Assembly: GCA_022072165.1 (NCBI GenBank)
Contig: JAJVIF010000002.1
Coordinates: forward strand, 324,258 to 388,257
DNA length: 64,000 bases
Direction of reading: 5' to 3'
DNA from: a bacterium
Lineage (GTDB): Bacteria > JAJVIF01
Part shown: piece by piece, positions 1-64,000 of the stretch
Layout of the letters: every line of letters begins with the position of its first letter
Numbering within the stretch: the stretch's first letter is position 1
Position numbers and translations under genes: made by a program
The notes under the pieces: model-generated
Databases searched by the model: none
What the model was told of the DNA's origin: nothing
What the model saw: only the letters and a program-made list of their open reading frames with translations

Positions 1-551
1 AATTCGCGGGTCGAGTCGGCTGGGCACCAACCAACGCTTCCTTCCAGGCGTTTGTCACTGCTATGCGTGGGGAATACGGTGAAGAGCAGACCCGGACCTG
101 GCTGAAGCAGATGGATGCCAACGGGGCGAAGCGTTTTGCCAACAACTCCGCCATTGTCGAAGCGATTGCGGCGGGACAGGTCGATTTCGGCCTCACCAAT
201 CACTACTACCTCCTGCGCTACAAGAAGGCAAACGCCAACTACCCCGTGACTGCCGGTCGCTTCCAGCCCGGAGACCTGGGGAATCTGGTGAATGTCGCTG
301 GCGTGGGCATCATGAGCACCTCAAAGAACCAGGCAGCCGCTGAGACGTTCATCAAGTACCTGCTGACCCCGATGGCCCAGCAGTATGTGACCTCAGACAT
401 CTTCGAGTATCCCGTCACGGCCACGGCGATTCCCCCCAGTGCCCTGCTGCCAACCGAAGAGCTCCTGCAGCTGGCACCGGCAGTCGACCTCGACAGCATG
501 GCGGACCTGGATGGCACGCTGGCACTGCTTCAGGAGGCGGGGCTGCTATAG
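1..551 (+). CDS. Iron(III) ABC transporter substrate-binding protein, C-terminal part (5' cut by window)
   Basis: This is the C-terminal part of a periplasmic iron-binding protein of the FutA/FbpA family, which delivers ferric iron to the permease encoded next. The frame is open from base 3. The residues before the first ATG (base 63), GWAPTNASFQAFVTAMR, are the typical family segment, so ATG 63 is internal and the gene begins outside the window. Further on, AIAAGQVDFGLTNHYYLLRY carries the paired tyrosines that ligate iron in this family. The following segment (GNLVNVAGVGIM, AAETFIKYLLTP, QQYV) is also typical. Permease and ATPase genes follow at once, giving a binding protein-permease-ATPase operon. 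The family call is firm. Iron as substrate is inferred from family and context. Confidence 0.9.
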   Translation, partial: FAGRVGWAPTNASFQAFVTAMRGEYGEEQTRTWLKQMDANGAKRFANNSAIVEAIAAGQVDFGLTNHYYLLRYKKANANYPVTAGRFQPGDLGNLVNVAGVGIMSTSKNQAAAETFIKYLLTPMAQQYVTSDIFEYPVTATAIPPSALLPTEELLQLAPAVDLDSMADLDGTLALLQEAGLL

Positions 552-574
552 CCACCAGCGCGATTCCGGTCACG

Positions 575-2164
575 ATGCAGCAATCCCGCAGGGCCGGCAC
601 CACAGCGCCGGTCCTGCTGCTGTCTGGCGCGATCCTGCTGATCCTCCTGCTGGTGCTGCCGCTTTGCTTTTTGTTCGTGCAGGCAGTGCAGGCGGACCCG
701 CAGCAACTCCGTGACTGGGTGCTCCGCCCGCGAACCCTGCGGCTGCTCGGCAATACGCTGTTACTCAGCGCTGGTGTCGGAGTTCTCACCACGCTGATGG
801 CCGCGCCGCTAGCCTGGCTGACAACTCACGCGGACCTGCCGGGACGTCGCTGGTGGACTCTCGCCGGAGTTTTGCCCCTCGCGATCCCTGGGTACCTGAT
901 GGCGTACACCCTGTTGGGACTGGGAGGCTACACGGGTCTGATCGCCGAATTGACACCCTTTGATCAGGTCCAGCGTCTGGCGGGCTACCCCGGAGCGCTT
1001 CTGGCGCTTTCCCTCGCGAATTTTCCCTATCTCTATCTGCCACTCCGCACCGGTCTGCTGCGGCTGGACCCCGCACTGGAAGAGACCGCCCGTTCCCTGG
1101 GGGCAACTCCTGCAGAAGTATTTGGGCGCATTACGCTTCCGCAGCTGGTCCCCGCCTATGCGGGAGGACTTTTACTGGTGCTGCTGCATGTGATCGGCGA
1201 CTTCGGGGTCGTGAGTCTGATGCGGTACGAGACCCTCTCGTATTCGCTCTACGCCTCGCTCTTCAGCCGCGGGTATGCCGCAGTAATGGGGTTGCTGCTG
1301 GTGGCCCTCGCCTGTCTGTTGCTGCTCGCGGATGCCCGTCTCATTGCGGTCCTGCGGCTGGATCGAACAGGATCCGGCGCGGGGCGACTCCGTCAGCCGG
1401 TGCCGCTGGGGCGACTCCGCTTCCCCGCACTCTGCTGGTTGGGGATCATCTCGCTGCTGAGCCTGGGGCTGCCGTTGTTGTCGCTGGCGTTTTGGAGCCT
1501 CAAAGCCTCCTGGTGGTCGTTGCTGGTGGATCTGTTCCGCGCATTGGGAGCTTCGTTGTCCGGCAGTCTGCCGGCGGCACTGCTGACACCACTCCTCGCG
1601 CTCCTCCTCGCCTGGCTGGCGCGACGCCATCCATCGGGGGCCAGTCGCTGGCTCGAGCGCGGGGCGTTCCTCGGCTATGCCACTCCGCCGCTGGCCTTCG
1701 CGCTGGGGTGGGCCATTCTGGCGCTCCGTGTCCCAGCCCTGGGGCTTTATCAGTCGCTCCCTCTGCTGGTACTTGCCTACAGCCTCCACTTTCTGGCTGA
1801 GGCGATCGGCCCCTTGCGGACCAGTCTGCAGTTGGCGAGTCCCCGCCTTGAGGAAGCCTCGCGGGCCCTGGGCTGGGGTCCAGTCCCGACCTTTCGCCGT
1901 GTGACCCTGCCGCTGCTCAGCGGCGGACTCATCGCCAGCGCTGCGCTGGTCTTTTTATCGTGCATGAAGGAACTCCCGCTCACGATGGTGCTGGCACCGT
2001 TGGGACATCACACGCTGGCGTATAACCTGTACGATCGGACCTCCGAGGCGGACTTCGCTGCCGGAGCGCCCTATGCGCTGGCGATACTGCTCTTCGCCGC
2101 CGCGTTCGTGGGGCTGCTGCTGCAGCAGGAGCGAGCCTCCACCACAGCTCCCAAGTCCAGCTAG
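575..2164 (+). CDS. Iron(III) ABC transporter permease (FbpB-like, duplicated)
   Basis: The 529-residue inner-membrane protein is a fused double permease of the FbpB/SfuB type, which forms the translocation channel for iron. It is almost wholly hydrophobic, with a first membrane segment at about residues 13-36. Two EAA loops that contact the ATPase are visible, one near residues 168-191 (LEETARSLGATPAEVF, then LPQL) and one near 424-447 (LEEASRALGWGPVPTF, then LPLL). The spacing shows two homologous halves in one chain, and the length is normal for the family. It starts 23 bases after the binding-protein gene. No clear Shine-Dalgarno site precedes ATG 575, so translation may depend on coupling. 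The ATPase gene follows after 18 bases. Confidence 0.93.
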   Translation: MQQSRRAGTTAPVLLLSGAILLILLLVLPLCFLFVQAVQADPQQLRDWVLRPRTLRLLGNTLLLSAGVGVLTTLMAAPLAWLTTHADLPGRRWWTLAGVLPLAIPGYLMAYTLLGLGGYTGLIAELTPFDQVQRLAGYPGALLALSLANFPYLYLPLRTGLLRLDPALEETARSLGATPAEVFGRITLPQLVPAYAGGLLLVLLHVIGDFGVVSLMRYETLSYSLYASLFSRGYAAVMGLLLVALACLLLLADARLIAVLRLDRTGSGAGRLRQPVPLGRLRFPALCWLGIISLLSLGLPLLSLAFWSLKASWWSLLVDLFRALGASLSGSLPAALLTPLLALLLAWLARRHPSGASRWLERGAFLGYATPPLAFALGWAILALRVPALGLYQSLPLLVLAYSLHFLAEAIGPLRTSLQLASPRLEEASRALGWGPVPTFRRVTLPLLSGGLIASAALVFLSCMKELPLTMVLAPLGHHTLAYNLYDRTSEADFAAGAPYALAILLFAAAFVGLLLQQERASTTAPKSS

Positions 2165-2182
2165 TCCCCGCCAGGAGCGACA

Positions 2183-3223
2183 GTGCCCCCCCTCCTCGAA
2201 GCCAGCAACCTGGTGAAGCGGTTTCCTGGCGCGACCGACGCCGCGGTTGATGATGTCAGCCTGCGGGCGGAGACGGGGGAAATCGGGGTCCTCGTAGGGC
2301 CCTCCGGCTGCGGCAAGACCACGACGCTGCGACTGATCGCGGGCTTCGAGCATCCCGATGCCGGCAGTGTGAGATGTGATGGGAAGCTTCTGGATGGAGC
2401 CGGAGTCCATCTGCCGCCGGAGCAGCGGGGCATTGGGATCGTCTTTCAGGACTATGCCCTCTTTCCGCATCTGGATGTCCTTGGGAATGTGGCCTTCGGA
2501 TTACGGCACGGATCCCGTCAGGAACGGGAGCAACGCGCCTTCGATGCGCTGCAGCAGGTGGGACTCGGCGATGTCGCCCGACGTCGCCCCCATGATCTTT
2601 CCGGCGGACAGCAACAGCGAGTCGCCCTCGCCCGGGCTCTGGCTCCGGCCCCCCGAGTCCTGCTCATGGATGAGCCCTACTCCAATCTCGACACCGGCCT
2701 GCGTCAGCAGCTCCGGAGCCAACTCCGGCAGCTTGTGCAGGAGCGGGGGCTCGCGATTCTGCTTGTCACCCACGATCAGGAAGAAGCCCTGAGTCTCGCC
2801 GACTGGCTGGCGGTCATGGACCAGGGACGCATCCTGCAGATGGGGTCACCCCGGGAGGTCTACACCACCGCCGCGTCCCGCTTTGTCGCCCAGTTTCTGG
2901 GGGGAACCAATCTGCTGGAGGTCACCGCTGCAGGCACGGCGGCCGAGTCGGTGCTGGGGCCCCTCGCTCTGGCTAACCCCGCCACTGGTCGCTGCTGGGT
3001 CTCGGTTCGTCCGGAAGCCCTACGGCTAATGAGTCCGACAGGCTGCGTCGGGGAAGCCGTAGGGCAGGTACTGGACTCCACGTATCTCGGGTCGCATCAG
3101 TTGCTGGAAGTCCAGGTAGGTGAAACTCGGATCCTTGTCCGGCAGGAGTCCGCGGAAGTCTGGGCTCCGGGTGCGAGAGTCGCTATCGCTGCCCGGGGGG
3201 CCTGCACGGTGCTGCCGGATTAA
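2183..3223 (+). CDS. Iron(III) ABC transporter ATP-binding protein (FbpC-like)
   Basis: The 346-residue ATPase drives the importer encoded upstream. Walker A is GPSGCGKT (residues 39-46), the Q-loop lies at about residue 89, the signature is LSGGQQQR (139-146), Walker B ends at D163-E164, and the switch histidine is in VTHDQEEA. A C-terminal TOBE-like domain of about 110 residues (GGTNLLEVTAAG to the end) marks the FbpC/PotA class rather than a simple ATPase. The start is GTG 2183 with AGGAG at 2173-2177, five bases away. It is the last gene of the three-gene iron operon. Substrate assignment rests on the neighbouring binding protein. Confidence 0.93.
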   Translation: MPPLLEASNLVKRFPGATDAAVDDVSLRAETGEIGVLVGPSGCGKTTTLRLIAGFEHPDAGSVRCDGKLLDGAGVHLPPEQRGIGIVFQDYALFPHLDVLGNVAFGLRHGSRQEREQRAFDALQQVGLGDVARRRPHDLSGGQQQRVALARALAPAPRVLLMDEPYSNLDTGLRQQLRSQLRQLVQERGLAILLVTHDQEEALSLADWLAVMDQGRILQMGSPREVYTTAASRFVAQFLGGTNLLEVTAAGTAAESVLGPLALANPATGRCWVSVRPEALRLMSPTGCVGEAVGQVLDSTYLGSHQLLEVQVGETRILVRQESAEVWAPGARVAIAARGACTVLPD

Positions 3224-3316
3224 CGATTGGGGCAATTGTTACGCCGTCGTTGACGCCTGTTACATTGCTGCAATCTGTTCGTAATCACCGTTCGGTATCT
3301 CTGATGGCGTTGTGGG

Positions 3317-3335
3317 TCTGTGCCGGTGGCACAGA
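3317..3335 (+). promoter_or_regulatory. 8-bp hairpin just before the prepilin ribosome-binding site
   Basis: TCTGTGCC and GGCACAGA form a perfect stem around a 3-base GGT loop. It lies between the iron operon and the prepilin gene, 18 bases before its AGGAG site. No T-run follows, so a regulatory or RNA-processing hairpin is more likely than a terminator. A loose TTGACG lies upstream at 3250-3255 without a convincing -10. Confidence 0.4.
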
Positions 3336-3368
3336 TCAGTGCCTGCCTGTCACAGGAGACCGTGCCCC

Positions 3369-4484
3369 ATGCCCGGACGCCCCCGGCCCGCCTTCACCCT
3401 GATCGAACTGCTGGTCGTGATCACCATCATCGGCATCCTCGCTGCCATCGCCCTCCCGAACTATATCCGGGCGAAGGACAAGGCGAAGGAAGTACAAACC
3501 AAGAGTGCCATCAAGTCGCTCCAGGTCGCCATCGAGCGCTACCAGGTCGATCAGGAGGAGTACCCCCTGTGGCTGCTGGGGGGCGATGTCGAGGGCTGGC
3601 GCTACTGGCATCAGCGCTTCGATGAAGCGACTCCGGTACGAGGTGTGCCCCAGAACGCCTGGGTCGATGATCCGCTGATCGTGGGGGGGTACATCGACTC
3701 CTATCCGGTTAATCCCTTTGTCGACAGTGGCTATGCCCTCATCGCTCAGACGGGGCGTCCCACCGGACCGGGCGGCGACTACCAGGCCGGTGATGGGGAT
3801 CCCCGCTTCGGCTTTCGGGGAACTACCATCGGGAATGGTGTCGAGTACCCGATGGTCTTCAGGAATTGGGACAGCAATCCGGCGCAGGGGATTGAAACCG
3901 AGCGGACCGTCCTCACGGTGACCAACAACAATCCGGGGAGCAAGGGCTTCGGGGTCCCGACCGATGATCCCCGGGGGATGCACTACGCCATGGGGGGCCG
4001 CAAGGGTCGCAGCGGCGACAAGAGCGAGACCCTCACCACCCACTGGCCGGGGAACTTCTTCTATCGCGGCTTCTCCGACCGGCCCTACCAGAACAAGGGC
4101 TGGGAGCGCCTCTATCCGACTACGTTTGCAGGCATGGAAGTGAACCGGTACATGCTTGGCGGCTACGGGGCCTACACCTCCCTGGGCGAAGATGTGATGC
4201 GCCTCGCGACCAAAGACGACAACGGCAACCAGATGTACTACCGCTCCCCGCCCCCCTGGAGCCCCTCGGATCGGGCATTGCGCCTCAACTACGATGTTGA
4301 TCCCTCGGAATGGAAAGGGGGCCTGCCCGAGATGGCGGGCGGGGGGAGCCAGACCGAAGGGCCGATGTTCCCCTACGACCGGGATCCGGGGTTCCCCAAT
4401 CAGTTCATCTATGGCGCGCCTGATGGCCACGAGGATGGCGTCATCATCGTGCTCACACCTGGCGAGGACGTGAAGGGGTACTAA
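3369..4484 (+). CDS. Type IV prepilin-like protein (N-methylation domain, DUF1559/PulG-type)
   Basis: The protein is a pseudopilin-like protein, processed and exported through a type IV pilus or type II secretion-like machine. After a short basic leader (MPGRPRPA) comes FTLIELLVV, the class III signal with F+1 and E+5, followed by a hydrophobic helix ending AAIALPNYI. The residue before the predicted cut is Ala rather than the usual Gly. The large, polar C-terminal part (about 330 residues) is far longer than in a major pilin and resembles the big pseudopilins of Planctomycetota or Armatimonadota. I chose ATG 3369 (371 residues) because AGGAG lies at 3354-3358 and the leader then has normal length. 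An upstream in-frame GTG at 3312 would add 19 atypical residues. Confidence 0.88.
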   Translation: MPGRPRPAFTLIELLVVITIIGILAAIALPNYIRAKDKAKEVQTKSAIKSLQVAIERYQVDQEEYPLWLLGGDVEGWRYWHQRFDEATPVRGVPQNAWVDDPLIVGGYIDSYPVNPFVDSGYALIAQTGRPTGPGGDYQAGDGDPRFGFRGTTIGNGVEYPMVFRNWDSNPAQGIETERTVLTVTNNNPGSKGFGVPTDDPRGMHYAMGGRKGRSGDKSETLTTHWPGNFFYRGFSDRPYQNKGWERLYPTTFAGMEVNRYMLGGYGAYTSLGEDVMRLATKDDNGNQMYYRSPPPWSPSDRALRLNYDVDPSEWKGGLPEMAGGGSQTEGPMFPYDRDPGFPNQFIYGAPDGHEDGVIIVLTPGEDVKGY

Positions 4485-4530
4485 GCTGGTTCAGCCGGGG
4501 TCAGCGGGTCCGCTTCCGAGCGCTCCCCTG

Positions 4531-4563
4531 TACAATCCTGCTGTTCGCACGTTACGCAAGGAG
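4531..4563 (+). promoter_or_regulatory. -10 box and ribosome-binding site of the RmlC-like gene
   Basis: TACAAT at 4531-4536 is a strong -10 match without an obvious -35. AAGGAG at 4558-4563 lies six bases before ATG 4570. The implied 5' leader is about 27 bases. Confidence 0.5.
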
Positions 4564-4569
4564 CCCGGC

Positions 4570-5082
4570 ATGTCCACCACCATTTCCCAGACCAAGCAGG
4601 CCGACCAGACCAAGGGCAAGGTCATCATCGATGGCTCCATGTGGCGGCCCCTGAAGCAGATCCCCGATGAGCGCGGACGCCTCATGGAGATCATGCGTCG
4701 CGACTGGGAGGGCTTCTTCACGGAGTTCGGCCAGTGCTACCTGACCACAGGCTACCCCGGCGTGGTGAAAGCCTGGCACTACCACCGGCATCAGGATGAC
4801 CACTTCTGTGTGGTCCACGGCATGATGAAAGTGGTGCTCTATGACGACCGGGAAGGATCGCCCACCCGGGGCGTCATCAATGAGTGGATCATGGGTCCCC
4901 TGAATCCGGGGGTCCTCAAGATTCCCCGCCTCGTCTTCCACGGTTTCAAGACCGTCAGCGAGCACGAAGCCCTGCTGATCAACCTGCCGACCAACACCTA
5001 CAACTACGCTGACCCCGACGAGTACCGGACCCACCCCCACACCGGCGAAGTCCCCTACGACTGGTCGCGCAAAGACGGGTAA
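4570..5082 (+). CDS. RmlC-like cupin (dTDP-4-dehydrorhamnose 3,5-epimerase family)
   Basis: The 170-residue cupin resembles the RmlC family, which epimerises dTDP-4-keto-6-deoxyglucose for surface sugars. Family marks are the early DERG segment, the GVVKAW strand leading to the active-site His region, the GSPTRG turn, and the C-terminal pattern NYADPDEYR ending in PYDW. In true RmlC the His region is GLHYQ followed by GKLVR. Here it reads WHYHRHQDDHFCVVHG, so the catalytic Lys position is altered and the His-rich stretch could bind a metal. It may therefore be a related isomerase or a metal cupin. No other dTDP-rhamnose gene sits beside it, although a Wzz-like gene lies 2.2 kb downstream. Confidence 0.72.
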   Translation: MSTTISQTKQADQTKGKVIIDGSMWRPLKQIPDERGRLMEIMRRDWEGFFTEFGQCYLTTGYPGVVKAWHYHRHQDDHFCVVHGMMKVVLYDDREGSPTRGVINEWIMGPLNPGVLKIPRLVFHGFKTVSEHEALLINLPTNTYNYADPDEYRTHPHTGEVPYDWSRKDG

Positions 5083-5247
5083 CCCCGCTCCTGACGCTGA
5101 CGTTTCGCCCCCTGAAATGGCGGGGGGGCGTGGTATCCTCCGTGGCAGGCGTGCCGGACTCCCGCGTTTGCCGCAGGCTCCTGCCAGAGTCGCATGCGGG
5201 ATCACATACTGCCTGTCCATCAGTAGTGCAGGGAAGGACCACCACCG

Positions 5248-6195
5248 ATGAGTGACAACCGCTTCACCTGGGTGAACGGACGGATGATGCCCAAGGACCA
5301 GGCGGCGATCTCGCCGTTTGATCACGGTTTTCTTTATGGTGATGGCTGCTTCGAGGGGATCCGGATCTACAACCACCGGATTTTCAAATTCGACGAGCAC
5401 ATCGACCGGCTCTATGACTCCGCGAAGGTCATGCTCATCGACATTGACTCCCGCATTTCCCGGGCGGACCTCGAGACCGCGATTTTCGAAAGCATCCACG
5501 CGAATGAGATCTACGACCGGGGCTACATCCGCCTGGTCGCGACCCGCGGAGCGGGCGACCTCGGTATCAATCCCCGTAAATGCACCGAACCCCCGACCGT
5601 GGTGATCATCGTCGACACCCTGAGCATCTATCCCCAGGAAGACTACGACAAGGGGATTCGGGTCATCATCTGCTCGACCCGCAAACTGAGCCGCAATGGC
5701 TACAAGGCCCGGGTGAAGAGCCTCAACTACCTGAACAACATCTACGGCATCATCGAGGCAAACCGGGTCGGCGCCAAAGAAGGGATCATGCTCACCGACG
5801 AGGGCTATGTCGCCGAAGCCACGGTGGACAATGTCTTCATCCTTCGCAAAGGGGTGCTGAAGACCCCGCCCTGCGTGGTCGGTGCCCTCGATGGCATCAC
5901 CCGCCAGACTGTCATCGAACTGGCACGGCAGCACGGCGTGGATGTGCGCGAAGAAATGATGACGCCCTACGATCTTTACACCGCCGATGAGATGTTTCTC
6001 ACCGGCACCGGGGCCGAACTGATCCCGGTGACGATGGTCGACGATGTCACCATCGGTCACGGCCGTCCAGGAGCCAAAACCCAGGAAATCCTCGGCTGGT
6101 TCCGGGAATACGCCAACGCCAACGGTCGGGACATCCCCTCCAAAGAGGCGCTGCAGAACGGCACCATGATGTCCGCGACGGCGCAGCGGACGTAA
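5248..6195 (+). CDS. ilvE: Branched-chain amino acid aminotransferase (class IV, IlvE-like)
   Basis: This PLP enzyme transfers the amino group between glutamate and the keto acids of leucine, isoleucine and valine in the cytoplasm. The fold-type IV pattern is clear: FDHGFLYGDGCFEGIR near residues 24-39, the PLP lysine K157 in VKSLNYLNN, then EGIMLTDEGYVAEATVDNVF, and TGTGAELIPV near the C-terminus. The 315 residues are a little longer than the E. coli enzyme (309). ATG 5248 has AAGGA at 5234-5238. The gene stands alone, so a D-amino-acid aminotransferase or 4-amino-4-deoxychorismate lyase of the same fold is possible, but the sequence looks most like IlvE. Confidence 0.85.
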   Translation: MSDNRFTWVNGRMMPKDQAAISPFDHGFLYGDGCFEGIRIYNHRIFKFDEHIDRLYDSAKVMLIDIDSRISRADLETAIFESIHANEIYDRGYIRLVATRGAGDLGINPRKCTEPPTVVIIVDTLSIYPQEDYDKGIRVIICSTRKLSRNGYKARVKSLNYLNNIYGIIEANRVGAKEGIMLTDEGYVAEATVDNVFILRKGVLKTPPCVVGALDGITRQTVIELARQHGVDVREEMMTPYDLYTADEMFLTGTGAELIPVTMVDDVTIGHGRPGAKTQEILGWFREYANANGRDIPSKEALQNGTMMSATAQRT

Positions 6196-6375
6196 ACGAC
6201 TGACCCACACCCGCCCCCGGACTCCCGGGAGCATTGACGGAGCACCCGTGCGGGGGCCGCTCCGATGAAGCAGGGCCGGATCGCCCCGCTTCGTGACACG
6301 AGCAGGTCCAGGCTGGACAAATACGGACTTGACAACCACGGACCTGCGCCAGGGGTCCGTCCGGAGGTAGCTGCC

Positions 6376-7350
6376 ATGTGGGAAAAGTTCACGCCCGGAG
6401 CCCTCGACATCATCCGGACCGCCACCCGCGAAGCCCGCCTTTCCGGCCAGCCCGCCGTCGATACCAGCCATCTTCTCTTTTCCATGATGCGCCAGAAGGG
6501 CGATGCGGTCCGGGCCGCCCAGGTGCTGCGGGACTTTGATCTCCGCCCCGAAGAGGTCTACTCAGAGCTCATCGCCGCCCATCTGCAGTCACCGACTGAT
6601 GGCAAACTGCCACTCGCGCCCGAAGCAGAAAGTGTCCTGCGTAACGCGCTGCAGACCGCCAAAGAAGAACAGTTCCCCCGCATCGGTGGCGACCAGCTTC
6701 TGCTGGGACTGCTGCGGACTCCCGAAGCGGTCGCGACCCGCTATCTCTCGACCCGGGGTATCACCCCCGAGACCGCCCAGCTCAAGCTGATCGAACTGGC
6801 CCTTCTGGAAGACATCGATTTCCATCTGGGGCAAACCCGGGATCAGTACACCCCGCTGGCGCGTCGCGCCACCCGGTCCCTGCGTCGTAGCATTCTGCAG
6901 GGGGTGAAGCAGGCGCTGGAATCAAAAGCCGGTGTCATGCTGCCATCCCATGTCCTCTCTGGGGCCCTGTTAGGGGATAACGAACTCACTGCGCAGTTGC
7001 GGACTCTCGATTTCCCCAATGAAATCCTGTATCGCAATCTCACCATCAACCCACCGGAAGATTGCACACCTGCCGCCCCCTCCCCGGCGACGCTTCCCCC
7101 AGCGCCAGCACTGATCGCTCTCATCCAGGAGATGGAACAGGAAGCCCAGAGCCTCGGCGATCCACAGTTGTCCACCATCCATCTGCTCCTGGCGATTCTC
7201 CACCGATCAAAAGACCCGCTGCACGATGCCATGATGGCGCTGAGTCAGTCTGGGGATGTCAACATGCACAGCATGGGGTATCTCCAGAGCCTGTGCTACG
7301 ACCGGATCCGGGAACGGATCATTGAGCAGCGGAGTAGTCGCGCCGAATAG
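6376..7350 (+). CDS. Clp N-domain protein without ATPase (ClpC-like adaptor-type)
   Basis: This 324-residue protein opens MWEKFTPGALDII, closely matching the [13 protein letters not shown] start of ClpC encoded at 13276, and continues with DTSHLLFSMM, the Clp_N signature. A second half-repeat follows (IGGDQLLLGLL, residues about 100-140). A more divergent repeat pair with LSTIHLLLAILHRS lies near the C-terminus. There is no Walker motif, so it cannot unfold proteins. It may bind substrates or adaptors, or modulate ClpC. ATG 6376 is preferred over 6265 because GGAGG lies at 6363-6367 and the domain begins exactly there. Its 3' end overlaps the convergent Wzz-like gene by 32 bases. Confidence 0.82.
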   Translation: MWEKFTPGALDIIRTATREARLSGQPAVDTSHLLFSMMRQKGDAVRAAQVLRDFDLRPEEVYSELIAAHLQSPTDGKLPLAPEAESVLRNALQTAKEEQFPRIGGDQLLLGLLRTPEAVATRYLSTRGITPETAQLKLIELALLEDIDFHLGQTRDQYTPLARRATRSLRRSILQGVKQALESKAGVMLPSHVLSGALLGDNELTAQLRTLDFPNEILYRNLTINPPEDCTPAAPSPATLPPAPALIALIQEMEQEAQSLGDPQLSTIHLLLAILHRSKDPLHDAMMALSQSGDVNMHSMGYLQSLCYDRIRERIIEQRSSRAE

Positions 7351-8800
7351 CACCCGTGGGGACTTCGGGGGCCAGGAGGCGATCACGGAAGGCGAGCCAG
7401 CCTCCCGCCGCCAGTGTCCCCAGGAAGTACAGCGCCAGTCCGAGCACCACCAGATTAGGCTCGGTCGGTTTGCCTGACGCCAGGGCATCCTCGAACGGAA
7501 TCAATGACTGTTCCTTCTTCGCGACCATGCTGCGCGCCATATCCTCCAGGTCTCGCATCCGCCCCAAGAGCGCGCTGTTGATGCGCCGTTGCCGTAGCAG
7601 CGTCAGCAAATCCAGTTCCCACCGGGGATAGTTCCCAAGCGTGGCTTCCAGCGCTGCCGCTGCTTCCGCATAGACTTCACTCCGTGCGTGTGCAGCCACT
7701 GATTCAAGCAGATACTTCCCCGCCTCGACCTGGTTGTTCTGCACCAATAAATCGACAATCGCCTGCCGGACCTGTCGGATTTCTTCCGACCGCCCCGCCA
7801 CCGCCGGATGCGCCTCGGTGTAGCGCAGCAGGTCCCGCTCCTGGGCCATGTACAACGTCGCCAGGTCTTCCCGCAGCCGTGAGAGCGTGGGATCGCGATA
7901 GATGAGATCGCTCGCCGCCGGACGATCCAGCGCCGGATCGGCCCCCAGGTCCATCAACGACAACTGTCGGCGCATCTCCAGGGCGGCATCGGCCCGGTCG
8001 ACCAGGAGCGCGACGTAGGTGTCCGCCGCCTGCGCGAGGGCCTCCTGACGCGCCTGGCGTTCCCGGAGTCCCAGCAGTTCGGTGTACTTCGCCGGCAGGT
8101 ACTTCGTTGGCGCGATGAGGGATTCCTCGGCCTGATACGCCGCGATGCGCGCATCAAGCTGCGCCAACTCCTGCTCCAGGTCCTGCACCCGACTGGTTAG
8201 CCGCCCGAGGGTCACCGTGTCTTTCTCATCCAGCATGGCATCTACCGACTCCCGCAACAGGTCGCGGTAAGCCAGCGCCATACGCTCAGCGACCCTGGGA
8301 TCGGAAGCCGTGAAGGCGATGGTGAGGAGTTGTGAGTCCTCATCGACATCCACTTTCAGGTCCTCCATGACCCTGGCGGCCAGGAGGTCCGGCGGCTCGG
8401 CTGCTACCCCCAGTGCCTCAGCAGCACTGGCGCGTGCGACTGCTTCCAGCTGCGTGGAGCGCGAGTACAAAAACGGACGAAAGTCGTAGGCATCGAAGGC
8501 GAGCTGGTCGAGGAGAAAGTAGAACGTGGTTTCCCGCCAGAGGCTCAGCGATGCTCCCTGGCCGCCAGCCAGTTCCTTCGCCAGTTCGTTCCAGTCGTCG
8601 CTCCCCGCCTTCGCTTCCCAGGTCGGGAGCTTGCTGGTCTTGAACCCCGCCCAGGGGAGTCGATCTTTTTTGATGAGGAGCGTAGTGGTGGCGGTGTACC
8701 GCTTTGGCGCGACGAGAGCAACCATCACCAACGACGCCGCCAGCACCAGCCACCAGCGGAGGAGCGCAGGCCACCAGGAGTGGGTTGTCAGGGCAGTCAC
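7319..8800 (-). CDS. Wzz/GNVR-type chain-length determinant-like membrane protein
   Basis: The protein of about 493 residues has the layout of polysaccharide co-polymerases: an N-terminal membrane helix (WWLVLAASLVMVALVAP), a PKRYTATTTLLIKKD strand typical of Wzz domains, a long helical periplasmic middle with coiled coil (TSRVQDLEQELAQLDARI), and a second helix near the C-terminus (NLVVLGLALYFLGTLAAGGWLAF). No tyrosine-kinase domain follows. Such proteins set the length of O-antigen or exopolysaccharide chains. Two GTG codons (8803, 8800) are possible. A TATCCT box at 8813-8808 ends 7 bases before 8800, fitting a leaderless start there. It sits 18-21 bases after the YkgJ-type gene on the same strand. 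Confidence 0.78.
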   Translation of the reverse strand: MTALTTHSWWPALLRWWLVLAASLVMVALVAPKRYTATTTLLIKKDRLPWAGFKTSKLPTWEAKAGSDDWNELAKELAGGQGASLSLWRETTFYFLLDQLAFDAYDFRPFLYSRSTQLEAVARASAAEALGVAAEPPDLLAARVMEDLKVDVDEDSQLLTIAFTASDPRVAERMALAYRDLLRESVDAMLDEKDTVTLGRLTSRVQDLEQELAQLDARIAAYQAEESLIAPTKYLPAKYTELLGLRERQARQEALAQAADTYVALLVDRADAALEMRRQLSLMDLGADPALDRPAASDLIYRDPTLSRLREDLATLYMAQERDLLRYTEAHPAVAGRSEEIRQVRQAIVDLLVQNNQVEAGKYLLESVAAHARSEVYAEAAAALEATLGNYPRWELDLLTLLRQRRINSALLGRMRDLEDMARSMVAKKEQSLIPFEDALASGKPTEPNLVVLGLALYFLGTLAAGGWLAFRDRLLAPEVPTGAIRRDYSAAQ

Positions 8801-8821
8801 CACCCGGAGGATAGCAAGCCG

Positions 8822-9256
8822 CTACACCTGATCAGACCAGTCGCGCTCACGGGCCTTCCAGGCGGCATCCACCAGTCGCCAGGCCGCCCGGACCCGGGTC
8901 CGCAGCCACTGCAGAGGCGGCATCTTGCGGGGATCGATCCCCTCCTCCACTGCGGTCATTCCCAGTCGGAACGCATCCTCCCGACTCAGGCAGCCCCAGG
9001 TCCGGCAGACATAAGGCCGTCGCGCATAGATGGAGCAGCGATCGGTCGCCTCATCCAGATATTGACAACTCCCCGACGCCTGCCGGGCGATCACTGGTGA
9101 GGGCTGACCATCGATGGCTGCGAGGGTCGCGTCGCCGGCGGCGATGATCGACCGGTCCCAGGCGTAGCGCGGGTCCAGCGGAATCACCGACACCCGGCAA
9201 CAAAGCGCCCGACAGGCAGCACACTCCGGGACTCGCAGGGTCGGGACGTTGGTCAT
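8822..9256 (-). CDS. YkgJ-family cysteine-cluster protein
   Basis: This 144-residue cytoplasmic protein belongs to the UPF0153/YkgJ family of zinc or iron-sulfur proteins of uncertain role. The cysteine pattern is complete: C12, C15, C19 and C20 (CAACRALCC), then GSCQYL, DRCSIYARRPYVCR and WGC. The RRPYVCR segment is the family signature. The start ATG 9256 is reached 6 bases after a TACACT box (9268-9263), which indicates a leaderless message. The promoter lies back to back with that of the NTF2-like gene. The Wzz-like gene follows on the same strand, but no functional link is evident. Confidence 0.85.
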   Translation of the reverse strand: MTNVPTLRVPECAACRALCCRVSVIPLDPRYAWDRSIIAAGDATLAAIDGQPSPVIARQASGSCQYLDEATDRCSIYARRPYVCRTWGCLSREDAFRLGMTAVEEGIDPRKMPPLQWLRTRVRAAWRLVDAAWKARERDWSDQV

Positions 9257-9276
9257 AGCGGCAGTGTAAGTAGAAT
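9249..9276. promoter_or_regulatory. Overlapping divergent promoters for the YkgJ and NTF2-like genes
   Basis: On the plus strand TTGGTC (9249-9254) and TAGAAT (9271-9276) are 16 bases apart. On the minus strand TACACT occupies 9268-9263, six bases before ATG 9256. The plus-strand -35 overlaps the minus-strand start codon, so the two polymerases should compete. Confidence 0.55.
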
Positions 9277-9318
9277 GCCGACGTTCTTCATCTCGCTCGC
9301 ATCGTGCAGGAGCTGCCC

Positions 9319-9720
9319 ATGTCCTCGTCTTCCCGGGATGTCATCACCGCCCTCTATACCGCGTTTGCTGCCCAGGACCTCCCCGGCATTCTGGCGCTGC
9401 TCCATCCCGAGGTGGAGTGGGTGTTTCATGTAGCAAATCCGCCTGCTGGACCAGGGGGTGTGCGTCGGGGGCATGTGGGCGCGACCGAGTTCTTCCAGGA
9501 AGTTGGCATGGCCGAAGAGATCCACGAGTTTGTCATTGATCTGATGGCCGTCGATGGGGAAGAGGTGGCGGTGCGTGGGCATGAGCGAGTGACTCATCGG
9601 GGGACTGGCAAGAGCTGGGGATGCCCCTGGGTCCACTGGTGGACGGTCCGCGATGGCCTGGTGGTGAAGTACGAAGGCTTCATCGACTCGGCGAAAGTCG
9701 AAGCGGCATACACCCCCTAG
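9319..9720 (+). CDS. NTF2-like / SnoaL-type protein
   Basis: The 133-residue protein is a small alpha+beta cone of the NTF2/SnoaL superfamily. Marks are the helix VITALYTAFAAQDLPGILALLHPEVEW, the central strands EEVAVRGHERVTHRGTG, and the closing VHWWTVRDGLVVKYEGFID. Members include isomerases, cyclases, hydrolases and non-catalytic binders, so function cannot be assigned. ATG 9319 is preferred over GTG 9304 because AGGAG lies at 9308-9312. The Nmad3-type gene starts 18 bases after its stop and is probably cotranscribed. Confidence 0.8.
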   Translation: MSSSSRDVITALYTAFAAQDLPGILALLHPEVEWVFHVANPPAGPGGVRRGHVGATEFFQEVGMAEEIHEFVIDLMAVDGEEVAVRGHERVTHRGTGKSWGCPWVHWWTVRDGLVVKYEGFIDSAKVEAAYTP

Positions 9721-9738
9721 CCACCAGCCCGTACCCTG

Positions 9739-10578
9739 ATGCGCATCAGCTTTTCCCGGAAGGGCTTCGACTCCGCTGCAGGTGGGGTGCCGAGCCCCAT
9801 GTTGGATGGCCGTCCGGTCTCGTTGCCGATCCCGGCCAACGGGACTCCCAGCGTCACGCGCTATGGTGACCTGCAGGGCGACTACGCGACACTGGTCACC
9901 GACCTGACACGCGGCAGACTCACCGGGGCAGACTATTGCCACTGCGATCCGGACCTCATCGCCGGGCTCCTGCCGCGTCAGGCAGACTGGCGCGGCGCGC
10001 TGGGAACTGACAAGATCGCCCTGAGCCATCTGCGGAATCAGCAGTTCGGTCCCGGCGACCTCTTTCTCTTCTTCGGGCTTTTTCAGCCAGTCATGCGTAG
10101 CAGGGATGGTTATGTCTTCGCTGGTCCCCGGGAGCATCGGTTGTGGGGCTGGCTCCAGGTCGGCGAGGACATCGATCTGGGTCCCGATGGGTCGCACGCA
10201 GTCCGGCAGTACCCCTGGCTGGAGACTCATCCCCACACCCGCGCTGGCTGGCAGCATCCCAATGGCATCTTTCTCGCGACTCCACGGCTCACCCTCCCTG
10301 GCCTGACTCATCTCCCCGGATGGGGGACCTTCGCCATGGGACTCCCACTTACGGCCCCCGACGCGCAGGTTTCGACCTGGCAGGTCCCCGCCTGGCTGCA
10401 TCCTGGCCAGGGCGGCACGGGGCTTACGTATCACGACCAGGCAAGCCGCTGGCTGGAGCCCGGACGACTCCGTGTCGCAGGGCGAGGACAGGAGTTTGTG
10501 GCCGATGTCGGGGATCGGAGCGATTTCCTCGACTGGCTGCACTGGCTCTTCGCGACCGCGGTTCCTGAGATCCCCTGA
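9739..10578 (+). CDS. Nmad3-type protein (nucleotide modification associated domain 3)
   Basis: The N-terminus MRISFSRKGFDSAAGG, then PSPMLDGRPVSLPIP, is what I recall for the Nmad3 family, a domain linked by genome context to phage and defence systems with modified nucleotides. The 279-residue chain contains HCDPDL, a central FGPGDLFLFFGLFQ strand and GYVFAGPREHRLWGWLQVG. A run of His and Trp residues follows (ETHPHTRAGWQHPNGIF). No catalytic residue is established. It follows the NTF2-like gene by 18 bases and is followed by a strong hairpin. No base-modifying enzyme lies beside it; the nearest DNA methyltransferase is 7 kb away. The family call is from memory and should be checked by profile search. 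Confidence 0.65.
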   Translation: MRISFSRKGFDSAAGGVPSPMLDGRPVSLPIPANGTPSVTRYGDLQGDYATLVTDLTRGRLTGADYCHCDPDLIAGLLPRQADWRGALGTDKIALSHLRNQQFGPGDLFLFFGLFQPVMRSRDGYVFAGPREHRLWGWLQVGEDIDLGPDGSHAVRQYPWLETHPHTRAGWQHPNGIFLATPRLTLPGLTHLPGWGTFAMGLPLTAPDAQVSTWQVPAWLHPGQGGTGLTYHDQASRWLEPGRLRVAGRGQEFVADVGDRSDFLDWLHWLFATAVPEIP

Positions 10579-10585
10579 AACAACT

Positions 10586-10615
10586 CACCCCCCGGACCAT
10601 TGGATCCGGGGGGTG
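10586..10615. terminator. 11-bp hairpin between convergent genes
   Basis: CACCCCCCGGA and TCCGGGGGGTG form a perfect 11-bp stem with an 8-base loop. Read from the minus strand it is followed by AGTTGTTTC, so it may terminate clpC. Read from the plus strand no T-run follows, but it lies 8 bases after the Nmad3-type stop. Confidence 0.6.
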
Positions 10616-10789
10616 CAGCGAAGCTGATGAAACCGATCGGCGCACCAGGCGCTCGTGTCACATCATGCGGTCGCTGGCGCCTCCAGGGACGGGAGCTTGC
10701 CCCGTCGAAACTGCTGGAGGTGCATCCGACCTCGTTCGCGGCGATCCAGCCGAGCGTACCGGCGACCGTGCGAACACGTCGGGGGAGCT

Positions 10790-13276
10790 TTACGTCGAGG
10801 CGACGGCCACATCGCGCTCGGAGCGCTCGAAGCCGAACTCGCCGTTGCGATACGACACCCGGATGACATCCCCGGTCTCGAACTCCCGCCGCAGCAGGTA
10901 CTCCGAGAGGGGATCCTCGATCCGGCGCTGGACCGTCCGGCGCAGGGGACGAGCGCCCTGCGTCCGGGAGAAGCCTTCGGAGACCAGCTGGTCCTTGGCT
11001 TCCGGTGAGAGTTCGAGGGTAATCCCGAACTGGGTGATGGACTCCTCGATCCGTAGCAGGAACTTGTCGAGGATCTTCACGATCTGGTCGTAGCTCAGGG
11101 GCTTGAAGATCACGACCTCGTCGAGGCGGTTGAGGAACTCCGGCCGGAAGTTCTTCTTGAGGGCATCGTGCACCTTGGGGGTGTACTGCCGGGCGATTTT
11201 CTCCGGGTCAAAGCTTTTATCCCCTTCCAAAGATTCCTTGGAGCGAAAGCCCATGCCATGCTCCAGACCGATCTCACCCGTTCCCAGGTTGGAAGTGAGG
11301 ATGAGGATGATGTTCTTCAGATCGACCGTGCGGCCCTGGGAGTCGGTGATGATGCCGTCTTCCATGACCTGGAGCAGGATGTTGAAGACCTCGGGGTGGG
11401 CCTTCTCGATTTCGTCCATGAGGACGATCGAATAGGGCCGTCGCTTCACCGCCTCGGTGAGCTGTCCCCCTTCGTCGTAGCCGACATATCCCGGAGGCGC
11501 ACCGACCAGCCGCGACACAGAGAACTTCTCCATGTACTCCGACATGTCGAAGCGAATCAGGGCTGACTCATCGCCGAAGAGAAACTCAGCGAGGGCCTTT
11601 GCCAGTTCGGTCTTGCCCACACCGGTGGGTCCTGCGAAGAGGAACGAACCGGTGGGGCGTTTGGGGTCCTTGAGTCCGACCCGGCTGCGACGTAGTGCCC
11701 GGGCGATGGCGTTGATGGCTTCGTTCTGCCCGATGAGCCGCTTGTGGAGGTAATCCTCCACCCGCAGCAGTTTCTCGGTCTCTTCTTCAGCGATGGCAGT
11801 CACCGGGATACCGGTCCAGGCATGGACCACTTCCGCAATGTCCTCTTCGGTGACCCGCTGGACTTTCAGTTCCGTCGGGGCCGTCCCGGCTCCTTCCAGG
11901 TCGCGCTTCATCGCCTCCGAGAGGTCGGGCTCTTCCAGGCCGTTGTCATCTTCGGTCTCGCCGAAGTCTTCCAGCGGCAGGGGGAGATCGTCCTCTTCCT
12001 CCGCGAGGGCGGAGCCGCCCCGGGCGAGGCGTCCGCCAGCCTCCAGGTCGGCGGGCGTCAGCTGCTTGAAGGTGAGGCCGACATGGACCTTGGCTGCTGC
12101 CTCATCCATGAGGTCGATGGCTTTGTCCGGCAGGGACCGGAGGGTTACGAAGCGATGCGAGAACCGGGCCGCCGACTCCAGCGCTTCATCGGTGATCTCC
12201 ACCATGTGATGCTGCTCGTAGCGCTTCCGCAGACCCCGCAGAATCTCGATGGTCTGCTCCACGGTGGGCTCGTTGACCATCACCGGCTGGAAGCGTCGCT
12301 CCAGCGCGCCGTTCTTCTCAACATGCTTCTTGAACTCGCCGGTGGTGGTGGCACCAATGGCCCGCAGCTTGCCCCGGGCGAGGGCGGGCTTGAGGATATT
12401 AGAGGCATCGATGGCCCCTTCGGCCGCGCCGGCACCAATGATGGTGTGGAGTTCATCGATGAAGAGAATGATGATCTGGTCGCTGGTCATGATTTCGCGC
12501 ATGACCCGCTTGAGGCGATCCTCGAACTCCCCGCGGAACTTGGTCCCGGCCACGAGGCCCGCCAGGTCGAGGGAGATCAGGCGCGCGCCCCGCAGATGCT
12601 GGGGCACTTCGCCCTTGGCGATGAGCTGCGCCAGGCCTTCCACAATGGCGGTCTTGCCGACCCCCGGGTCCCCGATCAGGACCGGGTTGTTCTTGGTCCG
12701 CTTGCTCAGGATCTGGATGATCCGGTTGATTTCCATCTGGCGGCCGATGACCGGGTCGAGGTTGCCATCCCGGGCTTCCCGGGTGAGGTCGTGGCCGAAT
12801 TCATCGAGGGTCGGGGTCTTGGTCTTCTGCTTCGACCCCTTGGTCTGCTGACTGATGATGGTCTGGACGGTATTCCGGGCGGACTGATAGGTCACGCCGA
12901 AATCCTTCAGATGCCGCGATGCCTTCCCCCCGGTCGTCTTGATCAGGCCCAGCAGGAGATGCTCGGTCCCGATGTGGGAGTGCTTGAGCTGTCGGGCTTC
13001 CTTGAACGCCGCCTCCAGGACATCTTTGGAGAGGTCGCTGAAAGTGATGTTCTCGTAGTCAAAGTTCCCCAGCTTGATGTCGTGCTGCACCACCAGGCGC
13101 AGCTTCTCGATGGGCACCTCCAGCTGCTGGAGGATCTTCATGGCGAAGGCCTTTTCATCCTTCAGGAGCCCCAGCAGGAGATGCTCGGTATCGACCGCAT
13201 CGGAGCGGAAGTGCCGTGCCTCCTCCGTGGCGTACTTGATCGCCTTCTTCGAGGACTGGGTGAATTTCTCCCACAT
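10790..13276 (-). CDS. clpC: ATP-dependent Clp protease ATP-binding subunit ClpC
   Basis: This 828-residue AAA+ unfoldase feeds substrates to ClpP. It has two Clp_N repeats (residues 1-145), a first ATPase domain with GDPGVGKT (202-209) and [12 protein letters not shown], and a second with [10 protein letters not shown] and VLLMDE-type Walker B. An HGMGF loop in the second domain corresponds to the ClpP-docking VGF/LGF loop, and a D2-small domain ends the chain. Between the ATPase domains the usual UVR/M coiled coil is missing and replaced by an acidic stretch ([14 protein letters not shown], then [13 protein letters not shown]). ATG 13276 is chosen because MWEKFT is the universal ClpC start; the upstream ATG 13324 would add 16 unrelated residues. 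No clpP gene is in the window. Confidence 0.95.
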
Positions 13277-13638
13277 GGTTCGGTCGCTTTCCCGGTGCGG
13301 CAGGATGTCGGGACCGGACGGCATCCCGAACAGCCTGCTGGCACCTGCCAGAAGTCGCTCCCGCTGGCCTGAAGCGGCTCGAGAGCGTCAGACGGGCCAC
13401 AGATCCCTGCATCAGGGGGTGTGGCAGGCGGTACAGGGGGGGCTCAGTACCGGCCAGCCTGGACCGTACACCGGGAGTGCCAAGAAATGCCGCACCCCGT
13501 CGGGACGGTCGCCCGTACCCTAGTATCCCACCTCCTTAAGGAATGTTGATTAGTTTGTACGGCGACTTTAGGGTGCCAAATGGATACTGTCACCCCGCTA
13601 TCCCGCTTCCCATGCGGTCAACCTGCTACGCTGCCGGT
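13277..13638. other. Divergent intergenic region, clpC / CoA-binding gene
   Basis: The 362-base gap between two divergent genes holds no convincing ORF. On the minus strand a GATACT (13527-13522) could be a -10 for clpC, giving a leader of about 240 bases. No CtsR-like GGTCAAA repeat or CIRCE element was found. The plus-strand -10 TACGCT lies at 13627-13632. Confidence 0.5.
13627..13632 (+). promoter_or_regulatory. Leaderless -10 box (TACGCT)
   Basis: TACGCT ends six bases before ATG 13639. The 12-base string TACGCTGCCGGT recurs exactly at 38447, again directly before a start codon. Confidence 0.55.
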
Positions 13639-14091
13639 ATGACAGGACGCGATTTGTCGCAGATTGACAGCGCTCTGCGGGCAGCGCTGGAGGCGACCCA
13701 GACGATCGCCATTGTGGGCGCTTCGCCACATCCCTGGCGGGCGGCCCACGGCATCATGCGCTACTGCCAAAAGCAGGGGTATCGCTGCTTCCCGGTCAAT
13801 CCCAACCACGACGGGGTGCTGGGCGAGCCGTGCTACCCACGCCTGTCAGAACTGCCGGAGCCGGTCCAACTGATCAATGTCTTTCGGCAGCTGGACGCCA
13901 TTCCATCCCTGGTAGACGAGATACTGGCTCTCCCCTGGCGGCCAGTCTGGGTCTGGCTGCAGGAAGGGCTCCGGGACGCGCCCAACATGCAGCGCCTGAT
14001 GGATGTCGGGATCGATGTCGTGCAGGACCGCTGTCTGTACAAGGAACACTGGCGACTGATCGGCATCGCCCGGGAACTGGAGCGGCAGTGA
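13639..14091 (+). CDS. CoA-binding protein (YccU/CoA_binding_2 family)
   Basis: The 150-residue Rossmann-fold protein matches the CoA_binding_2 family related to succinyl-CoA synthetase alpha. It has TIAIVGASPHPWRAAHGI (the nucleotide loop), YRCFPVNPNHDGVLGEPCYPRL, and VWVWLQEGLRDAP close to the C-terminus, then VVQDRCLYKEH, the family closing motif. Its physiological role is unknown; related proteins bind CoA. ATG 13639 is chosen because the family begins here and a -10 box ends six bases upstream. ATG 13543 would add 32 residues without family similarity. Confidence 0.88.
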   Translation: MTGRDLSQIDSALRAALEATQTIAIVGASPHPWRAAHGIMRYCQKQGYRCFPVNPNHDGVLGEPCYPRLSELPEPVQLINVFRQLDAIPSLVDEILALPWRPVWVWLQEGLRDAPNMQRLMDVGIDVVQDRCLYKEHWRLIGIARELERQ

Positions 14092-14118
14092 CCGCTTGTC
14101 ACAACGCCCCGGCCTTCA

Positions 14119-14514
14119 CTACGGGGTATCGGACACCACTTCGACCTCGACCCGAATGCCCCGGGCACGCAGGCCGGCCAGCTGCGACTCCAGCGGCGCG
14201 GCTGCCGCACCTGTCACCCGCAGCTTCAGGACTTCCAGGGAGACCGCCGCTTCCAGGCCGGTGAGGTCCCGGATTTGCGTCTTGTGCGTGAGATCCAGGT
14301 AGGTGACCCGCGCCAGGTCCCCTTTGCGGAAGGGACGATCGACGGGTTGGCGCAGGACTTCATGGAGGGCGGCCCGCAGGACCGGGTCGGGGATGGCAAT
14401 GGTCGCCTGCTGCTGCCAGAGCGGGACCATGAAAGCGATGGCCGCTATCAGGATCAGCAGCAACGTCACCCGGGGGACAGGGAACCGTTGCCGACCGGTG
14501 GCTGTCGTGCTCAC
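14119..14514 (-). CDS. Membrane-anchored leucine-rich-repeat-like small protein
   Basis: This 131-residue protein has one N-terminal membrane helix (VTLLLILIAAIAFMVPLW). The exported part resembles the cap and first turn of internalin-type leucine-rich repeats: IPDPVLRAALHEVL, then VTYLDLTHK, IRDLTGLEAA and LEVLKLRV. Only one to two repeats are present, so it is a stub compared with normal LRR proteins. It starts at GTG 14514, 8 bases after a CATAAT box (14528-14523), with no Shine-Dalgarno site. It lies downstream of two other minus-strand exported proteins. Function unknown. Confidence 0.6.
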   Translation of the reverse strand: MSTTATGRQRFPVPRVTLLLILIAAIAFMVPLWQQQATIAIPDPVLRAALHEVLRQPVDRPFRKGDLARVTYLDLTHKTQIRDLTGLEAAVSLEVLKLRVTGAAAAPLESQLAGLRARGIRVEVEVVSDTP

Positions 14515-14613
14515 AGCAGGGGATTATGCGTTGTCGTGACCAGTTGCCAGCCACATCCTGTCCCCTCGAATGGTGGACCCGTCAGCGGCATAGTCCCCAT
14601 CGGAGAGGCTAAT

Positions 14614-15666
14614 TTATGGCAAGCGATGGTGACCAGTGGACTGAGACTGCGCCAGATTGGCGGGATCAGCGGGTCGTGGAGCATCGATGCGTGGCACGGT
14701 CTGCAAGGTACTCCAGTCCGCCCAGAATTCCACACCCCGCAGCCAGGAGTCGATGCTCTGCTGGACTCGCGGGTTCGTGGGATATCCCACCGGGAGTACC
14801 GAGGTGTTGCGACCATCTGCACTCTCATGTTTCAACAGCAGGCGCGGCTCGGTCGATGAGCCCTCAAGAAGCAGCCCAAAAGACTGTCCATCTCCTGAAC
14901 GGAAAAAGGTCCGTTGTGGATATGCCGCTTCCAGCGCACCGACTGATTCGCGAATCAGCGCGAGTTCGTACATTTGGAACGCTTCCAGTGGAGTCACTGG
15001 ATAGCTTCCAAGCTGCGCACGATAGGTAGAGATCACGAGACAGAGATTTGAGGCGTACATCCCGAGGCTGGGATCGACACCCCGGAAATCCTGCTGGCGC
15101 AAGCGTGCACCGGTTTCGGTCTCCCATGAAGGCGCAAAGAAGCTCGTAAAGGGCCGCAAAGGAGCCCCATCGAATGCCGTCGACTCGATCACCAGATCGA
15201 ACGGCTGGAGAGTAGATCGCGGATCAAGCCACATCTGAGGGTACTGCGCCGTAGGTCCAGCTGCCCACAGCGGCCAGGGTACACCATCCGGCGTAAGGGG
15301 CCAGGCGACAGTCCCTGGTAGCAGATTTTCGACGCGCGAGGGAAGCTGTCCGTTAACGCCATAGTGCAGGTTAAGAGCATTGTTTAGCAGCGGCAGCATC
15401 AGAAGACGCTGCGCAATCGCGATACTGTGCACATCGCCCTGCTCCAGCCCGGAACGCAGATCAAAGGAACGTAACTGCGCCTCAGTCCAGTCAGCGCCAG
15501 GCTGGGTGGCGACTCTCGCGGATGCCGGAGGTGTCGGGTCCAAGGTTTCCAAGGGACGGGAACTTTGTTCCCGGCCCCCCACCTGACAGCCATTGAGGAC
15601 GACAACCGCCCACAGCAGAATGCCGCTCAGGCTAAGAACTGCGTACCGTTGAGTTGTAGCTATCAT
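14614..15666 (-). CDS. Predicted lipoprotein of unknown function
   Basis: The protein of 350 residues begins with a lipoprotein signal (MIATTQRYAVLSLSGILLWA, then VVVLNGC), giving acylation at Cys28. The mature part has no motif I recognise. Visible features are a Pro/Thr-rich linker, then RLLMLPLLNNALNLHYG, LPSRVENLLPGTVAWPLTPDG, YRAQLGSYPVTPLEAF and a C-terminal IDSWLRGVEFWADW. The combination of aligned small helices, L-P-x-R and Y-P-V-T segments recalls pseudopilin C-terminal domains, but this is only an impression. ATG 15666 is chosen because AGGAG lies six bases upstream (15677-15673). It follows the Cys-rich secreted protein gene by 35 bases on the same strand. Confidence 0.75.
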   Translation of the reverse strand: MIATTQRYAVLSLSGILLWAVVVLNGCQVGGREQSSRPLETLDPTPPASARVATQPGADWTEAQLRSFDLRSGLEQGDVHSIAIAQRLLMLPLLNNALNLHYGVNGQLPSRVENLLPGTVAWPLTPDGVPWPLWAAGPTAQYPQMWLDPRSTLQPFDLVIESTAFDGAPLRPFTSFFAPSWETETGARLRQQDFRGVDPSLGMYASNLCLVISTYRAQLGSYPVTPLEAFQMYELALIRESVGALEAAYPQRTFFRSGDGQSFGLLLEGSSTEPRLLLKHESADGRNTSVLPVGYPTNPRVQQSIDSWLRGVEFWADWSTLQTVPRIDAPRPADPANLAQSQSTGHHRLP

Positions 15667-15701
15667 CGTTCGCTCCTCGCGTTCCGTAAGACGGAAAAAG
15701 A

Positions 15702-16115
15702 TTAAGGACACTGTACTTCCCGTATGACCACTGTACCCGGACCCGAAAGTGGCGGGCAATCGTTCGTGCACCAGAAGTATCCTGGTTGTACGCAGGGATT
15801 GGAGGCTGTCGCTGTATAGCTCCCGGTGCATTCGATTCTTGACGCATACTGACCAGACTCCACCAGTTCACAGGGCTCTTCGCACGGCTCCTCTGCTCCC
15901 AGCACATAAAGGTCATAACCCTGTTCTGTGCCGCCGGAAAAAGTAATAGTCACCGGAATCATCCCGACAATGAGGCAGTCACAGAAACACTGGACTTGCA
16001 GGCTTGTACAAGCGTTCAGGGAAGGGAGTGGGCAGTGACAGCAATCAGCATACGCTTGCCCTCCCACAAGGCTCCCTCCAATGGCGACGATCAGGGCCAG
16101 TTGCAGTCGTTTCAT
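15702..16115 (-). CDS. Small secreted cysteine-rich protein
   Basis: The 137-residue chain opens with a signal peptide (MKRLQLALIVAIGGSLVGG, then QAYA) and a likely cleavage after AYA. The mature 114 residues contain 14 cysteines, in clusters CCHC, QCFCDC, PCEEPC and WCTNDC. The even number and export suggest disulfide bonds or metal binding. I recognise no family. ATG 16115 gives the standard signal peptide; the upstream in-frame start at 16190 does not. A possible TTGACA-17-GAGAAT promoter lies upstream, and the lipoprotein gene follows by 35 bases. Confidence 0.7.
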   Translation of the reverse strand: MKRLQLALIVAIGGSLVGGQAYADCCHCPLPSLNACTSLQVQCFCDCLIVGMIPVTITFSGGTEQGYDLYVLGAEEPCEEPCELVESGQYASRIECTGSYTATASNPCVQPGYFWCTNDCPPLSGPGTVVIREVQCP

Positions 16116-16154
16116 GTTTTGGACCTTTTCTCTTGCTCCGTGCCAACCCTGAGT

Positions 16155-16183
16155 ATTCTCTCTCCCTCTCGCGCGCCTGTCAA
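16155..16183 (-). promoter_or_regulatory. Candidate sigma-70 promoter for the Cys-rich protein
   Basis: On the minus strand a perfect TTGACA (16183-16178) is followed after 17 bases by GAGAAT (16160-16155). The implied leader to ATG 16115 is about 33 bases. Confidence 0.5.
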
Positions 16184-16211
16184 CCATCAAGATAGGAAAA
16201 CATCTAAACAG

Positions 16212-16234
16212 ATGCCCCGGTGGTCCCGGGGCAT
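16212..16234 (-). terminator. Probable terminator of the PIN-TRAM gene
   Basis: ATGCCCCGG and CCGGGGCAT pair in a perfect 9-bp stem with a 5-base loop. On the minus strand it is followed by a T-rich stretch (CTGTTTAGATGTTTTCC). It lies about 38 bases beyond the stop codon at 16272. Confidence 0.65.
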
Positions 16235-16271
16235 GGAGTCAAGTCGCGTTCACGATGCCCAGCCTGGATGC

Positions 16272-17333
16272 CTATCCCAACGGGCGGGCAAAGATCAGGC
16301 GACCAGCGGCTGTCTGCATCAGACTCGTCACGCTGACCCCGATTTCCTTGCCGATGTGGCGGTCGCCCCCCTCCACCACGATCATGGTGCCGTCATCCAG
16401 GTACCCCACGCCCTGCCCCTGTTCCTTGCCATGCTTCATGATCTGGACCCGGAGTTCCTCGCCGGGAAGCACCACCGGCTTCAGGGCGTTGGCGAGTTCA
16501 TTGATGTTCATGACATCGACCCCCTGCAGGACCGCGACTTTCTGCAGGTTGTAGTCATTGGTGACCACTTTCGCGCCCAGCTTCTGGGCCAGGACCACCA
16601 GCTGGGAGTCGACATCGAGAATCTCGGTGGCGTTCTCGTCGTAATCGTCATAAATCTCGATGGGGAGCCCCATCTGGCCGCGCATTTTTTCGAGGTTGTC
16701 GAGGCCGAGTTTGCCGCGATTGCGCTTGAGCAGGTCCGGGGAGTCCGCGATTTTCTGCAGCTCCCGCAGGACCGACTGCGACACGATGACTGGCCCCTCG
16801 ATGAACTTCGCCTTGAAGATGTCGGCTATCCGGCCATCGATGATGATGTTGGTGTCGAGGATCTTCGGCTGGGCAGCATAGCTCCCCCCACCGCCGAGGG
16901 CCCCGAAATTGAGATTGCTAAAGAGGAACGCAAAGATGTAGACCATGAAGATGCCGATGATGACCATGAAAGCCAGGCCAATCGCGCTGGCGGTCATCGG
17001 TTCCATGGTGTAGAGCGACGGCCGGATGATCAGGACATTAATCAGGAACGCCAGGACGAAGCCGAAGAGGGCACCGAAGGCCCCTCCCAGAATTTTGTGG
17101 CCCGACGCGTGGGCCAACTGTTCGATGAACCAGGCGTTGAACTTCAGCAGGTAGCGATACGCCAGGGTGGCGAGCATGAAGCCGATCAGGGCGAAGGCGA
17201 ATGCCAGCCCTGGGCCGTTGGGGATCAGGTCCTGCTGGCTCGGGGGAACGGAGGCCGAGAAGACACTCCAGATGGCGTAGCCAAGCACGCCCCCGATGGC
17301 AAAGCAGACGACCCGCATGAGATTGAGGCCCAT
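16272..17333 (-). CDS. PIN-TRAM membrane protein (YacL family)
   Basis: The 353-residue protein has four membrane helices in its first 150 residues, then a PIN nuclease domain and a C-terminal TRAM RNA-binding domain, the exact layout of B. subtilis YacL. PIN acidic residues are visible in ILDTNIIIDGRI, DVDSQLVVLAQ and VVTNDYNLQ. The TRAM part includes VVLPGEELRV, GVGYLDDGTMIVVE and IGKEIGV. It is probably a membrane-bound RNase; substrates are unknown. ATG 17333 is chosen because AGGAGG (17348-17343) precedes it by nine bases and TATTAT (17362-17357) fits a -10. The upstream in-frame start at 17417 adds 28 non-family residues. It is divergent from the methyltransferase gene. Confidence 0.9.
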   Translation of the reverse strand: MGLNLMRVVCFAIGGVLGYAIWSVFSASVPPSQQDLIPNGPGLAFAFALIGFMLATLAYRYLLKFNAWFIEQLAHASGHKILGGAFGALFGFVLAFLINVLIIRPSLYTMEPMTASAIGLAFMVIIGIFMVYIFAFLFSNLNFGALGGGGSYAAQPKILDTNIIIDGRIADIFKAKFIEGPVIVSQSVLRELQKIADSPDLLKRNRGKLGLDNLEKMRGQMGLPIEIYDDYDENATEILDVDSQLVVLAQKLGAKVVTNDYNLQKVAVLQGVDVMNINELANALKPVVLPGEELRVQIMKHGKEQGQGVGYLDDGTMIVVEGGDRHIGKEIGVSVTSLMQTAAGRLIFARPLG

Positions 17334-17551
17334 GTGTGAGGCCCTCCTCTGCGGCGATAATAGGGTATGACCGGCCGCCGCGGATAACCCGCCGCGCCTC
17401 TCCAGTATATCAGTCAAACCGATTCACCATGACCCCGCTGCTAGAATCATCGGTGCCCAGTCACCTTCCAGACAACGGATTCCAAGGGCACGGCAGATTC
17501 TCCCAGATGGCACAACACGGCATCGGGTACGCGGTAAGCCGGAGGAGCAAA

Positions 17552-20500
17552 GTGACTGAACATCTGGACCGGCTAAAAGATCTCCTCGCGGAACTCTTCC
17601 AATTCGATCATGCCGACCTGGACTTTGGCCTCTACCGCATCCTCAACGCCAAGCGGGAGGAAGTGACGCGCTTCCTCAACGAGACCCTGCTCGGACAAGT
17701 CGCCGATGCGTTCGCGAGCTACGAGTCGCAGGATCGCGCCGCGCTAGAGCACGAGCTAGAGGCGGCGCGGAAGCAAGCCGAAGAGCTGGGCGTTGATCCC
17801 GACACGACGCCACGCGTCAAGGAACTCCGCGCGAAGATGGCCGACGTGCCTGACCGTGCTGCGCTGGAGTCGGCGGTGTACTCGCACCTCTACACCTTCT
17901 TTCGGCGCTACTACCACGAGGGGGATTTCCTCACGCTGCGGCGCTACAAGGAAGGGGTCTATGCCATCCCCTACGCGGGCGAGGAAGTGAAGCTCCACTG
18001 GGCGAACCACGACCAGTACTACATCAAGACCAGCGAGCACTTCCGCGACTACTGCTTCACCGTGGCGGACGGACGGCGCGTCCATTTCAAGCTGGTCAGC
18101 GGCGATACCGAGCGCGACAATAACCGTGCGCAGAACGGCAAGGACCGGCGCTTTGTCTTTGTGGGACAGGGCGAGTCCGGCGACAGCGCGTTGGTCTTGC
18201 AGTTCGCGTACCGGCAACCCGACGGAAAGAAATCGAAGCAGGCGGAGCTGAATGCCGAGGCTGCCCAGCGCGTCCTGGCGCTTCCGGGCATTTCGGCATG
18301 GGTGGCTGAACTGACTGAACCACGCCCGACCGACAAGTCGCCGAGCCGCACGCTGCTGGAGAAGCACCTCGCTGAGTACACCGCGCGGAACACGTTTGAC
18401 TACTTCATCCACAAGGACCTGGCAGGCTTCCTCAAGCGCGAGCTGGACTTCTTCATCAAAGCCGAGGTCATGCACCTCGATGACATCGAGCACGACACCG
18501 CGCCGCGTGTGGAACAGTACCTCGCGCAAATCAAGGTGCTGCGGGCGCTCGCGCACCAGATCATCGCATTCCTCGCCCAGATCGAAGACTTCCAGAAGAA
18601 GCTCTGGCTGAAGAAGAAGTTTGTGGTGGACACGCAGTGGTGCGTGACGCTGGACCGGCTGCTGCGAATCGAGGACGCCGCCGAACGCGATTGGCTCCTC
18701 GCCGAGATCATCGCCAACGACGCGCAGCGCGAGGAGTGGGTCCGCCTGTTTGCCATCGACAACCTGGCGGGCGATTTAACGACGCCCGGCTACGCCGCGC
18801 CGCTCACGGCGGATTTCCTCCGCTCCCATCCGACGCTGGTGGTCGATACGCGGCACTATGCCATCGAGTTCCGTGACCGGCTGCTGGCGACGTTCGCGGA
18901 CATTGACGCTGAGACGGACGGCGTACTGCTCCACAGCGAGAACTTCCAGGCGCTGCGATTGTTGCAGGCGCGGTACGAGGGTGCGTTAGCGTGCATCCAC
19001 ATCGATCCCCCTTACAACACACAGACCAGCGGGTTTCTGTACCGAAATGATTATCAGCACTCGAACTGGCTGGGAATGATGGGGGATCGGCTTCAACTTG
19101 GCTGGCAGTTACTAGCTCCAGAAGGAAACTTACTGTGCCATATTGATGAAAATGAGAACGAGCGCCTGCACCTCCTTTGTGACTACTTGGGACTGTCCAA
19201 TGCGGGAACCGTTATCTGGGACAAGCGGAACCCCATGTTGGGGCGAGCTGGCATCGCTACCCAACATGAGTATGTTCTCTGGCGCACACCGAATGACGAC
19301 CCCGTGTACCTACGAAACGTGAACCAACGCATGATTTTGGAAAAGGCCGCTGAGATTATCCAGCAGTCGAACGGGGTTTCTGAGGAAGCTAGGCGAAAAT
19401 TTGCATCATGGGTTGGCTCATGCCTCGATCTCTCTGGGGGCGAGAAAGCCTATCGGTTCCTTGAGCACGATGGTCGAGTCTACCGTGGCGTTGCGATGGG
19501 AGCGCCAGAGCCTCGTACTGACCCCAAGTTTCATGAGCCGCTAATCCATCCCATGACTGGACAGCCGTGCCCGGTTCCTCCAAACGGCTGGTCACGTACA
19601 CCCCAGTCCTTACGGGAACTGCTTGCCCACGATGAACTCATGTTCGGCCCTGACCACACATCACAACCGCAACGCAAGGTGTATCTAACTAAAGACTCCC
19701 AACGTCAGGTCCCTTCCTTAGTGCAAGAGGCAGGGAGCGGAAAAGCTGACCTCGACAAGCTGGGCCTGGACTTTCCTTACTGTCATCCAGTCGGTCTCTA
19801 CATACACCTCATGGGAGCAGCCTGCCCAAAGAAAGCTGTTGCCTTAGACTACTTTGCTGGAAGCGGAACGAACGGCCACGCGGTTATTTCCCTGAATCGC
19901 GAAGACGGAGGGTCCCGTAAGTTTGTCTTGGTGGAGGTCGGAGAGCAGTTTCGCACTGTCCTCTTGGAGCGCATCAAGAAGGTGACCTACACGCCGGAAT
20001 GGAAAGACGGTAAACCGAAACGTCTCCCCACGGCAGAGGAGATTGAACGCAGCCCCCACTTCATCAAGGTCCTCCGCCTCGAATCCTACGAGGACACGCT
20101 CAATAACCTCGCGCTGCACCGTTCGCCCGCGCAACAAACGCTGCTCGACCGCAACGACGCGCTGGCCCACGAGTACAGGCTCCACTACCTCCTCGATGTC
20201 GAAACGCGCGACAGTGCGTCATTGCTCAACATCGCGCAATTCGCCACGCCCTTCGACTACCGGCTGGACATCGCCACGGACAGCGTAGGCGAAACAGTCC
20301 CGACCGTCGTGGATTTGGTGGAGACCTTCAACTACCTCCTGGGCCTGCGCGTCCAGACGATGCGGACGGTTGAAGGCGTCCGGGTCGTCACGGGCTCGAC
20401 GCTGGACGGCCAACGGGTCTGCGTCCTGTGGCGCACAGTCGCGGAGGTCGATAACGCTAAGCTGCGAGGGTGGTTTACGCGTCATCTTCTTGACCGGGCT

Positions 20501-20628
20501 GATGACTTCGACCTGATCTACGTGAACGGGGACAACACTTTGGCCTCATTGCGGCTGCCCAACTGCCAATGGACCGTGCAGCTCACAGAGGAGGCCTTCC
20601 ACCGGCTAATGTTCGAGGGGGTAGAGTA

Positions 20629-20629
<1 letters not shown>
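17552..20629 (+). CDS. Type III-like adenine-specific DNA methyltransferase (Mod)
   Basis: This 1,025-residue protein should methylate adenine in a specific DNA site and protect the host from the nuclease encoded next. It is a beta-class N6-methyltransferase: motif IV DPPY (residues 485-488) precedes motif I FAGSGT (768-773), with the target-recognition region between them. The N-terminal 480 residues before DPPY, and about 200 after motif I, make it much longer than EcoP15I Mod (about 644). GTG 17552 has GGAGGA at 17541-17546, five bases away; an upstream in-frame start at 17336 adds 72 unlikely residues. GC content falls to about 47-48% in the lines at 19021 and 19141 against about 60% at 18541, suggesting exchange of the recognition domain. 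Its stop overlaps the next start (TAATG). Confidence 0.88.
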
Positions 20630-23826
<3,197 letters not shown>

Positions 23827-23858
23827 CCATGTGGAATTAGGCGGGAGACCGCTTCCAC

Positions 23859-23882
23859 TAGAATCGCCCTGCCTAGGGAGGG
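23859..23882 (+). promoter_or_regulatory. -10 box and ribosome-binding site of mutS
   Basis: TAGAAT (23859-23864) is preceded by a weak TTAGGC (23837-23842) at 16 bases and followed by AGGGAGGG (23875-23882), ten bases before ATG 23893. mutS thus has its own promoter after the restriction gene. Confidence 0.5.
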
Positions 23883-23892
23883 TTCCGCCCCG

Positions 23893-26430
<2,538 letters not shown>

Positions 26431-26442
<12 letters not shown>

Positions 26443-26490
26443 TCGGCATGTCTATAATGCGGTTCTCGCATCATTCACGTTGCATCGGAG
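26431..26490 (+). promoter_or_regulatory. Promoter and ribosome-binding site of the DUF262-HNH gene
   Basis: TTGTTC (26431-26436) and a perfect TATAAT (26453-26458) are 16 bases apart. GGAG at 26487-26490 lies seven bases before GTG 26498. The -35 lies inside the end of mutS. Confidence 0.65.
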
Positions 26491-26497
26491 CTTCACT

Positions 26498-28291
26498 GTG
26501 GCAAACGACGGCATGCTATTTAGGGATACGGGCCATCCACTGGAGTGGCTGCTGGCAAACATCGCACAGGGCGATCTTGCGCTGCCAGACATCCAGCGAC
26601 CCTTTGTGTGGAGCAGCACCAAGGTGCGGGATCTGTTTGATTCCATGTTTCGTGGTTTTCCCGTAGGGTTCCTTCTCCTCTGGGAGAGTCCGCATGATAT
26701 TGACTCGCGACAGGTAGGTGTGGAACAGAAATCCCGCCAACGGCCGAAGTGGCTGATCATCGATGGACAACAACGCCTGACGTCGCTGTACGCCGTCATG
26801 CGCGGCATCCCCATTCTGGACAAGGAGTACCGGGAAAAGCACATACATATTGCTTTCTGCCCGCTGGAGGGCAAGTTTGAAGTCACGGATGCAGCCATCC
26901 GAAAAGACCCGATGTGGCTACCGGACATCACTGAAGTCTGGGCTCCAGGCTCCAGCCAGAGCAAACTGCGCAAGGACTTCATCCAACGGCTGGCGAAGGC
27001 CCGAGAGGAAAAGGGGTTACAACTGACGGAGGCAGAAGAAGAGCAGATCGAGCAGATGCTCAATCGCCTGTTCGCCCTCAAAGATTTCCGTTTCACGGCC
27101 CTCGAAGTCGACAGCGGCGTAGCAGAGGATCAGGTGGCCGAGATTTTCGTACGCATTAACAGTCAGGGAGTTGCACTAAAGCAAGCAGACTTCATCCTGA
27201 CGCTGATGTCGGTGAACTGGCCAGAGGGGCGGGTTCAACTGGAAGAGTTTTGTACATCCGGTGTACGGCCCTCACCGAACAAAGCAGCCAGTAGCTACAA
27301 CTATGTGCAGGAGCCAGATCCCGCAGGTTTTCTGAGGGCTTCATCAGCCCTGGCATTCAATCGTGCCCGGCTGCGATTCGTGTATCAGATTTTGCGGGGT
27401 CGCAATCCGGAGACCCAGGAGGTCACTGAGGAACTGCGAGAATCACGGTTCAGGCAACTGGAAACTGCCCAGCAGGCAGCACTAAATCTGAATAACTGGC
27501 ATGGGTTCATTGATTCCCTGCGGGGGGCGGGCTTTCTGAGCAAAGACCTGATCTCCTCCGAGCTGGCGGTCTGGTACAGCTACGCCATTTACCTCATTGG
27601 CCGGGAACGATACCAGGTCTCCAGTGTCACGCTGGATTGGCTCATTCCTCAGTGGTTTGTGCTGTCCCTGCTGACTTCACGGTATACCGGCTCTTCCGAA
27701 ACCCAGGCGGAAGAGGACCTGCAGGCGCTGCATGTACCGCAATCCGCTGATGAGTTTATCCAGACTTTGCGACGCCTTATGGATCTGGTTGCCACAGATG
27801 CTTACTGGAAGGAAGAGTTGGTAAAACAACTCGACAGTTCGGGTGCCCGCAATACAGCCTTCATGACCTTCCTTGCCAGTCAAAATGCCCGAAAAGCCCC
27901 AGTCCTATTTTCTCAAAAGCTGGTGCGTGACCTGATGGACCCGCAGATTCGTCGCAAACGAACTGCCATCGAAAAGCACCACCTCTTCCCTAAGGCATTC
28001 CTGAAGCGCTCTGGGATCACAGACCAGAAGCAAGTCAATCAGGTGGCCAATCTGGCGATTCTGGAGTGGCCGCAAAACCTGAAAATTTCAGATGAAGCTC
28101 CCCAGGACTACGCGCCACGCCTCCTGATGATGGCTTCATCCGAAGACGCGAAGGCGTGGTCAGAAGCCCACGCATTACCAGAGAACTGGTACCTCATGGA
28201 GTATGACGAGTTCCTGCTGGAGCGCCGAAAGCTCATGGCCCAACTGATACGCCAACACTTCGAATCCCTCTGCCCTGTCACAGTTTCATGA
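26498..28291 (+). CDS. GmrSD-like DUF262-HNH protein (putative type IV restriction enzyme)
   Basis: The 597-residue protein carries both halves of the GmrSD system in one chain. The N-terminal DUF262 domain shows LPDIQRPFVWS, VRDLFDSMFRGFPVG and the nucleotide-binding DGQQR (residues 89-93), followed by FVRINSQGVALKQADF. The C-terminus holds an HNH-type nuclease: H494-H495 in KHHLFPKAFL, N514, N518 and N527. Such proteins (GmrSD, BrxU, SspE) restrict phage DNA with modified bases or act with backbone modification. GTG 26498 is chosen for its Shine-Dalgarno site and fit to the domain start. GC content is lower than in mutS (about 52% in the line at 27481), consistent with transfer. No modification partner is adjacent. 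Confidence 0.85.
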   Translation: MANDGMLFRDTGHPLEWLLANIAQGDLALPDIQRPFVWSSTKVRDLFDSMFRGFPVGFLLLWESPHDIDSRQVGVEQKSRQRPKWLIIDGQQRLTSLYAVMRGIPILDKEYREKHIHIAFCPLEGKFEVTDAAIRKDPMWLPDITEVWAPGSSQSKLRKDFIQRLAKAREEKGLQLTEAEEEQIEQMLNRLFALKDFRFTALEVDSGVAEDQVAEIFVRINSQGVALKQADFILTLMSVNWPEGRVQLEEFCTSGVRPSPNKAASSYNYVQEPDPAGFLRASSALAFNRARLRFVYQILRGRNPETQEVTEELRESRFRQLETAQQAALNLNNWHGFIDSLRGAGFLSKDLISSELAVWYSYAIYLIGRERYQVSSVTLDWLIPQWFVLSLLTSRYTGSSETQAEEDLQALHVPQSADEFIQTLRRLMDLVATDAYWKEELVKQLDSSGARNTAFMTFLASQNARKAPVLFSQKLVRDLMDPQIRRKRTAIEKHHLFPKAFLKRSGITDQKQVNQVANLAILEWPQNLKISDEAPQDYAPRLLMMASSEDAKAWSEAHALPENWYLMEYDEFLLERRKLMAQLIRQHFESLCPVTVS

Positions 28292-28399
28292 ACGTCACCC
28301 AAAAACATCCGACCGCTGGCCTGGGGGGTGTATAACGCAGGTACAGCATCGACCGGGGCGGTCAGTTTCACAGTCGCCCCTGTTAGGAGGGTTCCGCTC

Positions 28400-29011
28400 A
28401 TGACATCACTCGTACGGCTCCTGCCGGTACTGCTCCTCGCTGTTGGCCTCCTCACGCCCGCCGCCGCCAGCGCGGCTCCTGGCGATGGCACAGGCCTGCC
28501 GCAGAAGCGACGTCCCGATACGCCCCTGGCCCCCGGCACAGACTGCTCCGCCAACCCCCTGAATCTGGATGGGGTAGAAGCGCGGCTCGGGGATCACATG
28601 GGTGAAGAGGGCCTGATCCTGATTCAGCTCACCGAAGACCCCACCAAATGGAACTGGGCAGCGCTGCAGCGCTTCGCCTCAAAGGAGTACCAGCCGCTGC
28701 TGGAGGGCGTGATGGTGATCGCGGTCTATCCCGACACGCCGTATACCCGCTATGCCGCCGAGGATCTCGACCACCTGCGGGAGTTCCTGCCGGTGGGGAT
28801 CATCGATGACGCCACACGTCGCTGGCTCCCGGCGGTCCAGGACCAGATCCACTATGCCGTGTTTGATTTCCCGGGGTCCTACAGCGCTGGTCGCTTCGAT
28901 GGGACCGACAATAGCACCAAGGCGCTGGATAGTTTCATTAACGCCACCACGTCGGCTATTAAGAAGAAGGCGGCCCCCAAAAAAGGCAAAGGCGGCGACC
29001 AAAAGGGGTAA
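28400..29011 (+). CDS. Predicted secreted protein of unknown function
   Basis: The 203-residue protein starts with a signal peptide (MTSLVRLLPVLLLAVGLLTP, cleavage after ASA). The mature part has LNLDGVEARLGDHMGEEGLILIQL, GVMVIAVYPDTPYTRYA and a C-terminal lysine-rich tail (IKKKAAPKKGKGGDQKG). The alternation of strands and helices could be thioredoxin-like, but there is no CXXC and I do not recognise the family. ATG 28400 has TAGGAGG at 28384-28390. A TATAAC at 28331-28336 may be its -10. It stands alone between the DUF262 gene and the peptidase. Confidence 0.7.
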   Translation: MTSLVRLLPVLLLAVGLLTPAAASAAPGDGTGLPQKRRPDTPLAPGTDCSANPLNLDGVEARLGDHMGEEGLILIQLTEDPTKWNWAALQRFASKEYQPLLEGVMVIAVYPDTPYTRYAAEDLDHLREFLPVGIIDDATRRWLPAVQDQIHYAVFDFPGSYSAGRFDGTDNSTKALDSFINATTSAIKKKAAPKKGKGGDQKG

Positions 29012-29079
29012 CTTGCGGCAACCGGGCACCAGTCGCCTCCCCTGGCGGCTGCCGTATGCTTCACGGCAGGAGGCCGCAT

Positions 29080-30465
29080 ATGTCTTTTCCTGCCACGACT
29101 TACCAGCAGCGTCGTCAGACCCTGCGATCGCAGGTCCCTGGCGGCGCTTTGCTGTTGCTCGGCGCGCCGGAAGTCCCCCGGAACTACGCTGCGAATACCT
29201 ATCCGTTTCGGCAGGATTCGACCTTCCTCTACTACACCGGACTGCAGCAGCCGGACCTGGGGCTCTGGGTCTTTCCCGATGGCCGGGAGTGCCTGATCGC
29301 CGATCCCGGATCGCTGGAGAGCGTGGTCTGGACCGGACCGGTCCCCTCCCCGGCTGATCTGGCGGCCCAGGCGGGCATCGCCTCCGCCATCACCTGGGTG
29401 CAACTGGCGGACCTGGTGCAGGACGCCGACCACGGGCGGGTGGTGGTGCATCACCTGTTGCCGGTCCAGGCAGCGAAGCAACTTGCCCTCGCCGCGCTCT
29501 GCAACGTGTCGGTCGCCCAACTCGCAGCGCGCTGCTCCACGGTGCTGCGGGATGCGGTGATCCAGCAGCGTCTCGTGAAATCCGCTGAGGAAATCGCGGA
29601 AATCGAGGGAGCCCTGGCGGTCACCGACCGGATGCACCGGGCGGTGATGGCGGGCTGTCGCCCCGGCGCGACCGAGCAGGCACTAGTGGCGGAACTGGAG
29701 CAGATCGCCCTCGCGGCGGGCTGCCAGCAGTCGTACCACCCGATCCTGACGGTCCGCGGGGAGATCCTGCACAACCACGGGTATCAGCACACCCTGCAAC
29801 CGGGCCAGCTGCTGCTCAACGATTCCGGCGCGGAGAGTCCGATGGGATATGCCTCGGACATCACCCGGTCCCTCCCGGTGAGTGGCCAATTCACGGACCA
29901 GCAGCGACTGATCTATACGCTGGTCCTGGACGCGCAATTGTTGGCGATTGAGCAGATCCGTCCGGGGATCCCCTATCAGGCGGTCCACGAGGCGGTCTGC
30001 CTCCATTTCGCAACGGGCCTCTGCGACATTGGACTCATGCAGGGGGATCCGGCGGAAGCGGTCGCGGCCGGCGCACACGCCGCCTTCTTTGTGCATGGGC
30101 TGGGACATGCCCTCGGGCTCGATGTCCATGACATGGAGGACCTGGGGGAGGACGCGGTCGGCTACGGGCTCTCGTATCAGCGCTCGTCCCATTTCGGCAC
30201 GCAATTCCTGCGCTTCGCCCGGGAAGTCCAGCCGGGATATGTCCTGACAGTCGAGCCGGGACTCTATTTCATCGATGCCCTCTTCGATCAGTGGGCCGCC
30301 GAGGGGCGCCATCGGGATTTCCTCCGGTACGACCAGCTCGCGCAGTGGCGGGGCTTCGGGGGCATCCGGATCGAAGACGATGTCCTGGTCACCGACACCG
30401 GTGCCCGGGTCCTGGGACCGGGGATTCCGAAGGGGATCGCCGAGGTCGAGGCCGCGATGGCCTGA
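29080..30465 (+). CDS. pepP: Xaa-Pro aminopeptidase (M24B)
   Basis: This 461-residue cytoplasmic metallopeptidase removes N-terminal residues preceding proline. An aminopeptidase-P N domain (YQQRRQTLRSQV to about residue 130) precedes the pita-bread catalytic domain. All five metal ligands are present: D248 (LLLNDSGAE), D260 (SDITR), H343 (HGLGHALGLDVHD), E392 (TVEPGLYF) and E432 (GIRIEDDV). ATG 29080 has AGGAGG at 29068-29073 six bases upstream, and TATGCT at 29055-29060 fits a short-leader -10. The upstream ATG 29056 lies inside that box. Confidence 0.93.
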   Translation: MSFPATTYQQRRQTLRSQVPGGALLLLGAPEVPRNYAANTYPFRQDSTFLYYTGLQQPDLGLWVFPDGRECLIADPGSLESVVWTGPVPSPADLAAQAGIASAITWVQLADLVQDADHGRVVVHHLLPVQAAKQLALAALCNVSVAQLAARCSTVLRDAVIQQRLVKSAEEIAEIEGALAVTDRMHRAVMAGCRPGATEQALVAELEQIALAAGCQQSYHPILTVRGEILHNHGYQHTLQPGQLLLNDSGAESPMGYASDITRSLPVSGQFTDQQRLIYTLVLDAQLLAIEQIRPGIPYQAVHEAVCLHFATGLCDIGLMQGDPAEAVAAGAHAAFFVHGLGHALGLDVHDMEDLGEDAVGYGLSYQRSSHFGTQFLRFAREVQPGYVLTVEPGLYFIDALFDQWAAEGRHRDFLRYDQLAQWRGFGGIRIEDDVLVTDTGARVLGPGIPKGIAEVEAAMA

Positions 30466-30489
30466 GTTGCGGGGGCTTCTCCGGCAACC

Positions 30490-30510
30490 GGACCCCGCCA
30501 TCAGGGGTCC
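30490..30510 (+). terminator. Hairpin after pepP
   Basis: GGACCCC and GGGGTCC pair in a 7-bp stem around a 7-base loop, 24 bases after the pepP stop. Only TATCC follows, so termination may be partial. Confidence 0.45.
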
Positions 30511-30563
30511 TATCCGGGTATCCTTAGCCGGTAACGCGGCGCCGTGTGCGCCAGGAGGCTACA

Positions 30564-32822
30564 GTGACCCTCGATACCCGTCAACTTCGCACCCTGATTG
30601 GACGCTTCCGGGCGCAACATGCCCTGGAAGTCGGGGCGCGTGGCCTCTTCTATGGCGGTCTGGGATCAGCAGTTGTCATTCTGGCTGACAAGATCCGGCC
30701 GTTTCCCACCTCCTGGGACCCGGGCTTTCTCGCACTGGGCGTTGGTGTCGGCCTCGGAGTGCTGGCGGGGGCCTGTGCGCTGCTGAAGCGCTATCAACTC
30801 GAGGATGCCGCCCGGGCGATTGACGCGCACTATGGGCTCCAGGAGTTGCTCGGGTCGGCGCATGAACTCGCGCCGGTCGCCGCGGGCGAGTTCGAAGCGG
30901 CGGTCGCGACGGCGGCTGACCGGCTGGTGAAGTCGCAGAACTTCACCCGCGATTTCCGGCTTCGCCCACCCGCGTATACCCGTCAGGCGACCGCCAGCAT
31001 CGCGGTGGCTGGTCTCCTCATTTTTGTGCCGCCGCTGCAAACCCTGAATCCGGCGAAACGGGCAGAACTCGCGGAACTCAAAGCCCGGGAAGCGGCGCTG
31101 CAGGAACTCGCCCGCGACCTGAAGGAAATCCGCAAAGACGATGCCGCCCTGGAGGAACTCGCCCGGGAGGTGGAGGACCTGGCGGTCCGCTCCCAGAAGC
31201 AGCGACTGACCAAAGAGGACTTCCTGCGCGAACTGGATGAGATTCAGAAAGAACTCGAATCCCGGATGGCGGACCTCGACAAAGAGGGGACCGCGAAAGC
31301 GCTGGAGTCGCTGAAGGAATCGATGTCGGATCTCGCGATCCCCGAGGTGGGTGAAGCGAAGGACCTCGCGGCGCAGATGGATGCCCTCCAGAAGCGTCTG
31401 GAAAAGAAGGACCTGAAGTTCGATCAGCTCGACCAGCTGGAAAAGACCCTCAAAGCCCAGCAGGAAAATCTGAAAGACCACAAAGAACTCAACAGCCTGA
31501 ACAAAGAGCTGGGGCGTATGCGCGAGGAAGCGCTGAAGCAGCAGCAGGAGAAGCTGGGCGGCGAGGTGAATCGCCTGCTGGATGAGATGTCCAAAGAGGC
31601 GAAAGAGGGCGCGCAGAAGACCCCCGAGCAGCTCAAACAGCAGTTACAGCAGCAGGTCCAGCAGATGCAGCAGGAGGCCCGACAGGGGCAGCTCGGGCAG
31701 GAAGACACCAACAGCCTGCAGCAGAAAATCGATCAGCAGCGCCAGTCGGACCCCGCATCCGCCACCCGGATGCAGGAGCTCAACGACCGCCTCAACCAGG
31801 CCCTCAGCAAAGAACAGCAGCTGGGCAACGAGGTCCAGCAGCAGCAGTCCCAGAATCAGCAACCGTCACAACAATCCCAGCAAGGCCAGCAGGGCGAACA
31901 GCAACAGGGGCAACAGTCCCAGCAGGGGCAGCAGGGCGAACAGGCCCAGCAAGGCCAGCAGTCCCAACAGGGACAGCAGGGGGAGTCAGGACAACAGCCG
32001 GGCCAGCAGTCCCAGCAGGGACAGAGCGCAGGCCAGCAGCAGTCCGGCCAGGGGCAACAAGGACAGTCCGGCCAGTCACCCAGCCAGCAGCCCTCCCAGA
32101 ATCCTGATGGCCAGGGGCAGGGACAGGGCCAGATGACGGTCGAGCAGTGGATGCAGCAACAGCAGCAGTCGCAGCAGGGGAACTCCCAGGGTCAGGGCGG
32201 TCAGCCGATGGAAGGCTCTCCGCAACTCGGACCCCAGGGTCAGAATCCCGGTCAGGGGCAGGGTCAGGGGAGTGGCCAGGGGTCCCAGGGCTTCTCCTCC
32301 ATGTCCCCGGAAGAAATGCGCAACTGGGCTGACATGCTCAAGGAGTACCAGGGTCTCTCTTCCACCAATCGCAAGCTGGGACAGACTCGTAGCGGCGGAT
32401 CTGGCAAGCCCGGTGAGGGGAGCGGCGCCGGAGGCGGCAACGGCTGGGGCCTCGGGCATAACCCCGGAGGGACTCCCTCGAATCAGGGGAGCGGGCAAGC
32501 CCAGAACCAGCCGGGGATGAAAACACAACAGAGCAAGCTGACCCTGGACCAGATGCTCGACTTCCAGGCGCTCTACGATCCCCATCTCATAGATGCCCGG
32601 ATCCGCGACGAGCACAAAGTCCAGGGCTACCTCCAGGAAGGCGAGTCCGGCGGCTTTACGATGGTTAAAGCCCCCAACGTGGAAGAGGGGGATGCGCTGA
32701 CGCCGTACTTTTCCGTGGACCCCAAGACCGCCGATGCGGAGGTCCAGGCCCTGGAAAATCAGGAAATCCCGGCGAATCTCAAGGACCTGGTGCGGCAGTA
32801 CTTCGACAGCCTGAAGCAATAG
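30564..32822 (+). CDS. DUF4175-like membrane-anchored protein with Gln/Gly-rich region
   Basis: The 752-residue protein begins with three membrane helices (about residues 27-45, 53-73 and 138-155). A long charged coiled coil follows (residues about 165-410, rich in KE, EL and QQ). Then comes a low-complexity stretch of QSQQGQQGEQ-type units (about 420-580), a Gly-rich linker, and a compact C-terminal domain with LDQMLDFQALYDPHLIDARI. The layout resembles DUF4175 proteins, which in other bacteria sit near MoxR/BatA-type genes; none is present here. It is probably an envelope structural protein. GTG 30564 has AGGAGG at 30553-30558, five bases upstream, with TATCCT at 30519-30524 as a possible -10. 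Confidence 0.72.
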   Translation: MTLDTRQLRTLIGRFRAQHALEVGARGLFYGGLGSAVVILADKIRPFPTSWDPGFLALGVGVGLGVLAGACALLKRYQLEDAARAIDAHYGLQELLGSAHELAPVAAGEFEAAVATAADRLVKSQNFTRDFRLRPPAYTRQATASIAVAGLLIFVPPLQTLNPAKRAELAELKAREAALQELARDLKEIRKDDAALEELAREVEDLAVRSQKQRLTKEDFLRELDEIQKELESRMADLDKEGTAKALESLKESMSDLAIPEVGEAKDLAAQMDALQKRLEKKDLKFDQLDQLEKTLKAQQENLKDHKELNSLNKELGRMREEALKQQQEKLGGEVNRLLDEMSKEAKEGAQKTPEQLKQQLQQQVQQMQQEARQGQLGQEDTNSLQQKIDQQRQSDPASATRMQELNDRLNQALSKEQQLGNEVQQQQSQNQQPSQQSQQGQQGEQQQGQQSQQGQQGEQAQQGQQSQQGQQGESGQQPGQQSQQGQSAGQQQSGQGQQGQSGQSPSQQPSQNPDGQGQGQGQMTVEQWMQQQQQSQQGNSQGQGGQPMEGSPQLGPQGQNPGQGQGQGSGQGSQGFSSMSPEEMRNWADMLKEYQGLSSTNRKLGQTRSGGSGKPGEGSGAGGGNGWGLGHNPGGTPSNQGSGQAQNQPGMKTQQSKLTLDQMLDFQALYDPHLIDARIRDEHKVQGYLQEGESGGFTMVKAPNVEEGDALTPYFSVDPKTADAEVQALENQEIPANLKDLVRQYFDSLKQ
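31830..32300 (+). repeat. Low-complexity CAG/GGN-rich tandem region in the DUF4175-like gene
   Basis: This stretch is built from degenerate repeats of CAGCAGGGACAG-type units that encode Q, S and G. It is prone to slippage, so its length should vary between strains. Confidence 0.75.
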
Positions 32823-32853
32823 GTCGCGCCGCGCCATGAGGTGAATCGTCGCG

Positions 32854-32859
32854 TATCCT
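32854..32859 (+). promoter_or_regulatory. Short-leader -10 box (TATCCT)
   Basis: TATCCT ends ten bases before ATG 32870. No Shine-Dalgarno site lies between them, so the message is leaderless or nearly so. Confidence 0.45.
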
Positions 32860-32869
32860 CCAGTCCCAC

Positions 32870-33889
32870 ATGACGCGACTTCGACTCCCGGTCCTGCTCG
32901 GGCTTCTCTGGTGTACTGCGTCCCAGGCCGCACCTATCGTCGATGTCACTCCGGCCGACTTCACGCACCTGGGGACTCGTCCGGTCGGCATGGGCGGAGC
33001 CTGGGTCGCCTATGGGCCAGATGAGCAGGGACTCTTCCACAACCCCGCGACCCTGGCGCGTCACAAACTCCCCCGCTTTGGCACCTCGCACTCCGCGCGA
33101 CATTTTCCTGGTCCCCGCGAACGGGACCACCTCGATGCCGACCCCACTGCGCTGATCTGGCCCCTCACGCCATGCTTCACCATCGGCCAGGGATGGGTCA
33201 CGCAAGGGGAACTGGGCTATGCCCACCACGACCTCTCAGACCCGGCGTTCCCGCCACAACACCTCTGGGGGACCGAGCGGAGCGAAGCCCTCGCCTGGGA
33301 CCTGTTGCTGCTGCAGCTCGGTGTCAGTCACCGGACCCAGACTTATCGCTACGCCGATCCTGAAGCGTGTCGCCGGACCCCCGAGTCCCCGGCGCTGGAT
33401 GGTCCCAGCCTGACGATGGCTGGCGAGGGACTCACCTGGGGACTCCTGGCGCAGGTCGCGCCGGGGGTGCGCTATGGCTATAGCGAATCGAAGCTGGAGC
33501 AGGATTACTTCCCCGCTGGAGCTCCGACTTACGGTGTCTCCAAGGTCCAGACGAGTCAGGGCTGGGCGGTGCATCCCACCGGCTGGCTGACGCTCACCCG
33601 GCAGACTGATCAGGTCCGTTACCGGACACTGATCGATGGCGTGAAAGCGAAGCAGAGCGAGTCGCCGGTGGCCTGCTGGGGGGTGGAGTGCTGGCTCGGT
33701 CCCTGGCTGGCGGTCCGGACCGGGGGCAGCGACATCGGTCGCACCTGGGGTGTCACCCTCGATCTGCCGTTGCTGCCAGCGCTCCACTATGGGGAAGCCG
33801 AAGCCCTGATGCAGCGGATCAGCCTCGCTCCCTGGCCTGCAGGCAAGTACGAGAACACCCATCACTATTCCTGGTCGCTGGGCCTCTAG
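32870..33889 (+). CDS. Outer-membrane beta-barrel-like protein (PorV/FadL type)
   Basis: This 339-residue exported protein has a signal peptide (MTRLRLPVLLGLLWCTASQA, cleavage after QAA or SQA). The segment LGTRPVGMGGAWVAYGPDEQG then LFHNPATLA is the hallmark of PorV, UPF0164 and FadL-like outer-membrane barrels. The remaining chain alternates hydrophobic strands with turns. It ends HYSWSLGL, not the usual terminal Phe. If correct, it is direct evidence for an outer membrane. Substrate or client is unknown. It precedes an ABC exporter by 30 bases. Confidence 0.75.
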   Translation: MTRLRLPVLLGLLWCTASQAAPIVDVTPADFTHLGTRPVGMGGAWVAYGPDEQGLFHNPATLARHKLPRFGTSHSARHFPGPRERDHLDADPTALIWPLTPCFTIGQGWVTQGELGYAHHDLSDPAFPPQHLWGTERSEALAWDLLLLQLGVSHRTQTYRYADPEACRRTPESPALDGPSLTMAGEGLTWGLLAQVAPGVRYGYSESKLEQDYFPAGAPTYGVSKVQTSQGWAVHPTGWLTLTRQTDQVRYRTLIDGVKAKQSESPVACWGVECWLGPWLAVRTGGSDIGRTWGVTLDLPLLPALHYGEAEALMQRISLAPWPAGKYENTHHYSWSLGL

Positions 33890-33919
33890 CCCGGGCGAAC
33901 TGTGGTAAGCCTGTCGCAT

Positions 33920-34720
33920 ATGGCCATCGCCCTGTCGGTCCGAAACCTCACCAAGCGATATGACCGCTTCACTGCTGTCGAAGGAATCGACTTTGAGGTG
34001 CATGGGGGCGAGATTCTCGGACTCCTCGGCCCCAACGGGGCGGGCAAGACCACGACGCTGAAAATGCTGGCGGGGGTCATGGCTCCAACTGCCGGCGAAA
34101 TTCGCCTCGGTGAGATTGATGTCGTGCGGGCCCCCCAGGAAGCAAAGCGCTGGCTCGGGTACCTTCCGCAGGAGCCCTATGCCTATGAAAAGCTCACGGG
34201 TCGGGAGTTCCTCCATTTCATTGCCGAGGTCCGGAGCATCCCGGTGGCGCGACGTGCCACCCTCTTCGAGCACTGGCTGACCGCATTTGATCTCACCAAA
34301 GATGCCGACAAACTGCTGGAGAGCTACTCCGGCGGGATGCTCAAGAAGCTGCTGCTGATCGCCACCCTTATGCACGAGCCTCCAGTCCTGCTGCTGGATG
34401 AGCCGACCATCTCGCTGGACCCCCTGACTGTCCGGAAGGTGCGTCAGCAACTGGAGCTGCGAGCTGCCGCCGGCAGCGCCATCATCCTGAGCACCCATGT
34501 GCTGGAGATTGCAGAAAAACTCTGCGACCGAATCGCCATCATCTATGGCGGACAGCTCTGCGCCCTGGGGACCATGCCCGAGCTACAGGCCGCCTGGCTC
34601 GGTGATGTCCCGGGCACCCTGGAAGACATCTTTCTCCGGGCCACCGGCGCCGAGCTGGACGAGGGCGCGTTGCCGGAAGGCGACAGCGCGTCGGTCGCCG
34701 GGAGCAGCCTCGAGGCATGA
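33920..34720 (+). CDS. ABC transporter ATP-binding protein (exporter type)
   Basis: The 266-residue ATPase belongs to the ABC-2 exporter class (CcmA/EcsA-like). Walker A is GPNGAGKT (residues 37-44), the Q-loop is LPQEP, the signature is SYSGGM (135-140) with Ser-Gly-Gly kept but preceded by Tyr, Walker B ends D160-E161, and the switch His is in STHVLEIAEKLCDRIAII. ATG 33920 is chosen over GTG 33902 because the domain begins there. Its TGA overlaps the ATG of the permease gene (ATGA at 34717-34720), so the two subunits are translationally coupled. Confidence 0.9.
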   Translation: MAIALSVRNLTKRYDRFTAVEGIDFEVHGGEILGLLGPNGAGKTTTLKMLAGVMAPTAGEIRLGEIDVVRAPQEAKRWLGYLPQEPYAYEKLTGREFLHFIAEVRSIPVARRATLFEHWLTAFDLTKDADKLLESYSGGMLKKLLLIATLMHEPPVLLLDEPTISLDPLTVRKVRQQLELRAAAGSAIILSTHVLEIAEKLCDRIAIIYGGQLCALGTMPELQAAWLGDVPGTLEDIFLRATGAELDEGALPEGDSASVAGSSLEA

Positions 34721-36399
34721 CCCCGCAGACGCCCACCCCCGCCCTCTCCTGGCTCCGCGCTGCCTGGATCATCGAGCGGACACGGCAGCAACAGGGCTGG
34801 AACCTGGTCCGCTACGCCAAACCGGGGGAACGGATCCGCCGCTGGGGCGGCCTCGCGTTCCGCATCCTCTGGCCCCTGGGGGGGACACTCTTTGGGGCGT
34901 ATGTCTTTCGGGGCCTGCGGCACGCGTCGCTCTTTGGCGATGCCTCCGCGAATTTTCTCCTCGCGATGCTGGCCCTCTTTACAGCGCTCCTGCTTTTTGT
35001 GTCCGCGATCAAGTTCGCCTACCAAACCTTCTTCGGCGCTCCCGACCTCCCACTCTTGCAGTCGCTCCCCCTGCCGACTCGCGGGATCTTTGTCGGGAAG
35101 TACCTCGACAACCTCGCTTTCTCCAATCAGCTGGTCTCGATCTTCGCCCTGGGTCCGTTTCTGGCGTACGGGCTGGCCTTCGACTGGCCCTGGTCCCGTC
35201 TGCTCGTGGCGGTCCTGGGGCTCCTCTACCTCCCGGTCTACACCACGGCCCTCGGGATCCTGATCAGTGTCCCTATCAGTCGCTTTGTCTCCCGGAGCCG
35301 GATGCGGGAGACCCTGATGCTGGGGAGTATGGCGGCAAGTGTGGCGTGTTACGCCCTCATGCGGCAGGCGATCCGGATTGAGATGAGTGGCGGCCCGCCG
35401 GATGTCCATGCGCTCCTTTGGGACTGGCTGCCAGTCTCCTGGCTCGCGTCCTGGGCTATCGCCCCGACCGACCCCGCAAGTCAGACCCTTCTCGCGCAGT
35501 ACTTCTGGCTCGGTACAACCCTTTTTGTGGCCTCGGCCTGGCTCGGCGATATGGCGTATCAGTACGGTATCTCGCATCTGGAGCTGGAAGCGGAAGGAAG
35601 CGGGTCCTCGGCGACTCCCTGGCTGTTGCGGATCGACCGGGGGAGCCCCTCCCCGGCCCGGGCGTTCTGGTTCAAGGACCTGCTGACCTTCAGCCGGGAT
35701 CCGCGGCAGTGGTACTACCTGGTTTTCTTCGGGGTCCTCTTTTTCCTGCCTGTCGACCCCACCGGCACGATGACTGGCGCACATGGGATGGGGCGTCTGC
35801 TGGTGAACACTATCTCCAATGCGTTCATCGTGGTCATCATGGCGACCATGGCGCTGCAGGAACTCTCCGTGCTGGGGTATAGCCGGGAGGGGTCGCGACG
35901 CTGGCTCCTGCACGCGCTCCCCTTGCGTCCGATGCAGCTGCTGCTGGGGAAGTTCCAGGTCATTCTCTTTTGCACGGTGATCCTGGCGACCTTCGGCGTC
36001 CTCTGCCTACTCGGCGTGGGACAGCTGGCCCCGGCGGATGTCCTGCCGACCCTGGCGGGGTCGTTGCTGATGGCGGGGACCCTCAACTTTGCCTTTTTGT
36101 CCCTGGGAGCCCGGTGGCCCGACTTCGAGGGCTACGCCCAGCGGCAGCGGGTGAGTCCGACCCTGGCGCTGGCGATCGCTATGGTGGATGGCGTAGTAAT
36201 CGGCGTATTCCTGCTGCTCGCGACCCTGCTGGCGAGTTATACCGAATGGGCTCCCTGGATTCCGGCGCTGTCGGGGATTTCGTTCAGCGTCCTGCTGGGG
36301 GTAGCGGTCGGCATCATGGGACTGACATTGCTGGGGCTGATCGTGATGAGTCTCTGGAACGGCTTCGTGGCCTCAAAGCGGGTGCTGCAGGAGCGGTAG
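34717..36399 (+). CDS. ABC exporter permease (large, multi-span)
   Basis: The 560-residue protein has about twelve hydrophobic segments. A soluble N-terminal stretch (WLRAAWIIERTRQQQGWN) precedes the first span near residue 50, and a loop with QSLPLPTRGIFVGKYLDN follows. It resembles the large 'putative ABC exporter' permeases rather than the ABC2_membrane family. With the ATPase encoded just upstream (four-base overlap) it forms a two-gene exporter. The substrate is unknown; the outer-membrane protein gene upstream is a possible functional neighbour only by position. Confidence 0.82.
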   Translation: MTPQTPTPALSWLRAAWIIERTRQQQGWNLVRYAKPGERIRRWGGLAFRILWPLGGTLFGAYVFRGLRHASLFGDASANFLLAMLALFTALLLFVSAIKFAYQTFFGAPDLPLLQSLPLPTRGIFVGKYLDNLAFSNQLVSIFALGPFLAYGLAFDWPWSRLLVAVLGLLYLPVYTTALGILISVPISRFVSRSRMRETLMLGSMAASVACYALMRQAIRIEMSGGPPDVHALLWDWLPVSWLASWAIAPTDPASQTLLAQYFWLGTTLFVASAWLGDMAYQYGISHLELEAEGSGSSATPWLLRIDRGSPSPARAFWFKDLLTFSRDPRQWYYLVFFGVLFFLPVDPTGTMTGAHGMGRLLVNTISNAFIVVIMATMALQELSVLGYSREGSRRWLLHALPLRPMQLLLGKFQVILFCTVILATFGVLCLLGVGQLAPADVLPTLAGSLLMAGTLNFAFLSLGARWPDFEGYAQRQRVSPTLALAIAMVDGVVIGVFLLLATLLASYTEWAPWIPALSGISFSVLLGVAVGIMGLTLLGLIVMSLWNGFVASKRVLQER

Positions 36400-36464
36400 A
36401 GGTCAGCGAAGGTGAAGTGTGATTCAGTTCTGCATCTACTCGGCCAGGTTCTGTGGCTGTCTGC

Positions 36465-36470
36465 TATGCT
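36465..36470 (+). promoter_or_regulatory. Leaderless -10 box (TATGCT) of the TPR gene
   Basis: TATGCT ends seven bases before ATG 36478. It lies within a 5-bp inverted repeat (CTGCT/AGCAG, 36461-36476) that could bind a regulator. Confidence 0.45.
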
Positions 36471-36477
36471 AAGCAGC

Positions 36478-37545
36478 ATGAATATCATACGACTGGCAGA
36501 ACAGGCCCTGAAGGCAGCAGGCGACGCGGTAGATCGCTGGGCTGCGCAGGAACCACCGCTTGCGAATCCGGCGGAGGCTGAGGCAAGTCGCCTTCGTGGG
36601 GATGCCTGCTTTGAACAGGGGGATATGGATCAGGCCATCGCTCATTACACCGAGGCAATCCGGCTAAATCCAGCAAGTGCGCTCTGTCATGGCTTGCGGG
36701 GTACCGCCTTTCAGCTTCAGGGTGACTTGCATCACGCCATCGCAGACTACACCGAAGCGAAGCGCCTGAATCCGGCAGAAGCAAACTACAGCTATCTGTG
36801 CGGGCGGGCATACAGTTTGCTGGGAGAGTTGAAGCCCGCGATCGATCATTACTCGGAAGCCATTCGGCTGAATCCTGCTGGCGCGAAGGCCCATGCCCAT
36901 CGCGGTTCAGCTCACCTGGCGCTGGGTTCTGCAGAGCAGGCGATCGCGGACTTCACTGAAGCCATCAGACTGAATCCGTCAGATACAGACAGTCTCCACG
37001 CCCGCGCCCTGGCTTATCAACGGTTGGACAAGGCTGACCTGGCGATAGCGGACTTCACTGAGCTCATCCGGCAGAGCCCGGCCGATGACAGCGCTTATGC
37101 GAATCGGGGGTTTCTCCAGTTTGCTCTGGGACAAACTGCTGCAGCGATCGCTGACTACTCGGAGGCGATCCGGCTGGATCCGACGGACGCCGAGAGCTTT
37201 TGCCTGCGAGGACGTGTGTTTCAGCAGACGGGAAATCTTTCGCAGGCGATCGCTGACTATTCGGAGGCCATTCGCCTGTCCCCTGCCAACTCCCCCTACT
37301 TTGTGTTCCGCGGGTCCGCGCTTGAGCACCAGGGCGAACTGGAGCAGGCTGTCGCCGACTTCTCAGAGGCAATTCGACTGGATCCGGAGGACCCTGTTAT
37401 CCACTGTGCCCGTGGGAAAGCGTTTTCAGCACTGGGGAATCTGGACCTGGCCATCGCGGACTATCAGGCGGCACTCAGGCTCGCTCCGGACGACGACGTT
37501 GTGGCAGAGGCGTTGGCTGATGCAAAAGCCCGTCGCGGGAACTAA
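36478..37545 (+). CDS. Tetratricopeptide repeat protein
   Basis: The 355-residue protein consists of about nine 34-residue TPR units after a short N-terminal helix. Units keep the consensus AIADYTEAIRLNPA and show strong mutual similarity, so the DNA repeats about every 102 bases. No signal peptide or membrane helix is visible, suggesting a cytoplasmic scaffold; the binding partner is unknown. ATG 36478 is preferred to GTG 36412 because it begins a helix and has a -10 box directly upstream. The close similarity of the repeats points to recent internal duplication. Confidence 0.88.
   Translation: MNIIRLAEQALKAAGDAVDRWAAQEPPLANPAEAEASRLRGDACFEQGDMDQAIAHYTEAIRLNPASALCHGLRGTAFQLQGDLHHAIADYTEAKRLNPAEANYSYLCGRAYSLLGELKPAIDHYSEAIRLNPAGAKAHAHRGSAHLALGSAEQAIADFTEAIRLNPSDTDSLHARALAYQRLDKADLAIADFTELIRQSPADDSAYANRGFLQFALGQTAAAIADYSEAIRLDPTDAESFCLRGRVFQQTGNLSQAIADYSEAIRLSPANSPYFVFRGSALEHQGELEQAVADFSEAIRLDPEDPVIHCARGKAFSALGNLDLAIADYQAALRLAPDDDVVAEALADAKARRGN
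36630..37490 (+). repeat. Tandem TPR coding repeats (about 102-base period)
   Basis: Phrases of the type GCCATCGCGGACTAC recur at about 102-base spacing, encoding the conserved AIADY helix. Recombination between copies could change the repeat number. Confidence 0.7.
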
Positions 37546-37708
37546 CCAGCTTCCTCAGTTTTTCGTGTGTTGCGTCCGTTTCCCTTTGAACATCCTTGCG
37601 GGAACCGCCGGATGCAACCGGAACCGCGGCTGCAGCGTCTAAGATACGACCAGGTGTTCCAGCCGGACGCGGGCGTCGGGCTGTCAGCAGCAGAGGGAGG
37701 ACCCGTCG

Positions 37709-38416
37709 GTGAACTACAGCAACCAGATGATGAATCAGGCGCAGGAGTACTTCGGGCGTCCGGCCATCATGGAGTCAGCCGATGTCCGCTCCCAGTTTCT
37801 GGGGAAGGTCTATGCCCTCCTGGGGACCGGCCTGGTGCTGGCTGGAGGGGCCTGTGTCGCGACCCTGAACTCCAAGCCGCTGCTTGGGGCAGTGATGGGG
37901 CTCATGCAGAACCCACTGTTCTACATCCTGGCCATTGTCGGGCTCACCTTCGGGGTGCAGGCGGTCGCCAGAATCCCCGTGCTGAATGTGGTGGGGTACG
38001 GCGTCTTTACGCTCTTCTTCGGTGCCATCACCGCGCCGCTGGTGATGATGGCTGTCATGGCCACCGGATCCGGCGATGTGGTGGTGCAGGCCCTGGGACT
38101 CACCGCCATCCTCTTTGTCGGCCTGAGCGCCTGGGCGCTGACGACCAAGGAAGACCTCAGCCGGTGGGGGACCTACCTCTTCATTGGGGCGCTGATCCTC
38201 TTTGGTATCGGGGTCGTCGGGATGTTCACCAGCTTCAATGTCGGCCTCTGGTGGAGCGCCCTCTGGGTCGCGCTGCTGGCGGGGTATGTCATGTACGACA
38301 CCCAGATGATCCAGCGCCGTTATGCCGTCACCGATGTCGTCCCGGCGAGCATCGCCCTCTTCACGGACTTCATCGTCATGTTCTGGCACATCCTGCGACT
38401 GCTGTCGCGTCGCTAA
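37709..38416 (+). CDS. Bax inhibitor-1 / YccA family membrane protein
   Basis: The 235-residue protein has seven membrane spans and matches the BI-1/YccA family of proton or calcium leak and FtsH-modulating proteins. Family features are FLGKVYALLGTGLVLAGG near the start, LNVVGYGVFTLFFGAIT, and the C-terminal YVMYDTQMIQRRYA with the acidic pair region ending in ALFTDFIVMFWHIL. GTG 37709 has GAGGGAGGA (37693-37701) upstream. TAAGAT at 37640-37645 may be the -10. Function in this organism is inferred only from the family. Confidence 0.9.
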   Translation: MNYSNQMMNQAQEYFGRPAIMESADVRSQFLGKVYALLGTGLVLAGGACVATLNSKPLLGAVMGLMQNPLFYILAIVGLTFGVQAVARIPVLNVVGYGVFTLFFGAITAPLVMMAVMATGSGDVVVQALGLTAILFVGLSAWALTTKEDLSRWGTYLFIGALILFGIGVVGMFTSFNVGLWWSALWVALLAGYVMYDTQMIQRRYAVTDVVPASIALFTDFIVMFWHILRLLSRR

Positions 38417-38446
38417 CGCCACACCAGTTCCTGCCAGGGATTGCGG

Positions 38447-38452
38447 TACGCT
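38447..38452 (+). promoter_or_regulatory. Leaderless -10 box (TACGCT) of the SpoU methyltransferase
   Basis: TACGCT ends seven bases before GTG 38460. TACGCTGCCGGT is shared exactly with 13627-13638. Confidence 0.55.
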
Positions 38453-38459
38453 GCCGGTC

Positions 38460-39308
38460 GTGCCCATACGTCCGCCCCTGGTCCTGACCGCTGCCACGAA
38501 TCCCCGACTGAAGGCCGCTGCCCTCCTCCGCAATCCTGCGGACCGACGGGCCAGCGGTCTTTTTCTGTGTGAGGGGCGACGGGCCATCGGACGCGCCCTG
38601 GCAGCCGGACTGGAGGCGGTGGAACTGTTCCATGCTCCGGAGCTGACCGGCCAGTCGACTGCCGACCTGCCCCACTGGCTTCCAGAGCTGGCGCAGATTC
38701 CGACGCACTGCGGCGTGTACGAAGTCCCCGGAACACTGCTGGGGAAGCTCGCTTATCGACAGGAGCCCGAGGGACTCGTGGTCGTGATGCGGCAGCCGGC
38801 GTGGACCCTCGAGGCGATCCGCGACCGGGCGGGCGACTCGCCGCTGCTCCTTCTCATCTGCGCCGGCATCGAAAAGCCAGGGAATCTGGGGGCGATGGTC
38901 CGGAGTGTCGCTGCCGCCGGCGCGCACGGGCTGATCCTCACCGGCGGCCCCATCGATGCCTGTAATCCCAATGTCATCCGGGCCAGCACCGGCGCGATTT
39001 TCGAGTTGCCGGTCCTGTCGTCCACTGAGCAGGCCCTCGCAGACTGGCTCACAGCGCACCAGGTGCAGGTGCTGGTCGCGACTCCTTCGGCCACTTTGCC
39101 GTATACGCGTGCCAATCTGACCCAGCCGACCGCGTTGCTCATCGGTGCGGAAGCGACCGGCGTACCGGCGTTCTGGCTCCAGCACGCCTCGCAGCAGGGA
39201 GCGCAGATCCATATCCCGATGGCTCCGGGGAGTGTCGTGGACTCGCTGAACGCAGCGGTGACCGCCGGGATCCTGCTCTTCGAGGCGGCACGGCAACGAC
39301 AACGTTAA
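38460..39308 (+). CDS. TrmH/SpoU-family RNA 2'-O-methyltransferase
   Basis: This 282-residue SPOUT enzyme methylates ribose in rRNA or tRNA using SAM. The three family motifs are complete: EKPGNLGAMVRSVAAAG (motif 1), ALLIGAEATGVPAFWL (motif 2) and IPMAPGSVVDSLNAAVTAGI (motif 3). The N-terminal substrate-binding domain contains FLCEGRRAIGRAL. It resembles RlmB/TsnR-type enzymes; the target nucleotide cannot be told. GTG 38460 is preferred to the longer frame from 38322, which would run back into the Bax-inhibitor gene. The start is reached straight after a -10 box. Confidence 0.9.
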   Translation: MPIRPPLVLTAATNPRLKAAALLRNPADRRASGLFLCEGRRAIGRALAAGLEAVELFHAPELTGQSTADLPHWLPELAQIPTHCGVYEVPGTLLGKLAYRQEPEGLVVVMRQPAWTLEAIRDRAGDSPLLLLICAGIEKPGNLGAMVRSVAAAGAHGLILTGGPIDACNPNVIRASTGAIFELPVLSSTEQALADWLTAHQVQVLVATPSATLPYTRANLTQPTALLIGAEATGVPAFWLQHASQQGAQIHIPMAPGSVVDSLNAAVTAGILLFEAARQRQR

Positions 39309-39376
39309 GCAGCGTTGGTGGTCGTTACAATGTCGTGTTGGCTGCCCGCATTCCTCATCGTCTGAAGGTGTCGCCC

Positions 39377-40936
39377 ATGCGTCCTGTCACTGCACACTGT
39401 TACCTGACCCTTGCATTGCTGCTAATCGGCATCCTCCCTGCGATTGCCGCTGACCCGCTCCCCGACATGCTGGCGACGATCGATGGCGGGGAAGCCCGGG
39501 CACTGGCGCAGGAACTGGCGGGCGTGGAGTACCGGGGGCGTATGACCGGAGAGCCGGAGTTGTATCAGGCTGCGAGCCGCATTACGGACCTCTGGCGGGA
39601 ATGGGGCATCACCCCGGTCGGAGACACAGGCTTTCAGCAGCCCTTTACAGTCCTCTCATCGCGGGTGACCGACATCGCACACTGCACCCTTCAGGTACCG
39701 GATGCCGAAGCGATCGCGTTCAGCGACATCGAGGATTTTCATCCATTCCCCTACGGTGGATCATCCCCAGTGACAGGCGACGTGGTGTTCGCGGGGTATG
39801 GCATCCACGCGCCGGACCTGGACTACGACGACTACGCCGACATCGATGTGACGAACAAGATTGTCTTCGCCATGCGGCATTGCCCGCAGCACGACATGAC
39901 CCGGTTCGATGCCCATGCGACGTTTGTGAAAAAGGCGCAGACCGCGAAGGAGCAGGGAGCGATTGGGCTGGTCCTGGTCACCGACCCCAATGGGCACGAT
40001 GCGTTCGCGCCGCTGGACTTTCCCAACGCGTCCATCAATCTGGGAGAGGGCTTCGCGGCGATCTTTCTGCATACTCGTCATGCCCAGACCTGGTTTAACC
40101 CCTCAGGGCAACTGTTGACCGCGATCCAGGCTGCCATCGATGAGACGGCGACGCCCCTGAGCTTTCCGCTGGGCGTCCAGGCGACCCTGGAGGTCCCAAC
40201 GACATTCCAGCCTGAACAGCCGACCGTGAATGTGGTGGGCTATCTGGAAGGCCAGGACCCGCTCCTGAAGCGGGAGATCGTGGTCATTGGTGCTCACCTG
40301 GACCATCTGGGCTATCGGGGGGACCGCATCTACCCCGGCGCTGACGACAATTGCTCCGGCACGGTGGCGCTCCTGAGTGTCGCCCGGGCATTTGCCACAG
40401 CGTCTGTACGGCCGGCCAGGTCGCTGCTGTTTGTCCACTTTTCAGGCGAAGAGATGGGGTTGCTGGGGTCCGAGCACTTCGTGAAATCGCCATTGATCCC
40501 GGCGGGAAGTCGGATGGTGGCAATGCTGAACATGGACATGGTGGGCCTCGGCAACGGCGGCATCACGACCCTGGTCCCGCCGGAGGGAGGCAGTGACCGC
40601 CTCCGGGGGCTGGTGGAGCTGCAACGCGGACGCTATCTCGCGTCGGAGCTTCCGGTCGACAAGCTGGGGTATGGGGTCGCGCAAAACAACAGCGACCATG
40701 CGCCTTTCGCAAAGTCCGGGATCCCGGCCCTCTTCTTTGTCTCGTCGGGCGACCATCCGGACTATCACCAGCCGGGGGATACCCCGGACAAACTCGACGC
40801 GTCGATCCTGCAGCGGGCAGCGCGCCTCTGTACGGCGGTGGCGTGGCGGATCGCCCAGGAAGGGGTCCCGACCCAAGCGCTGGCCTGGGAGGTCACGGAC
40901 CACCGGGTCTATCACGCCCACGATGATGAAAGCTAG
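39377..40936 (+). CDS. Secreted M28-family zinc aminopeptidase with PA domain
   Basis: The 519-residue exported peptidase has a signal peptide (MRPVTAHCYLTLALLLIGIL, cleavage near IAA). A protease-associated domain follows (VVFAGYGIHAPDLDYDDYAD, then KEQGAIGLVLVTD). The catalytic domain keeps the two-zinc site: H307 (GAHLDHLG), D323 or D324 (GADDNCSG), E358-E359 (GEEMG), D387 (NMDMVG) and a His in HPDYHQPGDTPDKLD. Its job is probably to trim peptides outside the cytoplasm. ATG 39377 has AAGG upstream; TACAAT at 39326-39331 fits a -10. A GTG at 39335 is less likely. Confidence 0.92.
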   Translation: MRPVTAHCYLTLALLLIGILPAIAADPLPDMLATIDGGEARALAQELAGVEYRGRMTGEPELYQAASRITDLWREWGITPVGDTGFQQPFTVLSSRVTDIAHCTLQVPDAEAIAFSDIEDFHPFPYGGSSPVTGDVVFAGYGIHAPDLDYDDYADIDVTNKIVFAMRHCPQHDMTRFDAHATFVKKAQTAKEQGAIGLVLVTDPNGHDAFAPLDFPNASINLGEGFAAIFLHTRHAQTWFNPSGQLLTAIQAAIDETATPLSFPLGVQATLEVPTTFQPEQPTVNVVGYLEGQDPLLKREIVVIGAHLDHLGYRGDRIYPGADDNCSGTVALLSVARAFATASVRPARSLLFVHFSGEEMGLLGSEHFVKSPLIPAGSRMVAMLNMDMVGLGNGGITTLVPPEGGSDRLRGLVELQRGRYLASELPVDKLGYGVAQNNSDHAPFAKSGIPALFFVSSGDHPDYHQPGDTPDKLDASILQRAARLCTAVAWRIAQEGVPTQALAWEVTDHRVYHAHDDES

Positions 40937-41009
40937 CCACAAGTCCCCTGGCAGCCCCGCAAATCGGGTCTGGGACTGGAAAATCGGGCCTTCTGCCTGG
41001 GTGGTCTCC

Positions 41010-41038
41010 TTGACACCATCGGTCTGGCGGCGTAACTT
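41010..41038 (+). promoter_or_regulatory. Classical sigma-70 promoter of the TolB-like gene
   Basis: TTGACA (41010-41015), 17 bases, then TAACTT (41033-41038). An AAAGGAG site at 41072-41078 follows before ATG 41085. It is the best consensus promoter in the window and contrasts with the leaderless type. Confidence 0.7.
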
Positions 41039-41084
41039 GACCCACAATTAGGAACCTGCCCCGCAACCCCCAAAGGAGCCACCC

Positions 41085-42038
41085 ATGCGCTCAGCCGTGG
41101 TGCTGTCCGGACTTTGCACCCTTTGCCTGCTGCCTGCCGGAACCGCCATCAGCGCCCCAGCCCCTGCCTCCGCCAAGGCCCCCGCGGTGCTGAGCAGTGG
41201 CCAGCGCGTGGTGTACGAGTCGGACGTCAACAAAGATGGGCAGCCGCTGATCTACACCTTCACCCTGGAAAACACGACCCCGGTGCAGGTGACCGACGAA
41301 CCAGCGAGCCATCCCGGCATCTCCCGGAGCGGCGACATCTACTACAACCGGGTCATTACGCCCGTGTGGGGGATCATCACCAAGATCTACCACCGGCAGT
41401 GGCCCAACGGGACCGAGCAGGGTGTCACCGCCAACGAACTTGGCGATGAGTATCAGCCGGCCATCAGCCGGGACAACCAGATTCTGGCCTTTACGGCGAA
41501 GCGCTACTTCACCCCGAAGGTGGGTCGTCCCCAGGACGTCATCGACCTCATGGCCTACAAGCGTCCGTTTGTCGAGCAGCGGCAGCTCACGCAGTCGGTG
41601 GCGGTGGAGTCCAACCCGGCGGTCGATGCGACCGGGCAGTACATTTATGCCACCCAGACCAACGGCGAGCACACCGAAGTCTGGCGCTATGCCTACGCGG
41701 ATGCCAAGGCGGAGCGGATCGCCGGGATTGAAGATGGGGTCCGCACGAACTGCCACGAGCCCGCTGTCGATGGTCAGAATCGCTGGTGTGTGTACTCCTC
41801 CACCCGCGATGGCAACAGCGAGATTTACATCCGCGACCTGAAAACCATGGTCGAGACCCGGCTCACGACCAACGAGTCTTACGACGGGCAGCCGTCGATC
41901 ACGGAAGATGGCAGTCGCATCGTCTTTGTCAGCGATCGCGATGGGGACAAGGAGTTGTTCGCCATGGACCGCACCGGCGGCAACCTGCGACAGCTCACCA
42001 ACAACACCTGGGACGACACCAGCCCCTCGGTGCAGTAA
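41085..42038 (+). CDS. TolB-like WD40/PD40 beta-propeller protein, secreted
   Basis: This 317-residue protein has a signal peptide (MRSAVVLSGLCTLCLLPAGT, cleavage after ISA). It then forms six-bladed propeller strands of the TolB/PD40 type: YESDVNKDGQPLIYTF, QPAISRDNQILAFTA, YSSTRDGNSEIYI and IVFVSDRDGDKELFAMD. The repeated S-x-R-D-G-x-x-E-L/I pattern is typical. It is a periplasmic protein-binding module; no Tol or Pal gene is near. A strong promoter and Shine-Dalgarno site precede it, and a hairpin follows. Confidence 0.85.
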   Translation: MRSAVVLSGLCTLCLLPAGTAISAPAPASAKAPAVLSSGQRVVYESDVNKDGQPLIYTFTLENTTPVQVTDEPASHPGISRSGDIYYNRVITPVWGIITKIYHRQWPNGTEQGVTANELGDEYQPAISRDNQILAFTAKRYFTPKVGRPQDVIDLMAYKRPFVEQRQLTQSVAVESNPAVDATGQYIYATQTNGEHTEVWRYAYADAKAERIAGIEDGVRTNCHEPAVDGQNRWCVYSSTRDGNSEIYIRDLKTMVETRLTTNESYDGQPSITEDGSRIVFVSDRDGDKELFAMDRTGGNLRQLTNNTWDDTSPSVQ

Positions 42039-42079
42039 CCGACCCGCGGTCCTCCGGCCATCCTGACGATTTACGCCTC

Positions 42080-42103
42080 AGGGCAGCCCGCAAAGGCTGC
42101 CCT
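42080..42103 (+). terminator. Hairpin terminator of the TolB-like gene
   Basis: AGGGCAGCC and GGCTGCCCT make a perfect 9-bp stem with a 6-base loop (CGCAAA), 41 bases after the stop. The following GTCGCTT is only moderately T-rich. Confidence 0.55.
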
Positions 42104-42154
42104 GTCGCTTGCGTGGCGGTTCACCAGCTGACTGCGATCGGCAGAGCGAATCAG

Positions 42155-42160
42155 TACACT
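42155..42160 (+). promoter_or_regulatory. Leaderless -10 box (TACACT) of the DnaJ-domain gene
   Basis: TACACT ends seven bases before ATG 42168, so the second of two ATG codons (42162, 42168) is the likely start. Confidence 0.5.
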
Positions 42161-42167
42161 GATGGGG

Positions 42168-43130
42168 ATGCAGAGGGTGCAGCAACCGGACTACTACGCG
42201 CTCCTGGGAGTCGAACCGACGGCGTCCCCGGAAGAGCTCCGGGTGGCGCATAAGCGCGCCATGAAGGCAGTGCACCCAGACCTAAATCCTGAGGTGGATC
42301 CCACCGCCGCCGCGCAGGTGAATGCCGCCTTCGAGGTCCTGAGCGATCCGGCCAAACGACAGGCCTATGACGCCACCCGCCGGCCCCGTCGCCCTACTCT
42401 CTCGACCCGTCACGATCCGCAAGTCCGCGATGCGCGTCGCGAAGCCGAACAGGCGGCATCGAGTCGGGCCAGAGAAACCCGACGTCCAGCGCCGAGTGCA
42501 GCAGAACTCGCGGCGGCAGAGGCCAAGCGGGAAGCGCTGCGTCGGGATAAAGAAGCCGCACAGCAGCGACTGGCTGCCGACAAAGCGCGGCTGGCGGCCA
42601 CCGCCGCTGAACGCAATGCGAAACGTCGGGAACAACGAGAAAAGAAGGAGGTCGCGCAGGAGACTACGACGGCCCGCAAGGCGGCCATCGATGCCCGGAT
42701 GCGGCAGCCGACCCGTACACCAGCGCAGGCGCGACAGGAGTCAGACTGGCAGGCTTTCCGGGCAATGGCCTTGAAAACCCTGCGAAGTCCGGTCTTCCTG
42801 CAGGACTGCGGCGCCCCGTATCGCGAGGGACCAGGGCGCTGGGAAGCCCATCGCGATGGCATCTTCTGGATTCCGCAGCAGGGGCGTCCGGTGCTGCTGA
42901 AGAATCTCGACATCGATGCCACGCTGCAAAAGCTCTGGCAAACCGGGCGGGTCAGTCAGCAGGCGATGATCGAATCTTTTATGCGTCGTACGGATGATAT
43001 CACCGCCCGGCGCTCCGGCTGGTCGTTGTTTCGCCTGTTGCAGCAGGCTCCCTTTTTTGATGTTCGTCCTGACCCCTCATGGGCGTTGCTCTTCAATCGC
43101 CAGGTCTGGGAGACCGACAGCCTCAGATAG
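42168..43130 (+). CDS. DnaJ-domain protein
   Basis: The 320-residue protein has an N-terminal J domain: YYALLGVEPTASPEELRVAHKR, then the HPD tripeptide (AVHPDLNP) that stimulates Hsp70, and AFEVLSDPAKRQAYDA. No Gly/Phe or zinc-finger region follows. Instead there is a charged coiled coil (residues about 90-190, AAEAKREALRRDKEAA) and a C-terminal domain with FLQDCGAPYREG and LLKNLDIDATLQKLW. It is therefore a type III J protein whose tail probably recruits a specific client. ATG 42168 fits the promoter. The 3' end overlaps the convergent SDR gene by eight bases. Confidence 0.87.
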   Translation: MQRVQQPDYYALLGVEPTASPEELRVAHKRAMKAVHPDLNPEVDPTAAAQVNAAFEVLSDPAKRQAYDATRRPRRPTLSTRHDPQVRDARREAEQAASSRARETRRPAPSAAELAAAEAKREALRRDKEAAQQRLAADKARLAATAAERNAKRREQREKKEVAQETTTARKAAIDARMRQPTRTPAQARQESDWQAFRAMALKTLRSPVFLQDCGAPYREGPGRWEAHRDGIFWIPQQGRPVLLKNLDIDATLQKLWQTGRVSQQAMIESFMRRTDDITARRSGWSLFRLLQQAPFFDVRPDPSWALLFNRQVWETDSLR

Positions 43131-43860
43131 CCGCCGTGTTATCGAGGCCGCCGTTGCAGTCGATGACCGCCCCGGAGATGTACCCTGCCGCCGGGGAATG
43201 CAAAAAGCAGACGAGCTCCGCAAGGTCTGCCGGTTGCCCGACCCGTCGCAGGGGGACCTGCTGGGCAGCCCGCGCAAAGAAGGCCTCGCTGTACATCCCG
43301 TTGTGGATGATGCCGGGATTCACGAGATTGATCCGAATTCCGGCGGGGCCTTCGGCCTGGGCGATGGTGCGGGTCAGGACTACGAGTCCCGCTTTGGCCG
43401 CGTTGTAGCTTGCCCATCGTGGCGCTGCCGCAAGGTCCTGGATGCGGTTCTGCCCAATGAGCGTGATGACACCCCCGCCGGTGGCACGAAAGCGTGGCAT
43501 GAGGAGTTGCAGCAGTTGCCAGGGGCTCAGGAGATTGGTCTGCAGCAGCATCTGGTGCTGGGCGGGTGAGAGGGCATCCCAACTGCCGGTGAGAAAGGGT
43601 CCGACCGCGCACACCAGCCCCGACAGAGGGCCTTCGCTCCAGACCGCCGCCAGATGCTCGACCTCGCCGGGCCGCCGGAAGTCGCATGAGGTGCAGTCCA
43701 GGAGCGCATCCGCCCGGAGGGGCTCCAGGGTCGCATACGCCCGGTCCCGCGTGGCACCCGGACCGCGATCCTGCAGCCGGACCTGATAGCCCTGCTGTAC
43801 CAGCGCCACCGCGATTCCCAGGCCAATCCCGCCGGTCCCTCCCGCAATCGCGATCGCCAT
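43123..43860 (-). CDS. Short-chain dehydrogenase/reductase with altered catalytic Ser position
   Basis: The 245-residue Rossmann enzyme has GGTGGIGLGIAVAL (NAD(P) loop) and Y-N-A-A-K in WASYNAAKAG, the catalytic Tyr/Lys pair. The Pro-Gly region NLVNPGIIHNGMY and the C-terminal GYISGAVIDCNGG are also present. The usual catalytic Ser about 13 residues before Tyr is not visible: the segment reads ITLIGQNRIQDL. The enzyme may use another residue or bind rather than catalyse. AGGAG (seven bases before ATG 43860) supports the start. It follows the nucleotidyltransferase by 21 bases, the last gene of a minus-strand run. Confidence 0.85.
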   Translation of the reverse strand: MAIAIAGGTGGIGLGIAVALVQQGYQVRLQDRGPGATRDRAYATLEPLRADALLDCTSCDFRRPGEVEHLAAVWSEGPLSGLVCAVGPFLTGSWDALSPAQHQMLLQTNLLSPWQLLQLLMPRFRATGGGVITLIGQNRIQDLAAAPRWASYNAAKAGLVVLTRTIAQAEGPAGIRINLVNPGIIHNGMYSEAFFARAAQQVPLRRVGQPADLAELVCFLHSPAAGYISGAVIDCNGGLDNTAAI

Positions 43861-43881
43861 GACCAGTCTCCTGTCAGCGGA

Positions 43882-44868
43882 TCAGAGTGCGGCTGGGGGC
43901 CGGTAGTCCTCGAAGTAGAGGTCGTATTCCGGCGTAATCAGGTTGTTGCGGATGTGCGGCTGGGGCCGGACCCGGGAGTGACTGAAGATAACAGTGTCCT
44001 GAATCAGGGTGACCTCTTCGGGAATCGACACCTGCGCTCCAACAACCGCCCGGACCAGCTTGCAGCCCTCCGGGACGTCGGTGGAGGGATCGACCACGGC
44101 ATCAAGCCCCCGTCGCTCCAGCTCCCGGGCACTGATGCGGAGGAGATCCTCGGGGACCGTGACATTCATGTCGGCTTTAATCACATTTGCCGGATAGACC
44201 GCCGCGCCATCGTCGATGAAAATCTGGATCGCCTCGGTGAGTTCATACTCATCTCTGAGCGCGGTCCGGGGGGTTCGGCGGATGGCATCGAAAATCGTCA
44301 CATCGAACAGATAGATGCCGCAGCCCTTGAGGGGATTGTTGACGTAGCGGGGCTTTTCGATGACCCGGACGACCCGGCTGGAAGGGTCCAGGGAGCCATC
44401 AGGACGAGTCGCAAGTCGCACCGAGAAGTTCCGTCGGATGTTCTCCGGCGTGTCTTCCATGACGGCGAGAATCGCCCCGGCTTCGCGCTGGTGAAAGAGT
44501 TCCACCATCCGCTCCAGGCGGTCGGGGATGATGAAGATGTCGCCCAAAAACAGCAAAAACGGATGCGCGATGTGCTTTTCGAGTTTCCCGACGGCATGGG
44601 CGATGCCGAGCTGCGATTCCTGCTCCAGGTAATGCAGCGTCATGCCGAGGGATTCCCCATCGCCGAACCAGTCGCGCAGCCGCTCCTTCAGGTGCCCCAC
44701 CACGAGATACGCCTCGCGGATCCCCGCCTGGTGCATCAGTTCGAGCTGGTACTGAATGATCGGCTTGTTGCAAATGGGGAGGAGCGGCTTGGGCCACGAC
44801 TCGCTCAACGGGAGGATACGATCCCCCCGCCCTGCCGCCAGAATCGCGCCGACAATGGGCTGGGCCAT
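43882..44868 (-). CDS. NDP-sugar pyrophosphorylase (nucleotidyltransferase)
   Basis: The 328-residue enzyme couples a sugar phosphate to a nucleotide. The N-terminal signature is VGAILAAGRGDRI, then PKPLLPICNKPIIQYQL; QLGIAHAVG and FLGDIFI follow in the active site. A C-terminal left-handed helix region is seen in VRAVVGAQVSIPEEVTLIQDT. It could act with dTTP, UTP or CTP; the sequence does not decide. ATG 44868 lies seven bases after TATTAT (44881-44876), a leaderless arrangement and possibly an internal promoter of the cluster. The SDR and unknown Rossmann-like genes flank it. Confidence 0.87.
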   Translation of the reverse strand: MAQPIVGAILAAGRGDRILPLSESWPKPLLPICNKPIIQYQLELMHQAGIREAYLVVGHLKERLRDWFGDGESLGMTLHYLEQESQLGIAHAVGKLEKHIAHPFLLFLGDIFIIPDRLERMVELFHQREAGAILAVMEDTPENIRRNFSVRLATRPDGSLDPSSRVVRVIEKPRYVNNPLKGCGIYLFDVTIFDAIRRTPRTALRDEYELTEAIQIFIDDGAAVYPANVIKADMNVTVPEDLLRISARELERRGLDAVVDPSTDVPEGCKLVRAVVGAQVSIPEEVTLIQDTVIFSHSRVRPQPHIRNNLITPEYDLYFEDYRPPAAL

Positions 44869-44891
44869 GGGACTGATAATAGCAATGCGCC

Positions 44892-45866
44892 TTATGCGCC
44901 GTGCGCCGGGAGCTCCGCCTCGAAGCGTGCCCGGGCATCCAGCCAGACCGGGTTCGTCGTCTCGCTGATAAGTCCGCCCTGCCCATCCGCCCAGCCAAGG
45001 ACTTCCCCGGGGTCATCCAGCCGGTCCACCACCAGTGCTCCGGCAGGACCGAGCAGGCCTCCAGCGACCAGCGTGATTCCCGCCGCCGAGCGGGTGCCGG
45101 CGTGACGAGTCAGCAAGGTGCGGTACTGGCGTCCCTGGGTGATGGCCGCTGCCAGTGCGCCCCGCATATCAGGCCGCCAGACTGGCCAGCCCTGCTCCCG
45201 GGCGTACTCGAGAGCAGCGGTCGTGAAAGTCCCGATGCCTCCATCGATGCAGAGCGGCTGCACACCATCTGCTGCAATCGCTTCCAGTGCCGGGGCATCC
45301 ATGACCGGCGTGTGAAAGCTGGTTCCGATCAGTGTTAGCTGGCCCGGTTCGGCACCAAGGATGGCGAGGCTCCGGACCACATCAAAGCCAAACGACAGGC
45401 CGCGCTGTGCCACCGCATCGGTGAGGGGGCTGGCTCCGACGAGAAGGAGTTCTTCGGCGGGCGAGGGTCGTCGGTGATGCAGCACCAGCGCCAGGACCGC
45501 GTCGGCCCAGATGGCCAGATCGCTGTAGCAGCCGACGTCGGGATGGTCTGCCAGCAGGTCGCGGTACTGCTGCGACGCGGGTCCTTTGCTGCTGCTATCG
45601 AGCCAGACATCCAGTTCATAGGCCGGAGCGAGCGCCATGGCGGCTGCCGCTTCATCCGGCGTGGCAACTTCCAGATTCCCGATAAGGAGCGAGCCTGACC
45701 GGGTCGCGGCATGCCAGCGACTGCGGGGTGTCGGCCAGACACTCTGCGCCAGGGTCAGGACTGGTGTCAGCCCCCGGGCGGTCGCACCGACTGCCAGACG
45801 GCGCAGTGATTCCTCGTGTGTTTCGGTCGATGTCATGGGTGTGGGTCGGAGGGTCGTGCTGGTCAT
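44892..45866 (-). CDS. Rossmann-like protein of unknown function in the aldolase/nucleotidyltransferase cluster
   Basis: I do not recognise this protein of about 324 residues. The middle holds EELLLVGASPLTDAVAQRGL, resembling a nucleotide-binding loop, then FDVVRSLAILG and LTLIGTSFHTPVMDAPALEAIA, so a Rossmann-type domain is likely. Earlier segments include YELDVWLDSSSKGPASQQY and CYSDLAIWADAVLAL. A DGGIGTFTTAALEYA loop lies near the C-terminus. The N-terminus is uncertain: in-frame ATGs lie at 45890, 45866 and 45836. It is 74 bases after the aldolase and 23 bases before the nucleotidyltransferase, suggesting cotranscription and a step in the same sugar pathway. Confidence 0.68.
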   Translation of the reverse strand: MTSTTLRPTPMTSTETHEESLRRLAVGATARGLTPVLTLAQSVWPTPRSRWHAATRSGSLLIGNLEVATPDEAAAAMALAPAYELDVWLDSSSKGPASQQYRDLLADHPDVGCYSDLAIWADAVLALVLHHRRPSPAEELLLVGASPLTDAVAQRGLSFGFDVVRSLAILGAEPGQLTLIGTSFHTPVMDAPALEAIAADGVQPLCIDGGIGTFTTAALEYAREQGWPVWRPDMRGALAAAITQGRQYRTLLTRHAGTRSAAGITLVAGGLLGPAGALVVDRLDDPGEVLGWADGQGGLISETTNPVWLDARARFEAELPAHGA

Positions 45867-45940
45867 CGTAGGCCTGTTCGTAGACTCCAACCTGATGGGA
45901 GTATGCCGGTCGGTTTGACCGGCGACAACTGGCGACTGGA

Positions 45941-47026
45941 TCAGAGCGGGATGCGGGCCGGGTACTCACCCGCTGAGGCCGCTTCCCGAACCAGGGAGGC
46001 GGCGAGGCGGCGCATCAGCTCCGGGGTCGGATGTTCGGGGTCCACCGCCCCGACCGCCAGGACCAGTTGTCGGGCATCGAGATCGTACTCCCGGGCGATG
46101 GCGGTGGCTTGTGCCAGGTACGACGAGTGGAAGCGGGCGGCACCCAGGGTGAGGTCCAGCGGCTCGATGCCCCCGCGATGTTCAAGATAAGGACGAATGG
46201 CCCGATGTCCCAGGTCCTGGATACGGATGGGATCGATTCCGGTCTGATACCCCGCCCGCTCGAGGACCAGGACCAGCGACTCCGTGATGGCATTGCCCGC
46301 CGAGCGTCCGAGGCCGTTCAGCGTGCTGTCGACCCAGACCGCCCCGGCATCCAGGGCAGCAAGGGCGTTGGCGTTGGCGAGTCCGAGATTGTTGTGACCG
46401 TGAAAGCCCAACACCATCGCTGGCTCGGCCTGCAGGGCGGCATCAACATACCGCGCGACTTCCGCGGGGAGCATCCCACCGGCGGAGTCAACAACCGACA
46501 CCACCTGCGCCCCCATCTGCCAGCACTGGCGGGCGAAGTCGGCGAATTGCGCAGGGGTGACGGCGTAGCTTTTCATCAGATTCGCACAGGGCACGACACC
46601 CGCGTCGATAGCCTGCCGGATAAAGGGCTCCATCTGGTGGCATTCGGTGACGTTGGTACCGATGCGGACAAAATCGAGTCCGGCGCTGATAGCGGCCGCC
46701 AGTTCCTCATGGACGCCGATGCCAGGGATGAAGAAGACACCCCACCTGGCGGAGGTCAGGACCGCATCGACCGCCTCGCAGTACTCCTGATCGGTCGCCG
46801 CCGACTGGCCATGCCCCCGGGTGCTGGCCCCCAGTCCCAGGCCGTGGCCAATCTCGATCCAGCGGACTCCTGCCTGTTCCAGGCCCTGCGCCAGCGCCGC
46901 GGCCTCGGCAGCGGTAAAGGCGTAGTCGATAGCGTAGGAACCATCGCGCAGGGTGCATTCCAGGAGTTCCGCCGCCCGGAGTCCGGGGGCCGCAGTCGCC
47001 GGCAATGGGGAAAATGCCAGGGCCAT
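45941..47026 (-). CDS. DmpG/HMGL-like aldolase (4-hydroxy-2-oxovalerate aldolase type)
   Basis: The 361-residue enzyme has the HMGL-like TIM barrel: LLECTLRDGSYAIDYAF with the catalytic Arg-Asp, then IEIGHGLGLG. The metal-binding pair H-x-H is in GFHGHNNLGLANANAL, followed by VDSTLNGLGRSAGNA. This matches DmpG/MhpE-type aldolases that split or form 4-hydroxy-2-oxo acids. No acetaldehyde dehydrogenase partner is encoded, so a catabolic role is unlikely and a sugar- or surface-related use is inferred from the neighbours. ATG 47026 lies nine bases after GATAAT (47041-47036). The longer form from TTG 47050 is less likely. Confidence 0.85.
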   Translation of the reverse strand: MALAFSPLPATAAPGLRAAELLECTLRDGSYAIDYAFTAAEAAALAQGLEQAGVRWIEIGHGLGLGASTRGHGQSAATDQEYCEAVDAVLTSARWGVFFIPGIGVHEELAAAISAGLDFVRIGTNVTECHQMEPFIRQAIDAGVVPCANLMKSYAVTPAQFADFARQCWQMGAQVVSVVDSAGGMLPAEVARYVDAALQAEPAMVLGFHGHNNLGLANANALAALDAGAVWVDSTLNGLGRSAGNAITESLVLVLERAGYQTGIDPIRIQDLGHRAIRPYLEHRGGIEPLDLTLGAARFHSSYLAQATAIAREYDLDARQLVLAVGAVDPEHPTPELMRRLAASLVREAASAGEYPARIPL

Positions 47027-47072
47027 GTCCGACGGATTATCGGCTGGCAACGCCAGCGCTTAAAGCGGCAGT

Positions 47073-48089
47073 TCAGGCAGTGACGAGCTGTCCGCAGGCG
47101 GCCCCAACATCCTGGCCCCGGGACCATCGGACAAACGCCGGGATGTGGGCTCGCTGGAGGGCGTCCTGAAAGAGGGCGATGACCTCCCGCTCCGGACGAC
47201 TGTAGGTGGCGTGCGCTGTGGTGTTGTAGGGAATCAGATTGACCTTCACCCGACAGCCGCCAAAGACCCGGACCAGTTCCCGAACATCTTCCGGGCGGTC
47301 ATTGATCTCGGCCATGAGGGGATACTCCAGCGTCACCCGCCCCCCCCATTTGGGATCGATCTGCCGGATGGTCTGCGCGATCCGGGCGACCGGGTACTTG
47401 CGATTTATCGGCATCAGCACACTGCGGGTCTCATCAAAGGGACTGACCAGGCTGATGGCGAGATTCACCTGCGGAAAGTCGTGATGGAACTCCAACAGCT
47501 CATCCATGAGTCCGGCAGTCGACAAGGTGACGCGGGTCAGGGAGAAGCCATAGCCCGCCAGATCACCGAGGGCATGCAGTAAGTGGTCCAGGTGCGGGCG
47601 ATTGTGCAGCGGCTCCCCCATCCCCATCAGCACCAGATTATCCGGACGTCGCTCGAAGCGTCGATCCAGCAACAACACCTGTTCCAGATACTCGCCGGGA
47701 GTCAGCTGACGGACCAGTCCCATGGTCCCGGTCGCGCAGAAGGTGCATCCCAGCGCACAGCCGACCTGTGATGAGAGACAGAGCGTGAGCCTCGACTCGG
47801 TCGGCATCCAGACAGTTTCGATCCGCGCGCCATCCCGTAAGCGCCACACCACTTTGCGGGAGCCATCGGCGGATTCAAGGATCGCTTCCGCTTCCAGCAT
47901 CGTGGGGACAACAGCAGCCGCAAGGGCAGCCCGCAAAGCCACCGGGAGATTGGTCATCTTCGCGGGATCGCTTTCCCGCTGCTTGAAGAGCCACGACTGC
48001 ACCTGCTGCAGCCGAAATGAGGGCTCCCCCACCGCGGCGATGAGGGCCGCCAGTTCCGGCGATGAGTAATCGTAGAGGGACCGTTCCAC
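47073..48089 (-). CDS. rlmN: 23S rRNA (adenine-C2)-methyltransferase RlmN
   Basis: This 338-residue radical-SAM enzyme methylates A2503 of 23S rRNA and A37 of some tRNAs. The iron-sulfur cysteines are C111, C115 and C118 (GCALGCTFCATG), followed by LTPGEYLEQV and NLVLMGMGEPLHN. The methyl-carrying cysteine C332 is in AACGQL at the C-terminus. Length is slightly shorter than E. coli RlmN (384). GTG 48089 lies seven bases after TAGACT (48102-48097), which overlaps the moeA stop codon, so it may be transcribed both with moeA and alone. Confidence 0.95.
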   Translation of the reverse strand: MERSLYDYSSPELAALIAAVGEPSFRLQQVQSWLFKQRESDPAKMTNLPVALRAALAAAVVPTMLEAEAILESADGSRKVVWRLRDGARIETVWMPTESRLTLCLSSQVGCALGCTFCATGTMGLVRQLTPGEYLEQVLLLDRRFERRPDNLVLMGMGEPLHNRPHLDHLLHALGDLAGYGFSLTRVTLSTAGLMDELLEFHHDFPQVNLAISLVSPFDETRSVLMPINRKYPVARIAQTIRQIDPKWGGRVTLEYPLMAEINDRPEDVRELVRVFGGCRVKVNLIPYNTTAHATYSRPEREVIALFQDALQRAHIPAFVRWSRGQDVGAACGQLVTA

Positions 48090-48099
48090 GCCGGGGAGT

Positions 48100-49320
48100 C
48101 TACACGTCGGTGCCAGGAAGGAGATGACAGGTGACGGGCGTTCCGATGGGCAGGAGACTTTCAGTCTCTGGAATCACGATCAGGCAATGGGCATGGGCGA
48201 ACCGGCTGAGCTGATGCGATCCCTGGCCTTCCAGGGGCGAGACTCCCTGGGAGGTGAAGGTGCCCCGCAGGAATTGCGTCAGTTCCGGTATACCCGACAC
48301 AGCGGACATGAGCGGCAGCAGCCGTGATGGCAAGTGGGTCTCCCGATAGCCGAGCATCCCGCGCAGCAGGGGCCAGGCATAGATGTAGAAGCAGGTGAGC
48401 GCGCTGACCGGATTGCCGGGGAGCCCGAGGATCACCTGCCCTGCAGGACCCCGGGCGATGAGCAACGGCTTGCCGGGACGCTGTCGCACGCGCCACAGGA
48501 GGGGAGTCGCGCCCAGAGCGTTGAGGGCGCTCTGTACGAAATCGAAGTCCCCGACCGACACCCCCCCGGTCGTGAGGATGACATCGCACTCTTCCAGCAA
48601 TGTCTTCAGTCGCTCACGCACAGCTTCGGGCTGGTCGGGGGCGTAGCTGGTCGCATGGGGCGTGAGACCAAGTCCCTGCAGGGCGGCGGCCAGCATTGGG
48701 AGATTGCCATCGATGATCTGATGCGGCAGGGGGGTATTGCCAGCCGGGACAACTTCATCCCCCGACGTAAAGAGCCCGATGCGGGGAGCCTGACAGATGT
48801 CGACTTCGGCGATTCCCAGAGAGCTGAGGAGTCCGACCGCTGCCGGATTCAGCGTCTCCCCAGCGGACAACGCCACCGCTCCGGCGGCGAGGTCGCTCCC
48901 CTGCTTCCGGATGTACTGCCCCGCGGTCAGCGCTCCGGCGACCTCAATCTCTTCGGTTGTTCCTCCAGTGACGAACTCCTGCATGACTACCGCTTCGGTC
49001 CCTGATGGCAGCGGACTGCCCGTAAAGACCCGGATTGCTTCTCCTGGCTGCAGGGCCATCGCGGTCTCGCTTCCGGCCTGCATCTGCCCGATCACCCGCC
49101 AGCGATCACAGACCGGGGGGAGTCCGGCGAGAGCAAAACCATCCATCTGCGAGTTGTCGAAGCCTGGGAGGTCGCGAGGCGCGATGAGATCCCGGGCCAC
49201 CGGACGCTGGCACGCCTCGAGGAGCGACCTGCGGACGAGGGGGTGGGGTTGCGCCAGCTCTGCGATGAGCTGGAGGGCCTCGGAGACCGGCACGGGGGCA
49301 GCGGACATGGACGGGAGCAT
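48100..49320 (-). CDS. moeA: Molybdopterin molybdenumtransferase MoeA
   Basis: The 406-residue enzyme inserts molybdate into molybdopterin. Family marks are the N-terminal PGFDNSQMDGFAL, the MPT-binding DVILTTGGVSVGDFDFV, and GLPGNPVSALTCF. The domain order (I-IV) and length are normal for MoeA. A second in-frame ATG is at 49308. It stands at the head of a minus-strand run but no other molybdenum-cofactor gene is in the window. The promoter region is shared with the divergent YfhO-like gene. Confidence 0.93.
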   Translation of the reverse strand: MLPSMSAAPVPVSEALQLIAELAQPHPLVRRSLLEACQRPVARDLIAPRDLPGFDNSQMDGFALAGLPPVCDRWRVIGQMQAGSETAMALQPGEAIRVFTGSPLPSGTEAVVMQEFVTGGTTEEIEVAGALTAGQYIRKQGSDLAAGAVALSAGETLNPAAVGLLSSLGIAEVDICQAPRIGLFTSGDEVVPAGNTPLPHQIIDGNLPMLAAALQGLGLTPHATSYAPDQPEAVRERLKTLLEECDVILTTGGVSVGDFDFVQSALNALGATPLLWRVRQRPGKPLLIARGPAGQVILGLPGNPVSALTCFYIYAWPLLRGMLGYRETHLPSRLLPLMSAVSGIPELTQFLRGTFTSQGVSPLEGQGSHQLSRFAHAHCLIVIPETESLLPIGTPVTCHLLPGTDV

Positions 49321-49338
49321 ACCCTGCTGACGGATTCG

Positions 49339-49344
49339 TACAAT
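49339..49344 (+). promoter_or_regulatory. -10 box (TACAAT) of the YfhO-like gene
   Basis: TACAAT ends twelve bases before the TTG start at 49357 and lies 19 bases outside the divergent moeA start at 49320. Confidence 0.45.
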
Positions 49345-49356
49345 GCCATCACCACG

Positions 49357-51576
49357 TTGAGTACTTCCCCCCCACCCATCTCAGATCAGAGCCGCGTATC
49401 AGGTCGTTGGTGGCTTGTCCTTTTAGCAGGACTGGCCCCCTGGCTGGTGGGCCTGCAGGTGCTCCTGAGGGGGGACCTGCTCGTCCCTCCGGCGGCGATC
49501 GAAGCATTTCACGCAGTGGTGCTGCAGCATGTCGCGCTCGCGACGGGGTGGCAACCGGTCCTGTGGGACCCCGCCTCGATCCTCGGCGGGTATCCCCTGT
49601 ATGCCGCATCGCAGGGGGGGGCTTGGTACCCCGGCCACTTGCTGATGCTGCTAATACCGGACCCGGCGACCGCCTGGAATCTCACGCTCCTGCTGCATCT
49701 GAGTGCGGCGGCCATGCTCGGCGCAGCCCTGGCGACACGTCTAGGCTGGGGCGTGTTGCCATCGCTGGTCCTGGCCCTGGTCTGCGGTGCCTCCCCTGAT
49801 GCGTTCTATTCCGTGCAGGTACCAGCGGTCGTATGGGGACTCCCCTGGCTCCTCTGGATACTGCTCGCGGATCTCGGCCCCTCGCGACCGGCACCTTTGC
49901 GGATCGCGCATTGGGGGCTGGGCATCGGACTTGCGACCCTGGCGGACCCGCTGAGCGGGTTGCTGGTGGTCCTGGCCGCACTGGCGCGCTGCCTCGCGGA
50001 GAAACGCTGGATGCTGATGCTGGGTGTCGGCATCGGATGGTCGCTGGCCGCACTCCAACTGATGCCGTACTTCTTGCAGACCGAGAGTCAGCAGTGGAGC
50101 GATGTCGCCTGGAGCTTCCTCTGTGCGCTGCGACCCATCGGTGCCCTGGTGGTGCTGCTTTGTCTGCCAGGAGTGACGCACCGCTCCTGGCTGCTCGTGA
50201 CGTTGCTGGTGCTCATCGCCATCGGCTATGGCTGGGTCGATGCCCTGGGTTGGTTGCTGGGGCTCGCGGTGGTCCTCTGGTGGGCAGATCAGCCAGCCGC
50301 TGCCCGGTTCCCCTGGTTAGGACATTTGCGCTGGACACTGGTGCCCCTGCTGCTGCTGTGGGGCTTTGCCATGGTGCCAGTGGCCTCGATCGCTCCGGCG
50401 GAAATCCGGGAAATGGTGAATCAGGGACGCGGGCTCTATCCCCGGGAAACGCACCCCAGCATCGCCATCCTCGCGACTCCCTGGCGGGATCGTCCGACAG
50501 CCGCTCCGGTCGGACGCTACGACCGTCCATTGAGCTGGCGGGACTACTCACGAACCGCCGCCTGGCCCCTACTGTGGAATCTCGCGCCAGATCGGGACCT
50601 CGCAGCCGCCGCGGTCGCCCTCCCCTGGCATCGGGAGTGGCAGAGCGCGCTGGATGCCCTGACCGAGCGCCAGCAGTCGGTGCAGGGACAGCGTCTGGCG
50701 ACACTCATCGAGTTCGAGTTTCTGGCGCAGGGACTGGGGCTGAATGCGTTTGCTGGGCGACACCCCAACGTGCCGTATCTCGCTTACCGCCCACTGGATC
50801 CGGCGCATCCCGGACGTTTGCCTGCCCCCCCAGCCGCCGAAGAAGCGGAGAGGGATGCACTGGAAGCGGCGGTCCTGGAACAGATTGTCCTGCCTGGTGA
50901 GACGCCTCCGGAGCTGTCAGCGGTTCCCCCGGTCTTCGAGCAGCAGCTCGTTCTGGGCCTCGCGTGGTATCAGGCCCGGGGGAACATGCCCTTCGCCATC
51001 CTCGGGGAACGGACCGACACCCCCCTGAGTCTGCCGCCGGCCGCGTGGACCACGCTCCGCCTGGAGGCACTGAAGCAGTTGCAGGCGAGTACGTCGTACC
51101 CCTACGGTGGCCCGCTGGAACGCCACCGGTTCGTGGTACTGGCCGACAACACCCCGGATGGTCAGGTAAGGTCCCCGGCCACCATCGTGGCAGACCGGGG
51201 ACGCGCACTCGCGGCAACTCCGGTGATGCAGCGCAGTCCGCACACGCTCACGTTGCGCCTGCAGGTTCCGGCCACCGATGCCCCCTGGCTGATCCTGCGC
51301 CAGTCGCTCACGACCGGCTGGCGCGCCACGGTCAACGGTCAGTCGGTCCCCATCGCCAGAGCAGATGGTGTCTGGATGGCGATTCCATTGACCGGCGAGG
51401 AAGCGGCCCAGGTGGAACTCACATACGAAGTCCCAGGCTATCGCCTGGGACGCTGGATCAGCCTGATCGCTTTCGGCGGTTGGCTGCTGCTGGGGATTGT
51501 CGGGATGCGGAGCGCAGGACGGCTATCGTCGGTCGCTTCGCCGGTCCGTACGGACGCTGATGCGGCGGACAGCTAG
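49357..51576 (+). CDS. YfhO-like polytopic membrane protein
   Basis: The protein of about 739 residues has roughly ten membrane helices in its first 330 residues. A large extracytoplasmic domain with FAGRHPNVPYLAYRPLDP follows. The C-terminal sandwich SLTTGWRATVNGQ, IPLTGEEAAQVELTYEVPGY and a final helix (WISLIAFGGWLLLGIVG) completes it. This tail is typical of YfhO-family proteins, which affect lipoteichoic-acid or polysaccharide glycosylation. It suggests a GT-C-like sugar transfer role. The TTG start is the only in-frame start that fits the promoter; a GTG at 49243 would lie inside the divergent moeA gene. The last four bases overlap the convergent gene. Confidence 0.72.
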   Translation: MSTSPPPISDQSRVSGRWWLVLLAGLAPWLVGLQVLLRGDLLVPPAAIEAFHAVVLQHVALATGWQPVLWDPASILGGYPLYAASQGGAWYPGHLLMLLIPDPATAWNLTLLLHLSAAAMLGAALATRLGWGVLPSLVLALVCGASPDAFYSVQVPAVVWGLPWLLWILLADLGPSRPAPLRIAHWGLGIGLATLADPLSGLLVVLAALARCLAEKRWMLMLGVGIGWSLAALQLMPYFLQTESQQWSDVAWSFLCALRPIGALVVLLCLPGVTHRSWLLVTLLVLIAIGYGWVDALGWLLGLAVVLWWADQPAAARFPWLGHLRWTLVPLLLLWGFAMVPVASIAPAEIREMVNQGRGLYPRETHPSIAILATPWRDRPTAAPVGRYDRPLSWRDYSRTAAWPLLWNLAPDRDLAAAAVALPWHREWQSALDALTERQQSVQGQRLATLIEFEFLAQGLGLNAFAGRHPNVPYLAYRPLDPAHPGRLPAPPAAEEAERDALEAAVLEQIVLPGETPPELSAVPPVFEQQLVLGLAWYQARGNMPFAILGERTDTPLSLPPAAWTTLRLEALKQLQASTSYPYGGPLERHRFVVLADNTPDGQVRSPATIVADRGRALAATPVMQRSPHTLTLRLQVPATDAPWLILRQSLTTGWRATVNGQSVPIARADGVWMAIPLTGEEAAQVELTYEVPGYRLGRWISLIAFGGWLLLGIVGMRSAGRLSSVASPVRTDADAADS

Positions 51577-52526
51577 CCCAGGAGTCGCAGGGCGAGCGCC
51601 GGGCTGACGTACTTCCGTCCGGTGGCACCATCTACCACGGTCACGGAAATCTCGATGGTGGTGTTGCCATGGATCTCCAGATCGTCTTCGGAGTATGTCA
51701 GCAGATGCCGGGCGCATTCGAGGCGCCAGCCTTCCCCGGCGCGATAGGTCGCCCGGGCCCGGACATCCCCGGCGCTGTCGGCAGGCTCCTGGGGCTCCAG
51801 CAGCGTGATGACATCACCCTCGTAGCGCTCCGGCACGGGGCGCGTACGATGGCTCAGCCGTCCCTTGTCGGGCAATGAACTGACATAGCGGGTCCCCTCG
51901 GGTCCGACGACTTTTTGGGCCGTCAGACCCTTCTCCGGAGCCCGGAGCACGACCCTCCACATGTCATCGGCGTAGCCCGAAGGATTCGTACTGGCGGCCC
52001 CCCAGCGCCACATGTCGGCGGCGTAGCCACGACCGGTGAGGATGTCGCCCCGGAAATCGCCATACGTTTTGAGCAGGAGAGTCATGGTGTCTTCAGCGAC
52101 AGACATCGGGGCGTACTTGGTCTTGCGGACATCCCACTGCTGCATCTGGGCGGCATCATCGAACGTGGTGTCATCCCAGGAGATGGCGAAGTAGATGATG
52201 TGGCTGTTGTAGTACGCCTGCAGGGTGGCGGATTTCGTCGCCCCACTGCCACCCGCTTCGGTGAGCGTCAGTGTCTGCGGAGTCACGGACTGCCAGCCGG
52301 GGTCGTTGAGTTCCCCATCCAGGATGGGATCCTTGCCCGTGATTCTGGCGATGTCGATGGTCCGGACCGCCTGCGACGGAAAGTCGGGCTGTCCCTGGAC
52401 AGTCAGGGGCATTCCCTGCCAGTCCATCCAGTCATCGTCAGCTTCGTCTGCCGGGGCAGAGAACCCGAGGGCCGGGACGGTCAGGATGAGGGCACAGAGG
52501 GTGAGTTTGAGGGCCGGATGCTGCAT
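51573..52526 (-). CDS. Secreted ethylbenzene-dehydrogenase-like (heme-binding-type) protein
   Basis: This 317-residue exported protein has a signal peptide (MQHPALKLTLCALILTVPAL, cleavage after GFSA). The next part is typical of the EB_dh family: DGELNDPGWQSVTP, SATLQAYYNSHIIYFAISWDD and DDMWRVVLR. In characterised members it is a heme-binding gamma subunit of DMSO-reductase-type enzymes. No catalytic subunit is nearby, so a free cytochrome or binding role is possible. ATG 52526 is reached eight bases after TATTCT (52540-52535). It converges on the YfhO-like gene with a four-base overlap of stops. Confidence 0.75.
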   Translation of the reverse strand: MQHPALKLTLCALILTVPALGFSAPADEADDDWMDWQGMPLTVQGQPDFPSQAVRTIDIARITGKDPILDGELNDPGWQSVTPQTLTLTEAGGSGATKSATLQAYYNSHIIYFAISWDDTTFDDAAQMQQWDVRKTKYAPMSVAEDTMTLLLKTYGDFRGDILTGRGYAADMWRWGAASTNPSGYADDMWRVVLRAPEKGLTAQKVVGPEGTRYVSSLPDKGRLSHRTRPVPERYEGDVITLLEPQEPADSAGDVRARATYRAGEGWRLECARHLLTYSEDDLEIHGNTTIEISVTVVDGATGRKYVSPALALRLLG

Positions 52527-52578
52527 GAGCGGAGAGAATACACGTCGCGGGCCAGCGCGAAAATCGGCTCGCCGCGGC

Positions 52579-52584
52579 TACAAT
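52579..52584 (+). promoter_or_regulatory. Leaderless -10 box (TACAAT) of the SRPBCC-mutL operon
   Basis: TACAAT ends six bases before ATG 52591, the clearest leaderless case in the window. Confidence 0.6.
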
Positions 52585-52590
52585 CGGCTC

Positions 52591-53067
52591 ATGGGTCTTG
52601 TCTCTGCCACCATCACTGTCGCCGCACCCCCTGAAACGGTCATGGCGGTCGCCCGTCGGGTAGAGGATTTCCCGGAATTCATGCCCGATGTCACCGGGGT
52701 CACCATTCTGGAACGCGATGAGGCTCGGGGCTGGTCCCGGGTGAAATGGGATGCCAAGGTGGATGTCCAGTCGATCCGGAAGCCGATCCGGTGGATCGAG
52801 GACGAAACCTGGAACATCGCCGAACGTCGCTGCGACTTTGTGCTGGTTGAGGGGGATTACAAGAAGTATGACGGCTTCTGGACGTTCGAGCCGACCCCCG
52901 AGGGGGGCACCACCATCACTCTCACGACCGACTTCGATCTCGGGCTGCCCCTGGTTGGTCCCCTGATCAACAAACTGCTCGACAAACTGATGCGTGACAA
53001 CTGCGCGGCGATGCTCACTGCGATCCGGGACCGGGTCGAGGCAGCGGCGCCGCAACCTGCCGGATAG
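52591..53067 (+). CDS. SRPBCC-family (Coq10/START-like) protein
   Basis: The 158-residue protein is a small helix-grip fold of the SRPBCC/Coq10-like family. It opens with ATITVAAPPETVMAVARRVEDFPEFMPDV, the usual first strand and helix, and contains WRV-type strands RCDFVLVEGDYKKYDGFWTF. Members bind lipids, quinones or aromatic polyketides in a deep cavity. The function here is unknown. ATG 52591 is chosen by the promoter; an upstream in-frame start at 52225 would overlap the divergent gene. mutL follows by 17 bases, so the pair is probably cotranscribed. Confidence 0.88.
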   Translation: MGLVSATITVAAPPETVMAVARRVEDFPEFMPDVTGVTILERDEARGWSRVKWDAKVDVQSIRKPIRWIEDETWNIAERRCDFVLVEGDYKKYDGFWTFEPTPEGGTTITLTTDFDLGLPLVGPLINKLLDKLMRDNCAAMLTAIRDRVEAAAPQPAG

Positions 53068-53084
53068 CCGCCTCGGCTCCCCTG

Positions 53085-54920
53085 ATGCCCATCCGCCCCC
53101 TCGCGCCGGAACTGGTCAGTCACCTCGCCGCCGGGGAGGTGGTGGATCGACCTGCCTCGCTGGTGAAGGAACTGGTCGAGAACGCGCTGGATGCCGACGC
53201 CCGGTCTCTGCGGTTGGAGATTGAACAGGGGGGTATTGGGCTGGTCCGTCTTACGGATGATGGTCACGGGATCCGGCAGGAAGATGTCCCCTGGCTGCTC
53301 CAGCGGCACAGCACCAGTAAAATTCGGACCCTTGAAGAACTCCAGGCCATCGGCACCCTCGGCTTTCGTGGTGAAGCCCTCTACTCCATCGCAGCCGTCA
53401 CCCGCTTTCGCCTCCTGACCCAGCATCGGGACGAGGAGACCGGGACGGAGTTGCTCCGCGACGACACCAACGGGGTCCGCATCCAGCCCTGGGCGGGTCC
53501 GGTGGGGACCACCATCGAGGTGCGGGATCTTTTCTACAACCTGCCGGCGCGACGCAAATTTCTGCGAGGCCCGGGGGCGGAGTACAGCCGGATCGCGGAA
53601 GTCGTGAGCCGCTATGCCCTCGCCCGTCCGGAGGTCCGCTTCGAACTCAGTCACAACGGACGTCGCCTGCTCCAGTCACTGGGCACCAGTCCCCTGGACC
53701 CGCTGATTGCGCTCTATGGACCGGACATCGCGGGCGAGCTGCTGGAGGTGCATTTTGCCGGACCGGGCATCCTGGTCACCGGCTTTGTGTCCGCCCCCGG
53801 CACCTTCCGTCCGGGACGCAAAGAACAGACGCTGATCGTGAATGGTCGCTGGGTGAAGGACCACACCCTAATGCTGGCGCTGGAGCGGGCCTATGGAGTC
53901 CGTCTGCCCGCAGGAAAGCATCCTCTCTGTGTGCTGTATGTCGCAATGCCCCCTGAGGAAGTGGACGTCAATGTGCACCCCCACAAAACAGAAGTCCGCT
54001 TCGCCGATCCTGAGACTTTGCAACGCGCGATCTATCGGGCTACCGAACAAGCGCTCGCTGGCAGCATCTCGGTGCCGGTCGATACCTGGAGCCCCCCCCC
54101 GGAGGCATCACCGGGGCGACGGCTCGCAGACTCGATGCCGGACCTCCCGCAGGCGCCGCCGGACTGGAATCTGCCGCCCGAGCCATCCCGCGCACCGGTG
54201 GTCCGGCAGGAGGGCTTGTCTCTCGGGCGAGTCCTGCCCCTGGAAGCCCTCGAAGCTCCGGTCAGTCCGTCAATGCCGGAGCACACCATCGATGACCTCA
54301 CCGGCGAGGTCCGCTGGACACCCACGGCTGCCCCTGCGATGCAAACGCCCCTGACCCCGTCGCTGCCGATGCCGGGGAGTCTGCAGTTCGGCCCAGGACT
54401 CCTGGCGTATGCCGAGGGCGAGACGCTGGTGGTCGTGGATCTCCCCGCGCTCCATGCACGGGTGTTGTATGAGCAGCTTCGGGAGGAGTCCTCGCCTCCC
54501 ACCTCACAGCCCCTGCTCTTTGCGTTGCCCCTGGAAGTCCCGACGGGCTCCGGTATCGATCCGGCGGAACTCCAGCCGCTGATGCAGGCCCTGGGATTTG
54601 AATTCAGCGACGATGGCACACAGGTCACAGGCCTCCCGGCACTTCTGGGACAGGCGGACCCGATGTCGCTGGTGCGGGCGGTGGTCGAAAGTTGCGCGGC
54701 GGGACTGGTGGCGGGGGAGTCCCGCGTCCAGGTGCTGGAGCAGGCGCGACGCCAGGCAGCGTTTCGCGGGGCGGACCGGTCGAGTCGACATCGGACTGCG
54801 GCCGAAGTCGCGTGGCTCACCGGGCATCTGCAGGAGTGGCGGTACTGCACCAGTCTGACAGGGGAGCCGACCATCCTGCGGCTGGATCCCCGCTGGTGGT
54901 CACAGATGTTCGGTCATTAG
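53085..54920 (+). CDS. mutL: DNA mismatch repair protein MutL (endonuclease motifs degenerate)
   Basis: This 611-residue protein is the MutS partner. The GHKL ATPase domain is complete: E29 and N33 in KELVENALDADA, D58 in TDDGHGI and GTLGFRGEAL. A proline-rich linker (residues about 335-440) leads to the C-terminal dimerisation domain. In MutH-less bacteria that domain is normally an endonuclease with DQHAxxE and CPHGRP. Here the first motif reads D452-L-P-A-L-H and the second reads C588-T-S-L-T-G-E-P, so the nuclease site looks lost. Strand discrimination in this organism may then need another nuclease. It follows the SRPBCC gene and converges on the next gene with a four-base overlap. Confidence 0.93.
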   Translation: MPIRPLAPELVSHLAAGEVVDRPASLVKELVENALDADARSLRLEIEQGGIGLVRLTDDGHGIRQEDVPWLLQRHSTSKIRTLEELQAIGTLGFRGEALYSIAAVTRFRLLTQHRDEETGTELLRDDTNGVRIQPWAGPVGTTIEVRDLFYNLPARRKFLRGPGAEYSRIAEVVSRYALARPEVRFELSHNGRRLLQSLGTSPLDPLIALYGPDIAGELLEVHFAGPGILVTGFVSAPGTFRPGRKEQTLIVNGRWVKDHTLMLALERAYGVRLPAGKHPLCVLYVAMPPEEVDVNVHPHKTEVRFADPETLQRAIYRATEQALAGSISVPVDTWSPPPEASPGRRLADSMPDLPQAPPDWNLPPEPSRAPVVRQEGLSLGRVLPLEALEAPVSPSMPEHTIDDLTGEVRWTPTAAPAMQTPLTPSLPMPGSLQFGPGLLAYAEGETLVVVDLPALHARVLYEQLREESSPPTSQPLLFALPLEVPTGSGIDPAELQPLMQALGFEFSDDGTQVTGLPALLGQADPMSLVRAVVESCAAGLVAGESRVQVLEQARRQAAFRGADRSSRHRTAAEVAWLTGHLQEWRYCTSLTGEPTILRLDPRWWSQMFGH

Positions 54921-56635
54921 TGGGATGGCGTGGCGGGATCGATATCCCAGGCCAGGAACCATTGTCCCCGGACCTCGTGCGTCCGATCAGAGGGTGCCAG
55001 AATGAGTTGCTTGTCCCACCGCTGCAGCCGCGGCTCCAGGCCCTTGTAAGCAAAGGTGCGATCTTCGATGCGGAAAAAGCCCCATCCGGACCCGGGGTCT
55101 TCCAGGCCGATCCAGAGCCAGAGACGCTCATAGGGGGGGAGTCCTGCGGGCTGCAGGAACTCTTCCACGCTGGAACGGAGGTCGGCGGGGTCAGGCTCCA
55201 TGCGATACACCACTTCAATGGCGTTCGATGCCGGAGCGCCGGGCAAAGGACCGCTCAGATATTCCACCAGTTCCCAGGTCCGGGTGGCGTAGGTCTCCTC
55301 AGCCACGCTGAAGTCCGGCCCCCCGGGCAACACAACGACTGTCCCGGAGGGAATTGCTTCCACCAGCGCTCGGGCCTCCTGCAACCACGGATTTTTCCGG
55401 GCATCGTGCTGTGGCAGGACCCCTGCAAAGCCGTTGTAGATGAACAGCGCGATTAAGAGGGGCATCGCCTGCGGCAGAAAACGTCGCGACCCCACCGCCA
55501 GCCCCCGGTCGAGGCCTGTGCCGAGGACCAGCAACATCGGGACAAAGTAGAAGAGCCGGTAGAACGGCATCTGCGGCTGAAAAAAGAGGAAGAACATAAA
55601 GAACGGCACGACCCACCAGACCAGGACCCGGCTGATAATGACCGGCTGCAGCCGCAAGAAGAGCGGAAGATGCTGCAGCCCTCCCAGTGTCGCGAGCCCC
55701 CCATGCCAGAGGATGACCACCAGGAGCCCCTTCTTCGCCAGATCCATCAGACCGGTGGGCGCTGCCAGGAAGCCGCTGTAGAGATAGTCGGGATAGACAA
55801 AGGTCGCGACATGGCTCTTGAGCACCGTTGCGGCATACGTCAGCAGCTGCTGGCGTTGCGACATCTCTTCCGGGAGCTGCGTGAGATACCACCAGCGGGA
55901 ATCGTGTCCATAGCTGGTGAGCCAGCCCATGAAGTGATCCAGACTCCCCAACTTGAGACTCACGAAGCCGAACAACAGATAGTGGAAGCCGATCAGCCCC
56001 ACGGACAGCAGCATCCCGCCGAGTCGCCAATTGAGGGCATCCTTCATCCCGGCGGTCTGGCGGAACAGGAAGTAGAGATAGACCGGGACGAAGAAGACAC
56101 TGGCCTGATGCAGCATCACTGCGAGAAAGACACTGATCGCCTGCATGATCAGCTTCCTTGGCTCAAAGGCGGGATCTTTCAGGGCTACCAGCATGATCTG
56201 AAAGGCCAGGACCAGCCGGAGCATCGCCGGGATGTATGGCGCATGGTCGGCGGAGTAGAGCCACCAGGTGTAGGCCGTGCCGCCGATCGCCGCGATCTGC
56301 CAGGCGAGGGGGTCCAAAAAGCAGTAGCGGGTGGTCCGATAGAAGAACATCACGCCGCAGGCCCCAAAGAGACCGTTGATCCACCCCTGGGCAACGAGTC
56401 CGGGATGGAGGAAGCCGGCAGGCTCCGCCAGCAGACGGGTCACCCAGAGGACCAGCAGGTTGTAGAAGAGGTGATGCGGATGCAGGGTCTCGCGCCAGTT
56501 GCCCGCCCGCTCCGCCAGCTGGGCGTATTCGACCCCATCCCAGTAGTACCGCGCCGAGGGAAAGCAGAGATAGAGGATGGCGAACACCCAGAAGAGCTTC
56601 CATCCGGTTTCGAGCTTTTGGAGGCGCTGTAGCAC
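54917..56635 (-). CDS. GT-C-like polytopic membrane protein
   Basis: The 572-residue protein has about ten membrane spans starting at residue 13 (LFWVFAILYLCF). The first outer loop holds YYWDGVEYAQLAE, resembling the acidic motif of GT-C glycosyltransferases such as ArnT/GT39. A soluble C-terminal domain of about 150 residues contains VEAIPSGTVVVLPGGPDFSVAE. It may transfer a sugar from a lipid carrier on the outer face of the inner membrane. GTG 56635 lies six bases after TACCAT (56647-56642), a leaderless start. No other glycosyltransferase is adjacent. Confidence 0.7.
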   Translation of the reverse strand: MLQRLQKLETGWKLFWVFAILYLCFPSARYYWDGVEYAQLAERAGNWRETLHPHHLFYNLLVLWVTRLLAEPAGFLHPGLVAQGWINGLFGACGVMFFYRTTRYCFLDPLAWQIAAIGGTAYTWWLYSADHAPYIPAMLRLVLAFQIMLVALKDPAFEPRKLIMQAISVFLAVMLHQASVFFVPVYLYFLFRQTAGMKDALNWRLGGMLLSVGLIGFHYLLFGFVSLKLGSLDHFMGWLTSYGHDSRWWYLTQLPEEMSQRQQLLTYAATVLKSHVATFVYPDYLYSGFLAAPTGLMDLAKKGLLVVILWHGGLATLGGLQHLPLFLRLQPVIISRVLVWWVVPFFMFFLFFQPQMPFYRLFYFVPMLLVLGTGLDRGLAVGSRRFLPQAMPLLIALFIYNGFAGVLPQHDARKNPWLQEARALVEAIPSGTVVVLPGGPDFSVAEETYATRTWELVEYLSGPLPGAPASNAIEVVYRMEPDPADLRSSVEEFLQPAGLPPYERLWLWIGLEDPGSGWGFFRIEDRTFAYKGLEPRLQRWDKQLILAPSDRTHEVRGQWFLAWDIDPATPSH

Positions 56636-56641
56636 GGGGGG

Positions 56642-56647
56642 ATGGTA
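56642..56647 (-). promoter_or_regulatory. Leaderless -10 box (TACCAT)
   Basis: On the minus strand TACCAT ends six bases before the GTG start at 56635. Confidence 0.45.
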
Positions 56648-57058
56648 CTCCTATCCCGGAACGGAGCCGGGGAAGAACGCGACTTTGCCCAGCATCACAG
56701 TTGCCTGACCAATGATGCGGGGATTCTTCGCGCCGTTCCCGAAGCGTCAGCTTCCATCCTGCCCCCCAGAGGCGTCTATGTCCCGTTTACAGACATAGTC
56801 ACTACCTGCAGCTACTTTCGTCGCGACTCGCTGGGCGCTGCAGTGCGCGGTCACCCGCTGGTAGGCGAACTGATCTCGCGCCGCAGATACTCCTTTCCTC
56901 CGCCGGGGACCATGCTCCCCGGCGGGGCTTGGTGGCCTCCACCTACCTCACGCCACCGCTGTAATGCAATTAACAGAAAGATTTTCCCCGCTTGGGGCAG
57001 AGTGGCGTCTTCGTTGTACTAGTCCCTGGCAACACCTCAGACCGCCAGTCACTCCGAC
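56648..57058. other. Gene-free stretch with a strong hairpin
   Basis: No credible ORF is seen here. A perfect 10-bp hairpin (CCGCCGGGGA/TCCCCGGCGG, 56900-56925) lies in the middle without a T-run on either side. A small CCCC-GCTT-GGGG stem lies near 56986. The region is the 5' side of both divergent genes and may hold their promoters or an untranslated RNA. Confidence 0.4.
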
Positions 57059-57069
57059 AGGAGCCAACC

Positions 57070-57669
57070 ATGTCCCGCTCTGCCATCCCCTTCGCCCTCA
57101 GCATTGCTACCGGGCTGCTTGTGGGCTGCCAACAGCTGGGGAATCCGATCGACCAGTCGGCCACATTTACTCCTGGCGGGGAAGCAGCGCTCGGCGCGGT
57201 GCTCTCGACCCACTATGGCGCGATCAACGCGATGGGACTATATGACGTCACCGTGGATCCCGGGACGCTATCGGCTTCTGTCAGCCTGGTGGAGAGTCGC
57301 TCCGGTCAGAAAAATGGCGATCTCTACCTGCTGCCCATCGACGGCTTCCTGCGACCTGACTCGTTCCGCATCCAGGCTGTCCGACGGATGCCGGCTGCGG
57401 GCTCTGTCGGTTCCAGGACTCCTCGTCTGGATCTCTCCTGGACCCTGGAACATCCCTTTGCGTCGTCGGCTTCCATCCCCCGCGCCGACCTGGGCTTCAC
57501 CGGGATCGCCTGCTTCCTCTTCGATGTCCCCACTGCCACCGGGCATTCGTACTTCACCGGAGATGCTGATGTCATCCTCAACGAAAGTTTGATGCTCAGG
57601 CCTGATGGCTACTTCAAGCCGGGCGCGCTTCTTGACCTGACGGGCTACACCGCCAACACGTTTCCGTAA
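57070..57669 (+). CDS. Lipoprotein, N-terminal fragment (gene interrupted by in-frame TAA)
   Basis: The 199-residue fragment has a lipoprotein signal (MSRSAIPFALSIATGLLVGC, acylated Cys20), then a beta-rich domain with YDVTVDPGTLSASVSLVESR and LDLSWTLEHPF. It ends GYTANTFP at a TAA (57667-57669). The same frame reopens at once and continues as QLLVNDWGNGNR for another 760 residues, so the intact gene was probably 57070-59961. ATG 57070 has AGGAG at 57059-57063. The fragment may be a truncated product, or the stop may be a recent mutation or a sequencing error. Confidence 0.8.
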   Translation: MSRSAIPFALSIATGLLVGCQQLGNPIDQSATFTPGGEAALGAVLSTHYGAINAMGLYDVTVDPGTLSASVSLVESRSGQKNGDLYLLPIDGFLRPDSFRIQAVRRMPAAGSVGSRTPRLDLSWTLEHPFASSASIPRADLGFTGIACFLFDVPTATGHSYFTGDADVILNESLMLRPDGYFKPGALLDLTGYTANTFP

Positions 57670-57678
57670 CAGCTCCTG

Positions 57679-59961
57679 GTGAACGACTGGGGCAACGGCA
57701 ACCGGACGGACTCGGTCTCTGGTGAGCCGATTTACAACGGGTTCGCGCCGACAGGCAACTTTCTGCCCCACGGGTGGCAGACCGGGACCACCGAGACCTG
57801 GACCGGATTCGATGTGCTCCATCAGGGCCAGACTGCCGAACGAGTGCTGTCACTGGACCTGGCGGCTATTGAGAGTGCGGGCTCGGTGAATTTCCGGGTG
57901 GCGATCTTCGACAAGTACGTTGACCCGAAGTCCGCAACACCGGGATCGCTGCATCGACTCCCGGCGGATCCGCCAGACCTCCTGGGTCACTTCGGGTATC
58001 GCTATCCCCACGGCTGCTGGGATGTGTCGCATGTCGCTTTCGACTATGAATCGCAGGGGCTGGTGACGGATAAGCCCAGCGAAACGACTGTCCACTTCCA
58101 TGTGCGCGACTGGGATGCCCTGGCATCGGTGAGCGCTGAGAGCGATCTCTCCCTGGAACCCGATCCCGTAAAAGTGCTGGCTTCCAGCGCTGGAACGCCA
58201 TCGTTGCGCGCTTGTGTGCCAGCTGCGCTGGGTGGTCCTGCCGCCTTTGTCCCCTTCGGCAGCACTCCCACGGATGATGACTCCCATATGTACCAGCGCA
58301 ACGGCGATGTGGGGGCTGACTCCGGGCAGCCCCGCGATGAGCTCTACTACCGTCGCACCATTTCCTCCCCCACGGGCGTGCCAGCCTCAGCGGGGAACCG
58401 GATCTGGGGTGTGCTGGAAGTCGCGGACATCGAGGCCACCCTTCCGGGCTATCAGAAGGTCCTGGATGGCAATCTGCAGCCACTGACCACCAATCTGCCA
58501 GGCAACGTGACCTATCAGGTCTTCGCCCTGGATGTCCAGCCCCGCTCCACGCAGACCGGCTGGGCCGCCTCCGGCGAGGGAGCCGGGAACAACTGGGCCA
58601 GTGCAGTCGCCTATGACTCCCTGGGCAACGTGTACTACGGCGGCAGCTTTTTGGGGAGCATCAGCCTGGGCGGCACCACCTACACCAGTGCGGGGAGCAC
58701 CGACTGCTTCGTGGCGAAGTACTCCCTCACCGGGACCTTCGAATGGGCGCAGACCTGGGGCGGCACCGGGGCAGATGAAGTCACGAGCCTCCTGATCAGC
58801 GACGATGACATGTTCAGCCTCAAGGTGGGCGGCACCTTCAGCGGGACCGTGAACTTCGACCCGCCGGCGGGCAGCCCGCGGACAGCAGCGGCGATCGACA
58901 TGTTCGTCCTGCAGCTCCTGAGCACCAATGGCTCCTTTACCACGGTCCGGACGTATGGTTCCCCAGGCGTCGATGTCCTGACCTGCCTGGCGGATAACGG
59001 CAATCGCGGCACCGGCGACTACTTCATCGCTGGCTACATTAATGGGCCGGTCAATTTTGGTGGCGGCCATATCCTGACCCCGGTGAATCCCCTCGAAGGC
59101 TTTGTCGCCGGGATGGACCGGATCACAAACAACGCCAAGTCCGCCTATGTATTGGCCTCTGGTGACTACTCCACGGTGTCGCACATGAGCCTCTTCGAGG
59201 ACGGCGAGCTCGGTATCGCCGGCGTGTTTGTCGACTCCCTCACGGGCCCCTGGGGCGCTGAACCCGGTTCTGGCGACGAAGACATCTACCTCGCGCGCCT
59301 CGCCATGAGCACGACTCCGGGAGCCAGTGGGATGAATTGGGTCTATACCTCCAACCTGGAAGGAACAGAGTCGGTGGGAGGTCTCCACGCCTTTAGCAGC
59401 GGTTCCAGTGCGCGCCTGCTGATGGCTCGCAACTACACTTATCCAGATCCGGTCACTGATGGCTACTCGCTGGATCTCCTCCTGTTGAATCTGATTCCCC
59501 TGCGATCCCAGGGGATCGAGCGCCTCCACAGCTTTGGCATCCAGCGCGCCAATAGCCTGGCCGTCAGGCCCGGTTCCACTCCCGAAGATCTCACGTTCTA
59601 CATCACGGGCTACAAGACTCGCCCGACCTACTCTTCTTCTTTTTACTTCTTCGGTGAGCCGACGCTTCTGGGACTCCCCTCGGGCACTGACAACAAGGAT
59701 GGGTTTGTCTGGGCGCTGAGCGGCGATGGTTCGGAAGGTGCCTTCCGCACAGCGTGGGCCCGGGAGTTCGGTGGCGACCAGGGCGAAGAGGGACTGGCGA
59801 TCGCAGCAGGACCCGCGGCCTTCGGAGTCGAGGCCATCGCCATCGGTGGCACCTATCAGAGCACCACCGACTTCGCCCCTGGTCCTGAGCTCTCCATCCT
59901 GCCGGTGGTGGGTGGGACCGAAGCCTTCGTCACCCAGTGGCCTGCGGATGGTGTCTGGTAG
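57679..59961 (+). CDS. Lipoprotein, C-terminal part with SBBP-like beta-propeller repeats
   Basis: In the same frame as the fragment before it, this 760-residue part continues the lipoprotein after the TAA at 57667. The first third matches the upstream style (NDWGNGNRTDSVSGEPIYNGF). The rest holds repeats of the SBBP/beta-propeller type: AVAYDSLGNVYYGGSFLG, DCFVAKYSLTGTFEWAQTWGG and later DIYLARLAM and FVTQWPADG. Such proteins are exported and of unknown role. GTG 57679 has CTCCTG but no proper Shine-Dalgarno site. A strong terminator follows at 59991. Confidence 0.72.
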   Translation: MNDWGNGNRTDSVSGEPIYNGFAPTGNFLPHGWQTGTTETWTGFDVLHQGQTAERVLSLDLAAIESAGSVNFRVAIFDKYVDPKSATPGSLHRLPADPPDLLGHFGYRYPHGCWDVSHVAFDYESQGLVTDKPSETTVHFHVRDWDALASVSAESDLSLEPDPVKVLASSAGTPSLRACVPAALGGPAAFVPFGSTPTDDDSHMYQRNGDVGADSGQPRDELYYRRTISSPTGVPASAGNRIWGVLEVADIEATLPGYQKVLDGNLQPLTTNLPGNVTYQVFALDVQPRSTQTGWAASGEGAGNNWASAVAYDSLGNVYYGGSFLGSISLGGTTYTSAGSTDCFVAKYSLTGTFEWAQTWGGTGADEVTSLLISDDDMFSLKVGGTFSGTVNFDPPAGSPRTAAAIDMFVLQLLSTNGSFTTVRTYGSPGVDVLTCLADNGNRGTGDYFIAGYINGPVNFGGGHILTPVNPLEGFVAGMDRITNNAKSAYVLASGDYSTVSHMSLFEDGELGIAGVFVDSLTGPWGAEPGSGDEDIYLARLAMSTTPGASGMNWVYTSNLEGTESVGGLHAFSSGSSARLLMARNYTYPDPVTDGYSLDLLLLNLIPLRSQGIERLHSFGIQRANSLAVRPGSTPEDLTFYITGYKTRPTYSSSFYFFGEPTLLGLPSGTDNKDGFVWALSGDGSEGAFRTAWAREFGGDQGEEGLAIAAGPAAFGVEAIAIGGTYQSTTDFAPGPELSILPVVGGTEAFVTQWPADGVW

Positions 59962-59990
59962 TCCAGCCGCCTGCAGCATCACTCACACAG

Positions 59991-60017
59991 GCCGGGTCCG
60001 CGGGGGCCCGGCTTTTT
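59991..60017 (+). terminator. Rho-independent terminator of the lipoprotein gene
   Basis: GCCGGGTCC pairs with GGGCCCGGC (one T-G wobble) around GCGG, and TTTTT follows directly. It lies 29 bases after the stop. Confidence 0.9.
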
Positions 60018-60092
60018 CACCTATGCACGCCGGGTCCCCGTAAGGACCAGACGGTTTCGCGACATCCCAACGGGTGCGGTATACATGCCTGC

Positions 60093-60893
60093 ATGACGGT
60101 GTCCCTCACGCAGATCGTGCTCCTGGCCGTGCAGCTGGACACGCTGGCCGCGTACTACCGCGATGTCCTGCAGCTTCCGCAGGCGCAGGTCGCGTCGGAT
60201 GGCACCTGGGTGGAGTTTCGTGCCGGGTCGCTACTGCTGCGTCTGGAAACCGGGGGCCAGCCGAAGGATGCCCGGGGAGCCACTAAACTGATTTTCGCGA
60301 CCTTCGATGTGGACGCGACCCATCGGCTCTGGTCCGGCCGTGGCGCGGTCCTGGCCCCGGTGCAGGAGGCGCACGGCGTCCGCTTTGCCGATGGGGTCGA
60401 TCCGGAGGGGAATCGCTTTCAGCTCACCAATCGCGGACTCATCGTGACCCAGCCCATCGCGATGACGTCACCGCCACCTGCCGGGGCGCATGCGCCAGTG
60501 CCGATGGGATCGCCAGCGGCGATGCTGCAGACGCCGGGAGCTCCCGGGCTGGGGGTGCTGCGGGTGGAATCGCCCCTGGCACGGCAGGCACGACTCCTGA
60601 TCACGACACAACCTGAGATCCCGGTCTACGGGCTGGAAGGACGTCCCGGCATCGCGGTCTTCATGCGGGATGTGCTGAGTGCGATCAATGCCACGCAGGC
60701 GTATCAGGTGCCGGAACCGGAGCTGTCACGGGCGTTGGGCCAGCTGGGGGGAGTCGGCATGGTAGCGCGTCTGGGGCAGAAGCCGCGACGCGTGGTGGTG
60801 TTCGGTCCGGACACGCTGTCGCTGAACCCGGAGAAGGTCCCGCATCCGCTGGCGCTCCCCCTGGCCAGCAGCGAGGTGTTCCCTTTGGGGTAG
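60093..60893 (+). CDS. VOC-family (glyoxalase-like) protein with C-terminal extension
   Basis: The 266-residue protein begins with one vicinal-oxygen-chelate unit pair: LTQIVLLAVQLDTLAAYYRDVL, WVEFRAGSLLLRLE and GVDPEGNRFQLTNRG. These resemble glyoxalase or bleomycin-resistance proteins. From about residue 125 it continues with a Pro-rich linker and a domain of about 120 residues (LARQARLLITTQPEI, PGIAVFMRDVLSAINATQ) that I do not recognise. The metal ligands cannot be assigned. ATG 60093 is chosen by the domain start; a TATACAT run directly upstream may be the -10. Confidence 0.75.
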   Translation: MTVSLTQIVLLAVQLDTLAAYYRDVLQLPQAQVASDGTWVEFRAGSLLLRLETGGQPKDARGATKLIFATFDVDATHRLWSGRGAVLAPVQEAHGVRFADGVDPEGNRFQLTNRGLIVTQPIAMTSPPPAGAHAPVPMGSPAAMLQTPGAPGLGVLRVESPLARQARLLITTQPEIPVYGLEGRPGIAVFMRDVLSAINATQAYQVPEPELSRALGQLGGVGMVARLGQKPRRVVVFGPDTLSLNPEKVPHPLALPLASSEVFPLG

Positions 60894-60950
60894 GTTTACT
60901 CAGGGAAGCCATGCGGAGATCGTCGCCACTCTGAATTCACTTCGACATGC

Positions 60951-60956
60951 GATACT
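60951..60956 (+). promoter_or_regulatory. Leaderless -10 box (GATACT, with TG extension) of hicB-hicA
   Basis: GATACT ends six bases before ATG 60963, and TGC precedes it directly as an extended -10. Confidence 0.45.
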
Positions 60957-60962
60957 ACTCAT

Positions 60963-61214
60963 ATGAGCGAGGTCACCATCCGCCTGGAAGTGGAAGCGCT
61001 GGAAGAAGGCGGCTATGTCGCCACGAGCCCCGATGTCCCAGGGTTGGTAGTGGAGGCGGAGAGCATCCGCGGGATCGCCAAACTGGCCCCGGATATCGCG
61101 CGCCTGATCTATGAATCGTGCGTAGAGAACAATCTGCCGATCCCGCCGGCCCTGCGCCCTCTTGATGCACCGAGTCCAAAGATCATGCTCACGATTCCGG
61201 TCGGCGTCGATTAA
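60963..61214 (+). CDS. HicB-family/DUF1902-like antitoxin
   Basis: The 83-residue protein has the partial RNase-H-like fold of HicB antitoxins: TIRLEVEALEEGGYVATSPDVPGLVVEAES, then a helix (IAKLAPDIARLIYES). It lacks the added DNA-binding domain of larger HicB proteins and resembles DUF1902 members, which are encoded just before HicA. The next frame, beginning about the stop codon, encodes an HicA-like toxin, which supports the assignment. ATG 60963 is reached directly from the -10 box. It should neutralise HicA. Confidence 0.82.
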   Translation: MSEVTIRLEVEALEEGGYVATSPDVPGLVVEAESIRGIAKLAPDIARLIYESCVENNLPIPPALRPLDAPSPKIMLTIPVGVD

Positions 61215-61216
61215 CT

Positions 61217-61438
61217 CTGGGACTTCTGGCGGGGTTCACGTATCGTGACATCGCGAAAAAGTTGCGCAGACTGGGATTTGAATATGACCGCTCAGCAGGT
61301 GGTCACGAAATCTGGATCAACCGCAAGTCGAAACCTCAGACGACTGTCCCGCGTCACCCAGGCGATATGGCGGTCGGCACCCTGAAGTGCATATTGCGGC
61401 AGGGTGGTCTCGAAATAGAGGAGTTCCTGACAGCGTAG
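61217..61438 (+). CDS. HicA-like mRNA interferase toxin, no standard start codon
   Basis: Just after hicB, a frame of about 73 residues encodes GFTYRDIAKKLRRLGFEYDR, AGGHEIWINRKSK, TTVPRHPGDMAVGTL and ILRQGGLEIEEFL. This is the complete double-stranded-RNA-binding-like HicA fold, with the catalytic His in GGHEIW. The frame has no ATG, GTG or TTG before the domain; CTG 61217 (or CTG 61226) is the only plausible start. The toxin may be expressed from CTG by coupling to the hicB stop at 61212-61214, or may be silenced. Either way it is a real gene that start-based gene finders will miss. Confidence 0.72.
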   Translation: MGLLAGFTYRDIAKKLRRLGFEYDRSAGGHEIWINRKSKPQTTVPRHPGDMAVGTLKCILRQGGLEIEEFLTA

Positions 61439-61569
61439 CTGGGACGGCTTGCTCAAGCGGAACAGATCGAGACTGAGGGGATTTTCCGCAGGTACGACTC
61501 AAGCCTGCTAGCTCTCCACTGGGCCTATCACTGCACAGCAAGCTCCTAATCAGCAACCACCTCGCCCTA

Positions 61570-61631
61570 TTGCCAACTCCCAAAAGACGTGGCATACTCC
61601 ACCCTTGGCAATCGACAGTGCTGGTTGCCAA
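61570..61631 (+). promoter_or_regulatory. groESL promoter with three TTGCCAA repeats
   Basis: TTGCCA (61570-61575) and CATACT (61593-61598) are 17 bases apart. ATTGCCAA (61569-61576), TTGGCAAT (61605-61612) and TTGCCAA (61625-61631) alternate in orientation around the -35, the start site and the early leader. This is not CIRCE (no TTAGCACTC) and may be the operator of a different heat-shock repressor. Besides this promoter, nothing was seen between hicA and groES (61439-61663). Confidence 0.55.
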
Positions 61632-61663
61632 GGACCAATCCCAACACGGAGGCATCCATCTCT

Positions 61664-62008
61664 ATGGCTACTGCCACTGCCACCAAGCCCGCCGCCAAGA
61701 AGGCCGCGAGCGCGTCCCCGATCCGCCCCCTGGGCGACCGGGTCGTTGTCAAGCCCGTTGAAGAGTTCGTCGAGAAGACCGCCGGCGGGCTGTACCTGCC
61801 CGAGTCGGCGCAGGAGAAGCCCCAGCTCGCCGAGGTGGTCGCGGTTGGCCCTGGCAAGCGAAACGATGACGGCTCCCTGAGCCCCATCGACCTCGCCATC
61901 GGCGCCCGCATCTTCCACTCCCGCTATGGCGGCACCACCGTCAAGGTCAACGGCCAGGAGTACATCATCGTGCGCGAGGACGACATCCTCGCCGTGTACG
62001 AAGGCTAG
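61664..62008 (+). CDS. groES: Co-chaperonin GroES
   Basis: The 114-residue protein caps GroEL. After an unusual Ala/Lys-rich N-terminal extension (MATATATKPAAKKAASAS) comes the family core PIRPLGDRVVVKPVEE, GGLYLPESAQEKPQLAEVVAVGPG and the C-terminal VKVNGQEYIIVREDDILAVYEG. It is about 17 residues longer than E. coli GroES because of the leader. ATG 61664 has GGAGG at 61648-61652, eleven bases away. groEL follows by about 100 bases with a hairpin between. Confidence 0.95.
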   Translation: MATATATKPAAKKAASASPIRPLGDRVVVKPVEEFVEKTAGGLYLPESAQEKPQLAEVVAVGPGKRNDDGSLSPIDLAIGARIFHSRYGGTTVKVNGQEYIIVREDDILAVYEG

Positions 62009-62027
62009 TGCTGCCATCGCTGGTCAT

Positions 62028-62054
62028 CCGGACCCGCCCTGCTGGGTGGTCCGG
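62028..62054 (+). terminator. Hairpin between groES and groEL
   Basis: CCGGACC and GGTCCGG pair in a 7-bp stem with an inner CCC/GGG helix. Only a short T-run (CTTTAA) follows. It is likely an attenuator or processing site that balances groES and groEL expression. Confidence 0.5.
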
Positions 62055-62066
62055 CGTTCCCTTTAA

Positions 62067-63737
<1,671 letters not shown>

Positions 63738-63786
63738 GTCGACGCTGTATGGCGTCAGACTCCGACGACTCACCTTGCATCAGCGG

Positions 63787-63825
63787 CATCGCCCCCGGGA
63801 CTCCCGGGGGCGATGTGCTTGTTGT
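63787..63825 (+). terminator. Terminator of groESL
   Basis: CATCGCCCCCGGG and CCCGGGGGCGATG make a perfect 13-bp stem with a 3-base loop, 50 bases after groEL, followed by TGCTTGTTGT. Confidence 0.75.
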
Positions 63826-63849
63826 CCGGACACGGAGCGCGTCGCGAAA

Positions 63850-63994
63850 CTCCGACCACCTTCGGAGGGGCGACCCCCGGTCGCCCGGTGATGGCGCGCC
63901 TCGCGCCTGGGCCGCCGGAGCGCCCCGCTCCGGCCGGGAACGCGACAATTCACGATGCACGAGGCGTCCCCCTCCGGACGCGGGGCGCGTCCGG
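63850..63994. repeat. Array of five tight GC-rich hairpins
   Basis: Five separate perfect inverted repeats follow one another: 63850-63867 (6-bp stem, 6-base loop), 63868-63886 (8-bp, loop CCC), 63893-63907 (6-bp, loop CCT), 63914-63934 (9-bp, loop CCC) and 63974-63994 (9-bp, loop GGG). No gene is recognised here, and the window ends 6 bases later. Their sequence differs, so this is not a simple repeat family; the structure itself appears selected. Confidence 0.65.
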
Positions 63995-64000
63995 GTCCCA

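What the first reader, a model, noticed from the sequence alone, without database searches (positions are those of the whole stretch)
8800..60963. Widespread leaderless promoter architecture (TANNNT-like box ending 6-8 nt before the start codon)
At least thirteen genes show a -10-like hexamer ending 6-8 bases before ATG or GTG with no Shine-Dalgarno site: 8800(-), 9256(-), 13639, 14514(-), 36478, 38460 (GTG), 42168, 44868(-), 48089(-, GTG), 52526(-), 52591, 56635(-, GTG), 60963. Transcription would start on or within about two bases of the first codon. TACGCTGCCGGT recurs exactly at 13627 and 38447. Operon-internal genes keep AGGAG. This dual pattern is known from Deinococcota and actinobacteria; here it also resolves many start codons.
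Basis: partly seen in the sequence, partly recalled or inferred. Interest (0 to 1): 0.75.

Follow-up and report, generated by a model that had tools for sequence, protein, structure and literature searches.

The report
Leaderless promoters across a bacterial genome
In this poorly known bacterium, roughly one gene in six or seven appears to have its promoter so close to the gene that the messenger RNA starts at the start codon; this is already known from tuberculosis bacteria and Deinococcus, but here it turns up in a lineage whose three held relatives lack the signal.

Summary
All 13 named starts carry a -10-like box ending 6-8 nt before the codon; 11 are exact TANNNT, two are near matches (14514, 60963). 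A start-site model picks all 13, plus four more in the window. In 1.26 Mb of the genome, with starts chosen from coding potential alone, TANNNT 6-9 nt before the start occurs in 123/982 genes, against 10/982 ten bases further out and 0.7% of internal in-frame start codons. High-confidence leaderless calls number 184/982, against 19-29 with shuffled upstreams. The box marks first genes (33% of divergent genes, 6-9% of operon-internal ones) and excludes Shine-Dalgarno (3/184). The same motif, (C/G)G-N-TACAMT with no detectable -35 element, lies upstream of some tRNA genes and 30-60 nt before Shine-Dalgarno genes, so it is a promoter, not a ribosome signal. This matches the mapped promoter type of Mycobacterium tuberculosis. 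The genome belongs to a small phylum (4 genomes held); the other three lack the peak, while 11 of 61 sampled Chloroflexota show it. Verdict: real, correctly interpreted, a new lineage for a known architecture. No transcript ends were mapped. The TACGCTGCCGGT repeat looks like coincidence.

The parts
8808..8813 (-). -10 box TATCCT (extended: TGC before it), 7 nt before GTG 8800
   Evidence: P(leaderless) 0.98; GTG 8803 is an alternative start
9263..9268 (-). -10 box TACACT, 6 nt before ATG 9256 (CxxCxxCC domain protein)
   Evidence: P 1.0
13627..13632 (+). -10 box TACGCT (TGC before it), 6 nt before ATG 13639 (CoA-binding protein)
   Evidence: P 0.96; coding-only start agrees
14523..14528 (-). 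near -10 box CATAAT, 8 nt before GTG 14514
   Evidence: P 0.96; not exact TANNNT
36465..36470 (+). -10 box TATGCT (TGC before it), 7 nt before ATG 36478 (TPR protein)
   Evidence: P 0.97
38447..38452 (+). -10 box TACGCT (CGG before it), 7 nt before GTG 38460 (SpoU-type rRNA methylase)
   Evidence: P 0.99; coding-only start agrees
42155..42160 (+). -10 box TACACT, 7 nt before ATG 42168 (J-domain protein)
   Evidence: P 0.98
44876..44881 (-). -10 box TATTAT (TGC before it), 7 nt before ATG 44868 (nucleotidyltransferase)
   Evidence: P 1.0; the whole gap to the upstream co-directional gene is 23 bp
48097..48102 (-). -10 box TAGACT, 7 nt before GTG 48089 (rlmN-like); overlaps the TAG stop of moeA
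   Evidence: P 0.99 but confounded by the stop codon
52535..52540 (-). -10 box TATTCT, 8 nt before ATG 52526 (ethylbenzene-dehydrogenase-like)
   Evidence: P 0.98; divergent partner of 52591
52579..52584 (+). -10 box TACAAT, 6 nt before ATG 52591 (START/polyketide cyclase-like); two leaderless promoters in a 64-bp divergent gap
   Evidence: P 0.99; coding-only start agrees
56642..56647 (-). -10 box TACCAT, 6 nt before GTG 56635; an AGGAG abuts it upstream
   Evidence: P 0.86, ambiguous with a long-spaced SD
60951..60956 (+). near -10 box GATACT (TGC before it), 6 nt before ATG 60963 (DUF1902)
   Evidence: P 0.98; not exact TANNNT
32854..32859 (+). additional candidate: box TATCCT, 10 nt before ATG 32870
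   Evidence: P 0.96, long gap
47036..47041 (-). additional candidate: near box GATAAT, 9 nt before ATG 47026
   Evidence: P 0.98
49316..49321 (-). additional candidate: box TATGCT (GGG before it), 7 nt before ATG 49308 (moeA)
   Evidence: P 0.92
60080..60085 (+). additional weak candidate: TATACA, 7 nt before ATG 60093
   Evidence: P 0.81

Best explanation
These are -35-independent housekeeping (sigma-A type) promoters whose -10 element, (C/G)G-N-TACAMT, lies so close to the gene that RNA polymerase starts transcription on the first base of the ATG/GTG or within about two bases of it. The mRNA has no leader and no Shine-Dalgarno site, and the ribosome (probably an intact 70S with initiator tRNA) must start on the 5'-terminal start codon. 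The same promoter, placed 30-60 nt further upstream, drives leadered Shine-Dalgarno genes, and it also drives some tRNA genes. Shown here: position, motif, absence of SD, first-gene bias, sharing with tRNA and leadered genes, and lack of a -35 signal. Inferred: the transcription start, use of the housekeeping sigma factor, and 70S initiation.
For: Peak at gap 6-9 with starts chosen blind to upstream sequence: 123/982 against 10/982 at gap 16-19 and 120/17182 at internal starts; 119 remain after boxes on stop codons are removed. A two-signal model gives 184/982 high-confidence calls against 19-29 for dinucleotide-shuffled upstreams. SD-like tetramers in 3/184 leaderless against 466/525 SD genes. 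Pyrimidine just before the start codon in 85% against 71% of SD genes, fitting a Y-1/R+1 transcription start at the codon. Leaderless fraction 33% divergent, 38% at 21-60 bp, 6-9% at 20 bp or less. tRNA genes: 6 of 20 have a box of 8 bits or more within 60 nt against 2.9% of shuffles. In SD divergent genes the box peaks 30-60 nt upstream, and the G two bases before it reappears (59%) though it was not used for selection. No -35 signal: best TTGACA match at spacer 15-19 is 2.77 against 2.65-2.85 elsewhere. Whole genome, TACAMT-N6-9-ATG: 144 against 25 at N16-19. Anti-SD CCTCCTTT intact in 16S. Main sigma keeps the E. coli-like region 2.4, 3.0 and 4.2 sequence.
Against: No RNA data. Gene calls came from a home-made caller, with some calls doubtful in the window. 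The fraction is uncertain: exact-box excess about 12%, shuffle-corrected about 16%; the raw mixture value of 26% is inflated, since shuffled upstreams still give a summed posterior of 181-196 against 257 real. Individual sites such as 48089 and 56635 are ambiguous.
Confidence: 0.92

Rival explanations
1. The AT-rich hexamer is a translation signal (unstructured or S1-binding region near the start codon), not a promoter.
For: It sits at a fixed distance from the start codon and replaces SD. PMC5397173 notes that such biases could also be S1 sites.
Against: The same motif with the same flanking G and C occurs before tRNA genes and 30-60 nt before SD genes, it is depleted in operon-internal genes, and it has the -10 consensus with near-invariant TA...T.
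Confidence: 0.03
2. Selection or reading bias: boxes picked by eye near chosen start codons in a sequence where TANNNT is not rare, or upstream stop codons TAA/TAG supplying the TA.
For: The 48089 box contains the moeA stop codon.
Against: The peak appears with starts chosen blind to upstream sequence; only 4 of 184 boxes touch a stop codon; shuffles give 19-29 instead of 184.
Confidence: 0.01
3. Promoters with very short leaders (3-10 nt) rather than truly leaderless; translation still starts by a non-SD route.
For: Gaps of 9-12 nt exist: about 27% of the gap distribution, and the start need not be exactly 7 nt from the box.
Against: The modal gap of 6-7 fits initiation on the codon itself, and a pyrimidine just before the purine of the start codon is enriched.
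Confidence: 0.1
4. The box is read by an alternative sigma factor that controls a stress regulon.
For: The genome has further sigma-70-like genes.
Against: tRNA genes and general leadered genes share the box, and the consensus is sigma-70-like.
Confidence: 0.05

Closest known systems
Mycobacterium tuberculosis leaderless promoters (Cortes et al. 2013, PMC3898074)
   Same: TANNNT -10, no conserved -35, SRN/CGN triplet before the box, about a quarter of genes with a primary TSS leaderless, SD kept elsewhere.
   Different: Here the middle of the box is more defined (TACAMT) and the evidence is sequence only; another phylum.
Deinococcus-Thermus -10-motif genes (Zheng 2011, PMC3160421; PMC12340547)
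   Same: TANNNT next to the ORF in place of an RBS; experimentally validated as a -10 region in D. radiodurans according to PMC12340547.
   Different: Higher share there (39% average in Zheng); here about 12-16% of genes by conservative counts.
Chloroflexi genomes with TA-led genes (Zheng 2011, PMC3160421)
   Same: Same signal; 11 of 61 sampled Chloroflexota genomes also show the positional excess.
   Different: Zheng reported 4 of 12 genomes at about 4.7% of genes; this genome has a larger share and lies outside the two Chloroflexota rows in the RpoB tree.

Membership tests
Bacterial TA-led (leaderless) genes sensu Zheng 2011 | TANNNT-like signal about 10-12 nt upstream of the translation start, above shuffled expectation | tested here: met
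   123/982 against 10/982 at shifted gaps; 184 against 19-29 shuffled
Bacterial TA-led (leaderless) genes sensu Zheng 2011 | No Shine-Dalgarno on these genes | tested here: met
   3/184 against 466/525; the model assigns each gene to one signal, so part of this contrast is by construction
Leaderless mRNA | Transcript 5' end at or within about 5 nt of the start codon | not testable with these tools
   No RNA data; only gap 6-9 and Y-1/R+1 composition support it
Mycobacterial-type -35-independent sigma-A promoter | TANNNT with an SRN-like triplet before it and no -35 consensus | tested here: met
   -2 G 60%, -3 C/G 70%, no -35 information
Mycobacterial-type -35-independent sigma-A promoter | Recognised by the housekeeping sigma factor | tested here: inconclusive
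   Box shared with tRNA and leadered genes; sigma region 2.4/3.0 E. coli-like, region 4.2 retained; no binding test

The most novel reading that the evidence does not exclude
Leaderless, -35-independent gene expression arose or expanded independently in this one high-GC family of a small phylum, while three sister genomes kept SD-led starts, so the phylum is a natural comparison for how and why bacteria switch between leadered and leaderless expression.
Probability: 0.4. Interest if true: 0.5.

Novelty: new member of a known kind. Interest (0 to 1): 0.33.

Why it matters
It fixes start codons for an estimated sixth of the genes of an understudied lineage, suggests that co-directional genes 21-60 bp apart are often separate transcription units, and adds a lineage in which leaderless use differs sharply between families of one class. 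It does not change what is known about the mechanism.

Tried and rejected
The first RpoB tree, which put the clade next to Chloroflexota, had several rows read on the wrong strand; after correction the four genomes form one clade whose place among Chloroflexota, Bacillota and Synergistota rows is unresolved. The model's raw 26% leaderless share was rejected as inflated after shuffling. The TACGCTGCCGGT repeat was checked and set aside as coincidence. The reversed-pattern control of the pattern search was judged poor, and the shifted-gap control was used instead. Controls from the Rubrobacteraceae, Pseudomonas, Dehalococcoidia and Chloroflexi genomes (31-74 genes each) were too small to measure leaderless rates.

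Full report
What was checked. The window is G000 contig 2, 324258-388257, of a 3.26 Mb genome in four contigs, about 63% GC. All 13 listed starts have the -10-like hexamer at 6-8 nt. Eleven are exact TANNNT. 14514 (CATAAT) and 60963 (GATACT) are near matches. 56635 also has AGGAG next to the box, and the 48089 box shares the stop codon of moeA.

Genome-wide test. I fetched 1.2 Mb of contig 1, added the window, and called genes with a three-periodic Markov model. Starts were picked from coding potential alone, so upstream sequence could not bias them. TANNNT then shows a sharp peak with 6-9 nt between box and start, maximum at 7: 123 of 982 genes against 10 at gaps 16-19, 14 at gaps 26-29 and 0.7% of 17182 internal in-frame start codons. 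Boxes on an upstream stop codon explain only 4.

Two-signal model. An expectation-maximisation model with two upstream motifs found, from loose seeds, T-A-C/T-A-A/C-T at gap 6-9 and an AGGA-type SD. 184 genes are leaderless with posterior above 0.9; dinucleotide-shuffled upstreams give 19, 25 and 29. The corrected share is about 16%. The model's own mixture weight (26%) is too high, because shuffled data also get large summed posteriors.

Dual pattern. Leaderless calls make up 33% of genes with a divergent neighbour and 38% of those 21-60 bp after a co-directional gene, but 6-9% of those overlapping or within 20 bp. SD-like tetramers occur in 3 of 184 leaderless and 466 of 525 SD genes. The 16S rRNA keeps its anti-SD, CCTCCTTT.

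Promoter, not ribosome signal. Aligned on the box, leaderless genes show G at -2 (60%), G/C at -1, and C after the box, with no information 15-40 nt upstream. Matches to TTGACA at spacers 15-19 are no better than at other distances. The same 10-position motif scores 8 bits or more upstream of 6 of 20 tRNA genes (2.9% in shuffles, p about 2e-5), which have no start codon. Among 127 SD genes with a divergent neighbour it is common 20-120 nt upstream and absent within 20 nt; operon-internal SD genes mostly lack it. When SD-gene boxes are found by the six core positions only, the flanking G (59%) and C (54%) come back on their own. So one promoter type serves both gene classes, and only its distance from the gene differs. 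The main sigma factor has E. coli-like -10 and extended -10 reading regions, and an intact region 4.2, so the missing -35 appears to be a property of the promoters rather than of the sigma factor.

Relatives. The phylum has four held genomes, all one class. TACAMT-N6-9-ATG against N16-19: G000 144/25, G001 212/170, G002 192/265, G003 157/180 (p 8e-22 for G000). Direct TANNNT profiles of 107 genes each in G001 and G002 show no clear peak at gap 6-9 (8 and 3 genes). The two relatives sampled have lower GC (0.45-0.49), and the pattern is G000's own consensus, so a differently composed box could be missed. Among 61 Chloroflexota genomes, 11 show a significant excess. An RpoB tree groups the four genomes (support 100) without resolving their sister.

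Known background. Zheng et al. 2011 (PMC3160421) described TANNNT-led leaderless genes in 207 of 953 bacterial genomes, with averages of 19% in Actinobacteria, 39% in Deinococcus-Thermus and 4.7% in 4 of 12 Chloroflexi. Cortes et al. 2013 (PMC3898074) mapped TANNNT promoters without -35 in M. tuberculosis, often preceded by CGN, with 26% of genes with a primary start leaderless. PMC12340547 reports experimental validation in D. radiodurans. The present genome fits that type closely.

Judgement. The finding is real and was read correctly. It is a new lineage for a known architecture, with an informative contrast to its class.

Noticed in passing
window 17336-28291: Type III restriction-modification pair (Mod 17336-20629, Res 20629-23826) followed by a MutS gene (23893-26442) and a GmrSD_N/DUF262 protein (26498-28291); possible defence island with slightly lower GC.
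   Followed up: partly
G000:C1:1762282-1764138 (L261, L262): Two adjacent sigma-70-like genes: one with a long Ala/Lys/Pro-rich N-terminal tail, the other divergent with a C-terminal extension.
   Followed up: partly
window 52526-52591: Two divergent genes whose starts are 64 bp apart, each with its own leaderless -10 box; canonical -35 positions would overlap.
   Followed up: yes
G001 and G002 (same class): Lower GC (0.45-0.49) and low coding coverage by the same gene caller (56% and 70%), unlike the window genome; could be a caller limit or many broken genes.
   Followed up: no
window 60963-61214: Small DUF1902-domain protein (HicB-like family by general knowledge) with a near -10 box; toxin-antitoxin pairs are often leaderless in M. 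tuberculosis.
   Followed up: no

Follow-up and report, generated by a model that had tools for sequence, protein, structure and literature searches.

The locus described here raises the question of what a DmpG-like aldolase does when the gene beside it encodes a protein of a different family from acetaldehyde dehydrogenase, and whether the two act in one pathway with the two sugar-enzyme-like genes that follow them. The window, by which we mean the whole stretch of 64,000 nucleotides that was analysed, lies at C2:324258-388257 of a 3.26 Mb assembly in four contigs (G000) and has a GC content of about 63%. An earlier note on this DNA had pointed to four tightly spaced minus-strand genes, and we confirm that all four open reading frames are present (Table 1) in an operon-like arrangement, with gaps of 50 bp between the aldolase and the adjoining protein (here called 44892), 23 bp between 44892 and the nucleotidyltransferase, and 21 bp between the nucleotidyltransferase and the SDR. 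That the aldolase lacks an acetaldehyde dehydrogenase partner, as the note had also remarked, is true of the adjoining genes, and its identification of an NDP-sugar pyrophosphorylase-type gene and an SDR is borne out by Pfam matches. The internal ATG of the 44892 gene is probably its true start. The alternative ATG of the aldolase is the end position that the earlier note had given. As judged by eye, the four genes are flanked upstream, past a short gap, by an RlmN-like gene and downstream by a convergent DnaJ-like gene, neither of which is glycan-related.

Table 1. Genes of the locus, with positions counted along the window.
Feature	Position	Strand	Product	Pfam match
Aldolase (45941)	45941-47050	minus	369 aa from TTG; alternative ATG start at 47026	
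44892 protein	44892-45890	minus	332 aa from TTG; homology starts near internal ATG 45836	
Nucleotidyltransferase (43882)	43882-44868	minus	328 aa	PF00483, 98 bits
SDR, FabG-like (43123)	43123-43860	minus	245 aa	PF13561, 119 bits

The aldolase is HMGL-like or DmpG-like by Pfam and NCBIfam. It scores above the cut-off of NF006049 (284.4 bits; cut-off 229) but below that of TIGR03217, the equivalog for 4-hydroxy-2-oxovalerate aldolase, or DmpG (260.5 bits; cut-off 286). We compared DmpG (PDB 1nvm) with 33 sequences of the aldolase subfamily, the divergent L029 and L030 being omitted from the residue counts. Arg17 and the metal ligands Asp18, His200 and His202 of DmpG are kept in the window, as R35, D36, H217 and H219, and in every subfamily member that is readable there (28-31 sequences). 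His21, the catalytic base in DmpG, is replaced by Tyr in 28/28 members (Y39 in the window), and Tyr291 by His in 33/33 (H308); Met142 has become Lys (K160), Leu88 Phe (F106) and Leu90 Ile (I108), each in 31/31. L029 and L030 both have Tyr at position 21, and L029 deviates at positions 142 and 291. Given the exchange of His21 for Tyr and of Tyr291 for His, and the invariant changes at Met142, Leu88 and Leu90, we conclude that the enzyme is not DmpG. It is placed by the same comparisons as a DmpG-like class II pyruvate-aldolase-type enzyme of a separate subfamily, which we refer to by its motif, RDGSYAID. The description of the gene in the earlier note as a DmpG-like aldolase thus holds for the NF006049 match and the metal ligands, but not for the TIGR03217 score or for the exchanged residues. 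By numbering, Leu88, Leu90 and Tyr291 of DmpG are Leu87, Leu89 and Tyr290 of BphI, which govern aldehyde size and C4 stereochemistry, and the L87W/Y290F substitutions in BphI inverted the C4 stereochemistry (PMC3962088). By analogy, it is possible that the C4 stereochemistry in the RDGSYAID subfamily is opposite to that of DmpG. In a tree of the aldolases the pair-bearing members group together and separate-gene forms arise at least two times, the deep forks being poorly supported and long branches meeting in the tree.

We next looked at relatives of the aldolase in other genomes. When about 85,000 species genomes were scanned with an alignment of the aldolase pair, 31 loci emerged. The 44892 family was found in 23 genomes, in 20 of which the aldolase is fused to it or adjacent and in 17 of which the two form a single protein, with the 44892 domain as the C-terminus of the aldolase. 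Since they are fused in 17 genomes, the pairing of the two is far beyond chance. Fusions occur in bacteria and in one archaeon; the fused protein is 680-724 aa long in L006, L007, L010, L011, L012, L018, L019 and L021, whose hosts are, in that order, TA06, a Methanosarcinales archaeon, Pyrinomonadaceae, Uhrbacteria, Cloacimonadota, two Hydrogenedentota and Omnitrophota. A further locus, L009 (WOR-1), is truncated by the end of its contig. Phylum searches added eight Hydrogenedentota members, all of them fused, and three Omnitrophota stand-alone relatives of 44892 that adjoin a FAD-oxidoreductase-like gene, with NeuB beside two of them. The aldolase and 44892 are thus a widespread and as yet unnamed two-part enzyme. 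A structure model of the fusion reached a pTM of 0.46, which is too low to judge channelling or domain arrangement, and Foldseek on that model confirmed the aldolase half and nothing more.

The 44892 protein matched no Pfam or NCBIfam model and had no significant sequence match in the PDB. An AlphaFold2 model built from the window protein and 22 relatives (pLDDT 90.7, pTM 0.84) predicts a two-domain NAD(P)-dehydrogenase fold like that of glutamate dehydrogenase, so that the earlier description of the protein as a Rossmann protein was right at the level of fold. Foldseek placed dipicolinate synthase A first (E 8e-5), and VIA-align, run over the top 1000 Foldseek matches, put the model among glutamate dehydrogenases (Z 14.0, 221 aligned residues, rmsd 4.2 Å), malic enzymes and a methylene-H4MPT dehydrogenase, and its Rossmann part with dipicolinate synthase A. 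The predicted fold is independently backed by sequence profiles: dipicolinate synthase A is the best PDB match of the family profile (E 1.2e-7), and single members of the family match Shikimate_DH, F420_oxidored, THF_DHG_CYH_C, AlaDh_PNT_C and 2-Hacid_dh_C. Weak profile matches in Omnitrophota genomes are, by eye, open reading frames for FolD, glutamyl-tRNA reductase and D-2-hydroxyacid dehydrogenase. On the evidence of the model and of these profiles, we regard 44892 as a new family, a putative NAD(P)-dehydrogenase-like partner of the aldolase. Among 23 family sequences there is no conserved Cys column, the maximum being 11/23 with Leu in the window, which makes DmpF-type thioester chemistry unlikely. 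Having neither this cysteine nor a sequence match to acetaldehyde dehydrogenase (DmpF), 44892 can be ruled out as that enzyme.

One might suppose instead that 44892 is a Rossmann protein that is catalytically dead or plays a structural part, its role being confined to shaping or regulating the aldolase. The window protein, which is also the protein without a Pfam match, has a degenerate Rossmann glycine motif, and L017 seems to retain only the N-terminal part of the family. However, the polar residues D98, Y122, D216, R239, D241 and D289 are invariant or almost so (in up to 23 sequences), and other members of the family, as noted above, match NAD(P)-binding families. We therefore consider a dead partner improbable.

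The relatives reside in clusters for nonulosonate or other surface glycans. Around the pair are genes for an ATP-grasp protein with an L-amino-acid-ligase C-terminal domain, class I or DegT (PLP) aminotransferases, a class I methyltransferase, Amidohydro_2 or deacetylase-like proteins, NeuB and PseG; in G001, for example, a DegT aminotransferase gene is followed by those for the aldolase and the 44892 relative and then by a PseG-like gene. Members of the subfamily that have the aldolase only are of two kinds, one with the same ATP-grasp set and the other with AMP-ligase, AAC(3)-like acyltransferase, cyclase-like and VOC-like genes together with NeuB and PseG. Counting local phmmer seeds within 10 kb, on contigs of which several are short, we find an acid-activating ligase (ATP-grasp or AMP-ligase) near 23/31 aldolase-subfamily loci and NeuB near 14/31. 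A literature search for a DmpG-like aldolase in nonulosonate clusters found nothing relevant.

We tentatively propose, as a reading that may well be right, that the pair is a two-part aldolase-dehydrogenase making a 2-oxo or hydroxy acid that becomes amide-linked to a nonulosonate-type sugar. The 45941 and 44892 proteins would be the halves of one bifunctional enzyme, fused in most genomes that have them. The aldolase half would catalyse a metal-dependent aldol reaction in which an aldehyde is combined with pyruvate or a closely related compound to yield a 4-hydroxy-2-oxo acid. The 44892 half would carry out an NAD(P)-dependent reduction, oxidation or reductive amination of this acid, or of an aldehyde passed between the halves. 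Activation of the acid would fall to the ATP-grasp ligase, or to the AMP-forming ligase in other, aldolase-only lineages, after which an amide bond would attach it to an amino group on a sugar of the nonulosonic-acid type that is destined for flagellin or some other glycan of the surface. Of the two remaining genes, neither of them part of the conserved module, the SDR could act on the product as a reductase and the nucleotidyltransferase could have a general role in activating sugars. The direction of the reaction, its substrates and product, and the destination of the N-acyl group are all inferred. It counts against the proposal that several loci with the pair have no NeuB nearby (Hydrogenedentota, partly on short contigs). 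With greater reserve, we entertain the possibility that the pair represents an undescribed class of bifunctional enzyme, in which a re-wired class II pyruvate aldolase (His21 and Tyr291 exchanged, C4 stereochemistry possibly opposite) is joined to a new dehydrogenase family and makes hydroxy or amino acids as N-acyl groups of nonulosonate-type sugars across bacterial phyla and in an archaeon.

The aldolase might alternatively build the sugar backbone itself, joining pyruvate to a sugar aldehyde to give a higher-carbon ulosonic acid in the manner of NanA, with 44892 then reducing or oxidizing the product. Membership of a pyruvate-aldolase family and the presence of PseG-like and NeuB genes near many relatives would suit such a role, and pocket residues unlike those of DmpG mean that the aldehyde may be larger. 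Yet NeuB-type synthases, which already perform this step, are encoded in the window's genome and in many of these very clusters, and in several clusters there are no genes for sugar precursors nearby. We prefer a role in making the acyl group because the acid-activating enzyme is the more constant neighbour and NeuB makes the backbone, and we regard a backbone-building aldolase as unlikely.

A catabolic module resembling DmpG/DmpF, in which a 4-hydroxy-2-oxo acid is cleaved and the aldehyde channelled to a non-acylating dehydrogenase, would accord with the homology to that channelling complex. RraA-like and Amidohydro_2 genes lie near the pair in L006 and are of kinds known from protocatechuate and gallate meta-cleavage; such neighbours would fit catabolism as well and so count against the acyl-group proposal. 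No ring-cleavage genes were recognised by eye near any relative, however, the glycan context recurs and the catalytic residues are altered, and we think that degradation is a rather remote explanation.

Where, then, do the nucleotidyltransferase and the SDR belong? Both probably share a transcript with the pair in the window. The nucleotidyltransferase scored 160 bits against TIGR03992, below the cut-off of 292, and is a sugar-1-phosphate nucleotidyltransferase to which we assign no sugar specificity. Its best matches in all three other genomes of the class are 53-57% identical and none lies near the aldolase; in G001 and G003 it is on a different contig from the aldolase-44892 pair, and G002 has it without a 44892-family match. 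An SDR, 32% identical to that of the window, adjoins the nucleotidyltransferase in G002 alone among these genomes. Within the 31 aldolase-subfamily loci, window included, nucleotidyltransferase matches lie near three and SDR matches near four. As these genes are rarely near the aldolase subfamily, and the nucleotidyltransferase is kept without 44892 in G002, we conclude that the four genes are two modules that have come to lie side by side in this genome, the nucleotidyltransferase and SDR lying outside the conserved one. The earlier note had suggested that the four might make up a single pathway, with aldol chemistry upstream of nucleotide activation and a branched or higher-carbon NDP-sugar as its product. 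The tight spacing and the plausibility of the SDR and nucleotidyltransferase as sugar enzymes speak for it. Co-conservation of the four is ruled out, however, only the aldolase and 44892 travelling together, so that the refutation which that note had named applies to two of the four genes. The neighbours favour carboxylic-acid activation and a NeuB-type backbone, and we regard this scheme as very improbable. What survives of the suggestion of an undescribed pathway is that the pair sits in a surface-glycan context for which there is no described pathway.

The window's own genome contains NeuB, ATP-grasp ligase and PseG-type genes, all on contig C1, the aldolase being on C2; they do not form a cluster with the aldolase here, although in some other genomes they do. 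The ATP-grasp relative (E 3e-98; C1:822127-823299) directly adjoins a PseG-like gene, with glycosyltransferase-like and Wzz-like genes as neighbours. On the same contig a flagellar locus has FliD-like and FliS-like genes together with genes for a PseD/Maf-like protein, a PseB-like dehydratase and NeuB, the last of which scores 282 bits against the NeuB model and so falls short of the equivalog cut-off. Parts of the proposed pathway thus exist in this genome, but at distant loci and linked to the aldolase pair only by homology, which counts against our proposal.

Like DmpG/DmpF and its orthologues (AmnG-AmnH; PDB 1nvm, 4jn6, 4lrs, 8ih7), the pair would combine a class II pyruvate aldolase with an NAD-dependent dehydrogenase, and the aldolase fold, metal ligands and Arg17 are kept. 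The partner here is unrelated in sequence and has no conserved cysteine, it is usually joined covalently to the aldolase, the residues at positions 21 and 291 have changed places, the M142K, L88F and L90I changes are invariant, and the context is glycan rather than aromatic degradation. Dipicolinate synthase subunit A (PDB 2rir, 3d4o), the best profile and Foldseek match, resembles the 44892 family over the Rossmann, NAD(P)-binding half only, at about 16% identity; that enzyme acts downstream of the pyruvate aldolase DapA. Residues 1-243 of the 44892 model share the two-domain architecture of glutamate dehydrogenase, malic enzyme and FolD, a likeness of fold alone (Z at most 14, about 10% identity), whereas 44892 has an extra C-terminal beta segment (VAGG...ADG.GG) and the window protein matches no family model. 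In Shewanella, sfmABCDE encodes NeuB, a TPP-dependent C-C-bond enzyme (IlvB-like), an SDR, a methyltransferase and an ATP-grasp protein, and the flagellin nonulosonate bears a 236-264 Da substituent (PMC3765264). The C-C-bond enzyme there is unrelated and an aldolase-dehydrogenase fusion is absent; the system is an experimentally tested precedent for the overall logic but not for the aldolase and 44892 enzymes.

Many acyl groups on the sialic-acid-like surface sugars of bacteria have an unknown origin, and the pair offers a concrete enzyme set, testable chemistry and a search signature (RDGSYAID ... MKSY ... FHSS). If our proposal is correct, it would be a second, independently assembled aldolase-dehydrogenase partnership besides DmpG/DmpF, of use in glycan annotation and in pyruvate-aldolase biocatalysis. 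We note that RDGSYAID proteins present a trap for annotation, since they score as 4-hydroxy-2-oxovalerate aldolases yet are without the key-position His and Tyr of that enzyme.

Lastly, we consider the distribution of the 44892 family. Scans of 40 and later 385 genomes found relatives only in the window's class (G001 and G003; absent from G002), the comparison set comprising three other genomes of that class and others that share the domain alone. A tblastn search of plasmids and phages with the G001 relative gave no match, nor did viral contigs when scanned with a two-sequence profile as well as with the window protein, and on these searches we reject a phage or plasmid origin. The family occurs in 1/147, 1/246 and 1/199 genomes of three phyla and in 10/68 Hydrogenedentota, a patchy distribution that suggests horizontal spread.

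Aldolases of the window's DmpG-like subfamily that stand without the partner dehydrogenase-like family (that of window gene 44892) are surrounded, at L016, L020, L024, L028 and L031, by a distinct recurring gene set: an AMP-ligase, a kynurenine-formamidase-like cyclase, a VOC-like protein and an AAC(3)-like acyltransferase, with a small ACP-like protein in some. This looks like a second acyl-group module, and it is accompanied by NeuB, PseG and a CMP-sugar synthetase.

In the compact TA06 set (L006), ATP-grasp, aspartate-aminotransferase-like, RraA/LigK-like aldolase and Amidohydro_2 genes occur with an aldolase-dehydrogenase fusion; this short contig carries no sugar genes. PseG-like and ATP-grasp genes are neighbours in the window's own genome (G000), and this PseG/ATP-grasp arrangement is common to L007, L009 and L011. 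The flagellar locus of G000 has consecutive genes for a PseB-like dehydratase, NeuB, a cytidylyltransferase (SpsF-like by eye), a PseD/Maf-like protein, and FliS-like and FliD-like proteins.

Locus coordinates
Feature	Location
Flagellar glycosylation locus (L039)	G000 C1:1521500-1541400
PseG-like, ATP-grasp ligase, glycosyltransferase-like and Wzz-like genes	G000 C1:813000-832500 (L104:8078-13349)
Five-gene set	L006:2-6448
Omnitrophota stand-alone divergent 44892 relatives	L086:8401-9453; L087 near 4616-5659; L088:386-1498
Aldolase with C-terminal extension	L017:9989-11632

The Omnitrophota relatives are each preceded by a 790-aa NAD/FAD-oxidoreductase-like protein rather than an aldolase, and NeuB-like genes adjoin those in L087 and L088. 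The resemblance of the L017 extension to the 44892 family is confined to that family's N-terminal half, and the Rossmann portion is missing; this record, labelled Bifidobacterium breve, is probably misbinned.

An RlmN-like gene lies near the aldolase fusion at L085:782-6014, as in the window (47073-48089), probably by coincidence.
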